The notes under the pieces: model-generated
What the model saw: only the letters and a program-made list of their open reading frames with translations
Told to the model about the DNA's origin: nothing
Databases searched by the model: none
Shown here: one piece after another, positions 1-37,948 of the stretch
How positions within the stretch are numbered: position 1 is the first letter of the stretch
Layout of the letters: the number at the start of each line of letters is the position of its first letter
NCBI GenBank assembly: GCA_017549125.1
Contig: JAFYVL010000004.1
Coordinates: 1 to 37,948, forward strand
DNA from: Oscillospiraceae bacterium
GTDB taxonomy: Bacteria > Bacillota > Clostridia > Oscillospirales > Oscillospiraceae
Direction of reading: 5' to 3'
DNA length: 37,948 nucleotides
Program-made: the position numbers and the translations under genes

Positions 1-58
1 CGTCAAAACACAGGTTTTGATGATTGGCGGTTCGTTTTGCACCGCAAGTATTTCGATG

Positions 59-100
59 CGTCATTGCGAGCCAGTGCGCACACTGGCGTGGCAATCCGTT
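59..100. repeat. REP-like palindromic intergenic repeat
   Basis: The sequence shows nested inverted repeats: ATTGC/GCAAT (63-67 and 91-95) enclosing CCAGTG/CACTGG (71-76 and 81-86). The 'CATTGCGAG...GTGGCAATCC' pattern is typical of small palindromic repeats scattered between genes in many bacteria, including gut Clostridia. I see only one copy in this window, so its status as a dispersed repeat rests on recalled pattern and not on a count. Confidence 0.6.
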
Positions 101-165
101 CTCCTAAAAAGCTTGCTACGCAAGGTGTTTTGACTTACTTCACAACTCGATCCTGTTGCGGTGCC

Positions 166-207
166 CGGCAGAATGTATGCCCGACGGAGCGGACACACAT
201 TCTGCCG
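166..207. repeat. Inverted repeat, 11-bp perfect arms
   Basis: CGGCAGAATGT (166-176) is exactly complementary to ACATTCTGCCG (197-207) with a 20-nt loop. It sits in the 403-bp gene-free stretch at the start of the window. Together with the palindrome at 59-100 it suggests a mosaic of small intergenic repeats. The open reading frames crossing it have no ribosome site and no recognisable protein. Confidence 0.55.
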
Positions 208-329
208 ACCGCTGCCACTCGCTCAGGTCGCTTTATCCGCCACTGGCGGCGCTCCCATCGCTCCCCACTCGAGTATCCACATACACTTCGGGTTCGAGTT
301 GCTTGTCTTGACGACTTTATTGACCTCTG

Positions 330-364
330 CCAGTCTGTCAAAAAAGAGTTTTTTGACAGACTGG
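330..364. terminator. Long symmetric hairpin, probable bidirectional terminator
   Basis: CCAGTCTGTCAAAAAA (330-345) pairs perfectly with TTTTTTGACAGACTGG (349-364) around a GAG loop. The A and T tracts are inside the stem, so it resembles a terminator on either strand. It lies just beyond a second hairpin downstream of the minus-strand CapA gene. Confidence 0.5.
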
Positions 365-400
365 AAATCGCTGTCTCAGTTTTGAGACAGCGATTTTGTT
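365..400. terminator. Rho-independent terminator-like hairpin
   Basis: AAATCGCTGTCTC (365-377) pairs with GAGACAGCGATTT (384-396), followed on the plus strand by TGTTTT. It begins 8 bp past the stop codon of the minus-strand CapA gene and probably ends that operon as part of a tandem hairpin pair. The U-tract is better on the plus strand, so it may act for converging transcripts. Confidence 0.65.
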
Positions 401-403
401 TTG

Positions 404-1777
404 TCATGGTTTCACACCCAAAAGGCTTTCTACTTCCGCCTGGTGAGCGCTGTAATATTCATTGGCTTCGTGGACACCGTCGCCCACGATTCCCATGGTG
501 CGGTCATAGGCATCCTGGCACTTGGACAGGATAGAATTGCTCAATCCCATCAAAGACTGCCAATCTTCTACCGTATCGTCCATGTACAGGATCTGGAACT
601 TGCGAACACCGCCTTCATCATAGCGATGTACCCAGGTAGGAATGATCCGGGTGCGTTCCACCAGCACCGTGCCGTCGGAATACTTGGCAAAGGTGAAGGT
701 AAAGAGCATACCGTCCTCGGTGTTCACAGGGTGCTTTGCGGTCTGATACAGATTGGACAGGGCATTACCGGTGGAGTATAAACACAGGGTCTTTTGAGTT
801 TCGTCCTCCTCGTTGGTCAGAAGAACCACAGGCTGGGGTACATGGGCATGGTTGCCCACGATCACATCGATGCCCAGATTGCAAAGCTGTTGGGCCATTT
901 TGCGCTGGGTAGCATTCTCTGTGGTGCGGTACTCATCACCCCAATGGATGTAGAGCACAATGGCTTCTGCGCCTTCGGCATACATATCATCCATTTCACC
1001 GGACAGCTTCTCGTAGAATTCGTCCAGACGGTCATAATGGAAGGTGTTGATCAGCTGACTGTTTTCTGCAGACAGGGGAATGCCGTTGAGGGAAACAGCG
1101 CCGTTGGCCTTGACGCCGGTGTTGTAGGTGTAGTTGATCATGCCAATGCGAATGCCGTTGACATCCACCACCGCGTAATTCTTGTGCTCCAAGCTGGGTC
1201 GTGTACCAATATGGGGCAGACCCACCTGGGCAACAACCTCCTGGGTGCGGCTAAAGCCTGTAGCTTTGGTGTCATAGGAGTGATTGTTGGCGGTGAGCAG
1301 CATATCAAAACCTGCATTTTTCAAAGCTTGTGCCATGGCATCGGGACAGTTGAAACAGGGATAGCCGCTATAGGCATAGCCGTTGTCATCACCGCAGAGG
1401 GTGGTTTCCAGATTGGCAACTGCGTAATCCACAGAGGACACGCATTGCCTGAAATGGTCGAAAGCGTAATTGTAGTCGTATTCTCCGGTGGAGCTGTTGT
1501 AGCCGCTCTTGTAAACCAGCTCATGGGGGAGCATATCACCGGTTGCGCCGACTGTGGCGGTGGCCACTTTGGTGATAGGGGGCTCGGTGGGTTCGGTAGT
1601 AGGCTCGGTGGGGGCTTCCGTAGTGACCAAGGTGGGCTCGGTCTCTACTGTGGGATGGGCGTCGTGGGCTGTTTGGGGCAGATCATCGCCCATGCTTACA
1701 GCCACAATACCCAAACCAATCAGTGCCACGATCAGAATACCGATGAGAATGATTAAGGGCTTGTTATTACCGGACAT
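404..1777 (-). CDS. CapA family membrane-anchored protein (copy 2 of tandem pair)
   Basis: This is a CapA/PGA_cap-family protein of 457 residues. The family has a metallophosphatase-like fold and was named from poly-gamma-glutamate capsule synthesis; many members in Clostridia have no proven role. One N-terminal membrane segment (about residues 8-29) is followed by a Thr/Glu/Pro linker (about 40-69) and the extracellular domain. Family motifs are visible: GDMLPHE (80-86), NLETTL, LTANNHSYD, YIHWGDEY and VGNHAHVPQP. The start is set by GGAGG five bases before ATG. It is the last gene of the DnaD-DnaI-CapA-CapA operon, 32 bp after its paralogue. It differs from the paralogue at the first motif (GDMLPHE against GDVLMHK). 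The exact substrate is not known. Confidence 0.88.
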   Translation of the reverse strand: MSGNNKPLIILIGILIVALIGLGIVAVSMGDDLPQTAHDAHPTVETEPTLVTTEAPTEPTTEPTEPPITKVATATVGATGDMLPHELVYKSGYNSSTGEYDYNYAFDHFRQCVSSVDYAVANLETTLCGDDNGYAYSGYPCFNCPDAMAQALKNAGFDMLLTANNHSYDTKATGFSRTQEVVAQVGLPHIGTRPSLEHKNYAVVDVNGIRIGMINYTYNTGVKANGAVSLNGIPLSAENSQLINTFHYDRLDEFYEKLSGEMDDMYAEGAEAIVLYIHWGDEYRTTENATQRKMAQQLCNLGIDVIVGNHAHVPQPVVLLTNEEDETQKTLCLYSTGNALSNLYQTAKHPVNTEDGMLFTFTFAKYSDGTVLVERTRIIPTWVHRYDEGGVRKFQILYMDDTVEDWQSLMGLSNSILSKCQDAYDRTMGIVGDGVHEANEYYSAHQAEVESLLGVKP

Positions 1778-1809
1778 AATTACCTCCGATGACGGAACGT
1801 ATGGCTTCG

Positions 1810-3195
1810 TTATTCCACACCCAGCATGGATTCCACCGTTGCTTGGTTAGAACTAAAATATTCGTTGGCTTCTTCGATGCCCTCGCCCACAATACCCATG
1901 GTGCGGTTGTAGGACTTCTGACATTTTTCCAAAGTGGAAGCCACCAGATCCATCTGTGCCTGCCAATTATCCACCGTGTCGTCCAGACACAGGATCTGGT
2001 ACTTGGTGGTGCCGCCCTGGGTGTAACGATTTACCCAGGTGGGGATCACACGGGCGCTCTCGATCAAAACCGTGCCGTCGGAATACTTGGCAAAGGTGAA
2101 GTTGAAGAACATACCGTCCTCTACATAGTAATTGCTGTGGGACGCGTAGCTCTGGTTGGAAACTGCGTTGCCGGTGGAGTAGACGCATAGGGTCTTTTTA
2201 CTGCTGTCGTTTTGGCTGGTCAGCAGTTCCACAGGCTGTACCACATGGGGATGGTTACCCACGATCACGTCCACGCCCATGTTGCAAACCTGCTGGGCAA
2301 TGGCATTCTGGGTGCTGTTTTCTCTGGTTTGATACTCGTCGCCCCAATGGATGTACAGGACGATGGCCTCTGCGCCTTCGTTGCGCATGGCCTGGATCTC
2401 ACCCTCTAATTTTTTATAGAAACCACTTAGGTTGTCCTTGCTGAAATTGTTGATTAGCTGGGAATTGTCCACGGACAGATTGATGCCGTTCAGGGCAATT
2501 GCACCATTGGAGCTGATATTGGTATTATAGGTGTAGTTGATCATACCCACTCGGATGCCATTAATATCCACCACCAGGTAGTTTTTATCCTCCAAAGAAG
2601 GACGTGTACCGATGTGGGGCAGACCCTTTTCCTCGATGACCTGCTGTGTCCGGTGGAAACCGGTGTTGCCGGTATCGTAGGTGTGGTTGTTGGCGGTGAG
2701 CAGCATATCAAAACCGGCATTCTTCAAAGCATCCACAATGTCATCGGGACAGTTAAAGGTGGGATAGCCGGAGTAGGAATAGCCGTTGGTGGTGCTGGAG
2801 AGGGTAGTCTCCAGATTGGCAACCGCAAAGTCCACACTGCTGTAATAATCATCTGCGTAGGTGAAAATATAGTCAAAATTATAGCTGCTGCCACTCTGAC
2901 CGCTGGTGATCACGGGCTTGTGCATGAGCACGTCACCGGTAGCGCCGATGGTGGCGGTGGAAACCTTGGTCACAGGGGGTTCGGTGGGCGCTTCCGTGGG
3001 AGGCTCGGTGGGTGCTTCTGTGGAAGGTTCTGTGGCTTCCGTGATGGGGGTGGTGGGGATGGTGGCATCCTGCTGGGTCTTGGGCAGATCTTCGCCCATA
3101 CTCACAGCCACCGCAGCCAAACCGATCAATGCGACCACCATAATGCCGATGAGCAGCAACAGGGGCTTATTCTGATTCTTTTGTCTACGACGCAT
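1810..3195 (-). CDS. CapA family membrane-anchored protein (copy 1 of tandem pair)
   Basis: This is a second CapA/PGA_cap-type protein, clearly paralogous to the one that follows it. It has a basic N-terminus (MRRRQKNQNK), one membrane segment, a Pro/Thr/Glu linker with repeated PTEAPTEPP units, and the metallophosphatase-like domain with GDVLMHK, NLETTLS, LTANNHTYD, YIHWGDEY and VGNHPHVVQP. I place the start at 3195 because AAGGAGGA is seven bases before that ATG; the ATG two codons upstream (3201) abuts the Shine-Dalgarno and is less likely. It begins 12 bp after the helicase-loader stop, so it is probably co-transcribed. It is likely a surface protein anchored by its N-terminus. Function beyond the family is not shown. 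Confidence 0.87.
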   Translation of the reverse strand: MRRRQKNQNKPLLLLIGIMVVALIGLAAVAVSMGEDLPKTQQDATIPTTPITEATEPSTEAPTEPPTEAPTEPPVTKVSTATIGATGDVLMHKPVITSGQSGSSYNFDYIFTYADDYYSSVDFAVANLETTLSSTTNGYSYSGYPTFNCPDDIVDALKNAGFDMLLTANNHTYDTGNTGFHRTQQVIEEKGLPHIGTRPSLEDKNYLVVDINGIRVGMINYTYNTNISSNGAIALNGINLSVDNSQLINNFSKDNLSGFYKKLEGEIQAMRNEGAEAIVLYIHWGDEYQTRENSTQNAIAQQVCNMGVDVIVGNHPHVVQPVELLTSQNDSSKKTLCVYSTGNAVSNQSYASHSNYYVEDGMFFNFTFAKYSDGTVLIESARVIPTWVNRYTQGGTTKYQILCLDDTVDNWQAQMDLVASTLEKCQKSYNRTMGIVGEGIEEANEYFSSNQATVESMLGVE

Positions 3196-3207
3196 ATGCA
3201 TTCCTCC

Positions 3208-4209
3208 TTAGCGCAATGTGCCTTTGTTCTTGGAAACACGAATATCCTCGCCCAGGAAGATCACCCGGCGGAAATTGCCACGCAGCCGGGACAGAATGGG
3301 GGCGGAATATCGGCTTTGCAGGGCATCGTTACCCAAATTGGTGGAGATAATGGTAGCTTTGTCCGCCAGCAGACGATCATTGATCAAAGCATACAGGGCG
3401 GCGGTAACAAACTGACCGCTCAGTTCTGTACCCAGATCGTCAATAATCAGCAGATCACAGCTATTGTACTTCTGGCATTGTTCATCGGCCTGGACTTTTT
3501 CCTCGGGGTTATTGGAAAAACGAGCTTTTTCCAGCCAGCCAAACAGGGTGGGCGCACTCTCGTAGGCCACAGAATAGCCACGGTCGGTCACCTCTGCGGC
3601 AATACAGGCAGACAGGAAGGTTTTGCCTAAACCGGTGTCACCGGTAAACAGCAGATTCTTCTCTGCAGGGGGAAAGTTTTCCGCATATTCCTTGCAGAAT
3701 TTCAGATTCTGTGTCATGACCGCGCGGATGCTCACATTGGTGTCGGGGGCGTTATGATCTGGGTAAAAATCCAGACGGAAATCCGCAAAACGATTCTGAC
3801 CGCAGCTGAGCAGGCTCACTTCTTTCTTCTGCTCCTGGCGGCAGATCTCCTCTAAGCAATGGCACATGGTGCTGCCAATATAGCCGGAGCCACCGCAGTT
3901 GTCGCACAGCTGATCCTGCTCAAAATAACCAGGGCCGAAATGGGTATCGGCTAAGGCCTTGCGCTCCTGCTGTAAAGCCATGTTGGCCTGCTTTGCCTTC
4001 TCCATAATGGCATGGGCTTCGTCACCCTTGGCAAAGGCGGCCTGGGCAGCCAGTACCATGGTGCGGCGCAGCTGTCCGTCGATCTCCTTCAAACGGGGGA
4101 TCTGGTTATAAGCCTGATGCAACCGCATGGCGGCACGGGCTTGCATTTCTGTATTATTGGATTCGAGTTGCAATCTTGCGCGCTTTAACACTTCTGCGCT
4201 GTAACCCAT
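3208..4209 (-). CDS. DnaC/DnaI-type helicase loader ATPase
   Basis: This 333-residue AAA+ ATPase matches the DnaC/DnaI/IstB group, which loads the replicative helicase onto DNA. An N-terminal helical region (1-90) is followed by a probable zinc site with Cys 102, 105, 116 and 118 (CDNCGGSGY...CHC). Then come Walker A GDTGLGKT (190-197), Walker B LLIIDD (253-258), a sensor-1-like ISTN (288-291) and an arginine-containing SRLRG near 307-311. The zinc module plus AAA+ layout is that of DnaI-like loaders in Clostridia. It starts 2 bp after the DnaD-like gene, with its ribosome site GGAGGG inside the end of that gene, so the two are translationally linked. IstB is excluded because there is no neighbouring IS21 transposase. 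Confidence 0.9.
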   Translation of the reverse strand: MGYSAEVLKRARLQLESNNTEMQARAAMRLHQAYNQIPRLKEIDGQLRRTMVLAAQAAFAKGDEAHAIMEKAKQANMALQQERKALADTHFGPGYFEQDQLCDNCGGSGYIGSTMCHCLEEICRQEQKKEVSLLSCGQNRFADFRLDFYPDHNAPDTNVSIRAVMTQNLKFCKEYAENFPPAEKNLLFTGDTGLGKTFLSACIAAEVTDRGYSVAYESAPTLFGWLEKARFSNNPEEKVQADEQCQKYNSCDLLIIDDLGTELSGQFVTAALYALINDRLLADKATIISTNLGNDALQSRYSAPILSRLRGNFRRVIFLGEDIRVSKNKGTLR

Positions 4210-4211
4210 AG

Positions 4212-5090
4212 TTATCCCTCCTGCATTAAGGCGGCCAATGCTGCCTTTTCGTCGTCGTCCAAGGTTCTGGCGGTGGGTGCGCTTTGCTTGCGCTGATCAC
4301 CGGTGCGAATTTGCTCGGCACTCAGTAGACCCTGGGCTTGCCAACGGCTGATGATCTTGTTCATATACGCCCAGTTCAAACCGCCGGTGTTCAAACAGGT
4401 TCGCTCATAAGCCATGGTAATGGCATCGTCGCCATAACCCCATTCCAGCCATTGCTTGGCATACTTTTCTTCGCCGGGTGTGAGATTTCTGCCACGAATC
4501 TGCATGATCTCCATGATCCGTGCCAGCCGGGATTGCCGTACATTCATTCGCTGGATGTAAGCGGCGGCTTCCTCCATGGTGTCAATGCCTTGCTCTGCCC
4601 ATGCGTAGGCTTCTTTCTCAATGGTACGCAAAGAGGGGAGACGTTGCTTACCCATGCGGCGAGCCCGTTCCTTGCAATAGCAAACCAGCACGCAGATCAC
4701 CTCTGCGCTCATACCCAGATATCGCACAAAGCCCAGCAGGATCTTCAGTTCCTCGGTGGCCAATGCCTTGCCCAGTAACCGCTCGATCTCATCCCGTAAG
4801 GCCTTGAAATCCAGATCCGCATGCATGGCGGTGGTTACATCGGTTTCGGTGTATCTGGGACGTTCCCCGGCGAGAATGGGACGGGGATTGTTCTGGGGCC
4901 ATAATCCCAGCTGCCGCAAAGTGGCGGTGGCCATGGTCAGTCTGGATTCATTTAAATTCAGAGCAGAAGCGGCTTGATCCGGATGGTTGCCGCTGCGAAT
5001 ATACAGATACAGAAGGACAGCGTCACCGCTGGCGGCGCATAGCAATTTATGTACATCTGCCTGTTCAATTTGTAATTGGGTTGCGTTCAT
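4212..5090 (-). CDS. DnaD-like primosome protein
   Basis: This 292-residue protein is predicted to act in replication restart or initiation together with the adjacent helicase loader. The C-terminal half has the DnaD/DnaB_2 pattern: a helical bundle, then LEWGYGDDAITMAYE and WAYMNKIISRW (about 220-255), the conserved aromatic and Trp pattern of that domain. The start at 5090 is preferred over an ATG at 5108 because AAGGGAG lies nine bases before it. A strong promoter (TTGTAT, 17 bp, TATAAT) is about 60 bp upstream. It is the first gene of an operon with the DnaI-like loader and two CapA genes. Identity comes from the domain pattern and from the neighbour. Confidence 0.8.
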   Translation of the reverse strand: MNATQLQIEQADVHKLLCAASGDAVLLYLYIRSGNHPDQAASALNLNESRLTMATATLRQLGLWPQNNPRPILAGERPRYTETDVTTAMHADLDFKALRDEIERLLGKALATEELKILLGFVRYLGMSAEVICVLVCYCKERARRMGKQRLPSLRTIEKEAYAWAEQGIDTMEEAAAYIQRMNVRQSRLARIMEIMQIRGRNLTPGEEKYAKQWLEWGYGDDAITMAYERTCLNTGGLNWAYMNKIISRWQAQGLLSAEQIRTGDQRKQSAPTARTLDDDEKAALAALMQEG

Positions 5091-5126
5091 CAGCCGCGCT
5101 CCCTTCATAATTTGTCAGTAACTGCA

Positions 5127-5155
5127 ATTATATCACAAAATCCCCCAGGATACAA
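5127..5155 (-). promoter_or_regulatory. Sigma-A promoter for the DnaD-DnaI-CapA operon
   Basis: On the minus strand, TTGTAT (5150-5155) and TATAAT (5127-5132) are separated by exactly 17 bp. TG stands one base before the -10 box (extended -10). It lies about 37 bp upstream of the preferred start codon. Confidence 0.8.
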
Positions 5156-5186
5156 GCCCTCATACAATATAAATACCATATACGTC

Positions 5187-5240
5187 GCTAAAGCCTCCCC
5201 TGTAGGGGAGGTGGCACGGCTTAAGCCGTGACGGAGGGGT
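5187..5240. repeat. Double-hairpin palindromic repeat
   Basis: There are two adjacent stems: CCTCCCCT/AGGGGAGG (5194-5211) and CACGGCTTAAGCCGTG (5215-5230), followed by GACGGAGGGG. This 'AAGCCTCCCC...GGAGGTGGCACGGC' type of element resembles palindromes commonly scattered between genes in gut Clostridia. It is upstream of the DnaD operon promoter. I see only one copy here. Confidence 0.6.
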
Positions 5241-5263
5241 GTGCGGTATTTTAATTGAATGAT

Positions 5264-5297
5264 AAAAATCCTGAATGCTTTCGCATTCAGGATTTTT
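5264..5297. terminator. Perfect 15-bp terminator hairpin
   Basis: AAAAATCCTGAATGC (5264-5278) pairs exactly with GCATTCAGGATTTTT (5283-5297) around TTTC. It reads as a rho-independent terminator on either strand. It sits immediately after a tRNA 3'-end-like fragment on the minus strand, the arrangement expected behind a tRNA gene. Confidence 0.7.
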
Positions 5298-5313
5298 GGT
5301 GACTCGTACAGGA
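5298..5313 (-). other. tRNA 3'-end-like fragment
   Basis: On the minus strand this reads CCTGTACGAGTCACCA. It differs at only two positions from the 3' end of the intact tRNA-Glu nearby (CCCGTACGGGTCACCA). It is followed directly by a terminator hairpin, as for a real tRNA. No matching 5' half can be folded from the DNA just upstream. The 115-bp stretch between it and the next terminator (5314-5430) contains nothing else I recognise. It may be the remnant of a deleted or integrated-into tRNA gene. Confidence 0.4.
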
Positions 5314-5430
5314 TCGTTAGCATTTTCTTCCGCTTAGGGCGAAAGAAAATTAAGGAGTTGCCGCCGTCGAGACCAGCGGCAAACGGCGCTCATCCGCGCC
5401 GTATTTGATTCTTCGATTCCAATACGGGCA

Positions 5431-5467
5431 AAAAAATAACACCATCCAAAAGGATGGTGTTATTTTT
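5431..5467 (-). terminator. Terminator of the tRNA operon
   Basis: AAAAAATAACACCATCC (5431-5447) pairs with GGATGGTGTTATTTTTT (5452-5468) around AAAA. On the minus strand it directly follows the CCA end of tRNA-Glu and carries a T-rich 3' side. It is near-symmetric and could work in both directions. Confidence 0.85.
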
Positions 5468-5542
5468 TGGTGACCCGTACGGGAATCGAACCCATGTTAC
5501 CGCCGTGAAAGGGCGGTGTCTTAACCGCTTGACCAACGGGCC
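5468..5542 (-). tRNA. tRNA-Glu (anticodon TTC)
   Basis: The minus strand folds as a cloverleaf. The acceptor GGCCCGT pairs with ACGGGTC, discriminator A and an encoded CCA follow, the anticodon stem is CCGCC/GGCGG with loop CTTTCAC (anticodon TTC, Glu), and the T-loop is TTCGATT. It directly abuts the CCA end of the upstream tRNA-Met with no spacer, so both come from one precursor. A terminator follows at once. Confidence 0.95.
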
Positions 5543-5618
5543 TGGTAGCGGTAATCTGATTCGAACAGATGACATACCGGGTATGAACCGGCTACTCTAC
5601 CAACTGAGTTATACCGCC
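5543..5618 (-). tRNA. tRNA-Met (anticodon CAT)
   Basis: The cloverleaf on the minus strand has acceptor GGCGGTA/TACCGCT, a D-loop with AGTTGGTAGAG, anticodon stem GCCGG/CCGGT with loop TTCATAC (anticodon CAT), T-loop TTCGAAT and an encoded CCA. It lacks the C1-A72 mismatch and the three G-C pairs of initiator tRNA, so it is an elongator Met tRNA. A lysidine-modified tRNA-Ile2 also has CAT in the gene and cannot be fully excluded. A perfect consensus promoter lies 43 bp upstream. Confidence 0.92.
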
Positions 5619-5660
5619 ATATTGGTCAATTTGTTTCGCAACACACGAAACAGCTTCGTT

Positions 5661-5689
5661 ATTATAGCGAAGGTCATAGGATTTGTCAA
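5661..5689 (-). promoter_or_regulatory. Perfect consensus promoter for the tRNA operon
   Basis: On the minus strand, TTGACA (5684-5689) and TATAAT (5661-5666) are separated by 17 bp: full consensus for sigma-A, as expected for a stable RNA operon. A small hairpin GTTTCG/CGAAAC (about 5633-5652) lies in the leader before tRNA-Met. Confidence 0.9.
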
Positions 5690-5736
5690 GAGAAAAGTTA
5701 GTAATTTTTAGAATTTTTTCGATTTGGGGAAAACTG

Positions 5737-5765
5737 TTGAAAAAGTCCTGTGTTTATGTTATTAT
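5737..5765 (+). promoter_or_regulatory. Promoter for the secreted nuclease genes
   Basis: TTGAAA (5737-5742) and TATTAT (5760-5765) are spaced by 17 bp. An overlapping alternative -10, TATAAT, begins three bases further on. It is 50 bp upstream of the first nuclease start and is divergent from the tRNA promoter. Confidence 0.65.
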
Positions 5766-5814
5766 AATAAGAACGAAATTATGCCCTGAAAAATATAGAA
5801 AAGGAGCATTGAAT

Positions 5815-8800
5815 ATGAAAAAATTCATCAATCGCAGTATGGCATGGCTGCTGACTTTGGTCATGTGCCTGAGCCTGCTGTCCGGCATTCAGCTGCCCGA
5901 AGCAGAGGCGGCGACGACCTATGTAGCCAACTGGGGCGTTCGCGGCGAAGTGGCTACGTCCATGTCCAGCGCAGCTGTTGCGTTTTATGAGGAAGCCGGT
6001 GTGACCTATAGCGGTCTTTCAGGTCTGACAGGTGCTTCTGCTGTGGAGTCTGTGCCGAATAGTGCGCTGTTTAAGCAGCTGCAGCTGATCATGAAGACCT
6101 ATCATACTCATGAGACCGACTACGACGAAACCAAGAATTTATATCAGTATACCGATTGCCAGGAAGGGGATACCCAATATATCACCTGTATTTGGTGTGG
6201 TGTGCAGTATGATGGTGCATGGCCTTACGGTGGAGATCCTTGGAACAGAGAGCACACCTGGCCCAAGAGTAAATCCTTAGATGGCAATGATCCGGATTGC
6301 GATCAGGTGGACGAAGAGGATATTATGCTTCTGCGGCCTGCTTGCCGGGGTGAAAACTCCAGCCATAGTAATAAGGCCTATGGCAGTGCTACAACAGACA
6401 CCTATTTCTACCCCAATATTGATAAAGGCTACGGACAGGATTCCCGTGGTGATATTGCCCGCACCATGCTCTATGTGTATGTGCGCTATGGTAACAGCAC
6501 CTATATGTGGGGCGAGAGTGGTGTTATCCATAGCAAGGAATTGCTGCTGCAATGGATGCGTGAAGATCCGGTAGATACTTGGGAAATGGGCCGTAACGAC
6601 TCCGTTGAATCCATTACCGGCACTCGCAACATCTTTGTTGACTATCCGGAACTGGGCTTTAAGCTGTTTAATGCAACCATTCCTTCCGGTTATCAGACAC
6701 CCTCCGGTGGTCAGGATAGCGGCATTGGCAGTACTGTGACCGTGAAATTCTCGGAAAATGGTGCAGTAACCGGCAATATGTCTCTGAATGCAGGCTCTGC
6801 ATTTACCTTCCCGGCTGCCAATAGGACCGCACCCACCGGCTATAGCTTCCTGGGTTGGGTAGCCGGAACGGTCAATGAGACCACCGTGCGTCCTGAAAAC
6901 ATTTATGCACCCGGTGATTCTGCCCTGGCAAGCAGCCGGACCTATTGTGCGCTTTATACCCGGGTGGATGCTACCCAGATCGGCAGCGATTATGTACCCC
7001 ATACCGGTGCGATTACCGAAGGCGACTACATGTTTATTGCCGGTGACGGTGCCATGTCCACGGCGGCCAACGGCTCAGCAAAGCGTCGGGATGTGATCCC
7101 GGTAACCATTACCAACAATACGATATATAGTCCGGACAGTGCATTGATCTGGCATATTGCCCCTACCAACGACGGCTACTATACCTTCTATAATAAAACG
7201 GCAAAGCAGTATGTGGCTGCCAACGGCACAGCCAACCAGCTGATTATGCAATCCTCTGTGGATGACTATGCCAAATGGAGCATTTCCAATGGCGTGATCA
7301 CCAACAAGGGCAACCAGGCAAAGAGTGTGAATCATACCCTCCGGAGAAATGGCAACTACGGCTTTGCCTGCTATTCTACCAGCTATGGCACACAACCGGT
7401 GCTGTATAAAGCTGCCGTTGGCGCAGTAATCTATACAACCACCGTAGCCGGCGCAGTGTGTCAACATACCAATGTTTACACATCCGGAGAAATCGCAGCA
7501 ACCTGTACCAGTGCCGGCTATACGGCGGGCGTATATTGTAGCGATTGCGGAAGCCTCATCAGCGGCAATGAACAGATCCCTGCTTTGGGCCACCGCTATA
7601 CTTCTGTAGAGACCAAGCCTACCACAACCCAGCAGGGCTATACAACGCATACCTGTACCAGATGCGGTCACAGCTATGTAGATAGCTATACCGAGGCATT
7701 GGGCGAGACGTTCTACGTATCCTTCAGTGTACCTTACGGTGTGCAAGCTGTTGAGACCATGGCATGTGACAAAAACGGCATTACGCTTCCCACTGCCGAT
7801 GCCCCTGCCGGTTATACCTTCCTGGGCTGGAGTACCACCGCTGTGGACGATACCGAATCCAAGCCCGTTCCTTTGACCGGCACTTACACCGCAAATACAG
7901 ACATTACGCTCTATGCGCTGTACAGTTATACGGAAGGCGGCACCGGTGCTGCAGAATATGTACTTACTGATATCTCTCAAATTGGTGCTGAGGATGTATT
8001 CGTCATTACCATGCAATATAACAGCACCATCTACGCCTTGGACAACAGTGCCGCTTCCAAAAATCCCAAAGCGCCTACGGTTACGGCCTCCAACGGCAAG
8101 CTGACCACCAAACCCGGCGACGAACTGCTGTGGAATCTGGGCGGCTCTCAGAACGCATGGATCTTCTATCCCAATGGCACAACTGCCCGTTGGCTGGCGA
8201 TTTCCAACACCAATGCCGGCATCAGCGTGGGTACAGGTTCTGCAAAGACCTTCAGCGTTTCCGGTAATTACCTGTATTACAGCGGCTATAACCGTTATCT
8301 GGGTGTTTATCGCACCAACCTCGAGTGGAGAAGCTACAACAACACCACAAACAATATTGCCAATCAGACGCTGGGCTTCTATGTAAAGACCCAGCCCGGT
8401 ACTACCTACTATACCACCATGACCTCCACCGAACCTGCCGTGGAGCTGACCCATATTTCCTTAGATCCTAACAACGATGCGCTGGGCTATAAGGCAGATG
8501 CCAAGAACCTGCCTGAGGGCGCAAAGGTGCAGATCAGCCTGTGGGTCACCGAGGATATTGTGGTGACCAAGGATGCCACCTCTCTGCGTTTGAAGAACAT
8601 CCTGGCCAACAACGGCGGCGAGATGACCATCTATGCCAAGGCTACTATCGTGGATGCCGAGGGCGAAGTGATTACTGAGTCCGCTGTGGCTGAGACCTCC
8701 ATGAAGGATACCATCATTGCTGTCAATGCGATCGGCAATCAGCTGAATGATGATCAGGCATTGGCTGTATTTGCTTACTATGAGCAGTACCAGGCAATCA

Positions 8801-8847
8801 TGGATGCATGGCTTGGCGATAACAACGACATTCAGCACTGGGGTTAA
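5815..8847 (+). CDS. Secreted endonuclease I family protein with InlB-like and lectin-like modules
   Basis: This is a 1010-residue extracellular nuclease-like protein. A signal peptide (1-32, ending AEA) precedes an endonuclease I (EndA/NucM/Vvn-type) domain, about 40-285. It holds the metal/catalytic motif NREHTWPKS with His147, DIMLLRP (near 169), NSSHSNKAYG, and the family tail DPVDTWEMGRNDS...FVDYPEL. After it come an InlB-like repeat (about 307-375), a lectin-like module A (about 400-540), a Cys/His-rich repeat with paired CxxC motifs (about 549-632), a second InlB-like repeat (633-705), a module B (about 710-860) and a C-terminal domain (about 862-1010). The start is set by AAAGGAG eight bases before ATG; an upstream in-frame extension to 5683 lacks a signal peptide at its N-terminus. 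It probably digests extracellular DNA for nutrients or defence. Confidence 0.88.
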   Translation: MKKFINRSMAWLLTLVMCLSLLSGIQLPEAEAATTYVANWGVRGEVATSMSSAAVAFYEEAGVTYSGLSGLTGASAVESVPNSALFKQLQLIMKTYHTHETDYDETKNLYQYTDCQEGDTQYITCIWCGVQYDGAWPYGGDPWNREHTWPKSKSLDGNDPDCDQVDEEDIMLLRPACRGENSSHSNKAYGSATTDTYFYPNIDKGYGQDSRGDIARTMLYVYVRYGNSTYMWGESGVIHSKELLLQWMREDPVDTWEMGRNDSVESITGTRNIFVDYPELGFKLFNATIPSGYQTPSGGQDSGIGSTVTVKFSENGAVTGNMSLNAGSAFTFPAANRTAPTGYSFLGWVAGTVNETTVRPENIYAPGDSALASSRTYCALYTRVDATQIGSDYVPHTGAITEGDYMFIAGDGAMSTAANGSAKRRDVIPVTITNNTIYSPDSALIWHIAPTNDGYYTFYNKTAKQYVAANGTANQLIMQSSVDDYAKWSISNGVITNKGNQAKSVNHTLRRNGNYGFACYSTSYGTQPVLYKAAVGAVIYTTTVAGAVCQHTNVYTSGEIAATCTSAGYTAGVYCSDCGSLISGNEQIPALGHRYTSVETKPTTTQQGYTTHTCTRCGHSYVDSYTEALGETFYVSFSVPYGVQAVETMACDKNGITLPTADAPAGYTFLGWSTTAVDDTESKPVPLTGTYTANTDITLYALYSYTEGGTGAAEYVLTDISQIGAEDVFVITMQYNSTIYALDNSAASKNPKAPTVTASNGKLTTKPGDELLWNLGGSQNAWIFYPNGTTARWLAISNTNAGISVGTGSAKTFSVSGNYLYYSGYNRYLGVYRTNLEWRSYNNTTNNIANQTLGFYVKTQPGTTYYTTMTSTEPAVELTHISLDPNNDALGYKADAKNLPEGAKVQISLWVTEDIVVTKDATSLRLKNILANNGGEMTIYAKATIVDAEGEVITESAVAETSMKDTIIAVNAIGNQLNDDQALAVFAYYEQYQAIMDAWLGDNNDIQHWG
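8401..8705 (+). repeat. Direct repeat copy 1: conserved nuclease C-terminal block
   Basis: This segment is highly similar at the DNA level to 11806-12110 in the next gene, with identical runs reaching about 60 bp (for example around 8623-8682). It encodes the shared domain TMTSTEPAVELTHISLDP...ATIVDAEGEV. The flanking coding DNA is much less similar, which suggests recent duplication or gene conversion confined to this block. Confidence 0.85.
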
Positions 8848-8916
8848 TTCCGCTGGTTTGATCCTTTGATTGTATGTAAATAGTAAATCTTTTCGTAAGA
8901 AATGGAGATAGAATTT

Positions 8917-11900
8917 ATGAAACAGTTAGCAAAACGCAGTTTATCCCTGCTGCTGGCTCTGGTGATGTGCCTGAGTGTATTGACTTGCATTCAGCCGCCC
9001 CAGGCAGAAGCAGCCAGTTATACCTATAACTGGGGCACTCGTGAAGATGTGGCAGACCAGGCAGATTTCACTCGCTCTACCGCAGAGGAGTGGTATGCCA
9101 AACAGAACACCTCTTATGAAGAGTTGTCCCAGCTGTCTGGCTCTGCAAATACCTCTTCCGTGACCTCCAGCGCTTTGTATCAGAAGCTGAGAAAGCTGAT
9201 GCAGGGCGCAGTGACGGACACCACCAGCTATGAGGATATCAAGACCTTGTGTAAGTATACCGACTGCCAGAACGGCGGCGGCAAGATTTCCTCTTTCTAT
9301 TCCGGCAGGGAGATCGGTCCTTCCTGGGATGGCACTTGGAACCGTGAGCATACCTGGCCCAACAGTAAGGGCGATGCCAACGGCAGCGGTGAAAATGATA
9401 TTTTCATGCTCCGTCCTACCCATACCTCTGAAAACTCCAGCCGTGGCAATACCGCCTACGGCAAAAGCGGCAGCTACTATAACCCCAATAGCGAATCCGG
9501 CGGTAAGTATGACCTCCGTGGTGACGTAGCCCGTATTGTGCTGTTTGTGTATGTACGCTGGCAGAATTACAACAGTTCTGCAGCCGTTCTGTATGGCAAC
9601 AGCGGTGTTATTGAGAGCCGTGCTGTTTTGCTGGAGTGGATGGAAGCAGACCCTGTTGATACCTGGGAGTTGGGTCGTAACGACTCCTGCCAGTCCATCA
9701 CTGGTACTCGTAACGTATTTGTCGACTATCCCGAACTGGCATTCTTAATGCTGGGCGCAGATGTGCCGGATAACTACACCTCTCCCTCTGGTATTGGCGG
9801 TACTCCGGCATTTAGTATCACCGCAAAGTCCAACAACACCAGCTACGGTACGGTCTCCCTGTCCGGTAAGACCATCACCGCTACCCCCAAGACCGGTTAC
9901 TATGCATCCGGCTACACCGTTACCAGCGGTCAGGCAACCGTTACCCAGGAGGGCAATACCTTCCGTGTAACCCCCACAACTGATTGTACCATTACCATCA
10001 ACTTTGCCGCCAAGACCGCAGTAAAGCTGAGCTTTATGGAAAACGGTGTGACCGCACAGACTATCAGTTCCTACGGTGGCGATGCTGTGACTCTGCCTTC
10101 CAATAAGAACGCAGTGGCAGAAGGTTATACCTTCATCGGCTGGACGGATCGGCCGCTGTCTGATACCACCACCAAGCCTACCATTTACAACCCCGGCGCA
10201 TCCGTCACCGCAGCCAATAAGACCTACTATGCTCTCTATACCTACTCCGTAGGCGGCACCGGTGTTACCGAATGGACTGCCAAGGATATTACCCAAATCA
10301 AGTCCGGTGATGTTTTTGTGATTACCATGTCTGCTGGCGGCACGGTGTATGCTTTGCCCAATGCCACTGTCACCAAAGGTCCCACAGCTCAGAAAGTGAC
10401 CGTATCCAATGGTAAGCTAACAGCCGAACCCAGTGCAAATCTGCTCTGGAATTTGGGAGGTAGCGGAAATGCTTTGGAGTTTTACCCCAATGATACTACC
10501 AGTCAGTGGCTGAACTGTAACAACGATAATAACGGTGTTAGTGTCGGAACCGGAACCAATAAGACATTCAAGATTAACTCCGGCTACCTGTTTAATAACG
10601 GCACCAACCGCTATGTTGGTGTATATGTTACAAATCCCGATTGGCGTTGCTATACGACCAACGGCGGTAACATCGCAAATCAGACCCTGGGCTTCTATGT
10701 GAGGTCCGAGAGTGGTACTTTGTACTACACCACCTCCACCTATGTCTGCAAGCATGAGGATACCGGCACAGGCGGCGCAAAGGATGCCACCTGTACGGAA
10801 AGCGGCTTCACCGAAGGTCTGTATTGTAACGATTGCGATAGCTTTATCAGCGGCCATGAAGAGATTCCTGCCCTGGGTCATAGCTGGGGCGCATGGGTAG
10901 AAACTACCAAGCCTACGTGTACCGCTGCCGGTGTGCAAACCGCTACCTGTACCCGTTGCTCTGAGAAGAAGACCCAATCTGTAGCCGCCACCGGTCACAG
11001 TTATTCTTCCGTTGTGACCAAGCCTACCGAAACCGAGCAGGGCTATACCACCCATACTTGTACTGTTTGCGGCTATAGCTATAAAGATAGCTATGTGGAT
11101 GCGCTGGGCGGTACATTCTATGTATCTTTTGAAGTGCCCGATGGCGTAGCTGCTGTGGAAACCATGGTATGTAACAAAAACGGCATTACCTTGCCCACCG
11201 CCAATACCCTGGAGGGCTATAGCTTCTTGGGCTGGACAACCGCTCCTGTGGAAGATACCGAATCCAAGCCCACCGTGCTGACCGGCAGCTATAACACAAT
11301 CCAAAATGTGACCCTGTATGCCCTGTATAGCTACGCTGTAGGCGGTAGCGGCAACAGCGACGAGTATACCCTGCATAGCGGTGAACTCACCGAGGGTGAC
11401 TATGTGATCTACTATAAGACCGATGCTCTGGTGGCAACTACCACCGATAACGGTCGTCTGTCTGCAACGGCTGTGACCGTTTCCAACGATACGATCACCA
11501 AGCCGGATGCATCCATTGTTTGGCATATTACCCCCATTGGTGATGGCTACTACACCATTTACAATGAGACAAAGGGTGTGTATGCAGCTGGTACCGGCAC
11601 CAAGAACAAGGCTGGCTTGCTCGCCGAGGTGACGGATTTTGCTAAGTGGACCTTGTCTGGTGATTCTACCTATGAATTTACCAATGTGGGCAATAAGGCC
11701 AACGGTGTCAATGCGTTGCTCCGCTGGAATTCCACTTCCATTGGCTGGGCTTGCTACTCCGGCTCTACCGGTGGCGCAGTAAGCCTGTATAAGGCTTCTT
11801 CTGGCACTACCTACTATACCACCATGACCTCCACCGAACCTGCCGTGGAGCTGACCCATATTTCTCTGGATCCCAAGAATGATGCTCTGGGCTATAAGGC

Positions 11901-12249
11901 AGTTGCCAAGAACCTGCCTGAGGGCGCAAAGGTGCAGATCAGCCTGTGGGTCAGCGAGGATATCGTGGTGACTAAGGATGCTACCACCCTGCGCCTGAAG
12001 AATATCATGCAGTATAACGGCGGCGAGATGACCATCTATGCCAAGGCTACTATCGTGGATGCCGAGGGCGAAGTGATTGCTGAGTCCGCTGTGGCTGAGA
12101 CCTCCATGAAGGAAATTATTGTATATCTCAATGCCAATGGTAATCAGTTGGATGATGATCAGCAGGGTGCAGTGTATAATTACTACATGCAATACGCTGA
12201 AATTATGTCTTCCTGGCTGGATAATAATGATATTGAACAATGGGTTTGA
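8917..12249 (+). CDS. Secreted endonuclease I family protein, tandem paralogue
   Basis: This is a 1110-residue paralogue of the preceding gene, 69 bp downstream. A signal peptide (about 1-31, ending AEA) is followed by the endonuclease I domain with NREHTWPNS (His145), DIFMLRPTH, NSSRGNTAYG and DPVDTWELGRNDS. The rest is modular: two InlB-like beta regions (about 295-445), module B (about 450-605), an extended Cys/His-rich region with an extra ALGHSWGAW unit, an InlB-like repeat, module A (about 825-965) and the shared C-terminal domain. The order of modules A and B is the reverse of that in the first nuclease. The start at 8917 is chosen because GGAG lies nine bases before it and the signal peptide begins there; ATG at 8902 has no ribosome site. 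Confidence 0.87.
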   Translation: MKQLAKRSLSLLLALVMCLSVLTCIQPPQAEAASYTYNWGTREDVADQADFTRSTAEEWYAKQNTSYEELSQLSGSANTSSVTSSALYQKLRKLMQGAVTDTTSYEDIKTLCKYTDCQNGGGKISSFYSGREIGPSWDGTWNREHTWPNSKGDANGSGENDIFMLRPTHTSENSSRGNTAYGKSGSYYNPNSESGGKYDLRGDVARIVLFVYVRWQNYNSSAAVLYGNSGVIESRAVLLEWMEADPVDTWELGRNDSCQSITGTRNVFVDYPELAFLMLGADVPDNYTSPSGIGGTPAFSITAKSNNTSYGTVSLSGKTITATPKTGYYASGYTVTSGQATVTQEGNTFRVTPTTDCTITINFAAKTAVKLSFMENGVTAQTISSYGGDAVTLPSNKNAVAEGYTFIGWTDRPLSDTTTKPTIYNPGASVTAANKTYYALYTYSVGGTGVTEWTAKDITQIKSGDVFVITMSAGGTVYALPNATVTKGPTAQKVTVSNGKLTAEPSANLLWNLGGSGNALEFYPNDTTSQWLNCNNDNNGVSVGTGTNKTFKINSGYLFNNGTNRYVGVYVTNPDWRCYTTNGGNIANQTLGFYVRSESGTLYYTTSTYVCKHEDTGTGGAKDATCTESGFTEGLYCNDCDSFISGHEEIPALGHSWGAWVETTKPTCTAAGVQTATCTRCSEKKTQSVAATGHSYSSVVTKPTETEQGYTTHTCTVCGYSYKDSYVDALGGTFYVSFEVPDGVAAVETMVCNKNGITLPTANTLEGYSFLGWTTAPVEDTESKPTVLTGSYNTIQNVTLYALYSYAVGGSGNSDEYTLHSGELTEGDYVIYYKTDALVATTTDNGRLSATAVTVSNDTITKPDASIVWHITPIGDGYYTIYNETKGVYAAGTGTKNKAGLLAEVTDFAKWTLSGDSTYEFTNVGNKANGVNALLRWNSTSIGWACYSGSTGGAVSLYKASSGTTYYTTMTSTEPAVELTHISLDPKNDALGYKAVAKNLPEGAKVQISLWVSEDIVVTKDATTLRLKNIMQYNGGEMTIYAKATIVDAEGEVIAESAVAETSMKEIIVYLNANGNQLDDDQQGAVYNYYMQYAEIMSSWLDNNDIEQWV
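11806..12110 (+). repeat. Direct repeat copy 2: conserved nuclease C-terminal block
   Basis: This is the partner of 8401-8705, in the same orientation, and encodes the same approximately 100-residue domain near the C-terminus of the second nuclease. Long runs are identical, including silent positions. Confidence 0.85.
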
Positions 12250-12308
12250 TCCCCATTCATAAGTCCAAAAATGCCGCCCGTTGGCCGGCGCGCCACAGTG
12301 ATAAATCG

Positions 12309-12416
12309 CCTATAAAAGGCATTTATCCGCACCAATCTGCGTTAAAAATGCTCGCAATCCACAAAGGATTCCTGCGCTTTTTGCCTTGATTGGCACGAAT
12401 CTCTGCCTTTTATAGG
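12309..12416. repeat. Large imperfect inverted repeat with internal hairpin
   Basis: The left arm starting CCTATAAAAGGCA (12309-12337) is complementary to the right arm ending TGCCTTTTATAGG (12388-12416), with a few mismatches over about 29 bp. Inside is a second stem, AATCC/GGATT (12356-12370). The whole folds into a long branched hairpin between the nuclease stop codon and its terminator. It could be a small non-autonomous mobile element, a structured 3' UTR or a short RNA. No ORF in it is convincing. Confidence 0.6.
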
Positions 12417-12461
12417 TGCTACGCAGTTTTGAAGTGGCAATCTTTTTGCAAGATAAACAAC

Positions 12462-12499
12462 AAAATTCCCGGAATGCTGACGCATTTCGGGAATTTTTT
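12462..12499 (+). terminator. Terminator after the nuclease genes
   Basis: AAAATTCCCGGAATGC pairs with GCATTTCGGGAATTTT around TGAC (one G-U in the stem), followed by TTG. It is about 215 bp past the second nuclease stop codon, beyond the large inverted repeat. It is nearly symmetric, so it could also act on minus-strand transcripts from the phosphoesterase gene. Confidence 0.75.
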
Positions 12500-12560
12500 G
12501 TGCTATATTGCGAAAAAAGAGCCGTTCAAAACCGGTTTATCACTATGGTGCACCGGCCTT

Positions 12561-12657
12561 GGTTAGGGGAATCTTTTGTTGCTTTTTGGGCAAAAGCAAC
12601 TTTATAAAAACAATATCAGCGGCTTGGGTATTAGATCCGGGTTCCGTACAACCTTTC
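12561..12657. repeat. 97-bp direct repeat, copy 1
   Basis: By my alignment this is identical at 89 of 97 positions to 14235-14331, in the same orientation, and weaker similarity runs on to about 12690. It lies just downstream of the stop codon of the minus-strand metallophosphoesterase gene. A hairpin with AACC...GGTT arms precedes it on the plus strand. An internal stem GTTGCTTTT/AAAAGCAAC is present in this copy. Confidence 0.8.
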
Positions 12658-12704
12658 TCGCCTACCGAAACAACCAATATTCGTTTTTAGTATCTTCGCC
12701 AAAC

Positions 12705-14159
12705 CTACACTGTAGCTTCCAGCTTGGCAACAGAGAAGTTTCCGTAGAAGTCGATTGCTTCTACAGTTACGGTGTATTCACTGCACGCAGGTAATTCATC
12801 CACGGTAATCTCGTAGGAGGCCTTTTGATCCTGAGCAGCCCAGAAATGAGATGCCCACAAAAGGGTTTTCAAGGTTTCACCGGTAGTAGTGTCCATCACA
12901 CAGATGCGGTAGCCTTCTGTTGTATAGAACTGCTCTGTATCGCTGAACGTAAGCTTCATGGAAATAGCAGAACCGGTTTTGATCAATTCTGCTGTCAGTT
13001 CATCCTCTGCGCTCCAGGTGAGAGTGGGTGCAGTTCGGTCAGATAGCTCATAGAGAAACTTTTCGTTCTGATTTTCAGCGGTAATGCCGTAGGGCACAGT
13101 ATAGCTTAAATGGGAATAGGCAGTTTCCGTTGCCATATTGAACACTGTGGCTGTAAAGCTTTCCTCGCCGTAACGCACATCCCAAACCAGGTGGGTCTTG
13201 CCGTGAAGAGCCTGACCCACAGGATCTGCACTTGTATAGCGGCGGTTTTCGATATTGGCATAATCCAAAGCTTCGCCCTTTGCATCAAATTCAATATCCA
13301 CATACTTACCGGTGGTATGCATACCCGTATTGATGGTGGTCCATTGATCCTGGGCAAAGCTTCTTTCGTGGAGGGAAGAGAAATGGGTATGAGAAGTTAT
13401 ATTCACCAAATGGGGGTACTTCTCCATCACTGCTCTCATACCAGTCACTACCGGGATTTCGGGCATACCATAGGATGCGCCGCCGTAGGTTTCACCCCAG
13501 GGATGATGGGATAGCAGATACACAGGCTCACCGGGATTTTCTTTGGTTGCTTGGGCGATCAGGCTATCGATCAGGGCAATATCCTCTGTGTGATAGCCGC
13601 CAATACCTGCACAGTATACCACCTGATTGCCACTCATATAAACCCTTTTGTCAGAGGGGGCTGCCACAACATAGCTGATGCCATTTACCTCTGTCAGATA
13701 GATACTTCCCTGGTCTGCGGTAAAGTCAGACCACTTTGTAGCAAATGCCGCGAAACGGTCAAACTGCTCTTCATAATCCGTCTCCTCATGTGCGCAGGCA
13801 TCGGTGGGATAAAACTCGTGATTTCCCATATTGAAAATAAATTTCACATTTGCCCGCTCCGGACTACCAAATACATCCCGAAATATCTTGTTTAAGGTCG
13901 CATAGTTTGCTGCATTACCCACATCCACCAAATCACCGTTGAAAATCACCAGATCCACATCATGATCCTTGGCATAGGTCAAGGTTTTTCTCAACTGATC
14001 CTGGCTGTGGGCATCAGCGGAAGAAACATGGACATCCGCCGTAATCAGAACCCGACCGGTACCAGGCTGATTTTGATTCCTGGCGGTCTCTTTTTTACAC
14101 GCTGCACACAACGACATAAGCATCACCACCATCAAACAAACGGTCAATATTCTCTTCAT
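12705..14159 (-). CDS. Metallophosphoesterase lipoprotein
   Basis: This 484-residue exported protein has a lipoprotein signal (MKRILTVCLMVVMLMSLCAAC, Cys about 21) and a calcineurin-like phosphoesterase domain. Metal-binding motifs are visible in order: ADVHVSS (D-x-H), GDLVDVGNAANY, NMGNHEF, SHHPWG and TSHTHFS. A C-terminal beta-rich part (about 380-484) resembles an Ig/fibronectin-like domain. The start at 14159 has AAAGGAG six bases upstream and gives the signal peptide at the N-terminus; the upstream extension to 14204 does not. It is the last gene of the minus-strand glycan cluster, separated from nahK by 201 bp containing repeat copy 2. Its substrate, a phosphate ester at the cell surface, is unknown. 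Confidence 0.88.
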   Translation of the reverse strand: MKRILTVCLMVVMLMSLCAACKKETARNQNQPGTGRVLITADVHVSSADAHSQDQLRKTLTYAKDHDVDLVIFNGDLVDVGNAANYATLNKIFRDVFGSPERANVKFIFNMGNHEFYPTDACAHEETDYEEQFDRFAAFATKWSDFTADQGSIYLTEVNGISYVVAAPSDKRVYMSGNQVVYCAGIGGYHTEDIALIDSLIAQATKENPGEPVYLLSHHPWGETYGGASYGMPEIPVVTGMRAVMEKYPHLVNITSHTHFSSLHERSFAQDQWTTINTGMHTTGKYVDIEFDAKGEALDYANIENRRYTSADPVGQALHGKTHLVWDVRYGEESFTATVFNMATETAYSHLSYTVPYGITAENQNEKFLYELSDRTAPTLTWSAEDELTAELIKTGSAISMKLTFSDTEQFYTTEGYRICVMDTTTGETLKTLLWASHFWAAQDQKASYEITVDELPACSEYTVTVEAIDFYGNFSVAKLEATV

Positions 14160-14203
14160 GGAGTTCTCCTTTGCGATCTTATGATCAATCGATGCATAAA
14201 GCA

Positions 14204-14242
14204 CCCTAACCAGGTCGGGTGAGAACCTGGGCTCGGTTAGGG
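14204..14242. repeat. Nested hairpin ahead of repeat copy 2
   Basis: CCCTAACC (14204-14211) pairs with GGTTAGGG (14235-14242), enclosing CCAGGT/ACCTGG around CGGGTGAGA. A comparable but weaker stem precedes repeat copy 1. It is in the 5' leader of the metallophosphoesterase gene and may terminate or attenuate transcription between nahK and that gene. Confidence 0.5.
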
Positions 14243-14331
14243 GAATCTTTTATTTCTTTTGGGGCAAAAGCAACTTTATAAAAACAACATCAGCCGCTTT
14301 GGTATTTGATCCCGGTTCCGTACAACCTTTC
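14235..14331. repeat. 97-bp direct repeat, copy 2
   Basis: This is the partner of 12561-12657, again positioned just downstream of a minus-strand stop codon (nahK) and in the same orientation. The two copies therefore bracket the metallophosphoesterase gene. It could be a dispersed intergenic element or a conserved 3' UTR structure. Confidence 0.8.
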
Positions 14332-14360
14332 ACATCTACAAAAACAGCGGATATTTGCTT

Positions 14361-15437
14361 TTAACCGCGGATCTCTTTTGCGATCTTAGCGACTATCGCA
14401 TTCATTTCGTCCCAATTTTTCAGCATATTAGCCGCCAGCGCCAGCTGGGTATGGCAACGAACCAGATTTTGCTCCGGATAATGGGTTCGGAAATACACGT
14501 CGCCGTTAATGTAGTCTGCCAGGAAGCGGATACCCACCTCCAAGGTCATGATCAATGCGCCGTAGGGCAGAACCTCCACCTCTTTATCTGTCAAGGCAGT
14601 AGCGGCGGTCAAGAAGCCCCTGGTGTATGCTTCAAAGCGCTCCATATCCAGTTTCATATTCTCCGGATTGGGATCGCCCTCCTGGGTGGTTGCTGCGCCA
14701 AAGCGAATGGAATCGCCAAAATCAAAGGCGCTCAAACCGGGCATGACCGTATCCAAATCGATCACGCACAGACTCTTACGGGTATTGGCATCCAGCAGAA
14801 CATTGTTCAGCTTGGTATCGTTATGGGTCACACGCAAGGGCAGCTCACCTGCCTCCAGCATTCTCTGCAATGTACCGCCCTTTTCTTCCAGAGACAGCGC
14901 ATACTCGATCTCCTTCTGCACCTGTGCCACACGACCCTTAGGATCAGCGGCAATGGCTTCCTTCAGCTGACGGAAGCGATCGGGGGTGTTGTGGAAATTG
15001 GGAATGGTCTCATAGAGGGTCTCTACAGGGTAGTCAGACAAGTAGCGCTGGAATGTACCGAACGCAATGGCACTTTCATAGAAATCTTCCAGGGTTTCCG
15101 GAGATTCCAGGCAAATGGCCTCTACGTAGTGATACATACGCCAGAATTCACCCTCTGCGTCCTCGTGGCAATAGCCGCCGTCCACAGTTTCCACATAACA
15201 CAGAGCGGAATTGGGATCACCGGTCTTTTCCCGGAGAAAACGGGTCACACCATTGGCATTGTCCACCACCTTCACGGGGTTTTTAAACACATACTTGTTG
15301 ATTCTCTGCAGAATGTACTTGTTGCCCGTATCGGTTTCCAGCTTCAAGGTCAGATTGATATGACCGTTGCCGTACTCAATACAGGATACAGGATTGCCGA
15401 TAATCTGAAAACTTTTTACTTGTACAGGAATATTCAT
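14361..15437 (-). CDS. nahK: N-acetylhexosamine 1-kinase
   Basis: This 358-residue cytoplasmic kinase of the aminoglycoside-phosphotransferase fold strongly resembles bifidobacterial NahK, which makes GalNAc-1-phosphate or GlcNAc-1-phosphate from the free sugar and ATP. Matching signatures include YGNGHIN and YILQRIN in the N-lobe, the catalytic loop LRVTHNDTKLNNVLLD (Asp207), CVIDLDTVMPG with the metal-binding Asp, FDFGDSIRFGA, and near the C-terminus RFLADYINGD...YPEQNLVR. The start at 15437 has GGAGGA seven bases upstream; an in-frame ATG at 15452 is earlier but has no ribosome site. It follows the DUF1284-like gene by 14 bp. The neighbouring GH20, GH36, GH109-like and GH123-like genes would supply its substrates. 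It is not an antibiotic-resistance gene. Confidence 0.88.
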   Translation of the reverse strand: MNIPVQVKSFQIIGNPVSCIEYGNGHINLTLKLETDTGNKYILQRINKYVFKNPVKVVDNANGVTRFLREKTGDPNSALCYVETVDGGYCHEDAEGEFWRMYHYVEAICLESPETLEDFYESAIAFGTFQRYLSDYPVETLYETIPNFHNTPDRFRQLKEAIAADPKGRVAQVQKEIEYALSLEEKGGTLQRMLEAGELPLRVTHNDTKLNNVLLDANTRKSLCVIDLDTVMPGLSAFDFGDSIRFGAATTQEGDPNPENMKLDMERFEAYTRGFLTAATALTDKEVEVLPYGALIMTLEVGIRFLADYINGDVYFRTHYPEQNLVRCHTQLALAANMLKNWDEMNAIVAKIAKEIRG

Positions 15438-15451
15438 GGGAATCTCCTCCA

Positions 15452-15928
15452 TTACTTATTTCTTGTTTGAATCAGCATTTCAAGGCCTCGCATGGTTAAC
15501 TCCACACGCTGTTCTCTTTGCCAATTCAACAAAATGATTTCGGGGGTCAGTTTTTCTCTCAACTGGGCAAAAACCTCATCAATGCTCCGTTCCTGACCCA
15601 GGGCAAATACCTCGGGCAAAACCTGCACCAAATCCGTGTCCATTTTCATGTTGTAGTCATATTTCCGGGTAAAGCCCTTATTGAATGCAATAGCCTCCGG
15701 GGTGGTGAATTGGTCGGTACAAATTCCATCCACCAACTTACAGCAATTCTGACAGGGGTCATCTGCGCCGGTTGTAAAGCTGACGCTGTCGATCTTACCG
15801 GCTGCAATCAATGTGCCAATATAGCCGTAATTACTGCCGCTGGCCATAACGGGATTTATCTCACCGTTATATGCCGCCATTTCATAGATATAATCCAAAA
15901 AATGATGGGGTTTCACTGTAATATGCAT
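15452..15928 (-). CDS. DUF1284-like cysteine-containing protein
   Basis: This is a 158-residue cytoplasmic protein of unknown function. The pattern is that of DUF1284: an N-terminal VKPHHFLDYIY (His8-His9), a Gly/Tyr segment, then DDPCQNCCKLVDGIC with Cys 59, 62, 63 and 70, followed by a helical C-terminus. The conserved cysteines suggest metal or iron-sulfur binding, which is not proven here. The ATG at 15928 has GGAG nine bases upstream. It lies 88 bp after the GH109-like gene and 14 bp before nahK, so it is probably co-transcribed with nahK. A TATAAT sits upstream in the gap (about 16002-16007, minus strand), but its -35 match is poor. Confidence 0.6.
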   Translation of the reverse strand: MHITVKPHHFLDYIYEMAAYNGEINPVMASGSNYGYIGTLIAAGKIDSVSFTTGADDPCQNCCKLVDGICTDQFTTPEAIAFNKGFTRKYDYNMKMDTDLVQVLPEVFALGQERSIDEVFAQLREKLTPEIILLNWQREQRVELTMRGLEMLIQTRNK

Positions 15929-16015
15929 AAAACAATTCTCCAAGCTTCTAAATTATGTAAAATTAGAATATAGATTTTTTCAGCATCATTTTTTTAAGAG
16001 TTTATTATACGATCC

Positions 16016-17233
16016 TTAAATCAGTTCTGCCACATCCTTGGGCTCTCTGAGAATCCACTTGCCGTTGGTAAAGTCGGGGATGTCGATGGGCATACCGCCA
16101 TTGGCGATGGATGCCTCACTCAAGCAGGTAATGACCATCCAGGCAGCAGCATCGTACACGTCGATGGGCATTTCCTCACCGGACAGAGCCGCGCCGAAGA
16201 AGGCCTGCAGAGTCAAGGTGTCCATGCCACCGTGACCGGCCTCGATCTGCTCCTGGGTGATGTTTCTCCATACCGCAGGAAGATTCTGCTCGTAAATTTC
16301 CTTGTTGTTGCCGGTGTATTCCTTCATCTCCAACTCATGGTTAAACTCCATATCGTCGGTCAGCACCACCTGGTCCGGTACAGAGAACAGACCCTTGGTG
16401 CCGCTGATGGTAAACTCACGGCTATAGGCTCTGGGCAAGCTGGTATCCAGCTTCAAAGAAATCAAGCTGCCGTCCGCACACATAATGTTGGTGCAGACCA
16501 CGTCGCCCTGGGCAAAATGCTTATCCTGCAGGAACTCGAATTCTTCCTTACCCTGGACAAAGGCACTAAGACCTCTGGCCTTGGATGCCATAGAGGTCAG
16601 CTTCAGCATCCGGTTACCGCGGTTGATATTCAGCAGCTTTGCAATAGGGCCTAAGTTATGGGTAGGATAGTTGTCGCAGTTGCGGATCAGATAGTTACGC
16701 AGACGGTAGTGACGATTCTTCACGCCGCCGCAGATCTCGCTGCGCAGATCATGGCCGTATGCGCCATGGGCATAGACCACCTCACCCAGCTTGCCCTCAC
16801 GAGCCATGCGGGTGGCAACCAGCTCTTCCTTACCGAAGCAGCAATTTTCCAGGAACATGAAGGGGGTTTTGGTCTCTTCCCAGGTATGCACCAAAGACCA
16901 GCAATCCTCCACGCTATAGCCGCCGCCCACTTCCAGACCGCAGATCTTTCCGCATTTCATAGCTTCTACCGCCAGGGGTGCATGGGCTTCCCAGGACGCA
17001 GAAATGATCACGGTGTTCACATTGGCATCCTGGAACAATTCGCTGTGCTTGGTGTAGCCGGTGGGGCGCATACCACGCTTTTCTTCCACACGCTTGATGC
17101 AATCTTCCACACGGTCAGCATACTCGTCACACAGAGCAACCACCTCTACCTGGGGGAAGTTATTCAAAACGTTGGTCAACAGGCCGTTACCTCTCTGACC
17201 CAGACCCAAAAATCCTAATTTAATCTTTTCCAT
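16016..17233 (-). CDS. Gfo/Idh/MocA family protein, GH109-like (possible alpha-N-acetylgalactosaminidase)
   Basis: This 405-residue NAD(P)-binding protein has an N-terminal Rossmann fold with GFLGLGQRGNG (residues 6-16). The features that set it apart from ordinary inositol or sugar dehydrogenases are HGAYGHDLR and NYPTHNLGPIAKLLNINRG (Tyr189, His192). They match the Tyr-Pro-Thr-His signature of GH109 enzymes, which cleave alpha-linked GalNAc by an NAD-dependent redox mechanism. No signal peptide is visible, so it should act in the cytoplasm. The start at 17233 has GGAG seven bases upstream and follows the phosphoesterase stop by 2 bp. With GH36, GH20 and NahK as neighbours, GalNAc release is the most economical role. 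A plain oxidoreductase remains possible. Confidence 0.72.
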   Translation of the reverse strand: MEKIKLGFLGLGQRGNGLLTNVLNNFPQVEVVALCDEYADRVEDCIKRVEEKRGMRPTGYTKHSELFQDANVNTVIISASWEAHAPLAVEAMKCGKICGLEVGGGYSVEDCWSLVHTWEETKTPFMFLENCCFGKEELVATRMAREGKLGEVVYAHGAYGHDLRSEICGGVKNRHYRLRNYLIRNCDNYPTHNLGPIAKLLNINRGNRMLKLTSMASKARGLSAFVQGKEEFEFLQDKHFAQGDVVCTNIMCADGSLISLKLDTSLPRAYSREFTISGTKGLFSVPDQVVLTDDMEFNHELEMKEYTGNNKEIYEQNLPAVWRNITQEQIEAGHGGMDTLTLQAFFGAALSGEEMPIDVYDAAAWMVITCLSEASIANGGMPIDIPDFTNGKWILREPKDVAELI

Positions 17234-17235
17234 TT

Positions 17236-18612
17236 TCATTCTCCAATCAAGGTTTGAATTTCCAGCGACAAAGGCTCGCTGGTCTTTTGATAGCACTCCC
17301 GGGCATACACAGAAACAGTATAGGCTGTGCCGGGGGTTAAATCGGTTAAGTAAATGGTCACCGGCTGGTTCAAATGTTCCGGTTCGGTGTCAATATGGTA
17401 AGGTGCGGCAACTTCCACGGTGGCTACCAGCTCACCGGCGGCATCCTTAATTTCCGCATAGTAGGATTGCACTACATCGCTAAAGCCCTCCGGGGCTTCC
17501 ACGGAAGCCGCAGGCACAGTAATGGCCGCAGAGGTGGCGGTCAGTTCGCTAACCTCCGGGGTTGCGCCCTCCGGGAATACAGGGGCATAGGCATTGGCTT
17601 CCCGCTTGGTATAATCGTAGGGGCGATCTTTCTTGTCCATGGCATCGAAAGTCCAGGGTACACCGATGACCTTGGCATCATCCATATTGATGGTACCAAC
17701 ACCGTCCACATATTCCAGCTCCAGGTCCGTGAAGCTGTAACGCTCCAAGGTCACCTGAGAACCGTCTACCACCATATAAAGGCCCTGCTGGGTCTTGTGC
17801 CGATCACCATTGATCTCCAACTGGCAGAAATCCTGCAGATGGGCATAGTGCAGTGTGCCGCAGGTCACCACCGTACATTGGGCAGCCTTCTTACTGGTAG
17901 ATTGCCAAATGGCACGCTCGTCTGTAATGGGAACATGGGTATGGCCTGTAAAGACCACGCAGTTATAAGCACGCTTCAAAGCATCCTGCAAAGGGATCTC
18001 GTAGCCGCCGTAGGTTGCATAACCGCCAATGACCGTACCTTCGGTAGGCACATGCTGTGCAAAGAAGAAAGGCTTATCCGTGCTAGCTTCCTGTGCCTTT
18101 TCCAGAAGCTTCTGAACCTCTGCACCGGCCTCCTTGCTAAAATGGACGCCCACGAACTGGTAGCCCTTGATTTCCTTGATCCAAGCCTCTTCAAATTCAC
18201 CCAGCTCATCGAACCATACTTCCTGCGCAACCATACCCTCGTCATGGTTGCCGTACACAAACAAAGGCTCTACGTGTTCACCGGTCAAGGGGTTGGTATT
18301 GTTGGGGAACACATCCAGCCAGATGGACTGGATATCTTCGATACCCACCAGGCTGTAGGTATCCAGCAGGTCGCCTGTGATCATAACACCATCCACACCC
18401 TTTTGCTGGAAGAAGCGCAAGGCCTTTTCAAATCGTTCCAGGGGGTTGTACACAGGAGGAGTATTGGTATGAATATCACTCAAAATACCAATGCGCAGCT
18501 CCTTGGTGGTAACTACCGATTTTTCTTCCTTCTCCTGGCCGCATCCAAACATAGAAAAAGACAATCCAGCCAGAATCATCAATGACAAGATCCAAGAAAT
18601 AATACGCTTCAT
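17236..18612 (-). CDS. Metallophosphoesterase lipoprotein
   Basis: This 458-residue calcineurin-like phosphoesterase has a hydrophobic export signal ending in a probable lipobox Cys (FSMFGC). Metal-binding motifs appear in order: LSDIHTN, TGDLLD, YGNHDEG, AQHVP and TGHTHVP. The last 100 or so residues are a beta-rich, fibronectin-like domain. It has the same layout as the phosphoesterase at the end of the cluster but is clearly divergent from it. It lies 15 bp after the GH36 gene and 2 bp before the GH109-like gene, with GAGG six bases before its ATG. Its presence inside a glycan operon suggests that some substrate carries a phosphoester, but no substrate is shown. Confidence 0.86.
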   Translation of the reverse strand: MKRIISWILSLMILAGLSFSMFGCGQEKEEKSVVTTKELRIGILSDIHTNTPPVYNPLERFEKALRFFQQKGVDGVMITGDLLDTYSLVGIEDIQSIWLDVFPNNTNPLTGEHVEPLFVYGNHDEGMVAQEVWFDELGEFEEAWIKEIKGYQFVGVHFSKEAGAEVQKLLEKAQEASTDKPFFFAQHVPTEGTVIGGYATYGGYEIPLQDALKRAYNCVVFTGHTHVPITDERAIWQSTSKKAAQCTVVTCGTLHYAHLQDFCQLEINGDRHKTQQGLYMVVDGSQVTLERYSFTDLELEYVDGVGTINMDDAKVIGVPWTFDAMDKKDRPYDYTKREANAYAPVFPEGATPEVSELTATSAAITVPAASVEAPEGFSDVVQSYYAEIKDAAGELVATVEVAAPYHIDTEPEHLNQPVTIYLTDLTPGTAYTVSVYARECYQKTSEPLSLEIQTLIGE

Positions 18613-18627
18613 AATAGTCCTCTTTTA

Positions 18628-20655
18628 TTACATAGTGGTGATTTCCAGGAATACAGCGCAAGGGTTTTGAGGACAGGTCAATTTCAGGCCGTCCTTGGTG
18701 TTTTCCAGCTGCACGGAAGTAACGGTGGGATAGGCGATTTTGGCAGTGTTCACACCCTCGGCAATGGGGACAAACAGTTCCTGCTCGCCCTTCAGATTCC
18801 ATACTGCCAGATAAATCTTGTTATCATTCTTCAGACCGGCACAGACCGTCTTTTCGCCAAACTGGGTAAAGCCCATGGGGAAATAAGGCAATGCTGTCTT
18901 TTTCATTTCAGACAGGGTGTTATAATACTCCACACCCTCACGGATCAGATCCATCTGATGCTCGTTCAAATAATCCAAATGGCTGGCCAGGTGCATTCTG
19001 CCCAGGAAGCTATTGATCATATTGATCACAATACGATCATCAGATACATCCTCGCCCTTTTCGCAATCAGATGCCACCGGGTAGCTCCAAACTGCAGCCT
19101 GCTCCGGCAGAACAGCTGCCAGAATGTTGCCGGCAATATAGGGATAGAGCAGATAGTTGGTCTGGTCGGAGGTAGACACCAGGCTATAGGCAGACAGGGT
19201 CTTATAGTCCATACGCATACCACCGGAAGAGCAGCCCTCAAAGACCACATTGGGGTACTTGGCAATCATCTCCCGAATCCACTCCAAGAAGGCATTGGCG
19301 GCCTCCTCCAGGCCTGCACCGGGGCTTTCTGCGTTCCAATCTGTACCGATGCCGCAATCCTGGTTGTAGTCACACTTAATATACTCTGCGCCATAGTCCT
19401 CCACCATACGGCGGATGGTCTCGGTCATATACTCCCGAACCTTGGGGTTACGGTAGTCCAGGAACTGGCGGTTCATCACCGTCAGACGCTTGCCGTGACG
19501 CTGGAAGAAGCAATCGTCATCGTAATGCTCCAGCATCTTCTGGCATTGCATACCGATAATTTCCGGCTCGATCCACAGGCCGGGCTTCATACCCAGGCTA
19601 CGGATGAAATCGGTGGTTTTCTTCACTCCCTCGGGGAATCGGGCTTTGCTTTCCAGCCAATGACCCACAAAGGGATAGACCTTGTCGCCGTCCTCTTCGT
19701 TATGCCAGCCGCAATCGATCACATAGTATTCCACACCGGTTTTGGCAACCACGGGGGCATACTTTGCGGTATTCTCTGCGGTGGGGCTGTCCCAGGACAG
19801 GTGCATATATTCATTGAAGATGGTGGGCAACTTCTCGTCAGCAGGGCTCACACCGGCAATATGACGGCGGTACTTGGTCATGTTACCGATCACATCATTT
19901 AAGTCCTTACCAAAGGAAAGGGACACGTAGGGCGTCACATAACTTTCGCCGGGCTGCAGGGTCTTGAACCAACCGCCAAAGGGATAGGTCGGGCCGCTTA
20001 CGTACAGATAATATCTGTCCACCGTATCAGAAATTTCGTAGTACCAGGAGCTATTGCTCTCCACCTGGAACATGAGGAAATTACCGGTTTTCCGGTTCTC
20101 CAGAATACCCATGGGCAGCTGTTCCTTGGTAGACCAGCTACCAACATTACAGCCAACCACTCTCTGCTGAGATTCGCTCAAGCCGCCGCACAGACCCAAT
20201 TCCCGGAAGTCCTTGGTCCTGGGCTGGCACTCTGCATGATGGCTCTGGAGGAAATTGGTAAAGAACATATCATCCGGCTCTTGCTTTTCGCCGAGACCCG
20301 ATACGCAGAAGGCAGAAACCTCTTCCAGCACAATGGACTCTGCGGTGATATTGGTCACCTTGGTCTGAATGCGCAAGGCATTGGTATCATCATAAGCTTC
20401 AAAGGTGGTTTCCGTCCGTACATTGGGGCTTTCCTGCACTACTGTTAAGGTATTGCCGGAAACCGTATGAGATTTATAGATCAACCGTCCTGCTTCAGAG
20501 GAACGGTACATTTTCGCACCTAGATGGGAATCCTTGTTTTCACCGGCTATCTGCACCTGCACAAAACCGCTGTCCAGGCCGGTAAAACCATCCAGCTGAT
20601 CCAGTTTGATCTGATTATCCGTCAGAGTATAACGCAAATTCTTAAATTGTAGCAT
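18628..20655 (-). CDS. GH36 family alpha-galactosidase / alpha-N-acetylgalactosaminidase
   Basis: This 675-residue enzyme has the GH36 layout: an N-terminal beta-supersandwich, a catalytic barrel and a C-terminal beta domain. Signatures are VIDCGWH, GMKPGLWIEPEIIG, the nucleophile region YIKCDYNQD (Asp429) and the acid/base region GCSSGGMRMDY...STSDQTNY (Asp497). The family cleaves alpha-Gal or alpha-GalNAc termini. The residue before the nucleophile is Cys, where most GH36 enzymes have Trp (KWD). No signal peptide is present, so it should work on imported oligosaccharides. The ATG at 20655 has AAGGA nine bases upstream; the upstream TTG at 20682 overlaps the previous gene and is less likely. 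Confidence 0.87.
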   Translation of the reverse strand: MLQFKNLRYTLTDNQIKLDQLDGFTGLDSGFVQVQIAGENKDSHLGAKMYRSSEAGRLIYKSHTVSGNTLTVVQESPNVRTETTFEAYDDTNALRIQTKVTNITAESIVLEEVSAFCVSGLGEKQEPDDMFFTNFLQSHHAECQPRTKDFRELGLCGGLSESQQRVVGCNVGSWSTKEQLPMGILENRKTGNFLMFQVESNSSWYYEISDTVDRYYLYVSGPTYPFGGWFKTLQPGESYVTPYVSLSFGKDLNDVIGNMTKYRRHIAGVSPADEKLPTIFNEYMHLSWDSPTAENTAKYAPVVAKTGVEYYVIDCGWHNEEDGDKVYPFVGHWLESKARFPEGVKKTTDFIRSLGMKPGLWIEPEIIGMQCQKMLEHYDDDCFFQRHGKRLTVMNRQFLDYRNPKVREYMTETIRRMVEDYGAEYIKCDYNQDCGIGTDWNAESPGAGLEEAANAFLEWIREMIAKYPNVVFEGCSSGGMRMDYKTLSAYSLVSTSDQTNYLLYPYIAGNILAAVLPEQAAVWSYPVASDCEKGEDVSDDRIVINMINSFLGRMHLASHLDYLNEHQMDLIREGVEYYNTLSEMKKTALPYFPMGFTQFGEKTVCAGLKNDNKIYLAVWNLKGEQELFVPIAEGVNTAKIAYPTVTSVQLENTKDGLKLTCPQNPCAVFLEITTM

Positions 20656-20678
20656 TGCAATGTATCCTTTCCTTATTC

Positions 20679-22475
20679 TCAAGCCAGTTTCTGTAATGCG
20701 GCAATACCGGCAGCAGGATCGGCAGTGATGGTCTGCAAAACATCCAGCACAGCCAAACGCTTTTGCAGGAACAGCTCCGGCTCGCCACGGGTCAGTGTCA
20801 TGCCCTTATACAGACCATCGTACAGAGGCTGCATCAAAACTTCGGGATCATGGTTTGTACCATTGGCAGCATTATACTGTAAGATGGCATCTTCGATCAT
20901 CCACAGGTATTCGTAGTCCTCCTGTCCCTCACGGATGGATTCCAGACGGAGCGTGGAGATAGGTTCCGTACCGCCAAATTTCTTTGCTGGGTACACCAAG
21001 CTTCCATCACCCATAGCAGCGCTGAAATCTACAGCATTTTCCCACAAGTCTGCTTTTTGGCTGGAATTGTTGACACCCCAGTACAACGTACCATCGCTGT
21101 CATAATCAAACTGCATCCAGCTGAGAATACGGCTGCCGATCAGCTCATCGTCGATATGGTAGGTGGGGAACGGCGGATAAGGCGTACTGCAACCGTACCA
21201 CCAAGCTTCCTCACCGCCCTGGCGGTCGGTGGAATTTTGGCGGTCATAGTAGTTCTGACGGGATTCTTCGCTGTCCCAGGAGGTCAGAATGGATGCCCAG
21301 GTCTGGACACCGCCTACGGTATCCGAACCCACCAAGTCCTCGTTATAAACCGTAGTAACCAGGCTGCGGACTTCCAGAAGGCTCTGATACAGGTCAGGAT
21401 AATCCTTCAGATACTCCTCCGCAACGGCATACTTACACTCCGTCAGCACCAGGTCACAGGCACGCACCTGCTCCAGCTTTGCACCGGAGGGGGCATCGAT
21501 CAGATTGCCCATGTAGAACAGGGCCTTGTTAAACAGGTCAATATCTTCCTTGCCGCTTTCACGGAGCGCCACATTTTTCTGTGCCATTTTGGTAAACAGC
21601 TCCATGAGTTTTTCTCTGGAAACGATGGGATTGCCGTTGGCATCGGTAGTCTCCGTATAGGGCAGACCGTAATTAGAAACCTTGGGATTTTCTGCGTAAG
21701 GTACCAGGAAATCCACAAAGGCATCGTAATCCTGGTAAATAGTGGGAGAAGGCAGCATGGGCATACAACGCTTTTCGATCAGCATATCATAATAAGCCTG
21801 TGCCACTTCACCGCTGTTTGTACCCTCGGCCTTAAACATATTGTCATATTCGATGCGGTAGCAGGAATGGGTATGTACCTCCTCCGGCATGGTGGCATCA
21901 TAGACCATGACTTCCAGGGGGATCTCAAAGGTCTCATCGTCCAGGCGCAGAGTTACAATGCCACTATACACACCGGCTTCTGCACTTTCCGGAATCTCCA
22001 CGTTGAACCACAAGCCCTGGTTATTACCGGCGGTAATGTAGTTCATTCTGGCTTTACGCATGGACTTATAAGGCACCAATGCATCCGGGTACATACCGTT
22101 ACCGGCAGCGGTATTATAAGAGCCTTCCACATTTATATACCACTGGCAAAAGACCTCGATCTTACTCTTACCGATCTTTTTGCCGTCGGCATTCAATAGG
22201 TCGTCTACCTCCACCGTGAAGGTTTCCACATCATTCTTGGGTGTAATGATCAGCTGGACGGACTCCACATCTCCACGGATGCCATACATCCGCAAGGTAT
22301 TGTCACGGCTTGCCATAACCTCGGTGTATTCATAGTCCTGCATGAAATTTTCCGTGTTATAGCCGTACCACAGCTTCACGGTCTCCGGCTTTTTGGGAGC
22401 TTTTTCTTCCCCACAGGCCGCCAACATGCTTATCAGCATCAGGCAAACCAAACAAACACTCAGTATCTTTTTCAT
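20679..22475 (-). CDS. GH123/DUF4091-like lipoprotein with altered catalytic pair
   Basis: This 598-residue lipoprotein (signal MKKILSVCLV...LAAC) has a GH123-type layout: an N-terminal beta domain (about 30-200), a catalytic barrel and the conserved LRLESIREGQEDYEYL segment of DUF4091/GH123. GH123 enzymes are beta-N-acetylgalactosaminidases that use adjacent Asp-Glu residues. Here the equivalent site reads IDAPSG (Asp327-Ala328), whereas both sister proteins have DEPS. The predicted general acid/base is therefore missing, and the protein may bind glycan without cleaving it or use another residue. It starts 1 bp after the previous gene with no clear Shine-Dalgarno, implying translational coupling. 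It is a paralogue of the lipoprotein at 24733-26547. Confidence 0.82.
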   Translation of the reverse strand: MKKILSVCLVCLMLISMLAACGEEKAPKKPETVKLWYGYNTENFMQDYEYTEVMASRDNTLRMYGIRGDVESVQLIITPKNDVETFTVEVDDLLNADGKKIGKSKIEVFCQWYINVEGSYNTAAGNGMYPDALVPYKSMRKARMNYITAGNNQGLWFNVEIPESAEAGVYSGIVTLRLDDETFEIPLEVMVYDATMPEEVHTHSCYRIEYDNMFKAEGTNSGEVAQAYYDMLIEKRCMPMLPSPTIYQDYDAFVDFLVPYAENPKVSNYGLPYTETTDANGNPIVSREKLMELFTKMAQKNVALRESGKEDIDLFNKALFYMGNLIDAPSGAKLEQVRACDLVLTECKYAVAEEYLKDYPDLYQSLLEVRSLVTTVYNEDLVGSDTVGGVQTWASILTSWDSEESRQNYYDRQNSTDRQGGEEAWWYGCSTPYPPFPTYHIDDELIGSRILSWMQFDYDSDGTLYWGVNNSSQKADLWENAVDFSAAMGDGSLVYPAKKFGGTEPISTLRLESIREGQEDYEYLWMIEDAILQYNAANGTNHDPEVLMQPLYDGLYKGMTLTRGEPELFLQKRLAVLDVLQTITADPAAGIAALQKLA

Positions 22476-22476
22476 A

Positions 22477-22980
22477 TCATTTACTCATGTAGCAGTGGTC
22501 ACAATACTCGTCGCCCTGCATGAGGGTATGGGTACGCTCAAACTGGATCTCGGGGTTGATGCCCTTGATCACTGCCGGATCGGTCATGCAGTACACATGG
22601 TAGCCGATGTCCGTCAGACCTGCCTTCTTACAAGCCTCGCAAACGGTGCAATGGGTGACCTTGAACTGTACCTTGTTGTCTCCTTCCCAATTTTCCTCAT
22701 ATTTCAGAGACTGCTTCAGAGGACCCCAGAAAAAGTCCACAAAGCTTTTTAGAGAAACATCGTCAATACAGGCTTCTACGGTCTCTCGCCAACCACGCTC
22801 GGTGCGGTTGCCGATGAAATCTGCAAACAGCTGTGCGCCCTTCTCCTCACCTTCCATCTCAATCAGATGGTTACGAAACTCCTGGAACAGACGCAGTTCA
22901 TGCTCCATGGCCTCAGCACTCAAGCTGTCACCAAACAAAGTTTTTTCAATTCTGGCTTTCTTTTCTTCCGGTGTCATCAT
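22477..22980 (-). CDS. L-2-amino-thiazoline-4-carboxylic acid hydrolase-like protein
   Basis: This 167-residue cytoplasmic protein has the pattern of the ATC hydrolase-like family: a helical N-terminal half, then THCTVCEACKKAGLTDIGY, YCMTDPAVIKGINP, and the C-terminal ERTHTLMQGDEYCDHCY. Some family members open a thiazoline ring to make cysteine, but most are uncharacterised, and this one sits in a glycan operon, so another reaction is likely. Six cysteines are clustered in the last 55 residues or so. Its ATG overlaps the preceding stop codon (ATGA), with AAGGA six bases upstream. I chose 22980; the next codon is also ATG. Confidence 0.6.
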   Translation of the reverse strand: MMTPEEKKARIEKTLFGDSLSAEAMEHELRLFQEFRNHLIEMEGEEKGAQLFADFIGNRTERGWRETVEACIDDVSLKSFVDFFWGPLKQSLKYEENWEGDNKVQFKVTHCTVCEACKKAGLTDIGYHVYCMTDPAVIKGINPEIQFERTHTLMQGDEYCDHCYMSK

Positions 22981-24722
22981 ACATTTTCCTTTCTTCTCAC
23001 CAAAGTTGCGCAAGCCTCCTTGCGGAAAGTGTCATAGTCATCCTGGGTTGCTAAAGAAATCTTGTGGAACGGAATCATAACCTCTCCGTGCTGGTTATAG
23101 AAGGTAGATACATCCCGGTTATGCAGAACCTTATCGTAAAGTTTCTTCGCAACGGCTCCATTATCTTGTTTCTCCAGCAACTGCAACAGTTCATAATCCT
23201 CCAAACCTCTTCTGAGGGCGAAGTAACGCAAAGCCAATTCCGGGGTGGCATCCGGCGCAGGATAGACCATATTGGTATCACCGGCAGGCCATTTGGAATA
23301 AGTAATGTCCTTCCGGGGATCAGCCGTCCACACCGTATAGTTCCAGCGCAAAAAACCGGCCAATCCAAAATAGGAGGCAAATACGGGGATATATCTGGCT
23401 TCTAACAAGCCACTATTGAGCACAATATTGGGCATCATAGGCCAGCAACATACATAGCAGGTAAAGCAACGTTCTCGATCTTCACGGAAGATCTTTTGCC
23501 ATTGTTCCATTGCCAAGCCAATGCCCGGAATAATGATGCAAAAATCCCGGATAATGTCCTTGAATTCATCAAAAAATTCCTTCTTATAGAATGCCGCTTT
23601 AAATTGGAATTGGGGCGCAATAGAACGAATGATCTCCAAAGTACCACGCAAGGCTGCATGATTGCTGGGCTCGTCTGCAATCACGCGCACTTTGTCGATC
23701 CAGCCCTTTTCCACAAAATGATCGTGGAGACTACGGATATAATCCTGAATATCTTCCGCCTTTCTCATATAGCGGTAGCATCCGTCCATATCCTTGTAGC
23801 GAATACGAATAGCCTCAGGCATTTGGGTATAATTTCCAAAACCATGTTCCTCGTTGACCCAGTTGCCAATCAAGCCAAACACCTCGATCTTCCGATCAAT
23901 GCCATAGCGAAAACACATTTCAATATAGCGATCCATAATGGAATAATCATAGACAAAGCCCGTCTCCGCCTTTTCCACCGGGATCATGGAATACTGGAAC
24001 ATATTGTTTGGGACTGGCTCTAAGAAGCAAGTCTGTCCGCTCCAAGGCACTTGGGTGGCAATGACCGTAATATTGGTTTGTCCCAAATCCGCCAGGGGTT
24101 TGATGTATTCCTCCATTAGTGCGAAATGCGCATCGGACCAATGGGGTACTGCGGCCTGCTTCGCAATGGAACTGTTATGCTGCCACAGATCCATTTCCAC
24201 AGACCAATTCTGGACAGCCGGTAATACATAGGGACTAACTTCCAGAGAATATGTAATTTCACCAATCACCTTTTCATCATCGAACAGGTGGGATTCCACA
24301 ATATCAAAACTTCCCACATAATGCCCGGGATTCACAGTTTCCGGCAATTCAAATCGAACAAACACCCCTTGGGGTACACCTGCCGGTGTGGTAGCTACCG
24401 TATCACGCATCAATCGGTCAGCATACTCCGTTCCATCGTTGTCCTTATAGATCACCATAAGATTGACAATGGGATCCAGTTGTCCCTTGTGGCGCAAATG
24501 TACCACATGGGTATCCAAATATTCAGAAAACCAAGGTTCTTCTCCAATACCCGCACACAGCCGTTTTGTACCTTGCAAAAGGATCTGGAAGGCCGCAAAA
24601 CTATTTCGGCAAGCAAACAAATCTATATGGGTACTATCAAAAGTACCATTATGGCTAATGCCGTCTTTTTGCGATATATGCAGCTTAAAGGATTCCGGTT
24701 GAACAGAATAAAACACCGACAT
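22977..24722 (-). CDS. GH123/DUF4091-like glycosidase, cytoplasmic
   Basis: This 581-residue protein lacks a signal peptide, unlike its two lipoprotein relatives. The N-terminal beta domain (about 1-165) is followed by a barrel containing VRVIADEPSNHAALRG, where Asp350-Glu351 fits the catalytic Asp-Glu pair of GH123. Near the C-terminus, FLRWNYTVWTADP, MVYPAPDATPELALRYFALR and LEDYELLQLLEK match the DUF4091/GH123 pattern. The expected reaction is release of beta-linked GalNAc from short oligosaccharides inside the cell. AAGGAG is six bases before the ATG and overlaps the end of the previous gene. It is only distantly similar to the two lipoproteins, so it is a separate subgroup and not a recent duplicate. 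Confidence 0.8.
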   Translation of the reverse strand: MSVFYSVQPESFKLHISQKDGISHNGTFDSTHIDLFACRNSFAAFQILLQGTKRLCAGIGEEPWFSEYLDTHVVHLRHKGQLDPIVNLMVIYKDNDGTEYADRLMRDTVATTPAGVPQGVFVRFELPETVNPGHYVGSFDIVESHLFDDEKVIGEITYSLEVSPYVLPAVQNWSVEMDLWQHNSSIAKQAAVPHWSDAHFALMEEYIKPLADLGQTNITVIATQVPWSGQTCFLEPVPNNMFQYSMIPVEKAETGFVYDYSIMDRYIEMCFRYGIDRKIEVFGLIGNWVNEEHGFGNYTQMPEAIRIRYKDMDGCYRYMRKAEDIQDYIRSLHDHFVEKGWIDKVRVIADEPSNHAALRGTLEIIRSIAPQFQFKAAFYKKEFFDEFKDIIRDFCIIIPGIGLAMEQWQKIFREDRERCFTCYVCCWPMMPNIVLNSGLLEARYIPVFASYFGLAGFLRWNYTVWTADPRKDITYSKWPAGDTNMVYPAPDATPELALRYFALRRGLEDYELLQLLEKQDNGAVAKKLYDKVLHNRDVSTFYNQHGEVMIPFHKISLATQDDYDTFRKEACATLVRRKENV

Positions 24723-24732
24723 AAAATTCTCC

Positions 24733-26547
24733 TTATGGGTTTGTGGTCAAAGCATTGATAGCCCCAGCGGGATCTGTAGTAAACTGTGCTAACAGCTCCA
24801 GCATTTCTGTGCGTCTTTGGGCAAAAAAGTCACTATTCTCTCGTTGGGGTTTTACACCCTCATACAGACCTTCATAGAAAAAGGCCATCAATTCTTTCGC
24901 ATCATAGTTGGTGCCATTGGCTTCGTTATAGGCCAAAATGGCATTTTCGATCATCAGCAGGCACTCATAATCCTCCATACCCTCACGGATGCTTTCCAGC
25001 CGTCGGGAAGAGACAGGTCCAAAGATGCCAAACTTCTCACCGGGATACAGCAGCTGTCCGTCACCGTTTACATCCAGATAAACCGACGGATAGGTATAGA
25101 TGTCCTCTGTCTGATAGTAATTGACACACCAGTAGATCATACCGTCTACATCATAGTCAAACATCATCCAGGGTACTAACCGGGATACAATGCCGTCATC
25201 GTCCATGTGGAAGTTGGCAAAAGGCACACGGGGGCTTTCACAGCCGTACCACCACAAGCCTTCGCCATATTCACGCTCAGAATTCTCACGACGGTTGTAA
25301 TAGCTTTCCCTCTGGGACTCGGAATGCCAGGTCTGGAACTGTCCGCACCAGGTCTGCACACCGCCCTCGGTATCAGAACCCACCATCTGATCGTTATAGG
25401 CCGAGGTCACAATATGGGGAACGGACATACAGGAATCATACAGATCCGGATATTGTTCCTTAAAATACTGATTGGCCACCTCTGCCTTACACTGGGTAAT
25501 GATCAAATCACATTCCCGAGTTGTAATCATACGTTCACCGGATGGCTCATCACAAATAGAACCCAGGTAGTACACAGCCTTGGAGAACAAGTCAATCTCA
25601 GAATCTCCTGCCTCACGCAGTTCTATATTCTTTTCTGCTAACGCAGATAAAACTTCCATCACTCTGGTTCTGGACACAAGTTTTCTACCATCATCCATAG
25701 TCTCTGCCGTATAGGGTAACGAATACGCAGAAACCATGGGATCTGCAGCCTTTTCAGCTGACCATGCAACAAAGGCATCCAAATTATGGACACTCCAAAT
25801 GGGATCCGGGGCTTTTGTGGGCATAATGCGCTTGCTTACCAGGAAATCATAATAGGCTTCGCCCAATTCCTCGGTGTATTCGCCCTCTCCCTCGTCCACC
25901 AGGTCAAACCAAATGGCAAACTGTGTTTTTACATGGTTTTCTTCCGGCATGGTTGCATCATAGACCGTAACCTCAAAGGGGATCTTGTAGGTTTCACCGT
26001 CCAGCACAAGCTTGCCACTTCCGGTATAGACACCGGCGGCCTGGTCAGAAGGAATATGGGCATTGAACCAAATGGCCTGATTCTGACTTGCCATGATGGT
26101 ATCACATTCCTCAGCCTTGTAGGCATCCATAGGCACTAAGGCATCCGGATAGAAACCATAATAGGCTTCATTGTTATAGGATTGTGTGATCTCCGTATAC
26201 CACTGCGCCAGAATCTCAAAGTGCTCTGCGCTGAGCACATCGCCGCTGGTAGTTTTCAGATCTCCCATTTGAAAGTCGAAGCTAGTAATATCCTTCTTAG
26301 GGGTTATCATCAGCTGGGCAGATTCCACATCGTTTCGAATGCACTGAAAGCGCATGGTAGCATCTCGCTGTGCCATCAGTTCAGGATATTCCATATCCTG
26401 CATGAGATTTTCTGTATTATATGCCCACCACAGTTTTACAGTTTCTTCCGCTTTTTTCTCTTCTGCGCAAGCAGAAAAACTGGTAGCGAGCATCATGATC
26501 GCCAGTAAGACAGCTAAGGATTTATACAGTTTCTTCATAACATACAT
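24733..26547 (-). CDS. GH123/DUF4091-like lipoprotein, intact catalytic pair
   Basis: This is a lipoprotein of about 604 residues (signal with FSAC lipobox) closely related to the protein at 20679-22475. Both begin their mature part with ETVKLW..YNTEN.MQD and share the N-terminal beta domain. The catalytic site reads SICDEPSGERM with Asp333-Glu334, as expected for GH123 beta-N-acetylgalactosaminidases. The C-terminus has RRLESIREGMEDYECL. It would act at the outer face of the membrane. AAAGGGG precedes ATG 26547 by three bases; the ATG at 26538 (MKKLYKSL) would also give a good signal peptide. The start follows the GH20 stop by 13 bp. Confidence 0.84.
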   Translation of the reverse strand: MYVMKKLYKSLAVLLAIMMLATSFSACAEEKKAEETVKLWWAYNTENLMQDMEYPELMAQRDATMRFQCIRNDVESAQLMITPKKDITSFDFQMGDLKTTSGDVLSAEHFEILAQWYTEITQSYNNEAYYGFYPDALVPMDAYKAEECDTIMASQNQAIWFNAHIPSDQAAGVYTGSGKLVLDGETYKIPFEVTVYDATMPEENHVKTQFAIWFDLVDEGEGEYTEELGEAYYDFLVSKRIMPTKAPDPIWSVHNLDAFVAWSAEKAADPMVSAYSLPYTAETMDDGRKLVSRTRVMEVLSALAEKNIELREAGDSEIDLFSKAVYYLGSICDEPSGERMITTRECDLIITQCKAEVANQYFKEQYPDLYDSCMSVPHIVTSAYNDQMVGSDTEGGVQTWCGQFQTWHSESQRESYYNRRENSEREYGEGLWWYGCESPRVPFANFHMDDDGIVSRLVPWMMFDYDVDGMIYWCVNYYQTEDIYTYPSVYLDVNGDGQLLYPGEKFGIFGPVSSRRLESIREGMEDYECLLMIENAILAYNEANGTNYDAKELMAFFYEGLYEGVKPQRENSDFFAQRRTEMLELLAQFTTDPAGAINALTTNP

Positions 26548-26560
26548 CTGCCCCTTTGTT

Positions 26561-28411
26561 TTACACAATACTTGCAGAAAATGCGGGAATCCAGAAATTA
26601 TTGCAGTAGCCCTCTGTATCGCCATAGAAATCATCGGGTCTGCAGTCGATGATCAAGCGAGCCTCGTCCAGTTCCTCTATGCGGTCGATCTGGCCGTCCA
26701 GATAGAGGTTGATTCTGCGGATAGAGGTGCGAATTCTGGACTCCAAGCCGCCCAAACGCAGGTCCAGTACCTCATAGCCATTGGCCTTGCACTCTGCCAC
26801 CCATTGGGTGTAGGTGCTTTCATGGAAGGCGATCATGCGGTTTAACAGCTCCGGCAAAGTCTCGTCAGCGATCTCCTTCAACGCTGCCTTGTCGCCGGAT
26901 TTGTATGCAGCCTGAGCATCCACACCTACGCGGCTCTTGATTTCCAGCACGCGGCACAGCTTTGCCAGGGTATCATACATATAGCCAAAGTTGGGGCTTC
27001 TCTTGCCGGCATCTCCAATAATCTGGGCAGCCTTTGCATACTTGGCAGGATAGCTTTCTGTGGTGTGGCGCTCTGCCAGACCACCCAAGATATCCATGTA
27101 CAACAGATATTTGGAGGGGTTGCTGGCATGACCGATCCAATGCTTGTCAGACAGCCAGTTAGTCATATCCAGATCCATCATATCCTGGAAGCTTTCACCG
27201 GTGCAAGCCAGCATTCTCTGGGCAATGACCTCGTCGCTCACATCCCCCTGGTAGCAGAACTCTGCGTACTGCTGCATCACAGGCAGAATGCACATGAAGG
27301 ATGCCTCGTTGCCGTTATCGCCCCAGGCGGTGACAAACACCTCGTCCACACCCTTTTCCAGGCAGGACTGCAGAGCCGTTCGAGTCTGGTAAATACTCTT
27401 CTTCAGGGCAGGACCATGACCCAGCCAGCGCCATGCGCCACCGGCAAAGATCAGCTTGTTATGGAATTTCTGGTGCATATCCAGATAATGGTCATACACA
27501 TCCTTGGTCTCGTGGTAGTAATCCCAGTAGACCAGTTCCACATTGGAGGGAACCAGGTCGATCACGGAAGGATCGATCTGAGAGCCTACAGGGGGATAAT
27601 ACTCACCCTCAAAGCCCAGACGGAAGAACATATCGCTCCAGATCATGGGCTCAAAGTCATACTGCTGGCAGATAGCATTCACTCTGTCCAGATGGCGGCA
27701 GAAAATATGTTCACGCTTTTCAAAGCCGTTGCGATCTAAGTACTTACCCAGACCCATCATATGAGCCTCGTCCATACCGATGTGAATGCGCTTGGTGCGG
27801 AAGCAGTTACGGCAGGTGCGGATCATGGCCTCGATGAGGGTATAGGTCTTTTCCTCGCCGCAGAGCAGAATATTGTTGCAATCCTTTACCTCGTCAAAGC
27901 AAGGCCAGCGCAAAGCGCCTTCCAGGTGTGCCAGGGTCTGAATACAAGGAATCAGTTCGATGCCGTAGTTGTAGGCATACTCGTCCATCTCCTTCAGCTC
28001 CTCGCAGGAGTAGCGACCACGCATATAACCGAAATAAGGATATTCGGGAATTTCATAGGTATCCTCGGTGTAGAGCATCAGAGTATCCAAGCCCATGGTT
28101 GCCATGTAGCGGATGAACTTCTTCACCACGTCCAGCTTCATGACACCGTTGCGGGAGCAGTCCAGCATCATGCCGTCCATCTTGAAACGGGCGGGCTGGG
28201 TGGTGGAATAATTCTCTTCCCCACTATGCTCAGCCAGCAGACCCAGGCCACGGAACAGTTCTACCCGACGGCCGTAGGTAATGGTGCAGGCATCGCCCTT
28301 CTTCTCTACAGACAAGGGCTTGCCGGGTTCATAGGATGTAGTAATTTGTATCTGGGCAGGAATCTGCAATTGGGCAGTAATTTCTGCCAGCTGGGAATCC
28401 ATAATCATCAT
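26561..28411 (-). CDS. GH20 family beta-N-acetylhexosaminidase
   Basis: This 616-residue enzyme begins with a small alpha/beta N-terminal domain (about 10-70), followed by a GH20 barrel starting at FKMDGMMLDCSRNGVMK. The catalytic motif is RIHIGMDEAHMMG with Asp214-Glu215, the pair used in substrate-assisted cleavage of terminal beta-GlcNAc or beta-GalNAc. The lack of a signal peptide and the overall size resemble the cytoplasmic GH20C type of Streptococcus pneumoniae. GAGG lies eight bases before ATG 28411. It is the first gene of the glycan operon, 120 bp below a clear promoter. It probably trims imported oligosaccharides and hands GlcNAc/GalNAc to NahK. Confidence 0.88.
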   Translation of the reverse strand: MMIMDSQLAEITAQLQIPAQIQITTSYEPGKPLSVEKKGDACTITYGRRVELFRGLGLLAEHSGEENYSTTQPARFKMDGMMLDCSRNGVMKLDVVKKFIRYMATMGLDTLMLYTEDTYEIPEYPYFGYMRGRYSCEELKEMDEYAYNYGIELIPCIQTLAHLEGALRWPCFDEVKDCNNILLCGEEKTYTLIEAMIRTCRNCFRTKRIHIGMDEAHMMGLGKYLDRNGFEKREHIFCRHLDRVNAICQQYDFEPMIWSDMFFRLGFEGEYYPPVGSQIDPSVIDLVPSNVELVYWDYYHETKDVYDHYLDMHQKFHNKLIFAGGAWRWLGHGPALKKSIYQTRTALQSCLEKGVDEVFVTAWGDNGNEASFMCILPVMQQYAEFCYQGDVSDEVIAQRMLACTGESFQDMMDLDMTNWLSDKHWIGHASNPSKYLLYMDILGGLAERHTTESYPAKYAKAAQIIGDAGKRSPNFGYMYDTLAKLCRVLEIKSRVGVDAQAAYKSGDKAALKEIADETLPELLNRMIAFHESTYTQWVAECKANGYEVLDLRLGGLESRIRTSIRRINLYLDGQIDRIEELDEARLIIDCRPDDFYGDTEGYCNNFWIPAFSASIV

Positions 28412-28435
28412 AGGTTAAACCTCATTTCCTATATT

Positions 28436-28485
28436 GAATGCGCTGAGGCATTCTGACAAGCCAACACACTATATTAGACTTGTCA
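28436..28485. promoter_or_regulatory. Structured leader: hairpin plus inverted repeat upstream of GH20
   Basis: GAATGC (28436-28441) pairs with GCATTC (28448-28453), and directly next to it TGACAAG (28454-28460) pairs with CTTGTCA (28479-28485). Both lie downstream of the promoter on the minus strand, in the predicted 5' UTR. They could be an operator or an RNA structure. No known riboswitch is recognised. Confidence 0.45.
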
Positions 28486-28530
28486 CAATGTCTCAAAATT
28501 TTGCCGCCATTCCTAAAATCTCTACTTTAC

Positions 28531-28558
28531 ATTATAAAAGACATTTGTAAAACTACAA
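28531..28558 (-). promoter_or_regulatory. Promoter of the glycan-catabolism operon
   Basis: On the minus strand, TTGTAG (28553-28558) and TATAAT (28531-28536) are separated by 16 bp. It is 120 bp upstream of the GH20 start and just after the terminator of the giant gene, so the GH20-to-GH109 run (and possibly nahK) starts here. Confidence 0.7.
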
Positions 28559-28607
28559 GTGTTTTTAGATTTATACTGTTGGTTTTGTTACATTCTTCAT
28601 CGATTTT

Positions 28608-28641
28608 GCAAAAAAGCGGCAGTTACCTGCCGCTTTTTTGC
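28608..28641 (-). terminator. Terminator of the giant SGNH gene
   Basis: GCAAAAAAGCGGCAG pairs with CTGCCGCTTTTTTGC around a short loop. On the minus strand it begins 12 bp past the stop codon and has a T-rich 3' side. It separates the giant gene from the glycan operon. Confidence 0.88.
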
Positions 28642-28652
28642 TTGGGAATATT

Positions 28653-31600
28653 TTATGCAGTAAATTGCACGTTGTCGACGTAGCCGCTGGCATCCGACCA
28701 GTCAGCACGCAGATACAGAAAATCAATTGCAGTAGTAGGCGTTCCGACCTTGTCGGTCAGCTTTTCCATATCAAAGGTCACACGCACATAGCCGTCGTCC
28801 AAAACCTCAGTGGTCACACCATTATAGGCATTGACACTACCGGTTGCGTTGAAGTTATAGTAGCCGTAATAGCTGCTCCAGTTGGGCAGCAATGCAATAT
28901 TGAACTGTGTACCTTCTGTGATTTTATACTCGAAACTGATTTTCTTCAAATTGCCCAGATTCACAGGGTCAAATGTCTTGTGGACACCGGTCGTGAATGC
29001 TTCACCTCTAGGAGGTGTTTCCACCGCACCATTGATGCAAATGTTGCTGATCGTGCCGTTGGCAGTAGACCAATCTCCACGGATAAACAACGCGGTCAAC
29101 ACCTTGGTGGGCGCACCGGTAATGGTGGTCAATGCATCCATGTCTACATATACACGGATAGAACCATCCTCCAGCTTTCTGGTAACGATACCTGCATAAG
29201 AACCGATTGCACCGTTGGTGTCAAATTTAAAGTAGCCGTAGAAATTGTTCCAATCCGGCAGCAGCGCAATGTTGAAATAGCCGTTGTTGGTGATCTTATA
29301 ATCAAAGCTCAACTTGGACACTGCACTCTGATTGTCCATAGCTGCGGTCAAGCTTACACCGGCAGCAAACTCGCCGCCTGCGAACACCTCTTTGCCCTGT
29401 TCAGGTTCAAAGCCTTCGATGGATTCGGGTGCGGGGATGGCTGCCATCCACTGGGGCAGATGCTCCATGATCAGGTTATAGCCAGCCACATTGGCATGGA
29501 CGGTATCGGTGGTGTGTGCGCCGGTGCAGGTGTTAAACAGCTGCATAAATTCATAAGTATCCGGCAGAGACAGGTAGGAAACACCCCACTTGTCGCAGGC
29601 CTTCTTAACCTCCGGCACAAACGCATTGACCCACTTATCAATGCGCTGATAGGTAATCACAAAGCCGATCTTTGCGTTGGGATAACGACGCTTCAACATA
29701 CTGATCAGCTGCTCAAATGCGCCAATAGCGGTGCTGTCATCAAACTTGGAAGGCGCTGCGGTCAAAGGCAGGTCGCTGACCTTGCCCAGATCCGGGCAGG
29801 ACAGATACAGATCGTTGATGCCGCCATCGAGAATGATATAGTCAAACTCAGCATCCTCGGGAACATTCGCCAGCTGATTCTTAATCTGCGTGCCGGTGGT
29901 AGAGAAGGTAGTACCGCCAACGGATACGTTGGTACGATCCACACCATAGCGTTCCTCCAACAGACCTGCCCAACCCTTGAAGGGCTTGGAGATAGAGATG
30001 GAGTCACCGATATACAGAGCCGATGTGCCCTTCAGAACGGTGTCATAAGTCTCATAGGGAGTAATTGCCATGTTGTCCAGATAATACACACGATCATAGT
30101 TTGTATGCTTATCAAAATAGAATGTGAAAGTCACATACTTGACATCGGACAGGCTCTTACCCTCTTCCAGATACTTATACAGATCCACCTCAATGTGATT
30201 CCAGTTCATCCAGTAGACATTGTCCACCAAGGCATCTACCACAGTATTGCCCTTGCTGTCCTGCAGAGATACCATCATGACACCGTAAGTTTTATCCACA
30301 TCATAGCGGTGGACATCCACAGACAGCGCCTGGCTGGTCATGTCATAGGACTTAGGCAGTTCATAACGAACGGACTTTTTCTGTGCAACGCCTGCAGCTG
30401 CCGTAAACTTATGGGAATACAGGCTGTTCAGACCGGAGACCATATCGGTGCAAGTTTCCGGGGTAATGGTGGATACACCGGTTACCACAGTAGAAACTGC
30501 CAACAGGTCGGTTGCCTTCTCGGTCTGCTCGGTAACGCTAATGGGCTCCCATTTCAGATTGTCCACATATACGGTGCTGTCACCGGGAACTTCAATGGCA
30601 ACCCGGATCATTTCAGAGGTCTTGGTATTGGTGGCACGCACCTCAAACTCCAATTCAGAAGCAGCCAGTTCGCCATAATACCAGCCATTGCCCTTGTCTT
30701 CCAGCTGGAAGATGCCGGTAACACCCTTGTTCCAGTTGGAATCGATGCCACGGAGGAATGCCATGGGTCTCTGATCGCCAAAATAGAACCATGCGGTAAA
30801 TTTGCCGCTGGTGAAATCTGGCAGTTTTGCCAGATTTCCCTTTTCGACAGCATCTGATGCGTTCAGATACACACCGCCTACATCACCGGCTTTTGTGGTG
30901 ATCTTCAAAGAACGCTCACTGCCGGAAACGGTATGCTCATTGCTCATGGAATAAGTTGCGGTACTGATACCCTGATCCACAGCCATATTGGTCCAGTCAC
31001 CGGATACGGTTTCTGCGCCCACAGGTGCATCGGGTTCGGGCTCAGTAGGATCAGTAGGCTCAGAGGGCTCTGTGGGCTGCTCCGGTTCGGTGCCACTGTC
31101 CACCTTGGTCAAGCAACGGACATTATCGATTGTACCGGCTGCAGTGCTCCAACCGCCGCGAACATACAGAACACCCACAGTTTCGGGAGCGTTATCCCGG
31201 TTTTCGTTGAAATTGGTTTTGTTCAGTTCTGCCAGAACCAGAGTTGCACGGATATAACCATTACTCAGCTTTTCGGTGCTGACACCGGCATACTCCTGTG
31301 TTGTACCGTTGGCATCGAAGTTGAAGTAGCCGTAGAACTTTTGCCAATCGGTTTGCAACAGGCAAACGGCCATCTCGCCACCGTTGGTGATCTTGTAATC
31401 AAAGGTCACTACCTCATAGGCATCGGGCTCAAAGTTTACGATGAGATCTTCACCAGCAGCGAAGCTGCCGCCGGGGGTTACGATTCCGGAACCAGAGGGC
31501 AACTCGGGTTCTGTAGGCTGTTCCGGCTCTACGGTTTCGGTGGTGAATTGAACATTGTCAATATAGCCCGTTGCATCAGACCAGCCGCCACGGATATACA

Positions 31601-34600
31601 AGAACTCCAGAGCGGTGGTAGGCGTGCCGTTGATCTTTGTCAGTGCTTCCATATCGAAGGTAACACGGATATAACCATCGTCCAAGGTTTCAGCAGTCAC
31701 ACCTTCATTGGTTGCCTTAGGGCCGGTTGCGGCAAACTCATAGTAGCCGTAGAAGCTGCTCCAGTTGGGCATCAGAGCCATAGCAAACTGATTGCCCTTA
31801 GTGATCTTATAATCGAAGCTCAAGGTCTTCAGGTTTTCAGTATTTTCCAGCATAATGGTCTTATCAAAACCTGCGGCCAGTGCTTCGCCACGGGGCGCAG
31901 CCTGGGAAGAATGGCTCAGGTGGATATTGCTGATCGTACCGTTGGCTGTGGTATAGCCGCCACGGACATACAGGATCGTCAGCACCTTGGAGGGGTTGCC
32001 CGCCATGGTGGTCAATGCTGCCATATCCAAGGTAGCACGAATGCTGCCATCAGAGAGCTTTTCGGTGGTAACACCGGCATAATTGCCTGCCACGCCATTG
32101 GCATCGAACTTAAAGTAACCAAAGTAGTTGCTCCAATCGGGCAACAGCGCAATGTGGAAATAGCCGTCGTTATCGATCTTATAATCAAAGGTCAAGGTAA
32201 CAACTTCCTGCTCATTGTCCATAGCAATGGTCAGATCCTGGTTCGCCACCAACTGACCGCCCTCATATACATCATCGGTGATATCCGGTTCTACGGTTGC
32301 TTCGGTACAAACAACATTGTCGATGTAACCGGTAGCATCAGACCAGCCGCCACGGATATACAGGAAGTCGATCACCTTTGTAGGTGTACCGGCAAAGGCA
32401 TTGAGTTTATCAAGATTGCAGGTAACACGGAAATAGCCATCATCCAGAGGCTCTACGGTCACGCCCTCATAAGCGCCGCCTGCGCCCTGGGTGTTGAATG
32501 TAAAGTAGCCATAGTAGTTGCTCCAATCAGGCAGCAACGCAATGCTGAACTCCTCGCCTTCTACAATGCGGTACTCAAAGCTCAGCGTACCTACCTCAGC
32601 GGCATTGACGATATCAATGACGGTGTTTTCGCCTGCTGCGAAATAATCACCACGAACCACATCCTGCTTGAACAGGTTTGCAACCTCCCAGTTTGCCATG
32701 ATGGGGTTCGCATTTACCATGTCACGAACAGCCTGCAGCTGGGTCTGCGTATAGGATTTATATTCTGCGTTGACGGTCTCCACCATTTCCCGGAGGGTCA
32801 GCGTGTATTCACTGCTACGGATCACTTCACCATTGAGGTTTACCCATACGGATGCGTACAGGTTGGTTTCGCCATGGTTTTCCACGTCAAAGTTGTTGAC
32901 ACGCAAGGTCACTTCCTTGCCGGAAACAAAGCTGTCACGATCTCTGGAACGGGAGATGGGGGCATAGCCCTCCAAATACAGCTCATAACCGTAGGCATCG
33001 GTTTCGTCCAGGATGGCCTGTACCATTTCATCACCGCAGAATACGGCCTTGTAACCAACACCGGTCACATTGGGTGCCAGGCTCTGCTTGGTAATGCCCA
33101 CATAGAAGCGGTGGAAGGTATAACCGGATTCGGTCTCGATAGTCACATAGCGCTTGATTGTGCCATTGGCATAGCTGCGGAAATGCGCCACAGGTGCGAT
33201 GGCATTGCCCTGGGCATCCACTGCAGTGAAGTAGCCCATCTTATCGCAGGTGTACTTGTCCGTAGTGGAGTCGATAGCGTAAACATTAAAACCGTTGGTG
33301 TTGATGATACCGGACAGGGTGTAACCGTTCAGGTTTACATACAGATCCTCTGTCAAGGTCAGATTCACGGTTTCGTTCTTCTCCAGAGTCCAGTAGGGAT
33401 CTTGGCTCTCGTCCAGCATCACATCTTCCAGGTAATCCACAATATAAGCGGTCAGCACATCGTAACCGGGCTTATTGGGGTGGACACCGTCGTAAGTATG
33501 CACATTGGCGGTAGCATCAAACTCGGCATTGAATGCATCGTTGTCTACCAAATCCAGGCAATGGATATCCCACTTGGCACAGGCTTCTCTTGCCAAAGGT
33601 GCGTAAACATCCCGGAAGGTATCGGACGGATAGCCGCTTTGTACGCAAACATAGTTCAGAATGAACACGATCTGAGAATTGGGGTAAGTAGCCTTCAGCT
33701 TGGAGAACAGATCCTCCAAAGCACCCATGGTGGTGTTCACATCAAAGGTGGTAGTACCCTCGGGGCTTACAGATCCCAAAGGATGACCCTTCCAAACGTC
33801 GTTAACGCCACCGTTGAGCATAACAAAGTCAAATTCCACATCCTTGGGAGCTTTTGCCAGCTGCTGATGGATGTTATGGGTCTGGTTGTTGATCACCACA
33901 GCACCGCTGGCGGACACGTTGACACCATTGACACCGTAGTGCTCCGCCATCTCACCTGCCCAGCCCTTATAGCTGATAGCCTCCGAGATGGAGTCGCCCA
34001 GGTACAGACCGGTCATGCCGGAAATATTGGTATCATACTGCTCATTGGCATAAATATTCAGATTATCGATGATGATCGTACGGCCTGTTTCTGCCTTTTC
34101 AAAGCTAAAGGAGAAACGGATGTAGGAAATTTCCTTCAGGTCATCTGCAGTCTTGTCTTTTGCCAGACCAAACAGAGAATTGATCTCAAAGGTCTGCCAA
34201 CCGGTATCCCGAATGGTGAAGGTGTCATTGGTGACCAGCTTCATGTTGCTGTCATACAGATCCACAACAACCGCTCTCTGGTTATGACCAATTACATCAA
34301 ATTCCAGAGAATTGGTGGTCAGATCAATGGCCTTGGGCAGCTTAAAGGTTGCCGTAGTCCACGCGGTCTTGTTGTCCGCAGCAAAGAAACGCAGAGAATA
34401 CTTACTATCCGTGCCACTGACATAGGAGGTGTTCTTCTGATCGTAGCCAAAACCTGCGGTGGTAAAATAGCCATCCACATAAGTAGCGCCGTACAGCAGA
34501 TCAGAAGCTGCCTCGGATGCTTCCGTTGCCTTGTCATTAACAATACGCAGATTGTCCATGTAGACGGTCTGGGTATTGCCCGCATTGTCTGCAAAATTAA

Positions 34601-36797
34601 AGGTTATGTTCAGGAAGGCAATGTCTTCCAGCTTCATGCCTGCAGACAGGGCTGCCTCAAATACAGACGCATCCATGGTAATGGTCTGCCAATCTGCAGA
34701 GCCGTCACCGGTTGCCCAAACTGTAGAGGTTACGGCCTTCCAATCGTTGTTATAGAACTGGATGCCGATCTTCTGGGTGGGCTTGCCATTGGATGCTTCA
34801 AACTTCACATCGAATGCCAGATCCTTGCCCTCTAGGTCAAATCTGTTCAGATTGCCCAGATGGACCAGCATGGTAGGATTGGTCTTTTGAGCAGCGGTGG
34901 CAGAGAATTTCCAGGAACGGATACTCTCGCTGCCATAGGTCTCGGTACAATTGTTTGCATAGGACAAAGAACCTGCACCGGTCCAATCGCTGGCGCTGTA
35001 GGAATAGGCTGCATAGGCCAGACGGTCAGTATTCTGCTCGGTCTGCTCTGTACCCTTGCAGAGGCTAATGAGCCAAGGCGCAATTTCACGCATGCAACGC
35101 TCATAGCCGTGGTCGTTGCCGTGGACACCGTCGAAAGTGCCCTGACCATAGATAGCGCTAAATTCAGCATTGAACTGGGTATTGTTCACCAGATCCAGGT
35201 AAGGAACGCCCCACTTGTCGCAGATTTGCTTTGCCAAAGGCACAAACTCATCACGGAAGCGGACACCGTCCCAGTCGCCGGTATAGCAAATGAAGTTGAT
35301 CACAAAGGCGATCTGTGCGTTGGGATAGTTGGTACGCAGGTAGCAGAACACCTTTTCCATACCGCTGGCAGTGGTTTCAAAATTAAAATCATCCACCTTG
35401 GCAGAGGAAACAGGGATGTCGCTGACCGTACCTAGATCCTCAATGGCACTCCAAATATCATTGACACCGCCGTTGAGCACGAAGAAATCCACATCCACAC
35501 CGGAGGGAATACTCTTGAGCTGATTGTAAATGGGAGTTCTGTTGGCTACATCAGAATAACTTGTGCCGCCAACACCCAGATTATAGCGGTTGATGCCGTA
35601 ATGCTCCTGCAGTTCACCGGACCAACCCTTGTAACCCAGAGCTGCAGTTATAGAGTCGCCCATAAAGACAACATTCTTATTCTGCAGAGGGGTGTAATGA
35701 ACATCAATATCTTCAATGCGAACATTGTCCACATAGAAGGCGCGGTCTGTACGGGGAGTATTGGTATCGAACTTCGCACCGATGGAAACATAGCGCACAT
35801 CGCTCAGATTCTTACCGGACTGCAAGCCCAGCAGAATGGCGGGGGTCACAGAAGTCCACTGACCAATGGTAGTATAGCTGCTGGTAGTGCTGATCACCTG
35901 GTTTGCGCTGTTATACAGCTTCACCACAAAGCCATTACCCGCATTATAAGACAGCATATCCAAAACCAGATCCTTATTGGTCAGGTCATAGGATTTGCCC
36001 AGATCGTACTTGACGGTCAGAGTCTCGCTCTCACCGGCAACAGCAGAGAACTTATGAGAGGTGTTACTCTGTGCGCCGTAGGAGACGTCGGTGCAATCAT
36101 GCTCATAGAACAAGGTGGTGTTGTTTGCCACATTGCCAACCACCTTGGCATCTGCCAGCAGGTCTGCGGCAGAATCCTGGGCATCGGTTGCCACAGAACG
36201 CTCTTCCAGGTGCATATTGTCAATGTAGATATTCTGCGCACCACCGGCAGGAATGGTAAAGTGCAAATTGATGCTTCTCACACCGCTCAGGCTCATGCCG
36301 GGCAGCAAGAAGGCCTGCAATGCACCATTTTCCACGGTTAAAGTATGCCAGCCATCGCCGGTAAAGTACCGATAATAGCCCTGGGTGATCTGGTTACCGC
36401 CGGCATCGTACAGGGAAATATTGATGCTGTAGCCCACCAGATCCAATGCCGGATCAGCCTTGATGTCAAACACCAGATCCTGATTGGTCAGATCATAAGT
36501 GTTACCCAAATTGATCTGCATGGAAGGATAGGTGTAGCCATCGGATCTCTTGCGGGTAAAGCGCCAGGAATACAAGCTGTCAGCACCGTTGGTTACGGTG
36601 CTTTTGCTGTCATAGCCGTAGTCGCTTCCGGTCCAGCTTACATTGCCGCTGACAAAGGATGCCTCTGCCAGCATGTCAGAATCCTTTTCTGTTTGCTCCG
36701 TTGCTGATTGTGCGGCCATGGTGGTAAATGGGAGCATACCCAGAACCATCACAAGCACCAGCAAAGCAGACAAAACACTTTGAATCTTCTTTTGCAT
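28653..36797 (-). CDS. Giant secreted multidomain protein with three SGNH hydrolase domains
   Basis: This 2714-residue exported protein starts with a signal peptide (about 1-29). Layout: two carbohydrate-binding-like beta modules (30-375); SGNH domain 1 (GDSIT Ser382, LNGGVND, Asp556/His559); two more beta modules (585-925); SGNH domain 2 (Ser936, LNGGVND, His1106); a linker and a domain similar to the nuclease C-terminus (about 1127-1380). Next come four YGYF modules of about 120 residues (1381-1900), a Glu/Pro/Thr linker, a beta domain (about 1926-2086), a fifth carbohydrate-binding-like module, SGNH domain 3 (Ser2266, LDGGIND, His2434) and two final YGYF modules. All three SGNH sites look complete. 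Such domains often remove acetyl groups from sugars; the substrate is unknown. No LPXTG or SLH anchor is seen. AGGAGG is seven bases before the ATG. Confidence 0.88.
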   Translation of the reverse strand: MQKKIQSVLSALLVLVMVLGMLPFTTMAAQSATEQTEKDSDMLAEASFVSGNVSWTGSDYGYDSKSTVTNGADSLYSWRFTRKRSDGYTYPSMQINLGNTYDLTNQDLVFDIKADPALDLVGYSINISLYDAGGNQITQGYYRYFTGDGWHTLTVENGALQAFLLPGMSLSGVRSINLHFTIPAGGAQNIYIDNMHLEERSVATDAQDSAADLLADAKVVGNVANNTTLFYEHDCTDVSYGAQSNTSHKFSAVAGESETLTVKYDLGKSYDLTNKDLVLDMLSYNAGNGFVVKLYNSANQVISTTSSYTTIGQWTSVTPAILLGLQSGKNLSDVRYVSIGAKFDTNTPRTDRAFYVDNVRIEDIDVHYTPLQNKNVVFMGDSITAALGYKGWSGELQEHYGINRYNLGVGGTSYSDVANRTPIYNQLKSIPSGVDVDFFVLNGGVNDIWSAIEDLGTVSDIPVSSAKVDDFNFETTASGMEKVFCYLRTNYPNAQIAFVINFICYTGDWDGVRFRDEFVPLAKQICDKWGVPYLDLVNNTQFNAEFSAIYGQGTFDGVHGNDHGYERCMREIAPWLISLCKGTEQTEQNTDRLAYAAYSYSASDWTGAGSLSYANNCTETYGSESIRSWKFSATAAQKTNPTMLVHLGNLNRFDLEGKDLAFDVKFEASNGKPTQKIGIQFYNNDWKAVTSTVWATGDGSADWQTITMDASVFEAALSAGMKLEDIAFLNITFNFADNAGNTQTVYMDNLRIVNDKATEASEAASDLLYGATYVDGYFTTAGFGYDQKNTSYVSGTDSKYSLRFFAADNKTAWTTATFKLPKAIDLTTNSLEFDVIGHNQRAVVVDLYDSNMKLVTNDTFTIRDTGWQTFEINSLFGLAKDKTADDLKEISYIRFSFSFEKAETGRTIIIDNLNIYANEQYDTNISGMTGLYLGDSISEAISYKGWAGEMAEHYGVNGVNVSASGAVVINNQTHNIHQQLAKAPKDVEFDFVMLNGGVNDVWKGHPLGSVSPEGTTTFDVNTTMGALEDLFSKLKATYPNSQIVFILNYVCVQSGYPSDTFRDVYAPLAREACAKWDIHCLDLVDNDAFNAEFDATANVHTYDGVHPNKPGYDVLTAYIVDYLEDVMLDESQDPYWTLEKNETVNLTLTEDLYVNLNGYTLSGIINTNGFNVYAIDSTTDKYTCDKMGYFTAVDAQGNAIAPVAHFRSYANGTIKRYVTIETESGYTFHRFYVGITKQSLAPNVTGVGYKAVFCGDEMVQAILDETDAYGYELYLEGYAPISRSRDRDSFVSGKEVTLRVNNFDVENHGETNLYASVWVNLNGEVIRSSEYTLTLREMVETVNAEYKSYTQTQLQAVRDMVNANPIMANWEVANLFKQDVVRGDYFAAGENTVIDIVNAAEVGTLSFEYRIVEGEEFSIALLPDWSNYYGYFTFNTQGAGGAYEGVTVEPLDDGYFRVTCNLDKLNAFAGTPTKVIDFLYIRGGWSDATGYIDNVVCTEATVEPDITDDVYEGGQLVANQDLTIAMDNEQEVVTLTFDYKIDNDGYFHIALLPDWSNYFGYFKFDANGVAGNYAGVTTEKLSDGSIRATLDMAALTTMAGNPSKVLTILYVRGGYTTANGTISNIHLSHSSQAAPRGEALAAGFDKTIMLENTENLKTLSFDYKITKGNQFAMALMPNWSSFYGYYEFAATGPKATNEGVTAETLDDGYIRVTFDMEALTKINGTPTTALEFLYIRGGWSDATGYIDNVQFTTETVEPEQPTEPELPSGSGIVTPGGSFAAGEDLIVNFEPDAYEVVTFDYKITNGGEMAVCLLQTDWQKFYGYFNFDANGTTQEYAGVSTEKLSNGYIRATLVLAELNKTNFNENRDNAPETVGVLYVRGGWSTAAGTIDNVRCLTKVDSGTEPEQPTEPSEPTDPTEPEPDAPVGAETVSGDWTNMAVDQGISTATYSMSNEHTVSGSERSLKITTKAGDVGGVYLNASDAVEKGNLAKLPDFTSGKFTAWFYFGDQRPMAFLRGIDSNWNKGVTGIFQLEDKGNGWYYGELAASELEFEVRATNTKTSEMIRVAIEVPGDSTVYVDNLKWEPISVTEQTEKATDLLAVSTVVTGVSTITPETCTDMVSGLNSLYSHKFTAAAGVAQKKSVRYELPKSYDMTSQALSVDVHRYDVDKTYGVMMVSLQDSKGNTVVDALVDNVYWMNWNHIEVDLYKYLEEGKSLSDVKYVTFTFYFDKHTNYDRVYYLDNMAITPYETYDTVLKGTSALYIGDSISISKPFKGWAGLLEERYGVDRTNVSVGGTTFSTTGTQIKNQLANVPEDAEFDYIILDGGINDLYLSCPDLGKVSDLPLTAAPSKFDDSTAIGAFEQLISMLKRRYPNAKIGFVITYQRIDKWVNAFVPEVKKACDKWGVSYLSLPDTYEFMQLFNTCTGAHTTDTVHANVAGYNLIMEHLPQWMAAIPAPESIEGFEPEQGKEVFAGGEFAAGVSLTAAMDNQSAVSKLSFDYKITNNGYFNIALLPDWNNFYGYFKFDTNGAIGSYAGIVTRKLEDGSIRVYVDMDALTTITGAPTKVLTALFIRGDWSTANGTISNICINGAVETPPRGEAFTTGVHKTFDPVNLGNLKKISFEYKITEGTQFNIALLPNWSSYYGYYNFNATGSVNAYNGVTTEVLDDGYVRVTFDMEKLTDKVGTPTTAIDFLYLRADWSDASGYVDNVQFTA

Positions 36798-36828
36798 AAA
36801 GTTACCTCCTAAGTAAAATGATGTATTA

Positions 36829-36886
36829 ACGACTTGATATCGTAAATTACATATCGTGATTTCTCAATAGGGATAGTTCACGACTT
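36829..36886. promoter_or_regulatory. Candidate regulator binding sites (short direct repeats)
   Basis: ATATCGT occurs twice (36837-36843 and 36851-36857), 14 bp apart and overlapping the -10 and spacer of the giant-gene promoter. ACGACTT also occurs twice (36829-36835 and 36880-36886), 51 bp apart. Paired direct repeats are a usual AraC-family operator form, and the AraC gene is adjacent. Binding is inferred only. Confidence 0.4.
36839..36867 (-). promoter_or_regulatory. Promoter of the giant SGNH gene
   Basis: On the minus strand, TTGAGA (36862-36867) and TACGAT (36839-36844) are spaced by 17 bp, 42 bp upstream of the start codon. The -10 box is weak, which fits a promoter needing an activator. 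Confidence 0.55.
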
Positions 36887-36891
36887 TACAC

Positions 36892-36920
36892 TTGTATATT
36901 AAACCATTATGTGCTATAAT
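36892..36920 (+). promoter_or_regulatory. Promoter of the AraC-family gene
   Basis: TTGTAT (36892-36897) and TATAAT (36915-36920) are separated by 17 bp, 56 bp upstream of the AraC start and divergent from the giant-gene promoter. Confidence 0.7.
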
Positions 36921-36975
36921 TCTAGCAAGATTGTGTTAAAAATATGCCATTTTGTCTTGTTGGAGGGGATTTGCC

Positions 36976-37785
36976 ATGCAAAGCTACTTAAGTGAAACCC
37001 ATAGTCAAATCAAGTTGCGTCTGCACTATCATCACAACTATCCCCCGCACTTCCACAGAGAGTTAGAACTGATCTTTATGCAGGACGGTTGCAACCGTGT
37101 CAACATGAATGGTGTCACCTATCAAATTCCTGCAGGCAGTGTCTTTTTAGCACCTCCCAACACCATCCATTCCTACCAAAATCCCCTCGGGGAATGTACC
37201 TCTCTGCTTTTGATCGTAGATCCCAGCTTACTGGTAGGACCGGGATCTCAATTATCGTCCCAAACACCCTTGAGCCCTATATGGAGTGACCCAGAGAAGA
37301 CCAGCGATATCTGGTCAATGATTCAATTTGCCTATGACCATGGACGATCCATGTCCAGAGACAGCTTTATTCTGCTGATCTCCACCATCATTTCTATGGT
37401 TTTGGATAACATGCCCCTAAGCAATTCAGACCAACCCCGCCGCACAGAACAACGGATTTTGAACTATTGTCAGCAGCATTATCACGAACCTATTACATCC
37501 GATATGGTTGCTGCCGCTGTGGGTCTCAGTCGCAGCCGTCTTAGCCATATTTTCAATAATGTTTTGCAAATCCCCTTCCCCGTCTATATCAACGGTCTCC
37601 GGCTCAATGATGCCTTATCTCTATTAACCAATACAAAAATGTCCACCATCGATATTGCCGCACGAGCCGGCTTTACCTCTCTACGGAACTTCAATCGTGT
37701 CTTTACGGAAAAATTTGGTTTTACGCCTTCCCAATGTCGCAAGCAGCATCTGGAAAAGAATTTGCAATCCTTTAACTTTAAATGA
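36976..37785 (+). CDS. AraC-family transcriptional regulator
   Basis: This 269-residue regulator has an N-terminal cupin-type sensing domain (HYHHNYPPHFHRELEL and IPAGSVFLAPPNTIH, about 18-75) and a C-terminal AraC DNA-binding domain with two helix-turn-helix units (about 165-265). The first helix-turn-helix is MVAAAVGLSRSRLSHIF, the second TIDIAARAGFTSLRNFNRVF, closing with FGFTPSQCRK. Such proteins usually sense a sugar or related small molecule and activate nearby genes. It is divergent from the giant SGNH gene and is the only regulator seen next to the glycan cluster, so it likely controls one or both. The start at 36976 has GGAGGGG seven bases upstream. Confidence 0.92.
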   Translation: MQSYLSETHSQIKLRLHYHHNYPPHFHRELELIFMQDGCNRVNMNGVTYQIPAGSVFLAPPNTIHSYQNPLGECTSLLLIVDPSLLVGPGSQLSSQTPLSPIWSDPEKTSDIWSMIQFAYDHGRSMSRDSFILLISTIISMVLDNMPLSNSDQPRRTEQRILNYCQQHYHEPITSDMVAAAVGLSRSRLSHIFNNVLQIPFPVYINGLRLNDALSLLTNTKMSTIDIAARAGFTSLRNFNRVFTEKFGFTPSQCRKQHLEKNLQSFNFK

Positions 37786-37839
37786 CATTACCCCCTGGTC
37801 TTAACAATGAACTGAACCAGTAAAACTGGACAATAGACA

Positions 37840-37880
37840 AAATCCCCCCTGATGTAGGATAATAACATCAGGGGGGATTT
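37840..37880 (+). promoter_or_regulatory. Hairpin sequestering the transposase ribosome site
   Basis: AAATCCCCCCTGATGT (37840-37855) pairs perfectly over 16 bp with ACATCAGGGGGGATTT (37865-37880). The paired GGGGGGA is the only Shine-Dalgarno-like sequence before the ATG at 37884. Such hairpins in insertion sequences block translation from transcripts that read in from outside. Confidence 0.7.
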
Positions 37881-37883
37881 ACT

Positions 37884-37948
37884 ATGAACAAACGAAGATA
37901 CACAAAGATACAAGCGTTACTTCCAGTAATAGAGCAGATGCTTGAAGC
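37884..37948 (+). CDS. IS3-family transposase OrfA, N-terminal fragment (runs off window)
   Basis: Only the first 21 codons are present, starting MNKRRYTKIQALLPVIEQM. This resembles the start of helix-turn-helix OrfA proteins of IS3-family elements, which bind the element ends and are fused by frameshift to the OrfB integrase. The gene continues past the window, so integrity cannot be judged. Confidence 0.6.
   Translation, partial: MNKRRYTKIQALLPVIEQMLE

Follow-up and report, generated by a model that had tools for sequence, protein, structure and literature searches.

The closest described system is the polysaccharide utilisation locus BT4240-50 of Bacteroides thetaiotaomicron, in which, according to the available text of the source paper, a GH109 alpha-GalNAcase and a NahK-type GalNAc 1-kinase occur in one locus and serve GalNAc salvage (PMC11992087). 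That locus is Gram-negative and includes a SusD-like protein, a GH2 enzyme and an M60-like peptidase; the term 'GH123' is absent from the main text of the paper. For the two GH123-like lipoproteins of the window the nearest described relative is NgaCa, presented in the available text as a Group 1, oligosaccharide-releasing beta-N-acetylgalactosaminidase (PMC11087588). The locus analysed here likewise places GH109 beside a NahK-type 1-kinase, and differs from BT4240-50 in adding GH123, GH20C, GH36 and lipoprotein phosphoesterases.

The window, i.e., the whole stretch of DNA that was analysed, comprised positions 1 to 37,948 of contig JAFYVL010000004.1 (Oscillospiraceae bacterium, GCA_017549125.1), from a metagenome-assembled genome (MAG) that is 71.5% complete; the bacterium probably inhabits an animal gut. 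Its relevant features are:

36952-37785, plus strand: AraC-family regulator, divergent from the SGNH giant (HTH_18 73 bits, AraC_binding 44 bits)
28653-36797, minus strand: SGNH giant, a 2714-aa secreted protein with repeated modules (Lipase_GDSL_2 184 bits; three SGNH/GDSL hydrolase stretches)
26561-28411, minus strand: GH20 beta-N-acetylhexosaminidase of the GH20C type (Glyco_H_20C_C 173 bits; no signal peptide seen)
24733-26538, minus strand: GH123-like (Group 1-like) lipoprotein with the catalytic D-E (GH123_cat; best PDB relative 8k2f, NgaCa, E 1.2e-21)
22977-24722, minus strand: canonical GH123 beta-N-acetylgalactosaminidase (GH123_cat, PF13320, 262 bits; D-E present; no signal peptide seen)
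22477-22980, minus strand: ATC_hydrolase-family protein (PF14196, 83 bits)
20679-22475, minus strand: altered GH123-like lipoprotein, D-A for D-E (partial GH123_cat match; alignment)
18628-20655, minus strand: GH36-type (Melibiase) alpha-glycosidase (Melibiase 117 bits; no signal peptide seen)
17236-18612, minus strand: lipoprotein metallophosphoesterase MPE1 (Metallophos 48 bits; C-terminal fn3-like match of 19 bits, below cut-off)
16016-17239, minus strand: GH109-family NAD-dependent glycosidase (Glyco_hydro_109_C 168 bits; no signal peptide seen)
15452-15928, minus strand: 158-aa orphan with a cysteine-rich stretch and no family (ORF; Pfam)
14361-15452, minus strand: NahK-type N-acetylhexosamine 1-kinase (286 bits to PDB 4ocu)
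12705-14159, minus strand: lipoprotein metallophosphoesterase MPE2, 201 bp past the NahK gene (Pfam)

The enzymes lie in one tight minus-strand run, in the order GH20C, GH123-like lipoprotein, canonical GH123, altered lipoprotein, GH36-type, GH109 and NahK-type kinase. The initial annotation had them packed in one direction with gaps of -4 to 24 bp from GH20 to GH109; this was borne out by the open reading frames, refined starts giving -4 to +23 bp. It had not listed the ATC_hydrolase-like protein (whose gene overlaps that of the canonical GH123 by 4 bp), the orphan, the two metallophosphoesterases, the SGNH giant or the regulator. Spacing and strand suggest that the run is an operon; a scan of the window for promoters and terminators at its ends gave no excess over shuffled sequence. 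The SGNH giant ends 241 bp before the GH20C gene, and so its place on the same transcript is putative. This giant was 53% identical over 1908 aa to one on contig C22, which likewise precedes a GH20C gene. The orphan was rejected as a conserved partner, since nothing matching it turned up in the 294 further genomes sampled from the order; its one Pfam match (E 0.068, below cut-off) was taken as chance.

Pfam matches and PDB sequence relatives agreed with the GH20, GH36, GH109-like and NahK-type assignments already proposed. By PDB sequence comparison GH20C matched 2epk (442 bits) and 5a69 (431 bits) over nearly its full length; these enzymes, presumably streptococcal, have the same C-terminal domain but a different genomic context. 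The GH123_cat match of the canonical GH123 spanned positions 1-324 of 324, above the curated cut-off. This protein was closest to BvGH123 (141 bits), then to CpNga123 (75 bits), with its ADEP aligned to MDER of BvGH123; it differs from both in lying, signal-less, in a run with NahK and GH109. GH109 combined its C-terminal domain (168 bits) with an NAD-binding Rossmann domain (31 bits), both above cut-off, and matched 2ixa at 256 bits. Alignment of the GH36-type enzyme with AgaB showed two conserved Asp, one in 'cDyn' and one in 'tsDqT', which we take to be the catalytic pair. Removal of alpha-GalNAc and alpha-Gal by GH109 and GH36 is predicted from their families; the specificity of the GH36-type enzyme is unproven, its top NCBIfam model being a beta-L-arabinopyranosidase (326 bits, far below the cut-off of 1100). 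Similarity of the kinase to NahK was full-length (4ocu, residues 15-358 of 363; 4wh1, 285 bits; both matches of about 344 residues), while no GH112-type phosphorylase was found by Pfam among the 19 window proteins scanned. At the level of family, then, the proposed logic of GalNAc release followed by 1-phosphorylation is supported.

The combination of GH123, GH109 and NahK had been put forward as one not recognised from earlier descriptions. A neighbourhood search among 295 genomes of the order found all three within 25 kb at this locus only, among the places compared. Its pairs do recur: GH123 and NahK lay within 4 kb of each other in at least 10 other cases, and GH109 and NahK together in at least six. 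These counts, drawn from 122 GH123, 150 NahK and 108 GH109 places, are lower bounds because lower-scoring GH123 and GH109 matches and unlisted ones were left out. No publication title describing the gene combination of the window was found in the open-licence literature, which is no proof of absence, and GH109 with a GalNAc 1-kinase is already published in the B. thetaiotaomicron locus. The remark was fair for the triple, less so for its pairs; overall, the locus is genuine but uncommon in form, and belongs to a kind of system that is already known.

Three GH123-like proteins, two intact and one altered, had been counted initially. As far as the catalytic D-E motif goes this was correct, yet the proteins differ in kind: one is canonical and signal-less, and the other two are lipoproteins that match GH123_cat only over its final third (model positions 215-322 and 218-322 of 324). 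The intact lipoprotein had a GH123_cat/DUF4091 match and carried the D-E together with the further residues that Groups 1-4 share, as mapped from published NgaLy numbers on sequence alone. The lipoproteins resemble the oligosaccharide-releasing 'Group 1' beta-GalNAcases, although identity to NgaCa is about 21%, one copy lacks the catalytic Glu, and both sit in an apparent operon with phosphoesterases.

The D-E was kept in 27 of 28 aligned sequences, the D-A lipoprotein (codon GCC) being the sole exception. This alignment omitted seven more distant rows, the truncated L043, and the loci L061 and L084, whose genes were missed or split by the ORF caller; it held four of the six GH123-like giants of the source genome (G000). 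The altered copy also stood on a longer terminal branch than any other lipoprotein of the source genome or of genome G029 (0.49, against 0.29 in its sister), and both observations would fit a gene in decay or a non-functional product of misassembly. We consider this improbable, since the gene retains a frame of 598 aa without stops, a lipoprotein signal, eight of nine conserved residues and a confident predicted structure of overall GH123-like fold, to which NgaCa was the nearest. A single sequencing error was rejected, because GCC is two base changes from any Glu codon. Most likely, the D-A lipoprotein is a putative non-catalytic, surface glycan-binding protein.

From protein families, gene order, motifs, predicted fold and genome context, we infer localisation, activity, import route and substrate as follows, and would put the probability of the whole at roughly two in three. 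The locus would be a GalNAc-centred glycan utilisation operon, probably directed at a microbial glycopolymer. At the surface, the intact GH123-like lipoprotein, the D-A paralogue as glycan-binding protein, the two phosphoesterases and the SGNH giant would bind a GalNAc-bearing glycan, remove its esters and cleave it; ABC transporters whose genes lie in other parts of the genome would import the fragments. In the cytoplasm GH123, GH20C, GH109 and GH36 would take off beta-GalNAc/GlcNAc and alpha-GalNAc/alpha-Gal, and NahK would yield HexNAc-1-phosphate for catabolism. The uncertain GH36 specificity weighs against this reading, as does the lack of any transporter by Pfam among the 19 window proteins scanned, the contig ending at 37948. 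Measured against Gram-positive polysaccharide utilisation loci, the regulator and glycosidases are present here and the sugar transporter occurs at paralogous loci. Of the 42 related loci listed, three come from genome G029 and 15 of the remainder were mapped; the maps are approximate since the ORF caller was greedy and made some antisense calls. Permeases were found by BLAST similarity near 13 of the 15 (missing at L059 and L061; on the opposite strand at L063 and L065) and a similar binding protein at nine. Pfam was positive for nine of 10 transporter proteins, the binding-protein candidate of L058 having no family. AraC homologues also occurred at paralogous loci on contigs C11, C18, C23, C32 and C63 (BLAST).

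MPE2 was 76% identical to a domain within a GH123-like giant on contig C23 and had no PDB relative at E 0.1; MPE1 had four PDB matches, with E between 0.038 and 0.095. A phosphoesterase occurred on five of eight GH123 contigs against 1.7 expected (p = 0.011), or, by length, 9 against 4.9 (p = 0.047). However, PF00149 had 30 matches on 20 contigs, which weakened the case for the phosphoesterase as a hallmark of GH123 loci; given this genome-wide expansion, its presence in the window is weakly specific and counts somewhat against the operon model.

Evidence on the substrate came from paralogous loci and none from the window locus, a further point against the model. The source genome encodes 16 GH123-domain proteins, which is an uncommon total. 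First-look candidates, by which genomes were compared because only seven were scored in the top-candidate genomes, numbered 15 in G000 (seven scored) and at most eight in the other genomes listed (G206, eight, seven scored), where genomes without a match are mostly absent. Six proteins of the source genome are GH123-like giants, two of which fuse GH123-like and phosphoesterase domains. Of the paralogues compared, the one nearest to the intact window lipoprotein lies on contig C67, in a run whose other members are GH20C, RhaA, a class II aldolase and an FGGY kinase. About 185 and 340 bp separate the lipoprotein gene from its neighbours, so that a single transcript there is putative. The three GH78-type matches fell on two GH123-bearing contigs, with one of the genes close to a giant that combines GH123-like with phosphoesterase domains. 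Rhamnose is, to our knowledge, not an animal sugar, and the C67 run hints at microbial (or plant) glycans.

The host-glycan reading of the initial annotation, in which mucin O-glycans or glycosphingolipids are stripped of both anomers of GalNAc, was left unsupported and now seems rather unlikely. In its favour, the B. thetaiotaomicron GH109 and GalNAc kinase act on mucin-type substrates (available text of PMC11992087), a GH123 from Bacteroides is active on the sugars of gangliosides (available text of PMC7531118), and the nearest named relative among those listed is a goat-rectum MAG. The genome also contains one stretch of sialidase type and four sulfatase-family matches, which point to possible host glycans and count against a microbial substrate. 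Against it stand the rhamnose run around the sister lipoprotein, the GH78-type matches on GH123 contigs, and the lack of a GH29 fucosidase match in the source genome, where incompleteness makes absences weak. A complex microbial glycopolymer with HexNAc, and with rhamnose in the sister locus, is more likely than mucin.

That the operon and its sister loci act on Gram-positive wall glycopolymers of the enterococcal EPA kind, in which polyrhamnose is combined with GalNAc of both anomers, beta-GlcNAc and phosphodiesters, is plausible, though we would place it somewhat short of even odds. The C67 run, the GH78-type gene beside a giant and the two phosphoesterase-fused giants agree with it; E. faecalis EPA contains Rha, beta-GlcNAc, alpha- and beta-GalNAc and phosphodiesters (available text of PMC7188991), and Sumida et al. 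propose long repeating exopolysaccharides for the oligosaccharide-releasing type (available text of PMC11087588). Yet the scan of 19 window proteins gave no rhamnosidase, phosphoesterases are widespread in the genome, plant pectin in a herbivore gut may supply rhamnose, and the C67 gaps make one transcript there putative.

A broader and more doubtful proposal, offered tentatively, is that the organism is a specialist for microbial wall glycopolymers of rhamnose, alpha-/beta-HexNAc and phosphodiesters. Its Group 1-like GH123 would have expanded to eight lipoproteins and six giant surface proteins (two phosphoesterase-fused), partly coupled to ABC importers, with one copy turned into a glycan-binding pseudoenzyme. 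The 16 GH123-domain proteins, in loci with rhamnose, phosphoester and HexNAc functions, give a concrete and testable substrate class. If the reading of the altered copy is right, the D-E and D-A paralogues in one operon would be a natural pair for studying the passage from glycosidase to binding protein; if the specialist proposal is true, it would provide an account of how Clostridia in the gut reuse wall polymers made by neighbouring bacteria.

From its gene content, the locus appears to be of an ordinary kind, one for releasing and salvaging GalNAc, whose form here is unusual: it would be divided between surface lipoproteins and signal-less enzymes, includes a putative pseudo-GH123 protein, and comes with an expansion of GH123 across the genome. 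The features of the window were as follows:

404-1777 and 1810-3201, minus strand: neighbouring pair of PGA_cap-family proteins
3208-5618, minus strand: IstB/DnaC-like and DnaB_2-type genes adjoining tRNA-Glu and tRNA-Met
5683-8847 and 8902-12249, plus strand: tandem pair of List_Bact-repeat endonuclease I proteins, 1054 and 1115 aa long
28411 to 14361, minus strand: the gene run, comprising in order
GH20C
GH123-like lipoprotein with the D-E motif (24733-26538)
canonical GH123 (22977-24722)
ATC_hydrolase-family protein
second GH123-like lipoprotein, altered to D-A (20679-22475)
GH36-type enzyme
lipoprotein metallophosphoesterase (17236-18612)
GH109
158-aa orphan
NahK-type kinase
12705-14159: second metallophosphoesterase, MPE2, starting 201 bp past NahK
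28653-36797: 2714-aa protein with three SGNH stretches, ending 241 bp ahead of GH20C, with an AraC-type regulator gene divergent from it

With refined starts, the gaps from GH20C to NahK were 22, 10, -4, 1, 23, 15, -4, 87 and -1 bp, in order. A single transcript across the run was predicted from this spacing, since a promoter and terminator scan of the window found no more sites than in shuffled sequence.

The initial annotation had named GH20, GH123, GH109 and NahK, and family models and PDB matches agreed. The canonical GH123 spanned the entire Pfam model (262 bits; 141 bits against BvGH123), GH109 scored 168 bits with Pfam and 256 against PDB 2ixa, GH20C 442 bits against PDB 2epk, and the kinase 286 bits against NahK 4ocu. 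The GH36-type enzyme matched Melibiase (117 bits) and its top PDB relative was AgaB; it was given no specificity because its top NCBIfam model, beta-L-arabinopyranosidase, scored 326 bits against a cut-off of 1100. When N-termini were read by eye, lipoprotein signals were seen on both GH123-like proteins and both phosphoesterases, and an ordinary signal peptide on the SGNH giant; no signal sequence was seen at the start of GH20C, canonical GH123, GH36, GH109 or NahK.

In the D-E motif of GH123-type enzymes, the acetamido group is held by the Asp, and the Glu acts as acid-base (PMC11087588). The protein at 20679-22475 had D-A where D-E was expected; Asp was present in all 28 alignment rows and D-E in 27. 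Its Ala codon, GCC, is two base changes from any Glu codon. A sister in another genome of the genus (G029) was 58% identical and carried D-E, and the terminal branch of the altered protein was the longest among lipoproteins of the two genomes (0.49, against 0.29 for the sister). Of 9 residues conserved across groups, 8 were retained (listed in PMC11087588; NgaLy numbers mapped here by alignment). The same paper reports reduced activity for Glu-to-Asp and Glu-to-Gln mutants, the substitution here being to Ala. The altered lipoprotein is most likely a surface glycan-binding protein. GH123-like domains of four aligned giants (L035:7902-9800, L032:9735-11629, L037:1885-3783 and L039:9450-11349) had Ser at the NgaLy W431 position, by our own mapping, and kept D-E.

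The combination had not been recognised as described, and this was borne out only for the complete set. Places of GH123, NahK and GH109 were entered from profile-search lists of 295 genomes of the order, so that counts are lower bounds. Among the places entered, all three lay within 25 kb in this genome only; pairs recurred at 4 kb or less, in at least 10 other genomes for GH123 and NahK, at least 6 for NahK and GH109, and at least one for GH123 and GH109. At least 50 genomes, this one included, held all three somewhere. One GH109-NahK locus continued with genes resembling NagB (by eye) and an AGE-type epimerase (by BLAST). The window shares its GH109 and kinase pair with B. thetaiotaomicron, where GH109 with a GalNAc 1-kinase is already known (PMC11992087).

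The genome (2.29 Mb, 93 contigs, 71.5% complete), of which the window is one contig, contained 16 matches to the GH123 catalytic model PF13320. Two of these are canonical, eight are of lipoprotein size, and six lie within open frames of 1265-3134 aa. Some match occurred in 110 of the 295 genomes; first-look candidates numbered 15 here, against at most 8 in the other genomes listed. At E 1e-20, one of the 36 further genomes searched in the genus (G029) had a relative of the altered lipoprotein. All five GH20C_C matches lay on contigs carrying GH123 proteins. The window probably comes from a gut Clostridium, because the nearest named relatives among the matches listed were gut MAGs, headed by one of Oscillospiraceae from goat rectum.

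Sister loci were present on other contigs. On C67, a minus-strand run comprised a repeat-rich giant, GH20C, a trehalase-family protein, a GH123-like lipoprotein, an FGGY kinase, RhaA (572 bits) and a class II aldolase; the lipoprotein, with gaps of ~340 bp before and ~185 bp after its gene, was the closest paralogue of the intact window lipoprotein among those compared (75% identical). A 3128-aa giant on C23 carried metallophosphoesterase domains, one of them 76% identical to MPE2, fused to a GH123-like domain; a GH78-type gene lay ~3 kb beyond. C63 encoded another giant combining GH123-like and phosphoesterase domains. A NahK copy on C11 (G000:C11:43168-44250), 97% identical to that of the window, looks like a recent duplication; it adjoined another phosphoesterase, and within ~10 kb there were also two GH78-type matches and a gene for GH20C. 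On C22, a MOFRL/DUF4147 gene (L091:2514-3743), of glycerate-kinase type, immediately followed GH20C. In 13 of the 15 Bacillota loci inspected, ABC permease homologues lay close to GH123-like relatives (Pfam confirming part). Together, these observations point to uptake of glycan fragments and to a substrate from which rhamnose can be obtained as well.

GalNAc release and salvage, as initially proposed, stood by enzyme family; the proposed source, host mucin or glycosphingolipids, was not supported, given the rhamnose-type genes of the sister loci and a profile search that found no GH29 match in this 71.5% complete genome. The incomplete genome held one sialidase-type stretch, four sulfatase-family and three GH78-type matches; the sialidase-type stretch (BNR_2) was at G000:C76:34123-34944, within a 3511-aa open frame. 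Microbial wall glycopolymers are somewhat more likely than mucin as the substrate, and plant rhamnose is a further possibility. Enterococcal EPA is a polyrhamnose that also contains beta-GlcNAc, both anomers of GalNAc and phosphodiesters (PMC7188991); it illustrates how one polymer can unite the rhamnose, HexNAc and phosphodiester features of these loci. A tight link between phosphoesterases and GH123 was counted against, because phosphoesterase domains are expanded genome-wide in giant proteins (30 matches on 20 contigs, 21 inside open frames of more than 1200 aa) and their excess on GH123 contigs was weak.
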